A stretch of 41,297 nucleotides of DNA, from the NCBI RefSeq assembly GCF_018863395.1, contig NZ_JAHKRR010000010.1:1-41297 (forward strand). The letters run 5' to 3'. The position numbers and the translations under genes are program-made. Each line of letters begins with the position of its first letter. Position 1 is the first letter of the stretch. This document shows positions 1 through 41,297 of the stretch, piece by piece. The notes beneath the pieces are model-generated. The model did no database searches, was not told where the DNA came from, and saw only the letters and a program-made list of their open reading frames with translations. Origin of the DNA: Sinomicrobium weinanense. Its GTDB lineage: Bacteria; Bacteroidota; Bacteroidia; Flavobacteriales; Flavobacteriaceae.

Positions 1-38
1 AATCTCTGGGGAATAAATCTCCAAGAGAGTACAAACCC

Positions 39-68
39 AGATTGGGGGAAGAATTCTTCCCCCAATCT
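39..68. repeat. Perfect 30-bp palindrome
   Basis: AGATTGGGGGAAGAA is followed directly by its exact reverse complement, centred on GAATTC. As RNA it would form a stem of about 13 bp with a tetraloop. It lies just past the stop of the last lipoprotein gene, so it could end the T6SS operon, although no U-run follows on either strand. It could also mark the edge of an inserted or lost segment, since the neighbouring gene looks cut short. Confidence 0.85.
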
Positions 69-75
69 AATGATA

Positions 76-453
76 TTAATGAAAATTTATTGAATTTAGA
101 GGTGTCTTAGATTGGGTAAGCCTACAATTATAATCTTGCCCTTTAATGAACGGGTCATAGTCCATGATAAGATTTTCACCGGATCTCAGGCTATCTATAG
201 TTTTTAATATACGTTCGGATATATATTTCTTTTTTAAATTTTTATCGGTTACAGGAGTATCTGTACCATAAAATAGTGTATAAAACTCTTTAAGAAATAC
301 TTCTCCTTCACTAACACTATCACTAGGATGCGTGGAGACGTGGATACCGCTTTGATTGTTTATGTTTGCATTATTAGTTTGTGCCTTTTGCTTGCAACCA
401 ACAATAATTAATAATGCTACTATCTGAAGAATTATTTTTTTCCATAAAGACAT
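76..453 (-). CDS. Small lipoprotein, DUF3828-like, probably truncated
   Basis: This 125-aa protein has a lipoprotein signal ending in LLIIVGC, so it should be anchored in the envelope. The middle (VFLKEFYTLFYG, then YISERILKTIDSL and DYDPFIKGQDYN) resembles DUF3828-type proteins. From memory, that family continues for about 50 more residues after the D-Y-D-P-F...QD motif. Here the frame stops about 15 residues later with a tail that does not look family-like, next to a perfect palindrome. A frameshift or deletion is therefore likely. It is the last of three lipoprotein genes behind a T6SS toxin gene, separated from the previous one by 7 bp. It may be a decayed immunity gene. The family call rests on motif memory only. 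Confidence 0.55.
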   Translation of the reverse strand: MSLWKKIILQIVALLIIVGCKQKAQTNNANINNQSGIHVSTHPSDSVSEGEVFLKEFYTLFYGTDTPVTDKNLKKKYISERILKTIDSLRSGENLIMDYDPFIKGQDYNCRLTQSKTPLNSINFH

Positions 454-460
454 CGTACAA

Positions 461-1126
461 TTATTCCATGTCTTTCAACTCATAAAATATTTCTTCCCAT
501 TCTCCATCAGGTTGTAGTTGAATTTTATACGTTAACTGTTTACAACAACCAGATGGATGACTTATTGTTAATGTTTTTTCTTCATTATTTATTTCTACAG
601 GAAAAAAACGTATTTTATTTGTAAGATTGTCATCCAGTTCAAATTGCCCATCTTCCTTCTGTATATAATAATTATAACTCGGACCTCCATTTCCACCCTC
701 TGAATTTGTTATGGCAAAGTCTTCTCTTTTGTCAAAATTAAAATCCGAAATGACTATATTTTTGTACGATTCTACTCCAAAACCTGTTTTAATTACTGAA
801 TCTTTAGATTGATAAAATGAATGAGTGGTTAACTCTTGGGGATAATACCAAAATTCTGGATTGTATTCAATATTCTGTATCTGATTAGTTTTTATATTAG
901 TTATTTGGATATTAACACTTAGTATTTGATTACTTTTAGGATCTACTTCATCTGGAAAAATGTTATATTCATGTTTTTCAGAAGAAAAATTAATTAAGGT
1001 ACTATCTTTATCGTAGTTCCTCTCTTTCTTAACTTCTCCCTTATGTTTCTCTGATTTTTCCTGACCTCTACAACTAATAAATAGAAGAATTAATAATATT
1101 ATAATCGATCGATTTTTTAAATTCAT
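461..1126 (-). CDS. XAC2610-like lipoprotein, candidate immunity protein
   Basis: This 221-aa lipoprotein has a signal ending in LLFISC at residues 14-19. Its C-terminal half matches the XAC2610-related fold: an IVISDFNFDKREDFAI strand with an Asp-rich, possibly calcium-binding stretch (about residues 125-140), a GGNGGPSYNYYI segment, and a paired-cysteine strand SGCCKQLTY. XAC2610 of Xanthomonas citri is the immunity lipoprotein that blocks a lysozyme-like T4SS effector. Here the gene is two genes downstream of a T6SS effector with a GH104 lysozyme-like domain, so the parallel is strong. It most likely sits in the outer membrane facing the periplasm and inhibits the glycosidase domain. Spacing to the preceding gene is 12 bp. 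The pairing is inferred from position and family. Confidence 0.68.
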   Translation of the reverse strand: MNLKNRSIIILLILLFISCRGQEKSEKHKGEVKKERNYDKDSTLINFSSEKHEYNIFPDEVDPKSNQILSVNIQITNIKTNQIQNIEYNPEFWYYPQELTTHSFYQSKDSVIKTGFGVESYKNIVISDFNFDKREDFAITNSEGGNGGPSYNYYIQKEDGQFELDDNLTNKIRFFPVEINNEEKTLTISHPSGCCKQLTYKIQLQPDGEWEEIFYELKDME

Positions 1127-1138
1127 ATCAGAAGGTTT

Positions 1139-1720
1139 TTATATCAATAAATTAAGATAAACCAATAGTTGATTTTTATTTTTCCATTTTAACCAATAAA
1201 CAATACCTCTTGTATTATTTTTTATTTGAACCCAGTTTTCTTTTATCTGTATTACTTCTACTTCATCATCATCTTGCCAAACTGTTATGTCTATGATATT
1301 TCCATTAATCGAATCTCTAGGAGGATTTTGAGTTATATCTTTACTTTCAAAACTGATTACTTGATTTTTTAAAAAACCTTTCCAATTATAAAATTCAAAG
1401 TTATTTGAGTCTTTAATATATGAATACTTTTTTTTAGAAGTCATTATTTTATATCCTCCTGAAATTTTCTCCGTACAAACAAAAAAGAGAATTCCATAGT
1501 CTGCTTTATTTAATAAAGGTATGGGGTTAGTAATTTTCTCCATATCCATAAAATTTTCGTCCCTATAAAAATTAATCTCTTCATTGCTGTTGATTACTTG
1601 TATCAATCCAATTCCCAATTCTTCTAAAAGATCATCGTTTTGATAACCTAATTCAATAGTTTTCTGAGAGTTGCACCCCAAAAACCAAAAAAACAGTAGT
1701 AATACAATTATTTGTTTCAT
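1139..1720 (-). CDS. Lipoprotein of unknown family, possible SH3-like C-terminus; candidate immunity protein
   Basis: This 193-aa protein starts with a lipoprotein signal (MKQIIVLLLFFWFLGC). The C-terminal 60 residues (VWQDDDEVEVIQIKENWVQI, then GIVYWLKWKN) look like a small SH3-type beta barrel; the rest is not recognised. Its ATG lies one base after the stop of the big toxin gene, so translation is probably coupled. Immediate linkage, small size and a lipid anchor are the usual features of an immunity protein against a periplasm-acting T6SS toxin. Since the next gene resembles lysozyme inhibitors, this one may guard against the M74-like endopeptidase domain. That assignment is a guess. The coding sequence is AT-rich, like the toxin end of the neighbouring gene. 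Confidence 0.6.
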   Translation of the reverse strand: MKQIIVLLLFFWFLGCNSQKTIELGYQNDDLLEELGIGLIQVINSNEEINFYRDENFMDMEKITNPIPLLNKADYGILFFVCTEKISGGYKIMTSKKKYSYIKDSNNFEFYNWKGFLKNQVISFESKDITQNPPRDSINGNIIDITVWQDDDEVEVIQIKENWVQIKNNTRGIVYWLKWKNKNQLLVYLNLLI

Positions 1721-1721
1721 T

Positions 1722-4700
1722 TTATCTTAGTCCTAAGTGAAAGTGATTTTTATGAATAGCAGTTGCTTTTCCCGTTGTATTTTTTATGCTCGTCTTATAT
1801 GCATAATTTTTATTAAATCCCCATTTTGTGGCTATTCCGAGAATATTTTCTAAAACGGTTACGAATTTATCTTCTGTTCCGTATGTTTTCATTGCGGCAG
1901 ACCATAAAACCTCTCCTTGACTATTGGCACTCCCCGGGTATCTAATATCAATATCATTACCTATTTTATGTCCAGAATGTCCAATATTTCGACTATCATT
2001 TGCGGATATATCATTGTAGTATAATGTTCCTGAAAATCCATTCTTGGGTAAGGAATACAAAAAGCCATAGAAAGCGGCTGCTACTTTTTCATCAATCCAA
2101 TTATCTCCTCCTTTATCTCTTGCTCCATATCGCCCCCAATTTGGTCCAGTTTCAGTGAATGGTAATAAATTATGATCATTCTTTTCCAAAATATAAGTTT
2201 TGATCAACTTTCCTTTATCATATATATTATATCCATATTTATTTGAGGTATTTGAAATCATTACTTTTGAAAACGTAAATTTATCAATTTCAATTTTATA
2301 TTTATTCATATCGCCCAATACGGCTTGTTCATCGCTGCAACATTCTATACCAAAAATTTCTTTCAAAAACCCTTCTTCTATGTGTAAAGATGTTTTCCCT
2401 GCCAGTTCTTCCTTTAAGTATTTATCATACTCATTTAACAACGTTGTCAATTTTTCTTCCCTTTGTCCATATCCTGCTCCAGGAAGACTTGCCCATTCAT
2501 TTGCACATTTATTAATGGCTTCCTTTATATGACCATTCTTTATTTCATTAATAGCTTTCTTTTTACTAATGACCAAAAATGCGCCATAAGCATCTTGTGC
2601 TTTTTTAGAAAAAGACTCTAAATTGTGCTTCCTCTTATATGCCAACCATTTTTCGTCTGTAGTTCTCCAAAATTTTAAGGGGTTACTATTCCAGTTCGTT
2701 CTTGTAATTTGATATGCTCCAGCAGCAGTGGAATCATGTTTGGATATATATACATCAGGATGAGTAGACATATCTTTACCATGATCCTTAAATGAACTTC
2801 CTCCAACAATTCGGGTATACCCTCCTTCATCTGATGTGCCTTCTCCTATTCTTAACATTCTTAAAAACGCCCTCACCTTAGCCTCACACTCACAAACACC
2901 TTTTTCTTCTGTTTTAGGTTCAAACGCCTTCTCCACCATCACATAATTCTCACTCTCCCTGCAGTGCTCTTTATGGCTTTTTTGTTTAAAGACCACTATC
3001 GGGTTGGAATAAAACCCGATCTTGTCATCAATCTTAACCAGAGCCATTAACTTGCTTGAAGTGCCTTCCGTGCTCAGTCCTTCCGGGGGGACTTTAATTA
3101 ACAATTCACCCTTATTGTTTATCTGAGCATCTTTCTCTACATGTATACAACGGTCTTCTTTAAACTTTTCTGTTATCTCTTTCCAACTTAATTTTTGGTT
3201 TGTTTTAAGGAAACTATGCCTCTCTTTGAGTTCGAAAAAATAAACGTCTACTTTTTCCCCGACCATATTCGTAAGGTACAGTTTATAGAAAAAAGGGTCG
3301 TCTTTATGGATGTGTTTGTATTTTTTAGTATCAGGTGAATCGGTAAAATACTGGTCTATAACATTTACCGATTTTTTTACTATCAATCTATAACGGGAAG
3401 GGTAGCTTTCCTTATGACTGTCGCCTTTTATTTTCAGATCAGCGTCCTGCGGGGTTATTTTAAAATACAACTCACCATAGGCTTCCTTAAAAATATTACC
3501 AGAAGCTCCCTGCTCCTCTATTTTTTGCCATATATCTTTAGTAATAACAAAACTGTGCTTAAACTCCGTTTCCTGATCAACAACAAGACCTTTTTGTTCG
3601 TACACTATATTATGCCCTGTAAAATCGATATCAAATACCTGTATATCTACTTTTTCTCCCTTTAAGCCAATGTGTTTTACATAAACAGTAACTTCCTGGT
3701 CAACCCCGGCTTTTCTAATCTTACTACCGTCATTATCGGCCCATTGGCCTTCTGTGATTTCACACTCAATGGCCTCGAAATTGAGTGTGGCAGCCTGTTT
3801 TTCATCTGTAATCCAGGCTTTCAGGGTGTATTTTCCCTTATGCAGGTGATCGACCCTTAATCCCTTGTTCTGCCCTTTATTTTGAAAACCGAGAATTTCT
3901 TTACCATCCCTAAACAGCTTCCAATGTACTTTTTCTGTTCCTTTCAGGTCGGGAAATATAAGCTCGTCGGCTTTAAACTCCCCTGTACTGCCTATTTTAG
4001 GTTGTTTGGTGATCTCTATCCCTTTTACTTCGTTGCGGGTCACGGTTATTTTTGCCGAATCACTTCCTTTACCATCATATTTTTTGCTTGCGTTCTGGCC
4101 TTCAAATACTGTTGAAGCCTCAACCACATAGTCCCCTAAGTCATGAAAAGTTTTAGTGAATTTCTGTTTGCCATCAGCTTCATCATAGGGCCTCCGGCCA
4201 AGCTGCCATTTAATGGCTGCGGTTTCTTCATCCGTAACTTTATCGCTAAAACGCATTTTTGAAACCGAAAAAGTAACATCTTCTCCCGGTCTGATCACAG
4301 TACTCGATGCCTTTATCCCTAAAACTGCATTATCTTTTATTGTTATACTGTGGGTTTTGGCTTCTTCCTTTTGTCCTTCCAACCATACTTTAACCGTATA
4401 AGTTCCGTTGGCTTCAAAAATTTTACTATAACCCGCTTTTCCTTCTTCTTTGTCTCCTATAAGTATACCATTGCTGTCATACGTTGCCCAGCGTATTCTA
4501 TTTTGCTCTTCTTGTGTCGGTTTATACTTATAGTCAGCCACAAAACTATGAGGTACTTTTTTATTTCCTTCGCTTATTCCTTTGACACCTTGCAGTTGAT
4601 TTTCTTCTACTACTACATCTATGCTCGGTTTTTTATCTTCCCAGTTGGGGGTAACCCCATCGTCTTTAAACTCTCTCCCGTAAGCCGTAACCCTATAATT

Positions 4701-5486
4701 TCCAGGTTCTTCAAAATGTATTTCAAACTCTTTTCCGGTATTTCTGTATATTGCCAGTTGTTTGCCAAATTTTTCGCCATGACCTTCCGAGACCACCCAT
4801 CCTATTTGCCCGGCTTCTTTTTCATTTGGGTTTTTTGTATAGCTATTCCCCATATTATAATACCCGAATACAGAAAAATGACAGGTTTCCCCTTTTTGCA
4901 GCCAGATTTTTTGGGGCGTTCCGTTCTTTTGCTTTCTGGGTTTCTCTTTGAGTGCTATGGTTTTGACAGCTACTCTTTTTAACGGAACCTCTTCTTTCAG
5001 GGCTTCCTGTTCTTCGCCTTCATGTAAGTCATCAGATAAATTTTCATCGGCATGGGCTACATTGGCGGCCGAAAGTTGTTGTGCCTGCCCGTGAAACAGT
5101 ACGCTTATCTTTCCCGTATATACACATTCCAGTGTAGCCTTTTCCAGCAGGGGCAGGTGACCGTGAACATCGGCGTTTTCATAGGCATCCTTCCATTTTT
5201 CGGGGAACTTGTAGGCACAGTCTGTCTTTTTACCATTATTCTGGGCGGTTAGGTATTTGCATACACCAAATTTCAGTCCCTCAAAATCCCGATCGGCATC
5301 GGTGGCCAGTATTTTATCCTGTCCGGAGGCATCGTTAATGGATACTTTGTCCTGGCTGGTAACCTTGAGCTGGGCAGGGATGCTTCCCTGATCGCATTGG
5401 CAGATCGCTCCCTTACAAACCAATATACCGGTATTTTTAGCCTCTTTTTCCTCAATAGCGCTTTTTTCTTCGGTAGTGGTACTCAT
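1722..5486 (-). CDS. T6SS specialised effector: PAAR-like DUF4280, Ig-like repeats, GH104 transglycosylase, M74/LAS peptidase
   Basis: 1254 aa with no signal peptide. Residues about 18-135 match DUF4280 (PAAR-like; Cys-rich with KGAICQCDQGS and FGVCKYLTAQ), which caps the VgrG spike. Residues about 195-575 hold four Ig/PKD-like repeats, each ending in a strand such as GNYRVTAYG or GKYTLKAWIT, and about 590-830 is further beta-rich sequence. Residues about 868-1025 resemble lambda endolysin R (GH104): putative catalytic E882 in IGEGTSDEGGY, AAGAYQ at 921-926 and WASLPGAGYGQ at 998-1008. Residues about 1060-1254 resemble the M74 (MepA) LAS metallopeptidases: SGHKIGNDID gives H1173 and D1180, and HKNHFHL gives H1248 and H1250. 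Glycan strands and peptide cross-links could thus be cut by one protein. The start overlaps the upstream stop (ATGA), and three lipoprotein genes follow. The coding sequence looks more AT-rich past about position 2876, where the toxin domains begin. Confidence 0.87.
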   Translation of the reverse strand: MSTTTEEKSAIEEKEAKNTGILVCKGAICQCDQGSIPAQLKVTSQDKVSINDASGQDKILATDADRDFEGLKFGVCKYLTAQNNGKKTDCAYKFPEKWKDAYENADVHGHLPLLEKATLECVYTGKISVLFHGQAQQLSAANVAHADENLSDDLHEGEEQEALKEEVPLKRVAVKTIALKEKPRKQKNGTPQKIWLQKGETCHFSVFGYYNMGNSYTKNPNEKEAGQIGWVVSEGHGEKFGKQLAIYRNTGKEFEIHFEEPGNYRVTAYGREFKDDGVTPNWEDKKPSIDVVVEENQLQGVKGISEGNKKVPHSFVADYKYKPTQEEQNRIRWATYDSNGILIGDKEEGKAGYSKIFEANGTYTVKVWLEGQKEEAKTHSITIKDNAVLGIKASSTVIRPGEDVTFSVSKMRFSDKVTDEETAAIKWQLGRRPYDEADGKQKFTKTFHDLGDYVVEASTVFEGQNASKKYDGKGSDSAKITVTRNEVKGIEITKQPKIGSTGEFKADELIFPDLKGTEKVHWKLFRDGKEILGFQNKGQNKGLRVDHLHKGKYTLKAWITDEKQAATLNFEAIECEITEGQWADNDGSKIRKAGVDQEVTVYVKHIGLKGEKVDIQVFDIDFTGHNIVYEQKGLVVDQETEFKHSFVITKDIWQKIEEQGASGNIFKEAYGELYFKITPQDADLKIKGDSHKESYPSRYRLIVKKSVNVIDQYFTDSPDTKKYKHIHKDDPFFYKLYLTNMVGEKVDVYFFELKERHSFLKTNQKLSWKEITEKFKEDRCIHVEKDAQINNKGELLIKVPPEGLSTEGTSSKLMALVKIDDKIGFYSNPIVVFKQKSHKEHCRESENYVMVEKAFEPKTEEKGVCECEAKVRAFLRMLRIGEGTSDEGGYTRIVGGSSFKDHGKDMSTHPDVYISKHDSTAAGAYQITRTNWNSNPLKFWRTTDEKWLAYKRKHNLESFSKKAQDAYGAFLVISKKKAINEIKNGHIKEAINKCANEWASLPGAGYGQREEKLTTLLNEYDKYLKEELAGKTSLHIEEGFLKEIFGIECCSDEQAVLGDMNKYKIEIDKFTFSKVMISNTSNKYGYNIYDKGKLIKTYILEKNDHNLLPFTETGPNWGRYGARDKGGDNWIDEKVAAAFYGFLYSLPKNGFSGTLYYNDISANDSRNIGHSGHKIGNDIDIRYPGSANSQGEVLWSAAMKTYGTEDKFVTVLENILGIATKWGFNKNYAYKTSIKNTTGKATAIHKNHFHLGLR

Positions 5487-6343
5487 AGCCTGTGTATCTT
5501 AATGGTTCTTTGGTGGTATTCCTCTCCTTTTATGAATAAGGACTGTTCTGAATTTACCTTCTGAATATATTGGTGGCCGGAGTCAAGAAAATACGTTGCT
5601 TTCAGGTCCCCTTTTAATTCATTTGTTGACTGTACAACTATATTCCTGCTTTTAAGTGATCTATTGCAACGTTCCAGATCTATAACATCGGAAACGAGCT
5701 TTCCGTTTACGGTTATACTTTTCGGAACCTTATCCTGCATCCGGATATGGTTAACGGTATTAAAAGTGATTTTTTGCCATAACAGCCCGCCAACCATATG
5801 CGTGCCCGTTGCTTCTTTGTCCACGCCGTAAAAATGATAGAAATTACAGAAATAACAATTGATAAACGGGTTTCGTTCAATGGCCTCCTGAACCTTTTCA
5901 TCATTATCGAGTTTGGCATTACGCATGGCTATAAATCTGTCTACAACATCACCGGTATACCGCAAGGTGATATCTTTCTTTTTTTCCTTCCATACTTCCC
6001 TGATCTCATCCAGGTTAACAGCCTCGATATATGTTCCATCTATCATTTGTTTTATTTGCAGCTTATCCAGTACTTCTTCTCCTTTCCGGATGACATAGTC
6101 GAATGCTGTCTTAGGAGGTAATCCATTGACCAGATAGTCGCTCTTTTCGATCGTGTAATACAGAAAAGGGGCCTGGTTATCTGCGGCTGTACAGCTCATT
6201 TTTATTGTAAAAGTGATATGATTCAGCGCATATCTCGGAACAAAATATTCTTCTTTAACGGACACTTTGTAGGTTATTATTCCCTTCCAGGGTTTGGGAA
6301 TAACTTCTTTAATAGCAATAAGTACAGGGTTCAACCGGTTCAT
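5483..6343 (-). CDS. VgrG-linked protein of unknown function, possible effector adaptor
   Basis: This 286-aa protein has no signal peptide or membrane segment and matches no family I recognise. It is rich in aromatic and basic residues, has one CxxC (NCYFCNFYHFYG, about residue 163) and appears alpha/beta. Its ATG lies two bases after the vgrG stop, and its stop overlaps the effector start by four bases, so the three genes are almost certainly translated together. In Proteobacteria the gene between VgrG and a PAAR effector often encodes a loading adaptor (DUF4123, DUF2169 or DUF1795). None of those signatures is visible, so this may be the Bacteroidota counterpart. That role is inferred from gene order alone. 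Confidence 0.7.
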   Translation of the reverse strand: MNRLNPVLIAIKEVIPKPWKGIITYKVSVKEEYFVPRYALNHITFTIKMSCTAADNQAPFLYYTIEKSDYLVNGLPPKTAFDYVIRKGEEVLDKLQIKQMIDGTYIEAVNLDEIREVWKEKKKDITLRYTGDVVDRFIAMRNAKLDNDEKVQEAIERNPFINCYFCNFYHFYGVDKEATGTHMVGGLLWQKITFNTVNHIRMQDKVPKSITVNGKLVSDVIDLERCNRSLKSRNIVVQSTNELKGDLKATYFLDSGHQYIQKVNSEQSLFIKGEEYHQRTIKIHRL

Positions 6344-6345
6344 GT

Positions 6346-8133
6346 TCAGAACAGTTTCAATTTGTCCCCACTTTGTACATCCACCATTTTGTTCGACGCC
6401 AGCACCATATCTTCCCGGGTACTGTCTATCCTTACCTTTTCTGCATTCTGTTCTATGTTTTTGGCCGATATCACGGTGTTTTCATCGGATTGCATCGTTG
6501 CGTTCTGCGCGGCAACATTAAACTCTTTTCCGGTGTAGATACTGGTGTTATCACCTGCTCCCATACTGATATTCTCACTGGCGCTGATGTCTACATTCTT
6601 ACCGTTCAGGCTTATGGTCTCCGGGGCGGTAACTTCTATATTGCCCTGCCCGTCCATAAACCAGGTATTCCCTGAAGGGTCTTCGATAAAAATGCTTCCC
6701 TCGGCATCGTTCATCTTTATTTTGGTACCGCTGCGACTGTGGATCACTTTAAGATCGTTACCGGCCGTAGCATAACCGCTCTTCTGGCTGCCATTATACA
6801 TGGTCCCGGTGATATAGGGTTTTTCGGCATTGCCTCCTTCGAAGGCCACCAGTACTTCTTCTCCCTTTTCCGGGACAAAATAAAAACCTTTATTCCCGCC
6901 TCCGTGAGGCTGCACCATACGTATCCACGGGCTCTCGTAGTCCCAATGGAACCTGACCTTTACCCGGCCGAGCCCCCTGGGGTCGTTGTTGTCAGTAACC
7001 ACGGCGGGTTGAGTTTCTGCCACGGGTGGGGTGAGTACGTTGGTGTAAGGCGGGGCCTCTACCGTATCGGGGACGGCGGTAAAATCATTACTGTAATTGC
7101 CTGTTTCATCACATAGATGATGTATAGCGGTAATGTAATAGCTTCCGAAAGATTCTTCTTTTACCCCATCGGCCGGGTCTCCTGTCAGGGAATATCTGGG
7201 TTCTATTATACTTACAATATCCCCGATCCGCAAGCCGGTCTCTGTGGAAACTCCTTTGGCTGTGACCAATCCGGCTGCCTTGCCCTGTAACTGGGTCCTG
7301 ACCCTGTCGTGCAGATGGCTCTGGGCATTACCGGCGGTTATAGGATGATGGTAATACAACCCGGCCCCATTGTCCGGGAATATCTTTCTGGAAGCCTGGA
7401 GCATGGCCTGGGTAAGCCCGCGGGATTCATGCCCTATTTCCCCGGAGCCTATCCTTTGGGTTTCGGCATATTCCGCGTCATACCCCATATATTGAAAGCC
7501 CAGGGGCTTTATGCCCATCTGCCGGCTGAATTGGGATACATTCTGCCCGTAAACCAGGGAAAAATATCGGGGTTGAGGCTTGCCAAAAACCACTTCCGTA
7601 CCGTTGTAGTAAAACCATTTTCCCTTTTTCCTTGCCAAACGGCACAAAAAAGCAAAGTTACTTTCTTTGTATTGTACGGTATAGTCCAGGGCAATATCCT
7701 TGTCTATTTCCATATTGAGCTTTAGGCGCTCCTTATATGAGCCCATTGTATTCCAGACTACGGCAGACAGGTCTTCGCCAATATAAGACCTGGTATCGGG
7801 GACCCCATCCAGTAATACGGTAGGGCTGGTACCGGAAATAACGACTTCTCCTGCTGCCCCGCCTTTCCTGTTTACATACACTTCTGTAACCATCCCCTGA
7901 AAAACAAGGGGATTATCGTTGCCCCTTATATTTTTAGGCCGTATCTCCATAGAAACGGACTGGCCAACATATTCCTGGGCCCTGTCTATGGCCTCCGGCA
8001 CAAAAGCCTTGGGAAGGGGTTGCTTTATAAAAAATGTGTGATGGCCAAGTACGCTTTGCGAGATTCCGATACTGGAAAACTTCACCACCGGTTCTCCATC
8101 TATTCTTATCCTGATGTCTGTTTGAATCGGCAT
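6346..8133 (-). CDS. tssI: T6SS spike protein VgrG (TssI)
   Basis: 595 aa, the usual size for a Bacteroidota VgrG without a C-terminal toxin. Residues 1 to about 350 are the gp27-like base, with YKESNFAFLCRLARKKGKWFYY at about 155-176. Residues about 378-450 are the gp5-like OB fold, recognisable from DPRGLGRVKVRFHWDYESPW, QPHGGGNKGFYFVPE and KGEEVLVAF. The end (about 455-590) is the repetitive beta-helix spike (GNIEVTAPETISLN, KNVDISASENISM). It should trimerise at the tip of the TssD tube and receive the PAAR-like effector encoded two genes downstream. The next gene begins two bases after its stop. Confidence 0.95.
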   Translation of the reverse strand: MPIQTDIRIRIDGEPVVKFSSIGISQSVLGHHTFFIKQPLPKAFVPEAIDRAQEYVGQSVSMEIRPKNIRGNDNPLVFQGMVTEVYVNRKGGAAGEVVISGTSPTVLLDGVPDTRSYIGEDLSAVVWNTMGSYKERLKLNMEIDKDIALDYTVQYKESNFAFLCRLARKKGKWFYYNGTEVVFGKPQPRYFSLVYGQNVSQFSRQMGIKPLGFQYMGYDAEYAETQRIGSGEIGHESRGLTQAMLQASRKIFPDNGAGLYYHHPITAGNAQSHLHDRVRTQLQGKAAGLVTAKGVSTETGLRIGDIVSIIEPRYSLTGDPADGVKEESFGSYYITAIHHLCDETGNYSNDFTAVPDTVEAPPYTNVLTPPVAETQPAVVTDNNDPRGLGRVKVRFHWDYESPWIRMVQPHGGGNKGFYFVPEKGEEVLVAFEGGNAEKPYITGTMYNGSQKSGYATAGNDLKVIHSRSGTKIKMNDAEGSIFIEDPSGNTWFMDGQGNIEVTAPETISLNGKNVDISASENISMGAGDNTSIYTGKEFNVAAQNATMQSDENTVISAKNIEQNAEKVRIDSTREDMVLASNKMVDVQSGDKLKLF

Positions 8134-8161
8134 GGTATATTTTTTTAAATTGAGTTTCGTT

Positions 8162-8617
8162 TTATTCCGGTACAGATCCGTTCTTTAAAAAGGCGTAAAG
8201 TCCAGGGAAGGCTTCTTCAACAGGTTTTTCCTCAAGGTCCGGGTTGCCCCCATACATCAAGCCTACCTCGATATAAGCCTCTATTTTCTTTCTTTCTTTT
8301 TTATCGACTGCAGCTATGGCATTGATAAATTCTTTCTCTCCTATAATGCCTATTAAGTCTACCAGTACGGCACCGTGGTCATATCCGGCCGAATCTGAAA
8401 AATCCAATACGGACAGTTCCCGGATGGCGTTCTCATCTCCTTCCATGGAAGCCTTTAGCAATGTGCAATAGTGATATGCGTTCTCCTCAGACTTTATAAG
8501 TAAAAGTTCACTTACTTCAATACGGTCTACATTACAAGGGGTGTTGCAGGAGAAAAACAGCAAAAAAATCACCAGGTAGAAACAGTTCCTTTTATGCTTG
8601 AGTATTTTTTTTGCCAT
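8162..8617 (-). CDS. Small lipoprotein, candidate immunity protein for the adjacent putative toxin
   Basis: This 151-aa protein has a signal ending FLLFFSC, so it should be a periplasm-facing lipoprotein. The mature part looks mainly helical (HYCTLLKASMEGDENAIREL, EKEFINAIAAVDKKERKKIEAYIEVGL split by loops) and acidic. I do not recognise the family. It lies 33 bp after a gene for a putative L,D-transpeptidase-fold toxin and 28 bp before vgrG, the normal place for a cognate immunity gene. The function is inferred from context. It could also be an unrelated envelope protein. Confidence 0.6.
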   Translation of the reverse strand: MAKKILKHKRNCFYLVIFLLFFSCNTPCNVDRIEVSELLLIKSEENAYHYCTLLKASMEGDENAIRELSVLDFSDSAGYDHGAVLVDLIGIIGEKEFINAIAAVDKKERKKIEAYIEVGLMYGGNPDLEEKPVEEAFPGLYAFLKNGSVPE

Positions 8618-8650
8618 GTCTGATCTTGTCGTTGTTTTACTACTATGTTA

Positions 8651-9487
8651 TTATTCTTTTTTAATGATCATCACTCCATACCTGGTCAGACGACTGAACG
8701 GGTTCCAACCCTGTTTTCCCCTTCTCTCAGGGACTGTCGTTGTACTGGTTGTATTCAGGATTTCCATGATCACATCCCATTCTTCCTGTCTGTCTCCCAC
8801 GGATACATCGTGAGTGACACATCCCCAGCTTTCGGTTCCCATGTGCCACCTGAACCCATCCCTTGCAGTGGTTTCATCCCTGTCATTATAAGGGTCTCCG
8901 TCTTTTGAATCCAGCCTGAACCATCCGGAGTGACGGGTATCTGCATCATTGTCCAGAATATCATATCGCCCATCGGGTATAGGCCTTTGCATGGGCTTGT
9001 CCGGGTTTCTTGTAACGATCCCATGATCGGCCTGCCCCCCGGTAAAAACATGTTGTACAACCAATATCTGATTGTGGGTCAAATGGCCGTTACTGTCCCT
9101 GATGCCTCCCGTTTTATAGTCTGAAGCACTGACCTTAATACCGGGAAGCCCTTCTTTATAATGGTCCAGGTCTATAAGTGCCAGCCTTCCGGTGGACCTG
9201 TTAAATACTACTACCACACCCTGAGGTTCCGTCCTGCCCTGATATCTCGATTTGCCTTCCATTCCGATCGGCGCTATCAGCAAACCTCCTGCGCTGACAG
9301 GTACAATAAAACTTCGCTTCCCATATTCGTTCAGATAATATTGCTCTTCACGCTCTAAAAGGGATCCCGGACTATTCCCCGGGTTCTGCCTAAGTACCAT
9401 ATTGACTTCCTCGAGGTTAGCGCCTATACGGACGAGATCATCTATTTTGTTTAAGACCTCATTTATTGATCCTACGTTTATATCCAT
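8651..9487 (-). CDS. Putative T6SS effector with an L,D-transpeptidase-like (Tlde1-like) active site
   Basis: 278 aa, no signal peptide. VVVVFNRSTGRLALID (about residues 91-106) resembles the opening strands of YkuD/DUF2778 domains. After IPDGRYDI (170-177) and GWFRLDSKDGDPY comes FRWHMGTESWGCVTHD, giving H215, S220, G222 and C223. YkuD enzymes have a conserved His then S-H/x-G-C. Tlde1 effectors of Salmonella use this fold to trim tetrapeptide stems and exchange D-amino acids. Here the residue before the Gly is Trp, an unusual variant. The 50-residue N-terminus is helical and might be a loading region. The flanks are tssD (11 bp upstream) and a lipoprotein gene (33 bp downstream), with vgrG next, which fits a toxin carried in the tube. 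No biochemical identity can be claimed. Confidence 0.62.
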   Translation of the reverse strand: MDINVGSINEVLNKIDDLVRIGANLEEVNMVLRQNPGNSPGSLLEREEQYYLNEYGKRSFIVPVSAGGLLIAPIGMEGKSRYQGRTEPQGVVVVFNRSTGRLALIDLDHYKEGLPGIKVSASDYKTGGIRDSNGHLTHNQILVVQHVFTGGQADHGIVTRNPDKPMQRPIPDGRYDILDNDADTRHSGWFRLDSKDGDPYNDRDETTARDGFRWHMGTESWGCVTHDVSVGDRQEEWDVIMEILNTTSTTTVPERRGKQGWNPFSRLTRYGVMIIKKE

Positions 9488-9498
9488 ACTTATGCGAT

Positions 9499-9894
9499 CT
9501 ATATAGCCGGCGGCCAGTTCTTGTCGAACCTGGATCCGTTGATATTGATCTCCTTGGACACAATGGTGATCTCTGCACGCATGGGAAGGGAATCGTCTGA
9601 GTCAAAGGCCTCTTCATAAGTCACACAATAGGCTTTTTTAAACTCAAGCCCCCGCATCTTGGACATTCCGTCCCTACGATAAAACACAAACTTCCCGTCC
9701 CGGACCTGGCTCGGGTTCCGCATCCAGTCAAAAAGTGAAGTACTTTTGGTCAGCTCTACCAGCACCCGTATACGCCCTCCCCTGGGATCTGCCGCCGGCC
9801 GGTCGCTGTGGTCCGTGTCCTGTATCATGGACATTCTGTACTGAAGTACATTCATTTCTTCGTTGTCTATGGTCAATTTGGCAAGAAAACTCAT
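9499..9894 (-). CDS. tssD: T6SS tube protein TssD (Hcp), paralogue 2
   Basis: 131 aa, the normal size for Bacteroidota TssD. It shares the family landmarks with the other copy in this window: MSFLAKLTIDNEE, then a D-x-x-x-RP-x-x-x-x-RGGRI segment, a WM pair, YRRDGMSKMRGLEF and an aromatic-rich strand CVTYEEAFDS before the last strand. Hcp hexamers stack into the tube and can chaperone small effectors in the ring. The next gene starts 11 bp downstream and encodes a putative toxin, so this divergent copy may be its dedicated carrier. It begins a run of closely spaced genes extending to position 76. Confidence 0.9.
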   Translation of the reverse strand: MSFLAKLTIDNEEMNVLQYRMSMIQDTDHSDRPAADPRGGRIRVLVELTKSTSLFDWMRNPSQVRDGKFVFYRRDGMSKMRGLEFKKAYCVTYEEAFDSDDSLPMRAEITIVSKEININGSRFDKNWPPAI

Positions 9895-10279
9895 ACCCTT
9901 ATTTCTGTTTTAGTATTAAGAAGCTGTTTAAATTTTTTCCAATGGGCTGCAAAATGATGATTTCAACTCCAATCGTTCTGACTATAACTTAAGTTCTCGA
10001 TGAAGCCCTTTAAAAAAAGCACAGTAATTATTGATAAGCCTGGGGGCATAGGTTCTGTTCTGCCTTTTGCAGTTTTCTGTGTATTTTGCTAAATATAATA
10101 TTATACTTTATTCATATGACCCATTTTTTATAAAAAGGTCACTTATCCCATAGAAAACAGGGATATATCCAGAATTGGCTTAGCTTTTAGGAGGAAGGTA
10201 AATAAAGGGGAGGGTTCTTCACCATCCCCTTTGAGTAATATTTGATTTGATCACTTATTACAATAATTCAGGGAACGGT
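9895..10279. other. 385-bp spacer between the two tssD genes
   Basis: No convincing ORF. It holds the terminator of the first tssD gene at its right end and must carry the promoter of the long effector operon. I could not find a clean minus-strand TTTG/TAnnTTTG pair. A dyad TGACC...GGTCA (10117-10121 and 10137-10141) surrounds an AT-rich core and may be an operator or a small hairpin. Confidence 0.5.
10204..10232 (-). terminator. Probable terminator of tssD paralogue 1
   Basis: An 8-bp perfect stem (AAAGGGGA with TCCCCTTT) and a 13-nt loop lie about 50 bp after the tssD stop. On the minus strand it is followed by ATTTACC, a weak U-tract. This suggests the tube gene is mostly transcribed as a single-gene message. 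Confidence 0.6.
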
Positions 10280-10666
10280 TTATACCCATTCGTTGATGTG
10301 CTCTCCGCCACCACTGGCTATTACACGGCAGGAGATGGCAAAAGTTTCTGTTAAAGGATTGTCTCCTCTGTGGTCGAAGTTCTCTTTATACTTCACCAGG
10401 TATCCTTCGGTGAAATGTACTTCACGAAGTTTGGCATCGGTGTCCCGCTTGATGTAAGTGATCACTCCGTTCTTACGTTCGAAATTGTTGGTCATCCACT
10501 CGAAGAAAAAAGAATCCCCGGTAGATTCTACAGTAAGATAAATTCGTCCGCCACGGGTTACTGATGAAGGTCGTCCGGTGGCATCTACTTCCTGTGCCAG
10601 GTCGTAGTTGGCGTTGAGAATGTTTACTTTTTTTCCGCCAACAGATAATGTTGCTTTAAATGACAT
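10280..10666 (-). CDS. tssD: T6SS tube protein TssD (Hcp), paralogue 1
   Basis: 128 aa, no signal peptide. It has the typical Bacteroidota TssD layout: MSFKATLSVGGKKVNIL, a TGRPSSVTRGGRIYLTVEST loop-strand, FFEWMTNN, then a KRDTDAKLREVHF strand and a final strand ETFAISCRVIASGG. This copy looks closer to the canonical secreted tube subunit than the second copy downstream. It has a long upstream region with a candidate promoter and a hairpin terminator after it, which fits the high dose needed for the tube. Confidence 0.93.
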   Translation of the reverse strand: MSFKATLSVGGKKVNILNANYDLAQEVDATGRPSSVTRGGRIYLTVESTGDSFFFEWMTNNFERKNGVITYIKRDTDAKLREVHFTEGYLVKYKENFDHRGDNPLTETFAISCRVIASGGGEHINEWV

Positions 10667-10714
10667 AATGCTTAAATTTTAAAAATTAAGGTTAACAAAT
10701 AAAAAATACCAAAT

Positions 10715-10742
10715 CAAATATCGAATAATTTACAGCCTGCAA
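10715..10742 (-). promoter_or_regulatory. Candidate promoter of tssD paralogue 1
   Basis: Reading the minus strand, TTG (10742-10740) is followed after 17 nt by GATATTTG (10722-10715). The second box matches 7 of 8 positions of the Bacteroidota -7 element TAnnTTTG. The predicted transcript would start about 40 bp before the ATG, with the A/T-rich leader usual in this phylum. Confidence 0.4.
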
Positions 10743-10898
10743 TATATTAAACATGAATGTTTTAAGCAAAAAAAATCTCATTAAGGAAATGTTATTTCTC
10801 TTTTTGCGACTGAAAACTAAGCTGATAAGAAGTGGTAATGCATGATGCTACCTGAAAGAATATGACATTTATACGGACCCGGAAAAACAGGCTTAAAA

Positions 10899-12962
10899 TC
10901 AAAATACATAAGACAGGCCGATCCTGCCAAAATAGTTTCTCCCGTTGCCCGGGTAGAAGTAACGCGGTTGACTTCCTCCAAAACCAACGGCATTGATCAG
11001 TACAGAAGCGGCATAATTTGTGTTTAACACATTATTGATCCCTGCATTGAGCCTCAATTTCACAGGCCCGATCAGGGGCAGGGAATACCTTGCAGATGTC
11101 GTAAAAATGTTATAAGCCTTACTACTTTGTGTATTGGCATCTGTTAAAGGAATATCATCCACAAACTGATGTGATATATTTAGTGCAACATCATTTCCAT
11201 ATGCAAAATCCAGTCCGGAGCTTAATCTATGCCTGGGCACACCGGTCAAAGGGTTTCCACTGTAATCATTTTCTCCATCAACGAAATCCACAAAACTGTG
11301 GTCACTTAGCGTGTATGCAAAAAATGGGGTCAATGACAATGATCCTGAAACAGGAACTGCATACCTGGCTTCCAGTTCCAGCCCTTTATGCCTTGTTTTT
11401 CCTGCATTCCTGCCAATATACTGGTCCTCCCCCACACGTTGGGCCACCAACAGGTCTTTGATGTGCATCAGGTAAACCGTGGCATTTACCTGCATGGCCC
11501 CGTCAAACAACAAAAACTTTCCTCCTAATTCGTAATTCATTCCTTTCTCCTGGGAAATATCGGGGTTGACAACCCCATCGGGAGTCAATGTTTCCTCCAG
11601 GCCCGGGTTGGAAAATCCCCGGTCCACACTGGCAAACAATGATCCGTTTTGCCATCGGTACCGGAGTTTCATACTTGGCAAAAGAATAGGTTTAAAGCTC
11701 CGCCTTGCCGATTTATTGTCTTCTCCGATAGTGAACAGATCCTTAAAGTTATACGTCGTTTTATTAAGGTTCAGGCCTACCTGGGCGGAAAGGTTCCCGG
11801 TCAAAGGAACTTCAAATGTTGCAAAGATGTTCAGTTGCCTCCGGAATTCCTGGTTATCGCTCAATCTATTTCCCTGAAGGCTTCCGTTGCCATTGTTGTC
11901 TTCGTATAAATTTTCAAAAGTACCCCAGTGGTATTCATCTCTATATGCCTCTCCTCCTAATGTAAAATTCCCGCTAAACAGGTTTCCCCTGAAAACAGAT
12001 CTCAGCCCGAACCCATGGGTAAATTCATCCAGAATATTGAAAGGTCTTGGCTCATAATGGTCCAGATAGGTGTAAAAGACACTTGTGCTGTTCTGAAGTG
12101 AACCTTTGAACTGATGAGAATATGTAACCCCTGCCAAAGTATATTTATTGGCCTCATATCCCCGGGCAGCCAGCCAATTGGCATCTGCATGTGTGGGATT
12201 CTCTTCAAAATCCGTCTGGTTCAGGGAGCTGGGAATTTGAGCTGTATAGTCAATGTAGTTGAACAAAAAGTCCATCCTGTCATTGTTCCCCAGTTTCACA
12301 GAGGAGGTGAGCAATAGGCCATCCCTTTCAAATTGATTGTTCTGCCGGTACCCTTCGGTTTTGAGGTGATTGTAACTAAGGTTTATGTTAAAACCGTTTT
12401 CGGAATGCCTGAAGGCCAGGTTGTTCTTGAACATCTTATACGAACCAAAGGTGGAGGAATTGGTAAAGGATGTTTTGCCCGCTTCAGGTGCCCTGGTCCT
12501 CAGGATAAGGGCGCCTCCCAGATTGGTACCAAAAGAGGAACCTTTGGGGCCTTTGATCACCTCAATGGCCCCGAGGTTTTCCATGTCATAGGCTTCGATA
12601 GTTGAAAACCCGGCACCATTGGTCACGGGAATATTATTAAAATATAATCGCAGCTTATCCGTACCATAGGGTGTTCTTGCGCCGACCCCCCTGATGGTAA
12701 TGCGGTTGGTGTTCAATGCCCCGGAAAGCAGATATACCCCTGAGATCTGATTGATGGAAGACGCAATGTCCAGCGGACTGTACCTTTCCATTTCTTTGAT
12801 CCCTATGGTACCCGAAGGAGTTATGCCCACAGCCTTTTTTTCTATCCCTTTCTCAATAAGTATAACTTCTGACAAAGAGGTGATCGAGTCTTTTTTTTGA
12901 TCCTGGGCGTAAAAAAAAGCAGGTAAAACAAGGAAGGGCAGAAAAAAACGATAGATTGTCAT
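10899..12962 (-). CDS. TonB-dependent outer-membrane receptor
   Basis: About 687 aa from the chosen start MTIYRFFLPFLVLPAFFYAQ, a clear signal peptide. The open frame extends 29 codons upstream, but those codons are basic and partly overlap the previous gene. The plug domain holds the typical segments ITIRGVGARTPYGTDKLRLYFNNIPV (in two parts), IEVIKGPKGSSFGTNLGGALIL. The rest is a 22-strand-type barrel ending in an aromatic residue (IGLSYVF). There is no STN domain and no CarboxypepD_reg domain, so it is a FecA-class transporter without signalling, unlike the SusC in the same locus. It follows a BASS-type inner-membrane carrier with 46 bp between them, so the two may import the same small solute in series. 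Confidence 0.88.
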   Translation of the reverse strand: MTIYRFFLPFLVLPAFFYAQDQKKDSITSLSEVILIEKGIEKKAVGITPSGTIGIKEMERYSPLDIASSINQISGVYLLSGALNTNRITIRGVGARTPYGTDKLRLYFNNIPVTNGAGFSTIEAYDMENLGAIEVIKGPKGSSFGTNLGGALILRTRAPEAGKTSFTNSSTFGSYKMFKNNLAFRHSENGFNINLSYNHLKTEGYRQNNQFERDGLLLTSSVKLGNNDRMDFLFNYIDYTAQIPSSLNQTDFEENPTHADANWLAARGYEANKYTLAGVTYSHQFKGSLQNSTSVFYTYLDHYEPRPFNILDEFTHGFGLRSVFRGNLFSGNFTLGGEAYRDEYHWGTFENLYEDNNGNGSLQGNRLSDNQEFRRQLNIFATFEVPLTGNLSAQVGLNLNKTTYNFKDLFTIGEDNKSARRSFKPILLPSMKLRYRWQNGSLFASVDRGFSNPGLEETLTPDGVVNPDISQEKGMNYELGGKFLLFDGAMQVNATVYLMHIKDLLVAQRVGEDQYIGRNAGKTRHKGLELEARYAVPVSGSLSLTPFFAYTLSDHSFVDFVDGENDYSGNPLTGVPRHRLSSGLDFAYGNDVALNISHQFVDDIPLTDANTQSSKAYNIFTTSARYSLPLIGPVKLRLNAGINNVLNTNYAASVLINAVGFGGSQPRYFYPGNGRNYFGRIGLSYVF

Positions 12963-13008
12963 ATACCGGGATATAAGCATGAGTTTAACGTGATATTGAA
13001 TTTTATTT

Positions 13009-14133
13009 TCATTTGACTTTTTCCTGCACCTTGTATTCTTCCTCCTCATCGGTTCCCTTCGGGGACCTTTTGTGCCAGTAAGATGCCAGTATAGATCCTG
13101 TAATGTTCATCAATGGGCCGAAGACTGCCGGCGCAAGCCCCATTGTGGCTATCTTGCCCAAAGAGTTCGCAATGCCGGAGGCAAGCCCTCCGTTCTGCAT
13201 CCCCACTTCTATCGATATCGTCCGTGCATCGCGTTCGGACATGCCCATGAGGCGTGCAAACCAATATCCCAGGGTATAGCCGAAGAGGTTATGTACGAGC
13301 ACCAGCAGCATCAGGATGCCCCCGATGTCCAGCAGACTGTCCCTTCCCGCGGCGGTGATCACCACTATGATCAACCCTATGCCGAGCATGGAGATGACCG
13401 GCATGGCCCTGTCCAGCCATTTTGCACTGTTCCCGCGGAGCTTGTTGAACAACAGCCCCGCACCGATCGGCAGGATAATCATTTTAACGATGCTCCACAT
13501 CATGGCCAGCACGTCAATTTCAATGAACTCTCCGGCCAACAGCTTCATCAACAGTGGCGTTACGAAGGGCGCCAACAGCGTGGCTATGGATGTGATCGTT
13601 ATTGACAGGGCCAGATTTGCTTTGGCCAGAAATGCCATTACATTAGAGGCAACTCCGCTGGGAGAGCAGCCGATCAGCACTATGCCTGCCGCTATCTCCG
13701 GGGGGAAGTCACTGATCCAGGCAAGTGCAAAACCCATCAATGGCATAATCATCAATTGAGCCGCTACCCCGACCAGAACCCCTTTCGGGGTCTTGATAAT
13801 CCCCACAAAATCATTTACGCTCATGGAAGTTCCCATTCCGAACATAATCACCTGGATCAATGGGATGATCAGGACGGTGAACTTAAAATCACCTATGTTT
13901 GTGAAGTACTGCGGGTAGTACAGGGCCAACGTTACCCCGGCAAATATCATGGCCGTAAATACGTTGCCGTTCAATGACCTGTACCCACTGAAACCATAGG
14001 CACAAAAAACAAAGATCCCTATGATCACAGGTCCGGCATTGGCCAGGTTACCCGTCAGGGCCATTCCGATGGCAATGCAAAGTAAAAGTAGTGAGATCCC
14101 CAATGAAGCTGAGTATATGTTCAATTTTTTCAA
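13009..14133 (-). CDS. Bile acid:sodium symporter (BASS/SBF) family transporter
   Basis: 374 aa with about ten hydrophobic segments. The family signature is plain: IVLIGCSPSGVASNVMAFLA followed by KANLALSITITSIAT (about residues 150-184), and later EVGMQNGGLASGIA (about 310-323). BASS proteins import organic anions, such as bile acids, pyruvate or pantothenate-type acids, with sodium. The protein is slightly longer than bacterial relatives, with two extra N-terminal helices and a short charged tail. In this locus it is the only clear small-molecule carrier of the inner membrane, so it probably brings in the acidic end product of the periplasmic enzymes. The substrate is not deducible. Confidence 0.9.
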   Translation of the reverse strand: MKKLNIYSASLGISLLLLCIAIGMALTGNLANAGPVIIGIFVFCAYGFSGYRSLNGNVFTAMIFAGVTLALYYPQYFTNIGDFKFTVLIIPLIQVIMFGMGTSMSVNDFVGIIKTPKGVLVGVAAQLMIMPLMGFALAWISDFPPEIAAGIVLIGCSPSGVASNVMAFLAKANLALSITITSIATLLAPFVTPLLMKLLAGEFIEIDVLAMMWSIVKMIILPIGAGLLFNKLRGNSAKWLDRAMPVISMLGIGLIIVVITAAGRDSLLDIGGILMLLVLVHNLFGYTLGYWFARLMGMSERDARTISIEVGMQNGGLASGIANSLGKIATMGLAPAVFGPLMNITGSILASYWHKRSPKGTDEEEEYKVQEKVK

Positions 14134-14219
14134 AAGTCAAGTTTGTTTTGGTTATTCTTATTTTTATTCTTCCATTGAAAATGGCATGGCCTTAGATACT
14201 GTCTAATAATTTATGGAGA

Positions 14220-14375
14220 GGTCCAAATTCTATCAAGGTCTCATTAACGATTGTCCGATCGGCAGGATGGGATGCTGAAACAACCCTTCGACATTTCGAC
14301 TGCACTTCGGCAGGCTCAGCATACCACACTCAGGATGACAGTTCAGCATGACGGAATGCGTTTTTTTTTGAAACA
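14220..14375. repeat. Intergenic repeat copy, GTCATGCTGAA type
   Basis: The segment 14237-14282 closely matches the reverse complement of 32718-32763 (shared GATGGGATGCTGAAACA and GGTCTCAT...AACGAT), so two copies of one family lie in opposite orientation 18 kb apart. The element contains several self-complementary stretches such as TTCAGCATGAC. It lies between two genes of one transcription direction and may act as a terminator or mRNA-processing site. Confidence 0.75.
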
Positions 14376-14379
14376 GCGC

Positions 14380-14871
14380 CTATAATTTATAGGCCTGTCT
14401 CGCCAAAAGCAGCCATTGCCCCTCATCGGAGAGTTTGTAAATCTGCATATTTCCGATCCGGATCTCCAATGGCTCTCCATCCCTGGTAGCGCTGGCCTGA
14501 AAAATATGTCGCACCACGGCCGTGTTCCCCGACAGAGTAATGGTCTGTTCCGGGGCCGTCACCTCCAGGAAATCAAAGGGGCCATTGAGCACATCAACGA
14601 TGAACGCCTCCCTGTCCTGCACCAGTCCGCTGGAATGGCCATAGGTCAACTTTTCCGAACAGAGCCTTTCCAAAACTTCACGGCCCGGGTTTTCCAGGGC
14701 CCTGTTAAATTCTGATACCGCGGCCTCAACATCTGCTACCGTGGGCACGGGAGCTGCTGTTTCTGCCTTTGGCGTTGTCCGGTCTTTCTTTTGGTTCCCT
14801 TCTCCACAGGACACAAGGGAGAGCAGGGCCATTGCCCAAAACACAATGGCCATAGTGTTCTTTATAGTCAT
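14380..14871 (-). CDS. Lipoprotein with an NTF2/SnoaL-like (DUF4440-type) domain
   Basis: About 163 aa from MTIKNTMAIVFWAMALLSLVSC, a lipoprotein signal. The open frame extends upstream into the previous gene, but that part lacks a signal and is unlikely. The mature domain (VADVEAAVSEFNRALENPGRE, LTYGHSSGLVQDREAFI, AVVRHIFQAS, WLLLARQAYKL) has the DUF4440/SnoaL pattern: a long first helix, then a curved sheet. Such domains bind small ligands and are sometimes lyases or isomerases. In this operon it could be a periplasmic accessory enzyme. It starts 23 bp after an RraA-like gene. No catalytic residue can be assigned. Confidence 0.8.
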   Translation of the reverse strand: MTIKNTMAIVFWAMALLSLVSCGEGNQKKDRTTPKAETAAPVPTVADVEAAVSEFNRALENPGREVLERLCSEKLTYGHSSGLVQDREAFIVDVLNGPFDFLEVTAPEQTITLSGNTAVVRHIFQASATRDGEPLEIRIGNMQIYKLSDEGQWLLLARQAYKL

Positions 14872-14894
14872 AAATCTCTGGTTTTTGTTTATCT

Positions 14895-15827
14895 CTACCA
14901 GGTCCGCTTGCTCAAGACCTTGTCCAGTTCTGCCCTGGTCATCCGGCCAAGCTCCGGCCTTTCCTTCAGCCATGCAATAAAGTCGTCCTTGATCTTATCG
15001 TTCCACTTACTGTCTATCTCACCGGTGGTGTACTTTTTGGATTTTACCATCTCAAAACCGAATACATCCTTAAGTGCCACAAATTCTGCGGTGGCCACCA
15101 CCTGTTCGGCCAAATGGGCCGGTATAAAGAGTACTCCTTCCTGTTTAGCTATCACCAGGTCTCCCGGAAGTACAATCGCTTCCCCCATTCTAATGGGTAC
15201 GTTCAGCCCCATGGCTACCATCTCTTCCAAAAAAGAGGGGTGGAAATCCCGGACAAAGGCATTGAAACCATCCAGGTCCTTAATCGCTTCCAGATCCCGG
15301 GCACTGCCGTTGAAGATCACCCCGTTGCCCGACTTGGTAAAAATCGATGTGGCCAGGGTGGCCCCCATCAGGGTACCTGCAGCAATCTTACCGAAACCAT
15401 CGGCTACATAGACATCTCCGGGAGACAGCATTTCAATGGGCCATGAATTGGTGTTTCCTTTCCGGCCCTGTGCCTGTCCGCGTTCTTTGATCTTACTTTC
15501 AACGTCCGGGCGGCTCGGCATAAACATGGCCGTAAGTGCACGGCCCACCACGGGCACATCGTCGTGCACCATCTTCCAGTTGCCTTCGAACTGGTTTGTA
15601 TACCCTTCGTTCTTCAATACCGTCCAGGCATCGTCTATTGCTATTTTCCCGGCACGCTCCAGTAAATCGTCAGGAATGTGCGGACGTCCGTCCGGAAAGC
15701 GTTCGCCTTTCCATTCAGAGGTCAAAAAAACAAGCTCTTCTTTCGGGATCGTCTGGCCGAAAAGACCAGCGGATATAAAGAATACAAAAACTGTTGCAAT
15801 GTTCAATCTGAACATGAATTTCGTCAT
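14895..15827 (-). CDS. Exported RraA-like protein (HMG-aldolase superfamily)
   Basis: About 310 aa from MTKFMFRLNIATVFVFFISAGLFGQ, a Sec signal peptide. The RraA fold is recognised by PGDVYVADGFGKIAAGTLMG and GNGVIFNGSARDLEAIKD; the R and D of the latter are the substrate and metal residues of RraA-like aldolases. The family includes 4-hydroxy-4-methyl-2-oxoglutarate aldolases/oxaloacetate decarboxylases and the RNase E inhibitor RraA. The protein is longer than the usual 160-220 aa, with added N- and C-terminal helices, and it is exported, which rules out RNase E control. A retro-aldol or decarboxylation step on a keto acid in the periplasm is the natural guess. It follows ridA-like with 29 bp between. 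Confidence 0.83.
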   Translation of the reverse strand: MTKFMFRLNIATVFVFFISAGLFGQTIPKEELVFLTSEWKGERFPDGRPHIPDDLLERAGKIAIDDAWTVLKNEGYTNQFEGNWKMVHDDVPVVGRALTAMFMPSRPDVESKIKERGQAQGRKGNTNSWPIEMLSPGDVYVADGFGKIAAGTLMGATLATSIFTKSGNGVIFNGSARDLEAIKDLDGFNAFVRDFHPSFLEEMVAMGLNVPIRMGEAIVLPGDLVIAKQEGVLFIPAHLAEQVVATAEFVALKDVFGFEMVKSKKYTTGEIDSKWNDKIKDDFIAWLKERPELGRMTRAELDKVLSKRTW

Positions 15828-15856
15828 AATAAAACTAAATGATGTGATTACTATTT

Positions 15857-16339
15857 TTAATCCAAAGCAGCTATACAATCCATCTCTACCAATGAATTTC
15901 CCGGAACCCCTCCGTAGGTGGCGACGGTGGTCCTTACCGGAGGGTTTTTGCCGAACCGCCCCTTGTAGACCTCGTTCATGGCGTGATAATCGTTCAGGTC
16001 TGCCAGGTAGACGTTTACTTTAAGTACTTTCTCCATGGAAGATCCGTTCTTTTTGAGTTCCTTTTCCAGTTCGTTGAGGACAATCTCGGTGTGGGCCTTT
16101 ATTTCAAAAGGCTCAACATGCGCTCCCTTCCCTGCTATATACAATGTATTTCCGTGCTTAACAGCCCCGGAAAACAAAGGGACTTCCTGATCGGTCACAA
16201 TATCACCCACGACCTCTTTTTTCGGTCCGGACCCTCCGGTCATGGCTTTTGCAGCGGTTGCAGCTCCTGCTCCGAACAAAGCGGCCAAGCCCATTCCAAT
16301 TCGTTTAAGTGATGATCTTCTCGATGTTTGATTTTCCAT
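15857..16339 (-). CDS. Tat-exported RidA/YjgF-family imine deaminase
   Basis: 160 aa from MENQTSRRSSLKRIGMG; the in-frame extension upstream looks non-coding. The start carries a Tat-type signal (SRRSSLKRIG, hydrophobic GLAALFGAGAA, AKA cleavage site). The mature RidA domain is complete, with the substrate-binding Arg (R136 in PPVRTTVATYGG) and Glu (E152 in LVEMDCIAALD). RidA proteins hydrolyse enamine/imine products of PLP-dependent eliminations. Most are cytosolic. An exported one near an exported PLP enzyme suggests it clears the imine that enzyme releases in the periplasm. The downstream gene encodes an RraA-like protein. Confidence 0.88.
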   Translation of the reverse strand: MENQTSRRSSLKRIGMGLAALFGAGAATAAKAMTGGSGPKKEVVGDIVTDQEVPLFSGAVKHGNTLYIAGKGAHVEPFEIKAHTEIVLNELEKELKKNGSSMEKVLKVNVYLADLNDYHAMNEVYKGRFGKNPPVRTTVATYGGVPGNSLVEMDCIAALD

Positions 16340-16421
16340 AATACAATGTTTAAAATGATTAAATATTTGTTTACTTTTTATCAAGTTATATTTTTAATTC
16401 CTGTATAATTCTCTCTGTGTC

Positions 16422-16516
16422 ACTTTGTGCCTGCTTTGTGAATCTTTGTGGTAAAATAAAGTCTATGGCATAAAAAACCACAAAGACCACTGAGTTTTTC
16501 ACAAAGGTCACAAAGT
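16422..16516. repeat. Inverted repeat with CTTTGTG/CACAAAG motifs
   Basis: The left arm (16422-16452) holds ACTTTGTG, CTTTGTG and CTTTGTGGT. The right arm (16477-16516) reads ACCACAAAG, CACAAAGG and CACAAAGT as imperfect reverse complements. It lies between the SelA-like and RidA-like genes and would form a long hairpin in the operon RNA. A similar fragment (CACAGATTCACAAAGATTT) occurs at about 40746-40764. Confidence 0.8.
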
Positions 16517-16628
16517 AGGAACTTTTGGAAATGTTTATCCTTTTTATAGCATACACGGCATTTAGCCATTAACTTATGAGTTTAACAGTTATATAACTCA
16601 AACTTTTTATTTTCAGAATTTCAATTGT

Positions 16629-18257
16629 TCAGGTTGCCAGCGGTGGTCCTCCGGGGACATTCAATTTTTTTCTATTTTGCCTGTAAGATACTTTTTTTGC
16701 ACCGAACCTGGCCGTTAAATATTCTCCAAGAAAAACGGAACCGGTTATTTCCCCGTCAGCTACTTTTCCGATAAACCAAAAATTTATGGAATTTCCCGGA
16801 ACCCTGTAATTACTTTTGAGCACCACCTCATTTCCTTCGATCATACCGATCATTTCCTGCATGGCATATTCGCTGGTGTGTGTTCCTGAAATCCAGTTTT
16901 TATCCTGTTCGAGGAAAAATTTATGGGTACTTTTACCGGTAAAAAATTCTACATCTGCTTCCCAATGGCCCGAGATATTTTCTTTTGCAGGAGTCATTTC
17001 ATCGGAACGCGGTTCCCGTTTCCCGGACAGTACATTGTAAAGCCTGTCTGCCACCAATTTGGCATTGCCGGGCCTCATTTGACTCGGGGTAATTGAAATA
17101 GAGGTACCATTGTCCTTACTCTGTGCCCCAATAGCCACCCTCGGTTTGTTACGGGCCACTTCTTCTGCGACTTCCTCTCCCCTTATATGAAGTTTGTCCG
17201 GATCCCATTTCAGGATCAACCTGGGTGCCCTGTTGTTCAGGCCGGTCGGTGTTGTTATCTCTGAAGTAATACCATTTATCCTGGTCAATTTGGAGGAAAT
17301 TTCGTCCAGCCAGCCCAACCAGGTATTCCATTCCTTATCGTGATCTCTTGTGGTCCAGGCTTCAACGGCGGCCAGCATTCCCAGCATTTCCTCTTTTCCG
17401 ATCTTGTTGTCCCTTCCCGGTCCATGATGTGGGGAACTGGCCTGCCAGGCCGCCATGAGCAGATCTTTGTTACCCAACAACAAGCCGGCACATTGCGGAC
17501 CACAGATGGCCTTTCCTCCACTATATGCGACCACTGTTGCTCCCCGTTCCAGGTGGACACAGGGAATGCTCAGGTCTTCTGCGGCTGCATCGGCAAGGAC
17601 GGGAATATTCCCGGGTTTGGCCATTTTGCCAATAACCTCCAGGGAAAGCGGTTTTCCCGTTTCATTATCGGGGCCTGTCATGATATAGATCATGGCCGTT
17701 CTCGGGTTAATGGCCTGTTTTAACTCTTCGGGGGTATCTACCGTTATGATCTTTACTCCGATATTCCGGATGGCATGGTCGTATACATTCCTTGAACTTC
17801 GCGGAATGATGACCTCATTTTTTTCAAAGTCGCCTATATGAGGTATCCTGATCAGTTTTTCGGGGTTCCCCCCGGTTACACAGGCGGCGGTGACATGTTT
17901 CATCCCTGCAGCACATCCGGCGGAGATCATTCCCCATTCGGCTTTGGTCAGTTCTGCCAGGCGGCGTCCGATGCCAAAAGCCAGTTCATCATATTGCACA
18001 AAATAACCCGATGCGGCTTCCATGGCCTCCAGAACCTCGGGTCTTTCCGTTGAGCCCCCCAGGATCGTAAAGGTTCCCCTGCAATTAATAATGGTCTCAA
18101 TTCCCAGGGACTCGTAAATATTCTGGTTCCTGGTATAAGGTTTTGCAGCCAGGGGTGCTGGGTTTTTCCAAACAGCCCCAAGCATCGAATCACTGGCCAT
18201 CAGGCTCCCCGCCAGAGGAATTACGCCTAATTGTTTAATTATTTCCCTTCGCTTCAT
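16629..18257 (-). CDS. Exported SelA/DgaE-like PLP-dependent enzyme with a C-terminal beta domain
   Basis: 542 aa. The start MKRREIIKQLGVIPLAGSLMA is Tat-like (K-R-R), expected for a cofactor enzyme folded before export. Residues about 45-415 form a fold-type I PLP domain of the SelA/D-glucosaminate-6-phosphate ammonia-lyase group: LADAAAED with D223 for the pyridine nitrogen, and VAYSGGKAICGPQCAG with K249 for the Schiff base. Residues about 427-525 are an extra beta-rich domain (ISGHWEADVEF, ISGTHTSEY, ITGSVFLGEY) resembling small lipocalin-like domains seen on secreted enzymes. The PLP family commonly pairs with a metallo-deacetylase, as it does here with the next gene upstream. An ammonia-lyase or racemase reaction is plausible; the substrate is unknown. 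Confidence 0.85.
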   Translation of the reverse strand: MKRREIIKQLGVIPLAGSLMASDSMLGAVWKNPAPLAAKPYTRNQNIYESLGIETIINCRGTFTILGGSTERPEVLEAMEAASGYFVQYDELAFGIGRRLAELTKAEWGMISAGCAAGMKHVTAACVTGGNPEKLIRIPHIGDFEKNEVIIPRSSRNVYDHAIRNIGVKIITVDTPEELKQAINPRTAMIYIMTGPDNETGKPLSLEVIGKMAKPGNIPVLADAAAEDLSIPCVHLERGATVVAYSGGKAICGPQCAGLLLGNKDLLMAAWQASSPHHGPGRDNKIGKEEMLGMLAAVEAWTTRDHDKEWNTWLGWLDEISSKLTRINGITSEITTPTGLNNRAPRLILKWDPDKLHIRGEEVAEEVARNKPRVAIGAQSKDNGTSISITPSQMRPGNAKLVADRLYNVLSGKREPRSDEMTPAKENISGHWEADVEFFTGKSTHKFFLEQDKNWISGTHTSEYAMQEMIGMIEGNEVVLKSNYRVPGNSINFWFIGKVADGEITGSVFLGEYLTARFGAKKVSYRQNRKKLNVPGGPPLAT

Positions 18258-18313
18258 GGTTGTTTTTTGGTGTTGGTTCGTATTTATTTGTCAGTTTATT
18301 TTATAAAGGGAAA

Positions 18314-18428
18314 AGATTGATAGGAGATTGATCCGGCTACGCCGGAAGATTGAATAAGATTGAAATGTTTAAGATCAATCTCCCAATGACGATCGGGATT
18401 CAATCTTCCATCAATCTCCTATCAATCT
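18314..18428. repeat. Large nested palindromic repeat with 19-bp arms
   Basis: AGATTGATAGGAGATTGAT (18314-18332) pairs exactly with 18410-18428. Inside, GGAAGATTGAAT (18344-18355) pairs exactly with 18398-18409, and CCGGC-TAC-GCCGG forms its own small hairpin. It lies between two genes of the same operon. Nineteen bases of the left arm region (18311-18329) recur at 34927-34945. It may act in RNA processing or termination. Confidence 0.9.
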
Positions 18429-18446
18429 CTTATTAATCTTATATAT

Positions 18447-19694
18447 CTATTCATCCCATTTCTCACTGGACAGGCCGTTCAGGTCATACACAACCTCGCC
18501 GTCCTTTATCGTGACCTCGCACTCCAGTTTCTGATTTCCTTTCATTTGTTTGTCCTCCGTATCCACAAAGCCAAAATCACCTTTTTTAAGGCTTAGGATG
18601 GCCACATCCGCAATTGCTCCTACGCTCAGGTGCCCCAGATCGGGCCTTTTGATGTATTGTGCCGGGTTCCATGTAGCAGCGGCCATGACCTCGCCAAGGG
18701 GCATGTCCATGTTAATGAATTTGGACATGATATTGAGCATGTCCTTCATTCCTCCATTCATACTTCCGATGTGAAGATCGGTACTGATGGAATTGGGTTT
18801 AAAACCTTGCTGCATGGCCGGTATTGCCTGTGAGAAAGCAAAACTTCCGCCGCCATGTCCCACATCGAACACAATACCTTTTTTCTGTGCCTCGAACACA
18901 AAGGGTTTTACTTTGCCCTGGTCATTTACCACCCGCTCCCTGCTGCCCAGCGAGGCATAAGCATGGGTAAAGATATCACCGGGTCTTAGTTTTTCTAAAA
19001 AGAGTGTTTTTATGGATAGCGCTGGTGTACTGCCTCCAAAATCGATCATTACAGGAACATCGGCCATGGTCCCTGCTACCATGGCACGATCTGTAGGTTC
19101 CCATTCGAAGCCTGAGTAATGTGCCAGTTTTACCCCCACCAGTTCGGGAAATCTTTTCACGGTCATGGCGGTTAATTTAGGGTCCATATCGTTAATGTTC
19201 TGCTCTATCGCCCCGCCTTTCATTCCGGACCCTACAATGTTCAAAAATGCCAACACCCGGGTTTTCGAGTTATCAATGACGTTCTTTTTAAAAACATGAA
19301 AATTTCGCCATCCGGAACTTCCTGCATCCACAATGGTAGTTACCCCGCTCCGGAATGTGAAGTTATCGGGGGCTACACTGTGCATCCCTCCGCTGTACAT
19401 TCCATTTTCATCGGTACCAAAAAATACATGCCCGTGGATATCGATAAGTCCCGGGGTAACCAATTTATCCCGGGCATCGATCACCTTTTTTGCTTTTTGG
19501 ACGGATATGCTATTCGCGATCTCAGCGATCTTTCCCCCGGAAATAGCTACATCCATTTTTTTGTTCACACCGCTTTTTGCATCGACAAGGGTCCCGTTCC
19601 GGATGAGCAGATCGTATTCCTGTCCCTCGGCAAATTTTAAACAGAACAGGGTTGTTAAAACAATAAGTGTATACTTAAGATCATGTACTTTCAT
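18447..19694 (-). CDS. Exported amidohydrolase/deacetylase-family metallohydrolase
   Basis: 415 aa with a signal peptide (TLIVLTTLFCLKFAEG). The amidohydrolase barrel has its metal residues: LIDIHGH (H87, H89), GVKLAHYSG (K189, likely carbamylated, H192), FTHAY (H244), FDVGHGGGSF (H280) and STDLH (D306). The closest known relatives by motif are the Atu3266/EF0837 group, which hydrolyse N- or O-acyl groups from small acids and are typically encoded beside SelA-like PLP enzymes, exactly as here. The likely reaction is deacylation of an N-acylated compound before the PLP step. Being exported is unusual for the group. It lies 189 bp before the PLP gene, with a large palindrome between. Confidence 0.88.
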   Translation of the reverse strand: MKVHDLKYTLIVLTTLFCLKFAEGQEYDLLIRNGTLVDAKSGVNKKMDVAISGGKIAEIANSISVQKAKKVIDARDKLVTPGLIDIHGHVFFGTDENGMYSGGMHSVAPDNFTFRSGVTTIVDAGSSGWRNFHVFKKNVIDNSKTRVLAFLNIVGSGMKGGAIEQNINDMDPKLTAMTVKRFPELVGVKLAHYSGFEWEPTDRAMVAGTMADVPVMIDFGGSTPALSIKTLFLEKLRPGDIFTHAYASLGSRERVVNDQGKVKPFVFEAQKKGIVFDVGHGGGSFAFSQAIPAMQQGFKPNSISTDLHIGSMNGGMKDMLNIMSKFINMDMPLGEVMAAATWNPAQYIKRPDLGHLSVGAIADVAILSLKKGDFGFVDTEDKQMKGNQKLECEVTIKDGEVVYDLNGLSSEKWDE

Positions 19695-19710
19695 TATTTA
19701 AAAGATTAAA

Positions 19711-20730
19711 TTATTCTTTATTTTTTTTCATCATCTGATAGGCCCTGCCCGGTCTTTCCGTGCTAAAGGTTTCAATATTTCCATTATCCTGAAGCGTCAA
19801 AAAGGCCCTGGTGCCATCCTTTCCTCCAAAGGCAATATTGGAGACCTTTTTCCCTTTCAACCGGATTTCCTTTAAAACCTCACCTTGCGGGGATACCTTG
19901 ACCACGGTTCCCTTACCGTAGCGGGCCACGTATAAATTCCCGTCTGCATCGGTGCGCATACCGTCCATTCCAAAGTCATCAAATTTGATGAGTAATCGTT
20001 TATTGCTGATATCACCTTCGGGCGAAAGGTCATAGGCCCAGATATTACGCTGAACCGATTCATTGACATAGAGCGTTTTGTTGTCCGGGCTTACTTCTAT
20101 ACCATTTGTGGTCCCCATATCCCCCTCCAGCAGGGTAAATGCACCATCCGTATCAATTCTCCAGATCTGTCCTCTGGAATTGTCCCAATCCGGGTCACTC
20201 GCAAATAATATATCGTTATCCATGATCGCTATGTCATTGGGCTGGTTCATCTGATCGTTATGGGCATAGACACTGACCTCTTTGCTATCCATATCCACTT
20301 TTAATATATTGTGCATGGTATAATCGGCAATGAGCATATGCCCGCTGCTGTTGAACCGGATACCGTTCCCTGTGCTTCCTTCGGGCAGGGTCACAAAAAG
20401 AGAAGCGTTCCCTTCAGCATCTACCCGGCCAATGGTCCCGGGCTTTTTAAAGTTAACCGCATACAGGGTTCCATCGGCATCCACAGCGGGCCCCTCTATT
20501 CCCTCGGGGAATCCGAACGGTTCGGTAAAAACACTGTTTTGATACAGTACAGATTCTTTACTGTCACCGTTTTTTTCAGATCCGGCCTCCGACCGTTCAC
20601 CTGTTTTTTGCCTGCATCCTCCCAAAAGCAGTACACAGCAAAGGACCAACAGTTTAAAATCGTACGGGAAATTACATTTATTATTATAATCCTTAAGTAA
20701 GGCCATTACTTTACAATATACGTATTTCAT
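19711..20730 (-). CDS. SMP-30/gluconolactonase-like lipoprotein
   Basis: 339 aa with a lipoprotein signal (LCCVLLLGGC); a second ATG eight codons in would also work. The six-bladed propeller has the SMP-30 landmarks: FPEGIEGPAVDADGTLYAVN with the metal Glu (E in PEG), TGNGIRFNSSGHMLIADY, NQPNDIAI with the metal Asn, and TTNGIEVSPDNKTLYVNES. These residues match the Glu, Asn and Asp metal site of gluconolactonases. It would hydrolyse a sugar lactone in the periplasm or at the outer membrane. The preceding gene encodes a sugar-dehydrogenase-like protein that could make such a lactone. Confidence 0.86.
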   Translation of the reverse strand: MKYVYCKVMALLKDYNNKCNFPYDFKLLVLCCVLLLGGCRQKTGERSEAGSEKNGDSKESVLYQNSVFTEPFGFPEGIEGPAVDADGTLYAVNFKKPGTIGRVDAEGNASLFVTLPEGSTGNGIRFNSSGHMLIADYTMHNILKVDMDSKEVSVYAHNDQMNQPNDIAIMDNDILFASDPDWDNSRGQIWRIDTDGAFTLLEGDMGTTNGIEVSPDNKTLYVNESVQRNIWAYDLSPEGDISNKRLLIKFDDFGMDGMRTDADGNLYVARYGKGTVVKVSPQGEVLKEIRLKGKKVSNIAFGGKDGTRAFLTLQDNGNIETFSTERPGRAYQMMKKNKE

Positions 20731-20774
20731 AAAAAAAATCAGTTTTAAGTTATTAGTTTTAAACCATTTACCTT

Positions 20775-22589
20775 CTATTCCGCAGCATTAGCCTTACGTA
20801 CACCTGCCACTTCTTCCGGTGTTATTCCGGATGCACTATTGCCAAAACTCTGACGGATATAAGTCAATATACCGGCGATCTCTTCATCAGTCAGCCTATC
20901 TAACTTGGGCATGACATTGGTGTAGGATTTTTCGTTAACAAAAATTTCTCCTCTAAGTCCTTTTAACACAACATTGATCAACCTTGTCCTGTCCCCCAAA
21001 ACCCATTCTGTATTGTTTAGCGGGGGAAAACGATCGTTCCCCAGGCCATTGCGCTGATGGCAGATTGCACAGTATATGTTGTAGAGTTTTCCTCCTTCAC
21101 CCAGGTTTTCGTCCTTGTACTTATCCAGGTCATCATCTTCCGAGACGATCATATCTTCGTTTTCCACGGGGGTCTTTATATTGGGTGCCGTTCTTTTCCG
21201 TTTTTCCATGCCGGCCAGTTGTGCTTCACCGAATTTATCCTTGTCTCCTTTGTACATGATCCTCCAGATCTTTCCTTTTTTGGAATCGGATACGTATAGT
21301 GAACCATCGGGGCCCTCAGCCAATCCCATAGGCCTGTAAGTGGCATCACTTGTGTTTAAAATGATCTCCTGTTCTGCAAACCCATCTGCAAATACTTCCC
21401 AGGGGCCTGTTGGAACACCGTTTTCCATGGGAACAAAACCGACAAAATAACCGGATTGCGGATACGGGTTACTACTGGTAGAACCGTGGAATGCAATGAA
21501 AGCCCCGTTTTTATACCGTTCAGGAAACTGGTCCCCCTTGTAAAACAGGATATCGTTAGGCGCAAAATGTCCGGGGAAGGCTACCACGGGATCGGTCAGT
21601 TTATCAATGTCTTCTCCCTGTTTTTCACCATCACCACCGTATTCCGGGCTCAGAAAATAACCGTCCTTGATCTGGTCATAGTAGTGATAAGGCCATCCGG
21701 CATCGTCCCCTTCCTTCAGCCTTACAAACACTTCTGAAGGCAGTACAGCGCCTTCCCAGGCCGTAAATTCATTGGGCCAGGTACTGTGCAGATAATCCCT
21801 GCCATGTACCACGGCATAGAGGTTGTTGTCCTGTTCATTCCAATCCATCCCCACAACACTGCGTAAACCCGTGGCAAACTTTTGCCCGTCTTCCTGAAAC
21901 TGGTTCTTCTTGTCCGCATCGAAACGCCACACTCCTCCCCTGGTCTCCAAAAGAGGGCAAGGGAACATCCCGGGAGACAAGGGAGACCTGTCATCGACCT
22001 GGCACGCATCTGACGGAGCGCCGAAAACAGTGTACAGGTTGCCTTCCTTATCGAATGCAATGGGTTTGGTATCGTGTTGCCTCGGTGGCTGGGTATCGGT
22101 TAAGATCAGTTCCAGTTCGGTATCAGGAACCAGCTCGTCGGTCAGCTTCTGCCTGTAAATACGGGTTACCGAGCTGAAGTACAGATAGCCTTTGTTAATA
22201 CGCATCTCCGTTCCGTAACTACTGCGGTCGATATAATCGTCAAAGGTTTTGATGATATCTGCCTTGCCATCATTGTCAATATCCCTCAGCGCTGCATTAC
22301 CGCCTTCATCATCGGGGAACCTCAATTTTACATATATATCCCCGTTCGTGTTTACGGTCAGGTGCCTGGCCCTTCCTTTTAAACTATCAACAACTGCTAC
22401 GGCTTCAAAATCCCCGGGCAGAAAAAGTCCGGCATTATCCGGGTCTCCGGGAGGTAATCCATCATTTTTTGATGTGCACCCTGCAAAAAGGGAAACTGTT
22501 ATTGCAAACAACACACCATATGTAAGTAAACGTTTTTTAAAAACGAATGCTATGTTCAGTCCGTTATTATGGTTTAACAATCGGTTCAT
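20775..22589 (-). CDS. Sorbosone/aldose dehydrogenase-like beta-propeller fused to cytochrome c
   Basis: 604 aa lipoprotein (lipobox LFAGC, C38). Residues about 50-450 form a propeller of the PQQ-dependent sorbosone dehydrogenase/GdhB type: GLRSVVGMDW, VVHGRDYLH, FPGHFAPNDILFY, GAFIAFHGS and PMGLAEGPDGSLYVSDS. Residues about 495-580 are a mono-haem cytochrome c with C507-A-I-C510-H511 and likely axial M560 (NVMPKLDRLTDEEIAGILTYIRQ in two parts). Electrons from sugar oxidation would go to the haem and on to the respiratory chain. The canonical GxRN of soluble glucose dehydrogenase is GLRS here, so PQQ use is likely but not certain. The next gene encodes a lactonase-like lipoprotein, consistent with an oxidation-then-hydrolysis pair. 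Confidence 0.85.
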   Translation of the reverse strand: MNRLLNHNNGLNIAFVFKKRLLTYGVLFAITVSLFAGCTSKNDGLPPGDPDNAGLFLPGDFEAVAVVDSLKGRARHLTVNTNGDIYVKLRFPDDEGGNAALRDIDNDGKADIIKTFDDYIDRSSYGTEMRINKGYLYFSSVTRIYRQKLTDELVPDTELELILTDTQPPRQHDTKPIAFDKEGNLYTVFGAPSDACQVDDRSPLSPGMFPCPLLETRGGVWRFDADKKNQFQEDGQKFATGLRSVVGMDWNEQDNNLYAVVHGRDYLHSTWPNEFTAWEGAVLPSEVFVRLKEGDDAGWPYHYYDQIKDGYFLSPEYGGDGEKQGEDIDKLTDPVVAFPGHFAPNDILFYKGDQFPERYKNGAFIAFHGSTSSNPYPQSGYFVGFVPMENGVPTGPWEVFADGFAEQEIILNTSDATYRPMGLAEGPDGSLYVSDSKKGKIWRIMYKGDKDKFGEAQLAGMEKRKRTAPNIKTPVENEDMIVSEDDDLDKYKDENLGEGGKLYNIYCAICHQRNGLGNDRFPPLNNTEWVLGDRTRLINVVLKGLRGEIFVNEKSYTNVMPKLDRLTDEEIAGILTYIRQSFGNSASGITPEEVAGVRKANAAE

Positions 22590-22719
22590 TTTAATTGGTG
22601 ATATTATTTTTGTTCGGTTGATTCAACTTATTGAACCCGTATAAACTTTTTCAATCCTTTTACTGCCCAGTTCAACAACAAAGTCAATACGGGTATTTTC
22701 TTTATCATGATGACATGTG

Positions 22720-23892
22720 CTACAATTTCAGTTTGATCCCTTTCTTCTCCAGCCATCCTGTAAGTGCCACCACCAGGTAAGCAAATACAAGGGAGCCCAG
22801 AAGACCAATGATGCCGGTATTTAAAACATCGGGCAACCTGAAGTTCACAAACTCCCGTGCCGGATAGATAATGTAGGGCAACAAATAGCAGGTCAGCGTA
22901 GCGGTACCTGCCGGGGCGATTATTCGGGCCCAGTTGATGATCTTCTTTTTGTCTGCGATATAGTGCAAAAGCGCAAAGAGCATAAAGCCCATCGCAGAGC
23001 ATACGGCCAGCCATGAGGGTGTTCCCCTTAATTTTGAGATCCCCCACAACGGCCGGGTCCCCAATCCGTATATCAGACAGATGACCCCAATGGCAACAAG
23101 GATGGCATATGCCTGTTTTATACTGGCTTTGGACCACTTGTCGAAGACCAGTGAAGCTACAATCCCGGCGGTGGTAAATCCGGGAACGGTACCTCCCAGG
23201 ATGGTTGAAGCATAGCTGAACACACCATCCGGTTTCAATGCCATTTCGGTCTGGCCCAATACAGAGAGGATATTAAAAACCAGCCAGGCCGCTATCATTA
23301 TTGCGAAATTCCCCCTGGCATAAAGAAAAACAAGGGCGTTGACCAGATAGGCCCAGCCTATGAGCCCCAGGATACCCCACCATTGCGTACGCATCCAATG
23401 CTCACCGGATGCCCCCCCTTTATAGATGATTGCCAGAAACAACAGGACCAGGATGCCCAAAACCTGTAACGGGAAGTGCCATTTTTTTGGAACGGGGCTT
23501 TTTTTCCAATGGGTCCAGATAAGGAATACAGCCACGGCCATGAAAATACACCAGAGGTACTTTCCTATGATGATCCCATCGTCATAGGCAGTTTCATAAT
23601 TTACCATATATACGCCTATCAGCAACAGGGAAAACGACCTGATCAGGATGTGCCTGGCTATGGTCCATTGACTATCTCCCCGACCCAACCGGTTTTTAAT
23701 GGCAAGGGGAATGCTGAGGCCAACAATGAACAGGAACAAGGGAAAGATAATATCCGAAAATCCCAGATAGTCTTCACTGGCTTTGGCATGCTCCAGCCAT
23801 TTGGGCACCTCTTTCAAGGTCCAGAAATCATTGACCCAAATCATGAAAAACATGGTCAATGCCCTTAGAATGTCTATTGATCTCAGTCGCAT
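22720..23892 (-). CDS. HGSNAT-like (DUF5009) multi-pass acyltransferase-family protein
   Basis: 390 aa with about ten membrane helices and no signal peptide. The start RLRSIDILRALTMFFMIWVN and FSDIIFPLFLFIVGLSIPLAI are characteristic of bacterial relatives of human heparan-alpha-glucosaminide N-acetyltransferase. The conserved H of the GFxxxDxxFPxFLFxxG-type region is not obvious, so activity is uncertain. HGSNAT moves an acetyl group across a membrane onto the amino group of glucosamine. In this operon, next to a deacetylase and an aminosugar-acid-type PLP enzyme, that chemistry would fit an amino sugar substrate. The gene follows susD by 14 bp. Confidence 0.84.
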   Translation of the reverse strand: MRLRSIDILRALTMFFMIWVNDFWTLKEVPKWLEHAKASEDYLGFSDIIFPLFLFIVGLSIPLAIKNRLGRGDSQWTIARHILIRSFSLLLIGVYMVNYETAYDDGIIIGKYLWCIFMAVAVFLIWTHWKKSPVPKKWHFPLQVLGILVLLFLAIIYKGGASGEHWMRTQWWGILGLIGWAYLVNALVFLYARGNFAIMIAAWLVFNILSVLGQTEMALKPDGVFSYASTILGGTVPGFTTAGIVASLVFDKWSKASIKQAYAILVAIGVICLIYGLGTRPLWGISKLRGTPSWLAVCSAMGFMLFALLHYIADKKKIINWARIIAPAGTATLTCYLLPYIIYPAREFVNFRLPDVLNTGIIGLLGSLVFAYLVVALTGWLEKKGIKLKL

Positions 23893-23906
23893 AATAATCT
23901 GCCGTA

Positions 23907-25517
23907 TTAAAAGTTAGGTCCGCCCGTATCCCACCAAAGCCTGGTGCCCCCGTTGTCGGGGCCGCCAAGTTTGGTAACGGCATCCTTAACACCTTCCGGA
24001 TTGGTTGACCGCTCGTTATCTACAAACGGTATCCTTCTTATCTGGATCTCCGTATCGACCGTACCGGCACTCTGGTTGCTCACTACCGGAAAGATCCTGG
24101 GATATCCCGTACGCCTGAATTCACTCCAGGCCTCCTGTCCATCCGGGAACACGGCGATCCATTTTTGGGTGATGATCTTTTCGAGCTTGGTCTCGTTGTT
24201 GTCGGCATCGTTCCAGGCTATGGTAATATCACTTGTCGCTGCAATATTGTTAGACGGATTTACCGGGTCTTTATAATCTGCCGGGGTGGAAACATTGTCC
24301 GCCATGTAGGTCGACACCCCACCGATACCCCGCTGCTCAAAGGAAGTGGTAATACCCATTTCGTAATTGGCCCGGGCATCTCCGGCACCGCTCCAACCTC
24401 TCAGGGCGGCTTCGGCCTTTAGAAAATACACTTCGGCTGCGGTCATTAATTGCACACTGGTCTGGTGGATATTGTCATTGATCACCGCAAAACGTATATA
24501 ATCTCCTTTCTGATCTAATTCATCGGCATACCCGCTCAACAACGGCATTCCTCCCCTTACGCCCTTTAAAGCTCCGGGGACTATGGGCTCTGTATCAGAA
24601 TCTCCGGGGTTTACTTCCAGAAAATAAGCTCCGGCCCGCGGATCATTGAACCCGGACAGCACAGACTCCATAAAGGCATTCATCCTGATATCTCCCCAGG
24701 AATTGTCAATGGTCTGCAACGGGTGTGAAACGGCACTGTTGACAAAGAAACCATCTCCATTGGTCTCTATGACCCCTAACGGGTGGTTCAGTGCTTTTTC
24801 GCCTTCGGCCTTTGCCGTGGCCGGATCGATCTTTGAAATTCGTATGGCCAGTCTGAGCCTGAGTGAATTGGCCAGTTTAACCCATTGCGAATAATCTCCG
24901 CCATAGGAGAGATCAAAGGCCGTAAACCTGGAACTGTCCAGATCTTCCATAAGATTGGCCACCCCCGTATCGAGGTCTGCAAAAAATGCGTGGTATGCTT
25001 CTTCCTGCGAGTCGTACACCCCGGCTTTTTCCAGATCGCCGAAATTCGTGTATACGATAGGGCCAAAGATATCGGACACCCTGTGCATGGCGGCCACCTT
25101 AAGTATCAGGGACACTGCGTAGAATGTGGGATATTCGTCCTTGGCCAGCTCTTCAATGGTCTCGACATTGTTCATGACATTGGAATAGGGAACAGACCAA
25201 ATGGTATTGTTCCACCCCCCTACCAGGTTATAGGTCGTATTGTTCGCCCCTGCAATGAACGGCCTTGGAGGGGTCATATAGCCCGAGTATACGTCGGCAT
25301 TCAAATTTTGCTGCAATTGGTATGACGATGCCGGATCGTATTTATAAATGTTCTCGAAAATAGGTTTATACAACGATCCTATATGCTGGAAATCGACCTC
25401 GAGCTCTTCTTCGGTTATATCTCTCGGGTTCGTATTCAGTTCATCAAAATTTTCTGTACAGGATACTAAAACTCCCAGTACAGCTATCATTATGTTTAGT
25501 TTTTTAATACTTTTCAT
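23907..25517 (-). CDS. SusD/RagB-family surface lipoprotein (SusD-like group 2)
   Basis: 536 aa with a lipobox (LGVLVSC). The N-terminal motif NFDELNTNPRDIT, the helix FYAVSLILKVAAMHRVSDIFGPIVYTNFG (in two parts), and the later FLKAEAALRGW and TQKWIAVFPDGQEAWSEFRRTGYP are typical of the SusD-like 2 group (PF12771). It caps the SusC channel encoded 9 bp upstream and captures substrate at the cell surface. Members of this group often serve peptides or glycopeptides rather than starch-type glycans, so the substrate need not be a polysaccharide. Confidence 0.94.
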   Translation of the reverse strand: MKSIKKLNIMIAVLGVLVSCTENFDELNTNPRDITEEELEVDFQHIGSLYKPIFENIYKYDPASSYQLQQNLNADVYSGYMTPPRPFIAGANNTTYNLVGGWNNTIWSVPYSNVMNNVETIEELAKDEYPTFYAVSLILKVAAMHRVSDIFGPIVYTNFGDLEKAGVYDSQEEAYHAFFADLDTGVANLMEDLDSSRFTAFDLSYGGDYSQWVKLANSLRLRLAIRISKIDPATAKAEGEKALNHPLGVIETNGDGFFVNSAVSHPLQTIDNSWGDIRMNAFMESVLSGFNDPRAGAYFLEVNPGDSDTEPIVPGALKGVRGGMPLLSGYADELDQKGDYIRFAVINDNIHQTSVQLMTAAEVYFLKAEAALRGWSGAGDARANYEMGITTSFEQRGIGGVSTYMADNVSTPADYKDPVNPSNNIAATSDITIAWNDADNNETKLEKIITQKWIAVFPDGQEAWSEFRRTGYPRIFPVVSNQSAGTVDTEIQIRRIPFVDNERSTNPEGVKDAVTKLGGPDNGGTRLWWDTGGPNF

Positions 25518-25526
25518 AAGATTTTT

Positions 25527-28500
25527 TTAGAATGTTAGCTTCACGTTGAGTCCTATACTCCTGGTTGACGGGAGCCCCAGTATATCTACCCCTTGCAGGG
25601 CATTACCCGTACTCAGTGATATATTGGGGTCATGAGGAGCATCCTTGTAAAAGAAAAACAGGTTGCTGCCTATGAGAGAAGCACTGATATTGCTGAAAAA
25701 GGAGTCCTCCTCCAGATCAAAAGAATAGCCCAGAGCCACTTCGGCAAGGCGCACATTAGTGGCACTGTAAACGTACTCTCCGGTAAAACCGTTCCTGCCG
25801 CCGGCAAGGCCATAATATTGCTGGGCGGTCATGGTAGATACATTTCCGGCAAGATCGACCACTTCCACCGAACCATTGGTGGTTTCCCTGGACGTATTGT
25901 TGCTCAATCCTTCTACGACGGCCTCAGTCATACTCACCGTTTCGCCTCCGAACTTTCCGTCGATCAGAAAATCAAGGCTAAAGTTCCCGTAAGAAAAGGA
26001 ATTGTTCCAGCCCAGTGTAAAATCGGGGTTGGCATTCCCTACTTTTTCCAGCCCGTCAACTACGTTTTCGGGATTTTCATCATTGATGATCAACGCATCG
26101 CCATCTACAACAGGCCTCCCCTGTGCATCCCTTTTCACTACCTGGGCATAGATGTCGCCAAATGAACCTCCCTCAACAAGGTACGATCCGAAAGTATTGA
26201 CACCTTTGGCAGAGACCGTGAAAAAATCCGGCTCTATAAGTCCATCGGCAATGGTTCCGTCATAGATGCTTTTCACCTCATTATCGTTGGCCGAAAAGTT
26301 CAGGGTCGTTTTCCATCTGAAGGAATCGGTCTGAACCGGGGTTGCAAAAACAGTGGCCTCCACCCCGCTGTTCACGATCTCTCCGGAATTCAATCCTGCA
26401 TTGGCTGCCCCTATAATGGCAACAGAAGTTGGAAAAGGGAAATACTGGTTTACTGTGTTGGTGTTATAATATCCGATATCAATGCCCAGGCGGTTGTTAA
26501 AAAACCTCCATTCCGTACCCACTTCAAAAGACCTTTGTTTTTCCGGTTCCGGAATGGTCCCCGGGAACGGTCTGACGGGATCTGTTGCGCTTACTCCGTT
26601 ACCAAAGACAATTTCCCGGGCCGGGTTAATCTGGTTGGGGGCAAAATCATTACCCACCTCTGCATAAGAGGCCCTGACCTTGGCAAAGGAGATCCCATTA
26701 CCCAGATCGAACATTTCGCTCAGTATCCCGGTTACCCCAAAAGAGGGATAAAAGAAGGAATTGTTTTCCGGGGGCAACGTGGAAGACCAGTCATTACGTG
26801 CCGTCAGATCAACAAATATCTTTTCGTCATACCCCAAAGTGGCACTTGCAAAAACAGAGTTCACCCTTCTGCTCAAACTCGATTGCGTCAGGGTAACCTG
26901 TGGGTTGGCGTTAAAGTTCTGAATGGCAAACACATTGGCAAACTGTAAGCCTCCCTGGGTGCCCGAATCAGCATTGAACACTTCGGTAGTTGATTTTCTG
27001 ATGCTGGCACCTATGTTGGCATTTAATGAAAAAGCCTCCGTAAAATTATAGTCGATGTTGGCAATAATGTCGCCATACAACTGCTTTACATCTTGTTTAT
27101 TAAGTATATATCTACCGTTGGCATGTGAGAGGGTAGCTTCGGTGGTGGCGTAGACCTTGCGCTCAAAATCCATTAAAGACTGATCATAGGTCCCCCTGGT
27201 CTGAAGTGACAACCAATCAGTGACTTTAAAACTCAGGTTCAAAGAGGCCAATAATTTTTTATTGGTATCGGTACTGGGGTTTCTGTGCATGATCCAGTAA
27301 GGGTTCTGCTCTATATCTGAAGTGCCCCTGAACCAACGTTGGGACTGAATATTCCTGTCCGGATTATATTCTTCGAAATCGGCGTAGTCCGAAAGTTTTC
27401 CTGCATCGGCCGGAAATCCGTAAGCCCCGACCAAAGGGTTGAAGTACAGGCCCGGGACCGCCCTGTTGGTGATCTTTTGGGTGGAAGCCATTACTCCGGC
27501 ATTCACCGCCAATACATCATCAAAGAACTTAGCGGTTTCTCTAAGGTTGATGGTGTGCTGTTTTAAATCGTTCTCCGGCAGTATCCCCGAGGCAAAGCTA
27601 TTGCTGTACGAAAAATAGGTCTGGGCCTTTTCTGTGCCTCCGGATATGGAGAGGGAGTTGATATTGGTCAGTCCGGATTCGAAAAAATCGTCTGCATTAT
27701 CTTCCGCTGTATCGTTCAAATCCAGCATATACGCGGCCCTTTCCACTGTTAAATTAGATGAAAAGTCTACCTTAAAGGTGCCTTCTTTCCCTTTTTTGGT
27801 CGTAATCAGGATCACACCATTCAGGCCTGCATTACCGTAGAGTGCAGAAGCCGATGCCCCTTTCAGTACGGTCAGGGACTCTATATCGTCCGGGTTGATC
27901 AGGGACAGTACATCCCCCCCGTCTCCCCGGGAACTGCCGAAATTGCTATCCGGCTGTGAAGCAGTCGGGTTGGACAGGGGTATACCGTCTACCACATACA
28001 AAGGCTGATTATTTCCAAATGAATTATTTCCCCTTAAAGTTACCTTAACCGACCCTCCGACACCGGATGCACTTCGGGTAATAGCTACTCCTGCCACCTT
28101 CCCGGACAAGCTGTTGATGGGGTTGGATTGTTTTACCCGGCTCAGTTCTTCGGCATTGATATCCTGGGCTGCATAGGTCAATGAGCTTCTGGTTTTCTGT
28201 ATCCCGAGGGCTGTAACGATGACCTCGTTTAACTGGCTGGTATTTTCAACAAGGGTCACGTCTATCCTGGATTGTCCGCCCACAGCAACCTCCTGCGTCC
28301 GGAAACCAATATAACTAATGACCAAAGTGACATTGGGACCAGCGCTAAGAGTAAAATTTCCATCAAAATCGGTCTGGGTCCCATTGGTCGTGCCTTTTTC
28401 CACAATGTTGGCGCCGACCAAAGGAAGCCCCTGTTCATCCATAACAGTACCGCTCACCTCCTGCTGCATTTCCCTGACGACCTCTACCCTGGGCTTATCG

Positions 28501-28877
28501 TCAGTGCCTGCTTTTTTCTTTAGTAAAATGGTATTGTTAGCGGTGAATTCGTAGGTAAAATCAATAGGAGTTAAAAGCATGTCCAGCAGTGTTCTGGCCT
28601 TGACAATTCCTCGTTTAACAAAAATATCCGGGGCATCTTCTAACAGATCATTCCTGTAAATAAACTTATAATCCGCCTGTTTATTCATAAGATTAAAGAT
28701 CTGTTTTGCATTCAAGGTCTTGTCTTCTGTGATCAGTATGTCTGCATTTTGGGAAAAGCCATCCTCCGGCCCTAAGGCAAAGGCGAGTGTGCAGCATAAG
28801 AAAACAAAGGTTCTCATCAGAAATTTTAGGAAGCGGAATCCAATACCGGATCGCTCCGTATTCAAGTTAATTTTCAT
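25527..28877 (-). CDS. SusC/RagA-family TonB-dependent transporter with an STN signalling domain
   Basis: 1116 aa. After the signal (FLMRTFVFLCCTLAFALG) come an STN domain (about residues 50-120, ADILITEDKTLNAKQIFNLM in two parts), a carboxypeptidase-regulatory-like domain (about 139-212, SGTVMDEQGLPLVGANIVEKG), a TonB-box-like NEVIVTALGIQ, and the plug (YVVDGIPL, LKGASASALYGNAGLNGVILITTKKG in two parts). The barrel ends in LNVKLTF. The STN domain contacts FecR in the periplasm and reports substrate binding, so this receptor is both the importer and the likely sensor for the divergent ECF sigma factor. SusD follows 9 bp downstream. Confidence 0.95.
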   Translation of the reverse strand: MKINLNTERSGIGFRFLKFLMRTFVFLCCTLAFALGPEDGFSQNADILITEDKTLNAKQIFNLMNKQADYKFIYRNDLLEDAPDIFVKRGIVKARTLLDMLLTPIDFTYEFTANNTILLKKKAGTDDKPRVEVVREMQQEVSGTVMDEQGLPLVGANIVEKGTTNGTQTDFDGNFTLSAGPNVTLVISYIGFRTQEVAVGGQSRIDVTLVENTSQLNEVIVTALGIQKTRSSLTYAAQDINAEELSRVKQSNPINSLSGKVAGVAITRSASGVGGSVKVTLRGNNSFGNNQPLYVVDGIPLSNPTASQPDSNFGSSRGDGGDVLSLINPDDIESLTVLKGASASALYGNAGLNGVILITTKKGKEGTFKVDFSSNLTVERAAYMLDLNDTAEDNADDFFESGLTNINSLSISGGTEKAQTYFSYSNSFASGILPENDLKQHTINLRETAKFFDDVLAVNAGVMASTQKITNRAVPGLYFNPLVGAYGFPADAGKLSDYADFEEYNPDRNIQSQRWFRGTSDIEQNPYWIMHRNPSTDTNKKLLASLNLSFKVTDWLSLQTRGTYDQSLMDFERKVYATTEATLSHANGRYILNKQDVKQLYGDIIANIDYNFTEAFSLNANIGASIRKSTTEVFNADSGTQGGLQFANVFAIQNFNANPQVTLTQSSLSRRVNSVFASATLGYDEKIFVDLTARNDWSSTLPPENNSFFYPSFGVTGILSEMFDLGNGISFAKVRASYAEVGNDFAPNQINPAREIVFGNGVSATDPVRPFPGTIPEPEKQRSFEVGTEWRFFNNRLGIDIGYYNTNTVNQYFPFPTSVAIIGAANAGLNSGEIVNSGVEATVFATPVQTDSFRWKTTLNFSANDNEVKSIYDGTIADGLIEPDFFTVSAKGVNTFGSYLVEGGSFGDIYAQVVKRDAQGRPVVDGDALIINDENPENVVDGLEKVGNANPDFTLGWNNSFSYGNFSLDFLIDGKFGGETVSMTEAVVEGLSNNTSRETTNGSVEVVDLAGNVSTMTAQQYYGLAGGRNGFTGEYVYSATNVRLAEVALGYSFDLEEDSFFSNISASLIGSNLFFFYKDAPHDPNISLSTGNALQGVDILGLPSTRSIGLNVKLTF

Positions 28878-29001
28878 AAATTAGTGTTTGGTTTGGTTAG
28901 ACTTTGTTTAACTAATCCTCTTTGGGCAAAGGCTATTGCGGTGGAATGTACTAGCCTTTCCCTTTTTTACACATCGATGTTTATTCGTATAGGCATCTGT
29001 A

Positions 29002-30150
29002 TTATTTAATATGAACTGTTTTATCCCTGATTTCAAATTTCACCTCTCCCTGGCCGGCAACTTCAATCAAATCGAGAATATCGTCAATGGACCTGGTCCT
29101 TTCCAGTATTCCCGTAAAAATGAAATCCTTGCGTTCTGCCAATTCAAAAACAACCTTAATGTCATACCATCTCGAAAGCGCTTTCATGATCTCATCCAGG
29201 GATTCGTCCTCAAAAACAAACACCCCGTTCACCCATAAAATCGCCCGGGAGGCATCGACATTCACGATTTGTACGTTACCCGTGGCCTTATCGACCCTGG
29301 ACTGTTGATCGGGGTGCAGTATTTTATGGACTTCCCCCTTTTCAAGTGCTATTTTTCCACCGGCAAGAGTGGTTACAATTTCCTTGTCGTCTGTATAAGC
29401 ACTTATATTGAATTCGGTGCCCAGGACATTTATTCTCTGATCATTGGAAATAACACTGAACCCCGAACCCTTGTGGGCTGAGCCCGGAGAAACCTCGAAA
29501 TACGCCTCCCCGTAAACAAGTTCCACTTCCCTGGTCTGCCCTTCCCGGAATGCAGAAGGGTATTTTAGTTTGGTGTCCGAATTGAGCCACACTTTTGTTC
29601 CGTCCGACAGCTTTACGGAAAATTGCCCCCCTCTTGGTACGGTCAGGTCGTGGTACAAAATTTTACCGGCCTTCTTCCCCGCCGGTCCTTGTTTTGAATA
29701 GACAAGCTGTTCTCCATTGCTGTTGAGTGTTCCCTTTCTAAAACTTTTCCCTTTTGTCAAAGCCACCTGGTCCCCGTTTTCTAAAGTGAGTACGGCTTTA
29801 TCCGATCCGACCACAATTTTGTCGGAGGGTTCCGGGGCTTCCTTATCCCTGTAAACCCAATTGAACGCAAAGCCGATGAACAGGAGTGCCATTGCAGCTA
29901 TTGAAATGCGCTTGTACGTATTCAGTCTCCGCTTTCTTTCCCTGGCCCTGACCTTTTTTTTAATGGACTCCTTGGCTTTGTATAAATTGTATTTTGTCAT
30001 GCAGTTCGCTGTCAGATAATGTATTCTAACTAAATTATTAAAGATTGTTATATTTTCAGGATCGCATAACCAAACATCCAATTGCTCCAATTCTTCCTGA
30101 TTGGCTTCTTTACCTAGAAATTTGACAATTATTTTAAGGCCTTTTGACAT
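29002..30150 (-). CDS. FecR-family anti-sigma factor
   Basis: 382 aa. Residues 1-80 are a cytoplasmic, basic, helical anti-sigma region; one membrane helix lies at about 82-100 (ISIAAMALLFIGFAFNWVY). The periplasmic part has the FecR domain (VPRGGQFSVKLSDGTKVWLN, YGEAYFEVSP, INVLGTEFNISAY) and the DUF4974 C-terminal domain (LDEIMKALSRWYDIKVVFE) that receives the STN signal. It is transcribed away from the ECF sigma gene and toward susC, the standard trans-envelope switch. The start is 122 bp from the sigma start. Confidence 0.95.
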   Translation of the reverse strand: MSKGLKIIVKFLGKEANQEELEQLDVWLCDPENITIFNNLVRIHYLTANCMTKYNLYKAKESIKKKVRARERKRRLNTYKRISIAAMALLFIGFAFNWVYRDKEAPEPSDKIVVGSDKAVLTLENGDQVALTKGKSFRKGTLNSNGEQLVYSKQGPAGKKAGKILYHDLTVPRGGQFSVKLSDGTKVWLNSDTKLKYPSAFREGQTREVELVYGEAYFEVSPGSAHKGSGFSVISNDQRINVLGTEFNISAYTDDKEIVTTLAGGKIALEKGEVHKILHPDQQSRVDKATGNVQIVNVDASRAILWVNGVFVFEDESLDEIMKALSRWYDIKVVFELAERKDFIFTGILERTRSIDDILDLIEVAGQGEVKFEIRDKTVHIK

Positions 30151-30272
30151 TTCGTTACACGATTACAACCTAAATACGTATGAAATTTTAAATACCCTGC
30201 ATTTTTTTAAGATTTTTTTTTATAATTTTCACAACGAAAACGATAAAGCTCATTATAAATCATCATCGTTAC
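30151..30272. promoter_or_regulatory. Divergent promoter region between fecR-like and sigma genes
   Basis: This 122-bp, very AT-rich spacer carries the starts of both genes. I see no complete TTTG/TAnnTTTG pair. TAATTTTC near 30223-30230 on the plus strand is a partial -7 match. Promoters recognised by the ECF factor itself may lie here and before susC (28878-29001). Confidence 0.4.
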
Positions 30273-30881
30273 ATGGATTTTGCTGATAATAATTACTTTC
30301 TGATAAAAAGATTGATCAAAGGTGATGAGAAAGCGTATGAATATTTAATGGACGCCTATTATCAAAGGCTTTGCGTGTATGCATTTACATTGACAAACGA
30401 CCATAGTAAGGCTGAGGATATCGTTCAAAATGTCTTTGTAAAAGTCTGGACGGGCAGAAAAAAACTCAACCCTGATTTTCTGATCAGGAACTTTCTGTAT
30501 AAATCCGTTTATAACGAATTCATCAATGAATACAGAAAGAACAAATCCGTTCTGTACCTGGAGAAAAAATACTTCGAAGCCATTGATATGGTTATGGAGA
30601 ACGAGCAGGATAATTTTGAGGAGATCATAAAACTGGTCTACCTTGAGATCAACAATCTTCCGTCCAAATGCAAGCACATTTTCCTGCTTAACAAAAAAGA
30701 AGGCCTGACACACACTGAGATCTCCGAGCTTCTGGGCATCTCCATCAAAACCATTGAAGCTCATATTAGCCGGGCCTTTAAAATCCTCGAAGAAAAACTG
30801 GGGCAGAAATATAAAACCATTCTTTTTATCCTGTTTTCCTTTAAAAATGAGTTGGAAAAGCAAATTTCCGTTGCGCATTGA
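30273..30881 (+). CDS. ECF RNA polymerase sigma factor, Bacteroidota FecI-type
   Basis: 202 aa. Region 2 contains YEYLMDAYYQRLCVYAFTLT and the -10-binding helix SKAEDIVQNVFVKVW (about residues 45-60). Region 4 contains LPSKCKHIFLLNKKEGLTHTEISELLGISIKTIEAHISRA (in parts, about 127-167), the helix-turn-helix that reads -35. It is divergent from its FecR partner, which should hold it until the SusC STN domain signals substrate. It probably drives the 29002-10899 locus and perhaps the plus-strand gene downstream. Confidence 0.95.
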   Translation: MDFADNNYFLIKRLIKGDEKAYEYLMDAYYQRLCVYAFTLTNDHSKAEDIVQNVFVKVWTGRKKLNPDFLIRNFLYKSVYNEFINEYRKNKSVLYLEKKYFEAIDMVMENEQDNFEEIIKLVYLEINNLPSKCKHIFLLNKKEGLTHTEISELLGISIKTIEAHISRAFKILEEKLGQKYKTILFILFSFKNELEKQISVAH

Positions 30882-31207
30882 ATTGCTTTGGATTCCATAA
30901 TGAAAAAACATTTGAGTGTCTGTCTTCTGTTTTACAAGAGATCAAAGAACAGGTAAAGAGAATACAAAAAGTAACAAAAAGAGTTCCTCCCTTTAGATAA
31001 AGGGAAGTGGCACGACTCCAGTCGTGACGGAGGGTTTGAAAGCCCAAACCATTGGATAAACATAAATGTTCGGGGATAACCCCAAGGCTTGGGCAGAGTC
31101 AAACTCCCCGTCCCGCAAGCGGGGCACCCCTACTTCGACAAGCCCAGCACAGGTCTTCATCTGAAGAGGGGAGCTTTTCGAAGTTTGTTAAAATATAAAG
31201 TTAAACC
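30882..31207. repeat. Intergenic region packed with hairpin repeats
   Basis: No gene seen. CCTCC...GGAGG (30986-31033) encloses two perfect hairpins: CCCTTT-AGAT-AAAGGG (30989-31004) and CACGACT-CC-AGTCGTG (31011-31026). CCCAAG-G-CTTGGG (31081-31093) and CCCGC-AA-GCGGG (31112-31123) follow. The set could end transcription of the sigma gene. An A-rich leader precedes the next ATG. Confidence 0.8.
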
Positions 31208-31981
31208 ATGAGCTACATCAAACCATTAATTATTCTGTTACTTTGCGGAATCGCCAGCCTGGCCTGTGAAGAAAAGAAGAAAACGAAAAATGATATCACT
31301 TCAGAAGCTGTCCAAACCATGAACGAAAATAAAAAAGAGACATTACCCGAACTTATCGTAAATAAAGAATCCTTTACCAAAATTGAAGACCTTCATTTTA
31401 AGCACAGTGTTGGCGGGGAGGCCATTAAGGAGGAAACTCTGGTCATGGTAAAATACGACAGCCTGTTTCTCGAGATAAAATTTGAGTGCAGAAACAATCC
31501 AAGAATGGACCAGAACCACTATACAGAGGACAATTCGCCCATGTTCAACCAGGAAGTCTTTGAACTTTTTATCAGCAAGGGCAAAGAAGCCCGGGAGGAT
31601 TACCTGGAGATCCAACTAAATCCGAACAATGCATTGTTCCTTGCCAGGATCAACAACCAATACAAGGGGAACAAGGAATTTAATCTCGATTATATAGACA
31701 CCAAAACCTCGGGTGTGGAGCACAGTGTTGCAAAAGACCGCGATGCCAGGACCTGGAGCGGGCATTTAAGGATACCGTTACAATTATTGCAATATCCTGA
31801 AAATACTCCGGACCCTGTTTATCGATTGAACTTTTACCGCATTATTTCCCAGGCAGACCATTCCGTAAAAGACTGGAGCAACAATCCGGAAAATGCAACA
31901 TATGCCTGTTGGAGCTCAACTATGGCGCAAAGGCCCCAGTTTCACAGGCCGGAATATTTCGGGTATTTGTTCCTGAAGTAG
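31208..31981 (+). CDS. Lipoprotein with a CBM9-like domain
   Basis: 257 aa, lipobox IASLAC (C about residue 20). After a charged linker, residues about 50-255 match the carbohydrate-binding family 9-like fold of secreted Bacteroidota proteins: MVKYDSLFLEIKFECRNN, FNQEVFELFISKGKEAREDYLEIQLNPNNALF (in parts), WSGHLRIPLQLL, YRLNFYRI and a final HRPEYFGYLFL. Such proteins sit on the cell surface and may bind sugars, but few have been tested. It lies downstream of the sigma gene on the same strand after a repeat-rich spacer, so it may or may not share regulation. Confidence 0.85.
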   Translation: MSYIKPLIILLLCGIASLACEEKKKTKNDITSEAVQTMNENKKETLPELIVNKESFTKIEDLHFKHSVGGEAIKEETLVMVKYDSLFLEIKFECRNNPRMDQNHYTEDNSPMFNQEVFELFISKGKEAREDYLEIQLNPNNALFLARINNQYKGNKEFNLDYIDTKTSGVEHSVAKDRDARTWSGHLRIPLQLLQYPENTPDPVYRLNFYRIISQADHSVKDWSNNPENATYACWSSTMAQRPQFHRPEYFGYLFLK

Positions 31982-32029
31982 GAAAGTAGTGTCCGGTCAG
32001 CGTCTAATTAAAGTAGAAATCTGCCCGTT

Positions 32030-32488
32030 TTATTTTACCCCGTGATATGTAGCCAGTGTCATACCCCAAACGATGGCACATGACAGGAAAATACCAATGG
32101 TATTGGCCCAAAAAGCCTGGCCGTACGACATCCTGAACAGATAAGAGGCGATAGTACCTGCATATACGCCGGTTCCGGGGACCGGTAGCATTACAAAGAT
32201 CAAAATGCCCACAAAGCCGAATTTTGTAACGTTGGAACCTGCCTTGATCTTAATCCGCCGGGCCAGCTTAACAGCTCCTTTTTTATAAAATTTCCATTTT
32301 AGCAGATAGTGGTTTAAATGATCCAAAAAAAACTTCATCACAGGGTATACCAATACATTGGCCAGAAAGCAGACTATAAACGAAATATAAATATCTACGT
32401 TATTAAAAATAGCATACGGGATCCCGACCTTTGCCTCTCCAAAAGGGGAAATACTCCATAATGCAGCGATCAATATTTCTACTATCAC
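32030..32488 (-). CDS. Small multidrug-export-family (COG2426/PF06695) membrane protein
   Basis: 152 aa with four or five membrane helices. The start EILIAALWSISPFGEAKVGIPYAI and the later LPVPGTGVYAGTIASYLF are conserved landmarks of COG2426 proteins, which are annotated as putative small multidrug exporters and are distantly like DedA proteins. Real substrates are not established. It faces the CBM9-like gene tail to tail with about 50 bp between and no obvious terminator. It is probably a housekeeping envelope gene unrelated to its neighbours. Confidence 0.85.
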   Translation of the reverse strand: MIVEILIAALWSISPFGEAKVGIPYAIFNNVDIYISFIVCFLANVLVYPVMKFFLDHLNHYLLKWKFYKKGAVKLARRIKIKAGSNVTKFGFVGILIFVMLPVPGTGVYAGTIASYLFRMSYGQAFWANTIGIFLSCAIVWGMTLATYHGVK

Positions 32489-32892
32489 GGTAATTTTTTG
32501 CCAAAAATAGAAATTAAAAATATCAGTATGTTAAGGACCGTATCATTTAAGTGTTATTTAACATGAAAAAGGGAGCTATATATAAAGAAAATATCACTTA
32601 CGGAGACGCCTGGTTCTTTCAGGTTTACTTAAAAAAACTGTAAATTATAAAAAGAGAATGTCTCAAAAGTCTTTAAAACCGTCATGCTGAACTTGCATGC
32701 ACAGAGTACAATTGAAGTGTTTCAGCATCCCATCATGCTAATCGGACGATCGTTATGAGACCCTGAAACAACCCTTCGATTGTGCTCAGGGTAAAAGTTC
32801 AGGGTGACGGAAATATTACTTTTGAGACATTCTCTTTTTATAATTCAGATCCATACCGAGGTAGTAACCCCAAAGCGGAAAACCTGAAGTAT
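32489..32892. other. Gene-poor spacer with a MITE-like element
   Basis: No ORF of note. The left half (32489-32642) is AT-rich and holds the leader of the small exporter gene. The right half is the inverted-repeat element 32643-32845, listed separately, followed by the 3' end of the GH2 gene. Confidence 0.6.
32643..32845. mobile_element. 203-bp MITE-like element with 28-bp perfect terminal inverted repeats
   Basis: The left end (32643-32670) and right end (32818-32845) are exact reverse complements over 28 bp. With a two-base bulge, CTG/CAG extends the match to 31. A second inner pair, CCGTCATGCTGAACTT and AAGTTCAGGGTGACGG, matches 14 of 16. No ORF is present and I could not find a clear target duplication. 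The core 32718-32763 recurs at 14237-14282. It could be a non-autonomous element or a repeat that acts as a bidirectional terminator. Confidence 0.75.
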
Positions 32893-34722
32893 TTATTTTT
32901 CATTCACCACATTGATCACCTCCTGGTTGATCTTTTTTATACGTTCAACATCCATTTTGTCTTTTTTCCTGTCATAGGTCATCAGTCCGTTAACTTCGCC
33001 TTCCACATCGGTGGTCTGGGTATAAACCGCCCCTGAAAAGCCGGACCGGACCAGCTCTTTCAGCTTTCGGGCGTATTTTACATATTCATCGGTCACTTCT
33101 TTGGAATTCTTGAATTGCACATATCCCCAGTTATTATCTGTTTCCCAAAGGTGCCCTTTAAGCGGGAGCCCGATACCTCCGTATTCGCCCAAAACAGTTA
33201 CGCGGCGTGCGTCGTAGAGGAAGAGTCTGGGGTCGGGATAGTTGTGCAGGTCCAGGATATCTCCGGTTTGAAAGTGGTTTCCGCCACTGGCCGAGTTGAC
33301 AAGGCGGCTGGGGTCGTAGTTTTTGGTCCATTCCGTTATTTCTTCCGTTTTGAATTGCCCCCAGGCCTCGTTGAACGGCACCCATACTACAATGCTGGGA
33401 TAGGAATAGAGGTAATCCATGATGCCTTTCCATTCTTTCCGGTAGATCTGTTCTGATTTCACTGTTCTTTGCAATTCATTTCCGTCGAAATACTTTCGCA
33501 TCTGCCAGTCTTTTTGCTGGTCGCCATTGGGCATGTCCTGCCAGACCAGTATCCCGATCTCATCGCAATGGGTGTACCAGCGGGCAGGTTCTACCTTTAC
33601 GTGCTTCCGGATCATGTTATAGCCCATTTCTTTGGTCTTTACGATATCGTATTTCAGGGCTTCGTCCGATGGGGCCGTGTAAAGTCCGTCGGGCCACCAA
33701 CCCTGGTCGAGGGGGCCGAAGTGGAAATAATCTTTGTTGTTGAGCTGCATTCTCACGATGCCGTTCCCATCCCTTTTTGTAGAGATCTTCCGCATGGCAA
33801 AATAGCTCTTGAACTCGTCCGTCACTTTACCGTTGCTGATCAGTTTAACCGTTGTCCTGTACAGGAACGGGGATTCGGGCGACCAGAGTTTCGGATCGCC
33901 GATCGTAATTTCAAACTCCTGGCTGGCCGCAGATCTTCCTTTTGCCACTTCTTTCCCTTTGTCAAAAACAGTGACTTCTACCACATCTCCATACTCAAAT
34001 CCTTTGACATCCGTATCGAATTTTACCGTATTCCGGTCAATATCAGGAACAACCCTGGTATTTTCTATGTGTTTTTCGTTAACCGGCTCTAACCAGACGG
34101 TTTGCCAGATCCCGGTAACCGGGGTATACCAGATGCCTTTAGGGTCCTTTACCTGTTTTCCCCGGGGTTGTGAGCCTTCGTCGGACGGGTCCCAGACCCT
34201 TACCGTTAATTCCTGGGGGCCATCGCTGTTGAGAAACGGGGTAATATCTATTGAAAAGGGTTCATATCCGCCGGTATGTGTACTGACTTTGATGTCATTG
34301 ATCCATATCTCCGCCTGCCAGTCTACCGCACCGAAATTCAATCTGATATTTTTGCCCTGCCAGTCGTCCGGGACGGTAAAACTCCTGTTATACCACAGCA
34401 CATGCGATGCGCCGACTCTTTTCATAACCCCCGACAGGCTGGATTCTACCGCAAAGGGAACGAGAATCTTACCGTCGTTGCCATCCGGTTTGGCCTTATG
34501 GCGTTCCGTGATGCTGTAATTCCACAGGCCGTTGAGGTTTTTCCAGGCTTTTCGTTCCATGATGGGCCTTGGGTATTCGTCCAGGACCTTTTCCGGGTCT
34601 ATCTCCCCGGCCCAGACGGTTTTTATTTTATTTCCGGCAGGTTTCCACTGTGCCTGTAACAGGTAAGCTGACAGAAAAAATGATATAAAAAATATTCCGG
34701 TCAAGATTCGAGTGTTTCGCAT
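32893..34722 (-). CDS. Exported glycoside hydrolase family 2 protein
   Basis: 609 aa with a Sec signal (TGIFFISFFLSAYLLQAQ). The GH2 order is complete: a jelly-roll sugar-binding domain (about residues 40-215, LWYNRSFTVPDDWQGKNIRLNFGAVDWQAEIWIND in parts, GGYEPFSIDIT), an Ig-like domain (about 220-310) and a TIM barrel. The acid/base lies in FNEAWGQF (E452) and the nucleophile in LGEYGG (E513). IRKHVKVEPARWYTHCDEIG is the usual barrel strand-helix. Family members are beta-galactosidases, glucuronidases, mannosidases and others; the target cannot be chosen from sequence. It stands alone, with an 810-bp spacer upstream. Confidence 0.92.
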   Translation of the reverse strand: MRNTRILTGIFFISFFLSAYLLQAQWKPAGNKIKTVWAGEIDPEKVLDEYPRPIMERKAWKNLNGLWNYSITERHKAKPDGNDGKILVPFAVESSLSGVMKRVGASHVLWYNRSFTVPDDWQGKNIRLNFGAVDWQAEIWINDIKVSTHTGGYEPFSIDITPFLNSDGPQELTVRVWDPSDEGSQPRGKQVKDPKGIWYTPVTGIWQTVWLEPVNEKHIENTRVVPDIDRNTVKFDTDVKGFEYGDVVEVTVFDKGKEVAKGRSAASQEFEITIGDPKLWSPESPFLYRTTVKLISNGKVTDEFKSYFAMRKISTKRDGNGIVRMQLNNKDYFHFGPLDQGWWPDGLYTAPSDEALKYDIVKTKEMGYNMIRKHVKVEPARWYTHCDEIGILVWQDMPNGDQQKDWQMRKYFDGNELQRTVKSEQIYRKEWKGIMDYLYSYPSIVVWVPFNEAWGQFKTEEITEWTKNYDPSRLVNSASGGNHFQTGDILDLHNYPDPRLFLYDARRVTVLGEYGGIGLPLKGHLWETDNNWGYVQFKNSKEVTDEYVKYARKLKELVRSGFSGAVYTQTTDVEGEVNGLMTYDRKKDKMDVERIKKINQEVINVVNEK

Positions 34723-35532
34723 AGTAATTCTGTATTTGTTTTAGCGTTATATAATTTTAATTTAAGGGTTCGTCCGGCACTTCGTTTGGCAGTGAAAAAA
34801 ACAATAGTCTTTCCCCAAAAAGCCTGTCCTGCCTTTTCAGTTTAATAGTATTTTATGTCTTGTCAATAGCTGGTGTTAATGGTCTTTTATTTAAGTATCC
34901 TTTTCCTTGCCAGTCAAGACAAGGTTAAAAGATTGATAGGAGATTAACCCCGGAAGTTTCGCCGGATTAAAACCGTATAAGCATACCGTTGACATGTATC
35001 ATTTTAGGAGTCCCAAGATAGAGGAAAGCAGTATTTAAAGGTTCTGCATTTTGTCTCATTCTTTGGTCATTTCTTTTCAAATCCGGGGTTTTTCGGGGAA
35101 ACCGGAGATGTTTTCCTCTCGACGATGCCCGGGGAGTGGAGATTAAATAAGATTGAATGAGATTAACGGGGATAGCAGGGGTTTTCGCTGATTTGTTGAT
35201 TGGACTTATAGTATGGCCTTCAATCGTCATGAGGTACTATAAGGCAAAATTTTTAGTACATAACAAAAAATACGTTGACTTAACAAGGATTAGACTTATG
35301 AGCGCTTCTTTATCTTCAGTCCAGCTGAAAAGTCCTCCCCCAGCCCCTCCTAAGGAGGGGAGCCCATGGCTCCTCCCCTTGGGGGAGGTTGGGAGGGAAC
35401 AAACACTAAAAAATTATCCGATTGATTTTTAGTCAATTATCAGATTTTGTCATAGGCTAAAGGTAAAATTATTTCCCCAGAAGAACCGGTTACAGCGGCT
35501 TCGATCTGTTTTTTCCTGTTTCTTTTACCCTT
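34723..35532. repeat. 810-bp repeat-rich spacer without a clear gene
   Basis: The short open frames here look non-coding. It contains a copy (34927-34945) of the left arm of the 18.3-kb palindrome, without its partner arm. It also holds a CT/GA-rich palindromic repeat at 35333-35396, with the perfect hairpin CCCCTCC-TAA-GGAGGGG (35344-35360). The promoter of the GH2 gene should lie in the first 100 bp; no clear TAnnTTTG box was found. Confidence 0.7.
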
Positions 35533-36444
35533 TTACCATTCCTGTTCTCCTTCGTCCGGAATCCTGCGGTGTTTTTTTCCGAGGTGGAAGGCCCTGGAGA
35601 TATTAAAGCCAAAGTGAATGTCTCCACTAAAAAAGTCGTCGGTGGTTTCGGTGATAAATGCCTTTTCGATCATGGTGAGGGCATTGGAAAGCATAAGCTG
35701 AAACACGTGCCCCCCGGTTTCTATATCCACACTAAGGGCAAAGACATCTTTGGTGTTTACCGATTTTAAAGGATTAACGGTATAGAAATATTCGGCATTG
35801 ACAGACACTCTTTTGCTAATCTTGTAACGGCCTCCAGCCCCTACGGCAAAAATATCGTGGGGGTCGGCGTCTATTTTCACAGAATTGCGGTGTACGTATG
35901 TGGGGGAAAGCTGAAGGGAAAGGTTTTCGTTGAATTTCCGTGCCATAAGCACCTGGGTGGTGTAGAACAGGCGGTCACTGAAATCGGGTTTGTCTTCAGG
36001 ATCGTAATCCTTCAGCGTTTTCCAGGCGGCACTGCCAAAAAGGGACACACTCAAAGGGAACGGTTTTTTTCCCGTAGCCTGTTTCAGGAGTTTGTACTTT
36101 ACAAAACCGTCGTATGTTTTTTCGAACGAGCTCCGCCCCACTCCGAACATGAGGTTGTCCGTCAGGGCATACTCCAGCGCAAAACGGATATTGGAATCGT
36201 CCAGGCCGAAAAATTCGTCGATACCGTCATTGATCCGGCCGAAGCGGTGGGAGATCAGGAATTCCAATACCCCTTTTTTCCGGTTCTCTATCGAATGGCC
36301 GTTAATGATCCGCGTGCCTTTGAAGGTAGCACTTATGTATTCCGTATGCTGTGGAGTTTCTTCATCCAGTATCTCCATCAGGTCCTGGGCAGACATATGG
36401 GTGCAGAGGCCCAGGAAAAACAATATCAGTATTGACTTTTTCAT
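35533..36444 (-). CDS. DUF5777-family outer-membrane beta-barrel protein
   Basis: 303 aa with a signal peptide (ILILFFLGLCTHMSAQ). The sequence matches DUF5777 proteins: YISATFKGTRIINGHSIEN near the start, KKGVLEFLISHRFGRINDG, NIRFALEYALTDNLMFGVGRSSFEKTYDGFVKYKLL in pieces, and a barrel that closes with DIHFGFNISRAFHLGK. The function is unknown. In Flavobacteria such genes sit beside YceI and cytochrome genes, as here, so it may be the outer-membrane part of a lipid/quinone or redox module. It is 235 bp downstream of the YceI gene, so it may have its own promoter. Confidence 0.88.
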   Translation of the reverse strand: MKKSILILFFLGLCTHMSAQDLMEILDEETPQHTEYISATFKGTRIINGHSIENRKKGVLEFLISHRFGRINDGIDEFFGLDDSNIRFALEYALTDNLMFGVGRSSFEKTYDGFVKYKLLKQATGKKPFPLSVSLFGSAAWKTLKDYDPEDKPDFSDRLFYTTQVLMARKFNENLSLQLSPTYVHRNSVKIDADPHDIFAVGAGGRYKISKRVSVNAEYFYTVNPLKSVNTKDVFALSVDIETGGHVFQLMLSNALTMIEKAFITETTDDFFSGDIHFGFNISRAFHLGKKHRRIPDEGEQEW

Positions 36445-36679
36445 TTTTTTTGATAAATGGTTTATCTTAAGACTTTAAGATATAAGATGTTAGATATTAG
36501 ATATCAGATGTTAGACATAAGATTATAGGACATAGGACTTTAAAATGTGACTGAATTAACGACCTCAGAGCAAGCCTTTCGATAAATACCATATTGAGTT
36601 TACCTGTACCGGGCCTGTCTGCACTGAGCTGATATCTTCGGGCTACCTTTTTAAGTTCGGCCGTTGGTTCATATATAGC
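36445..36679. repeat. Spacer with degenerate TTAGATAT-type repeats
   Basis: From about 36470 to 36540 the sequence is a run of near-copies of GATGTTAGATATTA, such as GATATCAGATGTTAGA and GACATAAGATTATAGGACAT. No gene is visible. It separates the DUF5777 and YceI genes and may include a promoter for the former. Confidence 0.6.
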
Positions 36680-37228
36680 TCAACGATACGGCAGGTGTTC
36701 CAGCTTAAAGGAAACCTCCACTTCACGGGCTATATTATTGCGTACAATGGCCGGTATTTTAATATCGTAGTCTGCAACGGTGATCATAAACTTTCCGGTG
36801 AGGCTTATCTTTTCGTTTTCCGTATCTGTCCTGGCCTCGATCTGAACGGGCTTTGTGATACCGTGAATGGTCAGTTTTCCATCGACCTCCGCTACACCAT
36901 TGTCACCGGACATAACTTCCTGCAGGTTTTGTATCTTCCCGGTAAAGGTCGCCTTGGGAAACTTGTCGGACTCCACATAGTTCTCATTGAAATGCTCCTG
37001 CATCAGGGCCTTTTCAAAAACAAAGGATTTCATCAGTATACTTATGGCGATCTCACCGGTAGAAAGGTCAACGATGCTCAGCACCTGCTTGTTCTCCGCC
37101 TTGATATCCTCTACCGGGGTATGGGAATAAAAGGAAATATTTCCCTGTTTGGTCAGGTATTTTTCCTGGGGGAACAGCAAAGAATGCCAGCCTATAAAAA
37201 TCAGTATTATTATGGATCTGATCTGCAT
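36680..37228 (-). CDS. YceI-family periplasmic lipid-binding protein
   Basis: 182 aa with a signal peptide (IIILIFIGWHSLLFPQ). The lipocalin-like YceI fold is clear: GNISFYSHTPVEDIKAENK, FEKALMQEHFNENYVESDKFP (in two parts), ATFTGKIQNL, VDGKLTIHGITKPVQIEA and the final REVEVSFKLEHL. YceI proteins bind long isoprenoids or similar lipids; a role in carrying quinone-type molecules is often proposed. It is part of a tight run with the OB-fold and cytochrome genes (14-bp spacers), which suggests membrane redox function. Confidence 0.92.
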   Translation of the reverse strand: MQIRSIIILIFIGWHSLLFPQEKYLTKQGNISFYSHTPVEDIKAENKQVLSIVDLSTGEIAISILMKSFVFEKALMQEHFNENYVESDKFPKATFTGKIQNLQEVMSGDNGVAEVDGKLTIHGITKPVQIEARTDTENEKISLTGKFMITVADYDIKIPAIVRNNIAREVEVSFKLEHLPYR

Positions 37229-37242
37229 TTTTAAACCTGTTT

Positions 37243-37674
37243 TTAATCGCTAATGACTGCCCTGACCAGGATAACATCGAGCAGAAACCCGGTGCATATC
37301 CCTTTTATCCTGATCTGTTGCCCTTTATGCAGGCCCAGGGCCTTCTTGTTCTCGGTAGGATACATATTGCATATGATGCTCTCTTCGGAACCTTCCACTC
37401 CAAGGGTAATAATACTGTTGCCATCGGCTGCGCTGATATCCCTGATCTCTCCTTCTACCTGTATGATCTTGTCCAGGTACAATTTATTTGCATTGTTCTC
37501 ATCGGTTTTAAATGCTTCCAGCAGTGTTTTTGCCGCCAGGGTATGATCGGCATCGGAGGCGTTAACATCTGTGTGCGGTTTGTTATAGAGCCTCATAAAG
37601 GCAATAAGCCCTATCAGGACACCTACAATGATAAGTATGCCCGAAATATAAACCGAACGTTTTACTCCCTTCAT
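37243..37674 (-). CDS. Membrane-anchored OB-fold (tRNA_anti-like) protein
   Basis: 143 aa. A single N-terminal membrane helix (YISGILIIVGVLIGLIAFMR) is followed by a helix (AKTLLEAFKTDENNAN) and an OB fold: KIIQVEGEIRDISAADGNSI, ITLGVEGSEESIICNMYP and GQQIRIKGICTGFLLDVILV. Despite the family name, the membrane-anchored version with this leader is common in Bacteroidota and is not an RNA enzyme. The function is unknown. It lies between the cytochrome and YceI genes with 14 bp on each side. Confidence 0.82.
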   Translation of the reverse strand: MKGVKRSVYISGILIIVGVLIGLIAFMRLYNKPHTDVNASDADHTLAAKTLLEAFKTDENNANKLYLDKIIQVEGEIRDISAADGNSIITLGVEGSEESIICNMYPTENKKALGLHKGQQIRIKGICTGFLLDVILVRAVISD

Positions 37675-37688
37675 ATTAATTTCCAGTT

Positions 37689-38024
37689 TTAATTATCCGC
37701 AGCCCCGTTATCTACCCAGCAGCCTATCAGGGCGATCTCTTCTGAAGTCAGCGATCCCTGCTTTGGCATGATGCCCGCTTCGGTAAGCTCCCTGATCTTT
37801 TCGGCATTGTCCTTAACCGTGGAAAAATTGCGAAAATCGAGCGGATGTACAGAGCCATTATGACATTGTATACAATTATTGTCTATAATTGGCCTTACCG
37901 TCGTTGAGAAAGAAATGCCGGGATCGCATGAAATCTCTTCCATGTCCTCCTCTTCTACATTATACTCGCAGGAAACCGTACAAACGGCAAGAAGGATAAG
38001 GTATAAAATTCTGGTTGTTGTCAT
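37689..38024 (-). CDS. Mono-haem cytochrome c lipoprotein
   Basis: About 111 aa from MTTTRILYLILLAVCTVSC, chosen because AACAAAA precedes this ATG; an ATG four codons upstream is also possible. The mature protein carries one haem site, NNCIQCHNG, and a likely axial Met in EAGIMPKQG. The pattern VRPIIDNNCIQCHNGSVHPLDFRN is typical of small electron-carrier domains (PSCyt1-like) in Bacteroidota. It probably passes electrons at the periplasmic face. It follows the COG4315 lipoprotein and precedes the OB-fold gene by 14 bp. Confidence 0.87.
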   Translation of the reverse strand: MTTTRILYLILLAVCTVSCEYNVEEEDMEEISCDPGISFSTTVRPIIDNNCIQCHNGSVHPLDFRNFSTVKDNAEKIRELTEAGIMPKQGSLTSEEIALIGCWVDNGAADN

Positions 38025-38108
38025 TTTTGTTATCATGCCTGTTAAACTAAGAGGGAAGAGAGGGCTAAAAAGTCTTATGCCCCCTCTTTTTCAATTGTCC
38101 GTTCCGGC

Positions 38109-38972
38109 CTATCCCCTGTTTACGGCTTCAGGGGCCTCCTGGGTGTCGGTATTCACTATGGGCCATACGCCGGGACTGGGCACACTCACCCCTTTGTTGT
38201 CTCCCCTGGCATCGTCAGGGCCAAAATAGTACAGGGGCCAGCCCTTGTAGGTCAATTGGTCCCGTTCTCCGTGGACCAGGATCGTATTAAAATCGTCCGG
38301 ATTCAGGATACTGGGAAGCCTGTCGAGGTCTACATGAAAAATGGGCCAGACAGAATCATTGGAAAAGTCTTCGTTAGTATAGGTATTATTGTCTTTTGTA
38401 TCGGGGGCAAATGCATAAAGGGTATTTCCCATGATATCGGTAATGTAAAGGGTGGTCCCCTCACCTTCTACATAATCCCCGTTTTCATCGATAATATAAT
38501 TTTTTCCGTCGTCTCCCACCAGTTGGGCATGGACATACATCAGGGAATAGTCGGGCTTTGCTACATACCATATGTCATTCACTCCATCGCCATTTACTTC
38601 CCCGGCTGCGTTGTCCTGGGCAAAATAATACAGGGGCCAGCCCTTGTAGGTGGTCTGTTTTTCTCCGTCTTCCCGTGTTATGGTCGCAAAGTCGTTGGCA
38701 TCCAACCCTTCGTCTACCGTAATGTCTTCGGCATAGAACACGGGCCAGGCACTCAGGCATCCTTCATTACAGGTAGAAGTCTCTTTGGAATCATTGGAAA
38801 AGAAATAGAGTGTCATTCCTTCACTGTCGGTAAGGATCTGTCCGTGATCGCCATCTTCTGCCAGCTTAATGTAATTTTCTTCCGGCTCGGGGGTAGAAGA
38901 AGAATCGTCATCGCTGCTACAGGAATAAAAGGCGAAAATCACGATCGCAAGTAAAAGGCTGGTTTTTTTCAT
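38109..38972 (-). CDS. COG4315 secreted-repeat lipoprotein with two repeat units
   Basis: 287 aa with a lipobox (VIFAFYSC). After an acidic linker there are two units of the PF03640 'secreted repeat' type: LTDSEGMTLYFFSND...CNEGCLSAWP and YITDIMGNTLYAFAPD...SVWPIF. Each is followed by a TYKGWPLYYF segment. The first unit keeps the Cys pair and the second has lost it. The biochemical role is unknown, though membership in redox operons suggests electron transfer or metal binding. It is the first gene of the set and divergent from a LytTR regulator. Confidence 0.87.
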   Translation of the reverse strand: MKKTSLLLAIVIFAFYSCSSDDDSSSTPEPEENYIKLAEDGDHGQILTDSEGMTLYFFSNDSKETSTCNEGCLSAWPVFYAEDITVDEGLDANDFATITREDGEKQTTYKGWPLYYFAQDNAAGEVNGDGVNDIWYVAKPDYSLMYVHAQLVGDDGKNYIIDENGDYVEGEGTTLYITDIMGNTLYAFAPDTKDNNTYTNEDFSNDSVWPIFHVDLDRLPSILNPDDFNTILVHGERDQLTYKGWPLYYFGPDDARGDNKGVSVPSPGVWPIVNTDTQEAPEAVNRG

Positions 38973-38988
38973 AATGTAAATTTTGTTT

Positions 38989-39035
38989 TAAATTTGACAC
39001 ATCAAATTAACTGACAATAAACGCATTACACCAAA
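38989..39035 (-). promoter_or_regulatory. Overlapping divergent promoter elements and dyad before the COG4315 gene
   Basis: AATTTGA-CACA-TCAAATT (38991-39008) is a perfect 7-bp dyad. Its right half forms a minus-strand -7 box TTAATTTG (39010-39003), with TTTG at 39035-39032 and 21 nt between, about 25 nt before the COG4315 ATG. Its left half forms a plus-strand TAAATTTG (38989-38996) facing the LytTR gene. A regulator bound here could control both directions. Confidence 0.45.
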
Positions 39036-39178
39036 AAAACCTGAGCGAGAGGGAAAAAATAACCGGTAAAAGGGAAAAACTGCGGTTAAGCACCTCAGGA
39101 AATTCCAAAATAATCCGCCGCCCGGTTTGCGATGTCTTTTTTAAAAGCCGTATTTTGGACATTTAAACTCCCCCCTGT

Positions 39179-40297
39179 ATGAAAAAAGATCATGTCTATT
39201 TTTTTACCTTCCTCGGCCTGGCCATTGTTACTTTTGTGGTGGGCTATTTCAGTATGAACTACCTGCTGGAGATCTCGACCAATCATTTTTTGCGGACCCA
39301 GATCGAATCGAGCAAACGCGAAGCCAGTGAGATCTCATCCCTGGTGCAGTTTCAACTGGAAAACGGCCTGTCTAAGGAAGAAGTGGTCAATAATCTGCAA
39401 AAGAGCCTTGAAAATACGAGTATGGAAGCAGGCTTTGTATGTATGTTTGACTGGTCGGGCATTGAGATCTGCCATCCGAACCCGGAAAAGATAGGCCAGT
39501 TGATATTGCCGGAAGAATCTTTTGTGCAACCTGCCGTGTATTCCGAGCCGGACCCTAATGACCTGTACAGTCTCCTGAAACAAAAGAAACAGACCGGGGG
39601 TATCCGGGAATTCTCTGATACGGACAGGGACTCGGAGATCATTTACCTCTACCCCGTAAAAAATACGGATTGGATCGTCGCCGCCCATGCCAATATAGAC
39701 CATATCAAGGCAAGAATGCTGCAACTGAAGAACAATTTTATCCTCGCCTATGCCATTTCGGGCATGCTCATTGTGCTGATGTCCCTTTTTATGGTACGCC
39801 TTATCAGCGGACGGTACGAAAAAAAACTGGAAATAAAGAACGAAGGGCTTTCCCGGGATATCGTAACCCTGTCCAAACTGAATCACGACCTCACCCTGTA
39901 CAAACAAAAAGTAGAAGAAAATGCAGATGACCCCGAAAGCGACCGGGACAATAGCACGGCAAAAAAGCGGATATTAACCTATGTAAAAGACGAGATCGTT
40001 TCTATTGAACCCCATAATATAGCCTTTATATACATGGAAAACACCGTGACCCATATCTGCTGCTCGGACGGCAGGATCTTTCACAGCAACAACAGCCTGG
40101 AAGAAGTGTTCTCGGAGCTGGACAGCACCCTCTTTTTCAGGGCAAACCGCCGTGTTATCCTCTCCATTAACAGCATTGACAAAATCTATAAATACGGAAA
40201 CAACCAGTTGAAGATAGAAGTGAACCCTAAATTTCCCCTGGATATTATTATCAGCAAGAACAAGGCTTCTGAGTTTAAGCAGTGGTTGAGAGGGTAA
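39179..40297 (+). CDS. Membrane-anchored Cache-LytTR transcription regulator
   Basis: 372 aa. Helix 1 (about residues 7-29) and helix 2 (about 187-209) bracket a periplasmic Cache-like sensor of about 150 residues (FVCMFDWSGIEICHPNPEKIGQ in parts, IYLYPVKNTDWIVAAHANID). A coiled coil (about 213-250) leads to a LytTR DNA-binding domain (about 265-370: VKDEIVSIEPHNIAFIYMEN, FFRANRRVILSINSIDKIYKY, IIISKNKASEFKQWL). There is no kinase or receiver domain, so it is a one-component system that signals from periplasm to DNA. The divergent redox gene set starting at 38972 is the obvious target. Confidence 0.9.
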   Translation: MKKDHVYFFTFLGLAIVTFVVGYFSMNYLLEISTNHFLRTQIESSKREASEISSLVQFQLENGLSKEEVVNNLQKSLENTSMEAGFVCMFDWSGIEICHPNPEKIGQLILPEESFVQPAVYSEPDPNDLYSLLKQKKQTGGIREFSDTDRDSEIIYLYPVKNTDWIVAAHANIDHIKARMLQLKNNFILAYAISGMLIVLMSLFMVRLISGRYEKKLEIKNEGLSRDIVTLSKLNHDLTLYKQKVEENADDPESDRDNSTAKKRILTYVKDEIVSIEPHNIAFIYMENTVTHICCSDGRIFHSNNSLEEVFSELDSTLFFRANRRVILSINSIDKIYKYGNNQLKIEVNPKFPLDIIISKNKASEFKQWLRG

Positions 40298-40303
40298 TGG
40301 TGG

Positions 40304-40331
40304 CGGTTGCCAGTTGCCGGTTGCAGGTTGA
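40304..40331 (+). repeat. Short tandem repeat, 7-bp unit, four copies
   Basis: CGGTTGC, CAGTTGC, CGGTTGC and AGGTTGA follow one another directly, seven bases after the LytTR gene's stop. The unit length is not a multiple of three, and the tract lies outside any gene. Confidence 0.85.
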
Positions 40332-40387
40332 TGAAAAAGAACACGGTTATAACGCTCGATTTCCTCTCTCCTGGTTAAAAATAATCG

Positions 40388-40416
40388 TTTGGTAACCTTT
40401 ACTGTAACTAAATTTG
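40388..40416 (+). promoter_or_regulatory. Promoter of the histone H1-like gene
   Basis: TTTG (40388-40391) and TAAATTTG (40409-40416), spaced by 17 nt, match the Bacteroidota housekeeping promoter fully. Transcription should begin near 40423, giving a leader of about 30 nt that ends in TTCAA before the ATG. This also shows that the upstream in-frame ATG at 40389 is not the start. Confidence 0.8.
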
Positions 40417-40454
40417 ACTATTTTCGCCCTTCATTGCAAAAATTTACAGTTCAA

Positions 40455-40631
40455 ATGAAAGATTTATTAGGCACGATCCAGTCAGAGATCGAAACATTTA
40501 ACGCGGAAGCACAGTTACAAGTTGAAAAAGGAAACAAAGCGGCCGGTACAAGGGCCCGTAAGTCTGCGCTGGAAATCAGCAAACTTATGAAAGAGTTCCG
40601 CAAAGTATCTTTGGAAGAATCCAAAAAATAG
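40455..40631 (+). CDS. Histone H1-like DNA-binding protein
   Basis: 58 aa from MKDLLGTIQSEIETFNAEAQ. The whole protein is the short Bacteroidota histone H1-like family (PF07432 type): an amphipathic helix, then EKGNKAAGTRARKSALEISK and LMKEFRKVSLEESKK, with a basic GTRARKS loop. It is thought to bind DNA as a small nucleoid protein. It is a single-gene unit with a consensus promoter and a strong terminator. The frame is open further upstream, but the promoter lies inside that part. Confidence 0.92.
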   Translation: MKDLLGTIQSEIETFNAEAQLQVEKGNKAAGTRARKSALEISKLMKEFRKVSLEESKK

Positions 40632-40646
40632 TGCTTTAAAGAAAAG

Positions 40647-40690
40647 ACCGCCCGGACTGAGAATGGTCCGGGCGGTTTCTTTTTGTCTTT
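40647..40690 (+). terminator. Rho-independent terminator of the histone H1-like gene
   Basis: ACCGCCCGGAC (40647-40657) pairs perfectly with 40666-40676 around an 8-nt loop, followed by TTCTTTTTGTCTTTTT. It begins 15 bp after the stop codon. Confidence 0.95.
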
Positions 40691-40791
40691 TTCCATCTTA
40701 TTATTCTTCCATTTGTGGTTTTCCCGTTATGGGCCTTATTTTACTACACAGATTCACAAAGATTTAATCCCGGGTTTAATGTCATTACAAT

Positions 40792-40950
40792 TTATGTGGC
40801 TGGATAAATGTTGCCTCTCGCAGTGACACTTATAAGAAGCCAGGTAAAGAAGGTAAGAGCGAAATGCTTATCGTTTAGAAAGTATATGATAGGATATAAG
40901 CCTACGAGAACAGCTAATGTACTAAAGATAAACCGGGTAGTTTTTTTCAT
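40792..40950 (-). CDS. Doubtful 52-aa membrane ORF
   Basis: The frame starts MKKTTRFIFSTLAVLVGLYP, a convincing membrane helix with an A/T-rich leader, and a second hydrophobic stretch is ALTFFTWLLI. The start resembles the N-terminus of larger four-helix DUF2306-type proteins, but the end (SVTARGNIYPAT) looks like translated repeat sequence. It may be the remnant of a longer gene, or a chance ORF. I see no promoter. Confidence 0.3.
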   Translation of the reverse strand: MKKTTRFIFSTLAVLVGLYPIIYFLNDKHFALTFFTWLLISVTARGNIYPAT

Positions 40951-41072
40951 TTGCGGGTAGTGTTTATTGTATTTGTTTAAAAACAGCTAAAATTGTTATA
41001 ATCTTGTAGGGCATTCGTGAGAAACCTGTGAATGAGTTTGAATGAAGGGGGTGAAGCTGATGAAGAGCGACC

Positions 41073-41118
41073 GGTGGTTTCGATACGTCCCGAGCGGAGC
41101 TCGGGACACTCAACCACC
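41073..41118. repeat. Palindromic repeat with nested stems
   Basis: GGTGGTT (41073-41079) pairs with AACCACC (41112-41118). Inside, GTCCCGAG (41087-41094) pairs perfectly with CTCGGGAC (41100-41107). A partial second copy, GGGTGGTTT, starts at 41127. The remaining sequence from 40951 to 41297 shows no gene. Confidence 0.85.
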
Positions 41119-41297
41119 TATGGACTGGGTGGTTTGAGGTACTAGTATGGATTTCTCTGAAACAGCTTTAATGGAGGCCGCTGAGTGCCCCGGCCCCGCC
41201 GGGATGTACCGATACAGCCGGGGTTTTGGTATAATCGCCTTTAGCAATCACTCAACCATCTACATATGGGTTATAAAAATTTACAGATGTTACTTCA

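Follow-up and report, generated by a model that had tools for sequence, protein, structure and literature searches.

A SusCD-linked Bacteroidota locus as a candidate exported oxidative route for an N-acyl amino sugar

The closest described counterparts of the locus reported here act in the cytoplasm. In the Ong oxidative chitin pathway of Pseudoalteromonas, N-acetylglucosaminate is deacetylated and then deaminated to KDG by a PLP-dependent enzyme, and KDG is phosphorylated directly by a KDG kinase; OngB is of the D-aminoacylase type, OngC has PLP fold type III, and RidA is needed for growth (PMC9537276). Dga enzymes are likewise cytoplasmic and use a phosphorylated substrate, and DGL that loses His163 sets free an enamine (PMC9529869). 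The locus described here occupies positions 10899–30881 of a 41,297-nt stretch of Sinomicrobium weinanense DNA (NZ_JAHKRR010000010.1; 'the window' denotes this whole stretch). As in Ong, genes for a deacylase, a PLP deaminase and RidA are clustered, here adjacent to one another and found together in all eight SelA-bearing genomes of our sample. Unlike the Ong enzymes, these are predicted to be exported and are joined by genes for sugar oxidation, SMP-30, RraA and BASS, and the PRK09237-type (COG3964) amidohydrolase and SelA/DgaE-fold PLP enzyme are of other types than OngB and OngC. With Dga/DGL the locus shares the PLP fold and family, the retained lysine and, in some related loci, a neighbouring aldolase logic, but its PLP enzyme bears a Tat signal and ends in a beta domain. 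The best reading is that the locus does outside the cytoplasm, with enzymes of other families, what the Ong/Dga routes do inside it; we consider it somewhat better than an even chance that this sigma/anti-sigma- and SusCD-linked locus encodes an exported oxidative route for an N-acyl amino sugar or the corresponding aldonic acid.

All genes of the original prediction are present in the order it gave, with families matched by Pfam and NCBIfam. The named genes lie on the minus strand, with the ECF sigma factor gene (30273..30881, plus strand; Pfam Sigma70_r2/r4_2) divergent. Next to it are genes for a FecR-type anti-sigma factor (29002..30150; FecR 2.8e-16, FecR_C), a SusC-type TonB-linked outer-membrane transporter (25527..28877; Plug, CarbopepD_reg_2, TonB barrel), a SusD-type outer-membrane lipoprotein (23907..25517; SusD-like 1.4e-179) and an accessory, non-core HGSNAT/NagX-like membrane protein (22720..23892; HGSNAT_cat 2.9e-9). 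There follow genes for a predicted exported lipoprotein with a GSDH/AA12-like beta-propeller and C-terminal cytochrome c (20775..22589; GSDH 2.6e-10, CxxCH, lipobox), an SMP-30/SGL lactonase lipoprotein (19711..20730; SGL 6.4e-44), a COG3964-type amidohydrolase that is a probable deacylase (18447..19694), a SelA/DgaE-like PLP enzyme with a Tat signal (16629..18257), a RidA-family enamine/imine hydrolase, also with a Tat signal (15857..16339, start re-set from 16384; Pfam 1.3e-19), and an RraA-like pyruvate-aldolase-fold protein with a Sec signal (14895..15827, start re-set; 5.1e-18). The series ends with a DUF4440 lipoprotein (14380..14871, start re-set; 1.1e-13), a PanS-like BASS-family transporter (13009..14133; SBF 4.4e-40) and a non-core, PqqU-like TonB-dependent receptor (10899..12962, start re-set). 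The RidA, RraA, DUF4440 and TonB genes likely start further in than first called. The BASS protein scores below the cut-offs of both TIGR00841 (232 bits against 326) and PanS (225 against 400).

The ECF sigma factor, FecR, SusC and SusD resemble those of Bacteroidota polysaccharide utilisation loci. Unlike such loci, this one holds exported small-molecule enzymes, and none of its 14 genes matches a glycoside hydrolase family, as originally claimed; the SusC/SusD pair is there, but not the glycan hydrolases that would accompany it in such a locus. A GH2-type gene lies just outside (32893–34722). In favour of the proposed route, the genome has five GH20 matches and, on another contig, a KDG-kinase homologue (44%) adjoining a KDPG aldolase. 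A recurrent partner, a predicted exported CBM9-like lipoprotein (31208..31981, plus strand; CBM9_2 1.4e-5), lies beyond the end first proposed. Members of this family occur in 13 of 111 loci (tblastn) and the DUF4440 gene in 12 of 64 Bacteroidota loci; both partners had been left out of the earlier pathway reading.

The exported gene set probably oxidises, deacylates and de-ammoniates an amino sugar outside the cytoplasm, yielding a 2-keto-3-deoxy sugar acid. On this reading of the protein families, the propeller-cytochrome c enzyme would oxidise C1 to a lactone outside the cytoplasm, SMP-30 would open the lactone, and the COG3964 amidohydrolase would cleave off the N-acyl group. The SelA/DgaE-like enzyme would then eliminate water from the 2-amino-3-hydroxy acid, and RidA would hydrolyse the released enamine or imine to a 2-keto-3-deoxy hexonate and ammonia. 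BASS would import this acid or, should RraA cleave it, the resulting pyruvate, and KDG kinase and KDPG aldolase would complete the route in the cytoplasm. The data show the gene set with its conserved export signals, the co-occurrence of its members, the retained catalytic residues and, in related loci, genes for KDG/KDGal kinases and aldolases; from these we infer the reactions, the roles of RraA and BASS, and an N-acyl amino sugar as substrate.

The propeller-cytochrome c lipoprotein is probably a PQQ sugar dehydrogenase: its predicted model has a propeller fold and best matches AA12 PQQ pyranose dehydrogenases (TM 0.74–0.75 by target, 0.51 by query). Three of its residues, H172, R243 and R419, do not vary among 17 sequences. 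SMP-30/SGL residues E79, N209 and D256 are kept in at least 97% of nine sequences, as are RR22-23 and R151 of RidA in another nine. The window amidohydrolase belongs to PRK09237 (436.6 bits, cut-off 371) and has H87, H89, K189, H244, H280 and D306, which we take to be metal ligands; H87, H89, H244 and D306 are present in 90/90 homologues, K189 in 79/90 and H280 in 74/90. Against the proposed N-deacylation, the activity known for the COG3964 family is towards O-acetyl (R)-2-hydroxy acids rather than N-acetyl sugar acids. The closest solved structures to the TonB receptor are YncD and PqqU (1e-28 and 2.4e-27; next FecA, 1.8e-12). PqqU is a PQQ importer (PMC12124388); the receptor shares Y99 and has Glu for K274, as in many homologues; it does not carry the Y99/R304/R365 signature, with Asn at R365 and R304 in a gap where the alignment is weak. 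The receptor was never the best match of any ORF across the related-locus comparisons.

The PLP lysine is present in 119/119 SelA-like proteins, and the predicted model of the SelA/DgaE-like enzyme (pLDDT 89.6) has a C-terminal beta domain at about residues 430–523. The enzyme's best NCBIfam model is the DgaE family, with scores under the cut-offs of NF047797 (130 bits, cut-off 600) and TIGR01437 (148 bits, cut-off 385). Unlike in DGL, the equivalents of His162 (2/119) and the proton donor His163 (1/119) are nearly absent, as are the phosphate arginines (10, 28 and 0 of 119; all three together in 0/119); the carboxylate ligand Arg226 is kept in 37/119 and is Asn in the window protein. H161 (108/119) and H306 (117/119) are conserved and either could stand in for His163. 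That the proton donor and the phosphate arginines are so seldom kept may be the reason for an exported RidA. The co-conserved RidA predicts that the lyase frees an enamine and that RidA is required on the outside.

PLP enzymes and RidA proteins are generally regarded as cytoplasmic. The original prediction gave every soluble enzyme a Sec, lipoprotein or Tat signal, and all pass a simple home-made rule (lipobox, hydrophobic Sec-type N-terminus or twin-Arg N-terminus). In homologues from 80 fetched loci, scored in the region N-terminal to the conserved core, these signals are conserved: an RR motif is present in 86/86 Bacteroidota SelA sequences, 78 of which also pass the hydrophobicity rule, and six SelA sequences from any phylum have no N-terminal extension. 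Signals are kept in RidA (18/18), RraA (12/12), SGL (8/8), GSDHcyt (19/19, with one further sequence lacking the extension) and the amidohydrolase (89/90, with two further sequences lacking it). A cruder rule that considers only the first 45 residues is passed by SelA 84/106, amidohydrolase 85/92, RidA 17/19, RraA 11/12, SGL 8/9 and GSDHcyt 19/20; it also passes some members of cytoplasmic-looking sets (1/9, 0/2, 0/7 and 5/6) and so gives false positives, and conservation therefore weighs more than any single call.

The gene set recurs together and keeps its export signals. In an unselected sample of 395 genomes of the phylum, eight have a SelA/DgaE-like gene. The COG3964 amidohydrolase occurs in 8/8 of these vs 4/387 others (Fisher 3.6e-14) and RraA in 8/8 vs 16/387 (Fisher 5.4e-11), both values ignoring relatedness. 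All 15 amidohydrolase matches in the eight genomes, with at most four candidates scored per genome, lie within 4.9 kb of SelA. An exported-type RidA adjoins SelA in all eight. Counting against the route, GSDHcyt and SGL lie by SelA in only seven genomes each, BASS in six and RraA in five. That the genes might not travel together had been named beforehand as a point on which the original prediction could fail, and this check did not refute it, though of 64 Bacteroidota loci anchored on a long SelA, 13 have none of the six core partners, and of 16 other-phylum loci one holds a single core partner (BASS); many contigs are incomplete. The HGSNAT-like gene, once taken as a pointer to glucosamine chemistry, says little about it: in just 1/80 related loci does an ORF match it best.

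Related loci hold genes for kinases and aldolases of 2-keto-3-deoxy sugar acids, which fit the proposed order of lactone formation, deacylation and ammonia loss. The closest locus, L031, is 72–89% identical with the same order (SelA-like protein 84%), and beyond BASS has a PfkB kinase, whose best NCBIfam matches are KDG/KDGal-type and all under cut-off, followed by a KDPG aldolase that scores 368 bits against a cut-off of 275. Two others, L082 and L092, have the 2-keto-3-deoxygalactonokinase DGOK (9.7e-51) together with an eda aldolase, at 175 bits over a cut-off of 156, and an MFS protein nearest a D-galactonate transporter model, under cut-off. Across 111 loci, KDPG/KHG aldolase occurs in ten, DGOK in two and a KDG-type kinase in L031 only, and the rarity of the kinases counts against the route; the window itself has no KDG kinase. 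The extracytoplasmic pathway gains from the recurring exported set and from these genes; the HGSNAT-like and TonB genes drop out as non-core.

These data bear on what the PLP enzyme does and on which substrate. The SelA-like model best matches Cap15 in Foldseek (8t7j; E 6.7e-28, TM by target 0.88), with DGL a close second (7lc0; 1.0e-26, 0.86), and with the DGL proton donor not conserved one might see in it an oxygen- and PLP-dependent oxidative decarboxylase, the locus making amides or shortened acids rather than releasing ammonia. Cap15 belongs to a different pathway, and its likeness is one of fold; by sequence the family is nearer DGL (206.6 vs 175.2 bits; phmmer 1.5e-29 vs 3.4e-27), and the DgaE-family match, RidA neighbours and KDG-level genes suit a lyase. 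We give the decarboxylase a small but real chance. Somewhat less improbable, though still unlikely, is a substrate that is not a hexosamine, such that N-acyl D-amino acids or other N- or O-acyl 2-amino or 2-hydroxy acids are deacylated and deaminated outside while the dehydrogenase and lactonase serve a second substrate. The amidohydrolase family includes acyl-acid hydrolases, and the analogous deaminase OngC also accepts D-serine and D-threonine (PMC9537276). Some loci have two to three SelA and up to six amidohydrolase genes, copies that one linear pathway leaves unexplained and that suggest several substrates, and the 13 Bacteroidota loci noted above have SelA without the dehydrogenase, lactonase or other core partners. 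Against this, the KDG/KDGal kinase, KDPG aldolase and galactonate-type transporter genes point to hexonates, as do the enolase-superfamily, sugar-acid-dehydratase-type genes that take SelA's place beside RraA in 13 of 15 fetched RraA loci without SelA.

The lyase reading leaves two roles for RraA. In a variant of this reading, RraA would split the 2-keto-3-deoxy acid outside into pyruvate and an aldehyde, with BASS importing pyruvate instead of the intact acid; we hold this a serious contender, at a little under even odds. RraA R194-D195, which at least 97% of 13 sequences retain, aligns with the Arg123-Asp124 pair that is essential in HMG/CHA aldolase (3noj). BASS accompanies RraA in 15/16 SelA+RraA loci and 7/13 dehydratase-type loci, and the roughly 14-kb stretches of the 13 dehydratase-type loci hold no detected KDG kinase or KDPG aldolase. 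However, L031 and six related loci pair RraA with a cytoplasmic KDPG aldolase, and the RraA-like FlDet is a dehydratase/decarboxylase on 2-keto-3-deoxy-D-glucarate and inactive on KDG (PMC8563752). Because L031 also holds the cytoplasmic kinase/aldolase pair, there is at least one option for RraA besides retro-aldol cleavage. That exported sugar enzymes have only loosely gathered beside a SusCD pair, with no single pathway among them, we regard as very unlikely: at least three of the six core partners occur in only 18/64 Bacteroidota loci and order and copy number differ between related loci, but the tight clustering in the unselected 395 genomes, the conserved order of L031 and the joint retention of export signals argue against it.

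Both the SelA and dehydratase routes would yield a 2-keto-3-deoxy sugar acid. We tentatively suggest, as a possibility somewhat short of the case for the locus itself, that in Bacteroidota, with cytoplasmic-looking kin elsewhere, the upper half of an Entner-Doudoroff-like route takes place outside the cytoplasm. Exported enzymes would oxidise the sugar and open the lactone. A Tat-exported enolase-superfamily dehydratase would then act where the sugar acid is neutral, and a Tat-exported PLP ammonia-lyase with exported RidA where it is an amino sugar acid; both would converge on exported RraA and BASS, with ammonia, acyl acid and reactive enamine released outside. If true, the Tat-exported PLP enzyme and RidA would shift deamination and enamine handling out of the main compartment, exported families named by fold only (COG3964, RraA, SMP-30, DUF4440 and BASS) would gain a function, and amino sugars would be used without initial uptake and phosphorylation.

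On the minus strand of the window, the locus comprises genes for SusC, SusD, an HGSNAT-like protein, a GSDH propeller-cytochrome c enzyme (GSDHcyt), an SMP-30/SGL lactonase, a COG3964-type amidohydrolase, a SelA/DgaE-like PLP enzyme (hereafter SelA; 16629–18257), RidA, an RraA-like protein, a DUF4440 protein, the PanS-like transporter BASS, and a TonB receptor. It is headed by FecR and by an ECF sigma gene that points the opposite way. Three runs with short gaps (SusC-SusD-HGSNAT, GSDH-SGL-amidohydrolase, and RidA-RraA-DUF4440) are spaced 130–246 bases apart. Promoter and terminator scans gave no excess over shuffled sequence (35 versus 32.1 and 25 versus 23.8, respectively). A simple signal rule, whose cruder form is weaker and gives false positives, predicts a lipobox, Sec-type or twin-arginine start on every soluble enzyme of the locus, and these predicted signals are retained in nearly all homologues tested. 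The gene families and the retained signals bear out the genes, order and export signals described in the original prediction. A dispersed repeat lies in the amidohydrolase–SelA gap (18258–18446); among the matches listed it occurs 45 times in the same genome, once adjoining a second SelA locus. Immediately left of the locus lies type VI secretion cargo (6346–10666), with VgrG-like (6346–8133), Tlde1-like (8651–9487) and TssD/Hcp (10280–10666) genes. To the right, ∼2 kb past the sigma gene and beyond the range originally assigned to the locus, there is a GH2-type glycosidase gene (32893–34722).

The genes do travel together. Among the same 395 genomes of the phylum, scored on their best few candidates (three for SelA, four for the amidohydrolase, up to five for RraA), 8 were positive for SelA-like proteins (E ≤ 1e-60), 12 for the amidohydrolase (E ≤ 1e-80), and 24 for RraA (E ≤ 1e-50). 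The amidohydrolase was present in 8/8 SelA genomes versus 4/387 others, and RraA in 8/8 versus 16/387 (Fisher values with SelA of 3.6e-14 and 5.4e-11, which ignore relatedness). All 15 scored amidohydrolase matches in the SelA genomes lie 0–4.9 kb from a SelA gene; RraA matches divide evenly, five of ten lying within 4.3 kb and five not. In the stretches read near SelA, RidA was found in 8/8 genomes, SGL and GSDHcyt in 7/8 each, and BASS in 6/8. Four genomes of one genus carry the amidohydrolase with no Tat-SelA match at the threshold used, and in three of these (L124, L125 and L128) core partners were not found near it. The second SelA locus of the S. weinanense genome is a SusCD locus with two SelA genes and one amidohydrolase gene; it also holds a shortened RidA (L024, 13332–13592), in which a Tat-type start is fused in frame to the C-terminal half.

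Long-form SelA is more widespread than the gene set. An alignment of 14 SelA proteins, searched against genomes of GTDB species, gave 571 confirmed matches, and the best 80 among the matches listed come from Bacteroidota as well as Acidobacteria, Gemmatimonadetes, Latescibacterota and Caldilineaceae records. Within these 80, the 64 Bacteroidota-type loci (one of them from Balneolaceae) contain the amidohydrolase in 46, GSDHcyt in 19, RidA in 16, BASS in 13, RraA in 12, and SGL in 8; at least one of these six partners occurs in 51, at least three in 18, and none in 13. Only one of the 16 loci from other phyla has any partner (BASS). The full gene set is therefore a Bacteroidota feature; one culturable relative that carries it is Flavihumibacter profundi (L069). 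In two loci from other phyla (L052 and L054), a signal-less SelA gene adjoins a member of a lactonase-like Amidohydro_2 family. This family and SGL, each in 8 of the best 80 of 571 loci, do not overlap, on contigs that are often short, as if one lactonase substituted for the other. The HGSNAT-like gene was taken in the original prediction as a sign of glucosamine chemistry. It was an ORF's best match in just one of the best 80 of 571 loci, and we have dropped it as a substrate clue for this reason. We found no description of the gene set as such in the open-licence literature, including the available part of PMC5507952, and nothing useful there on COG3964 biochemistry.

The SelA model, predicted with confidence (pLDDT 89.6), has a C-terminal beta domain, and its best fold matches are the O2/PLP enzyme Cap15 and the DgaE-family lyase DGL (7lc0), with DGL ahead by sequence. 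When 119 family members are aligned with DGL, the lysine that binds PLP (217 in PMC9529869, 213 by chain index) is kept in all 119, His162 in 2, His163 in 1, Arg226 in 37, Arg301 in 10, Arg332 in 28, and Arg346 in none; no member has the three phosphate arginines together. On model cut-offs and these residues we rejected assigning the enzyme to DGL/DgaE itself. The residue pattern leads us to infer unphosphorylated acids as substrates of the exported lyases. DGL lacking His163 is still active and releases a free enamine, and the study's authors point to RidA enzymes for clearing such species (PMC9529869). The exported lyase may likewise pass an enamine on to its exported RidA neighbour; this hand-over is only predicted, because a conserved H161 or H306 could substitute for His163. 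Growth by the Ong pathway, a cytoplasmic oxidative chitin route, also needs a RidA protein, whose role there is not known (PMC9537276).

For the first step, AA12 PQQ pyranose dehydrogenases and PQQ aldose dehydrogenases are the structures most like the propeller model (pLDDT 81.2), at only moderate coverage (TM by query 0.51); by sequence, solved relatives were found for the cytochrome domain alone. The nearest solved relatives of the TonB receptor are YncD/PqqU, which would fit PQQ scavenging and keeps the receptor as a lead for PQQ import. We do not accept it as a certain PQQ importer, as two of three signature residues are not matched in the alignment. The receptor was the best match of no ORF in the related loci. 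Elsewhere, at L121 (7001–13262), an RraA gene whose product is 72% identical to that of the window has two neighbours of note, a cupin gene and a gene for a cytochrome-bearing PQQ-type alcohol/glucose dehydrogenase.

Three lines of evidence from gene content point to a 2-keto-3-deoxy sugar acid as the product. In L031, the closest to the window among the loci compared (genes 72–89% identical, in the same order), BASS is followed by a PfkB kinase and a KDPG aldolase. The kinase scores best against KDG/KDGal kinase models, reaching the cut-off of none, whereas the aldolase exceeds its cut-off. Between the amidohydrolase and SelA genes, L082 and L092 hold DGOK (PF05035, 9.7e-51), an eda-type aldolase above cut-off, and an MFS transporter nearest to the D-galactonate model; overall, KDPG/KHG-type aldolases occur in 10 of 111 loci. 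RraA is present in 31 of the 111 loci (accompanied by SelA in 15, by an enolase-superfamily gene of dehydratase type in 13, by both in one, and by neither in two), the SelA ones having been found via SelA and the remainder via RraA. On another contig of the S. weinanense genome, a KDG-kinase homologue adjoins a KDPG aldolase, in a cluster where the names KduI, KduD and UxaC were assigned by eye from sequence.

The dehydratase-type loci come from 15 regions taken around RraA matches outside SelA clusters, about a dozen further matches being left out. In L111–L119, L122, L126, L129 and L130, predicted Tat-exported sugar-acid dehydratase-type genes adjoin exported RraA, often with BASS. Nine of the enzymes are confirmed by Pfam as enolase-superfamily; the best NCBIfam model for four is galactonate dehydratase, below cut-off, and a neighbouring Tat protein in L116 exceeds the mannonate dehydratase cut-off. 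Twelve of the genes have a twin-arginine start; the thirteenth, in L112, is known from tblastn only, with the N-terminus not included. These loci apparently form a parallel route for neutral sugar acids. RraA and BASS occur together in 15/16 SelA-type and 7/13 dehydratase-type loci. The RraA-like protein retains the Arg-Asp pair of HMG/CHA aldolase, which allows retro-aldol cleavage to pyruvate. Yet the RraA-like FlDet, from a Flavobacterium that degrades alginate, is a dehydratase/decarboxylase specific for 2-keto-3-deoxy-D-glucarate and was inactive on KDG (PMC8563752). Either the intact acid or pyruvate could be taken up.

The proposed route of exported oxidation, lactone opening, deacylation and ammonia loss from an N-acyl amino sugar is strengthened in outline, as a conserved, predicted exported gene set tied to 2-keto-3-deoxy sugar acids; its substrate, the order of its steps and every reaction are those we infer. 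Muramic acid, which would lose lactate from C3, was also weighed as a candidate substrate. SelA with RidA on the one hand and the dehydratases on the other appear to be alternative routes to one type of acid. The pathway would work like the Ong route and the Dga route, which is also cytoplasmic and uses a phosphorylated substrate, but it falls outside both by enzyme family and probably by location too.
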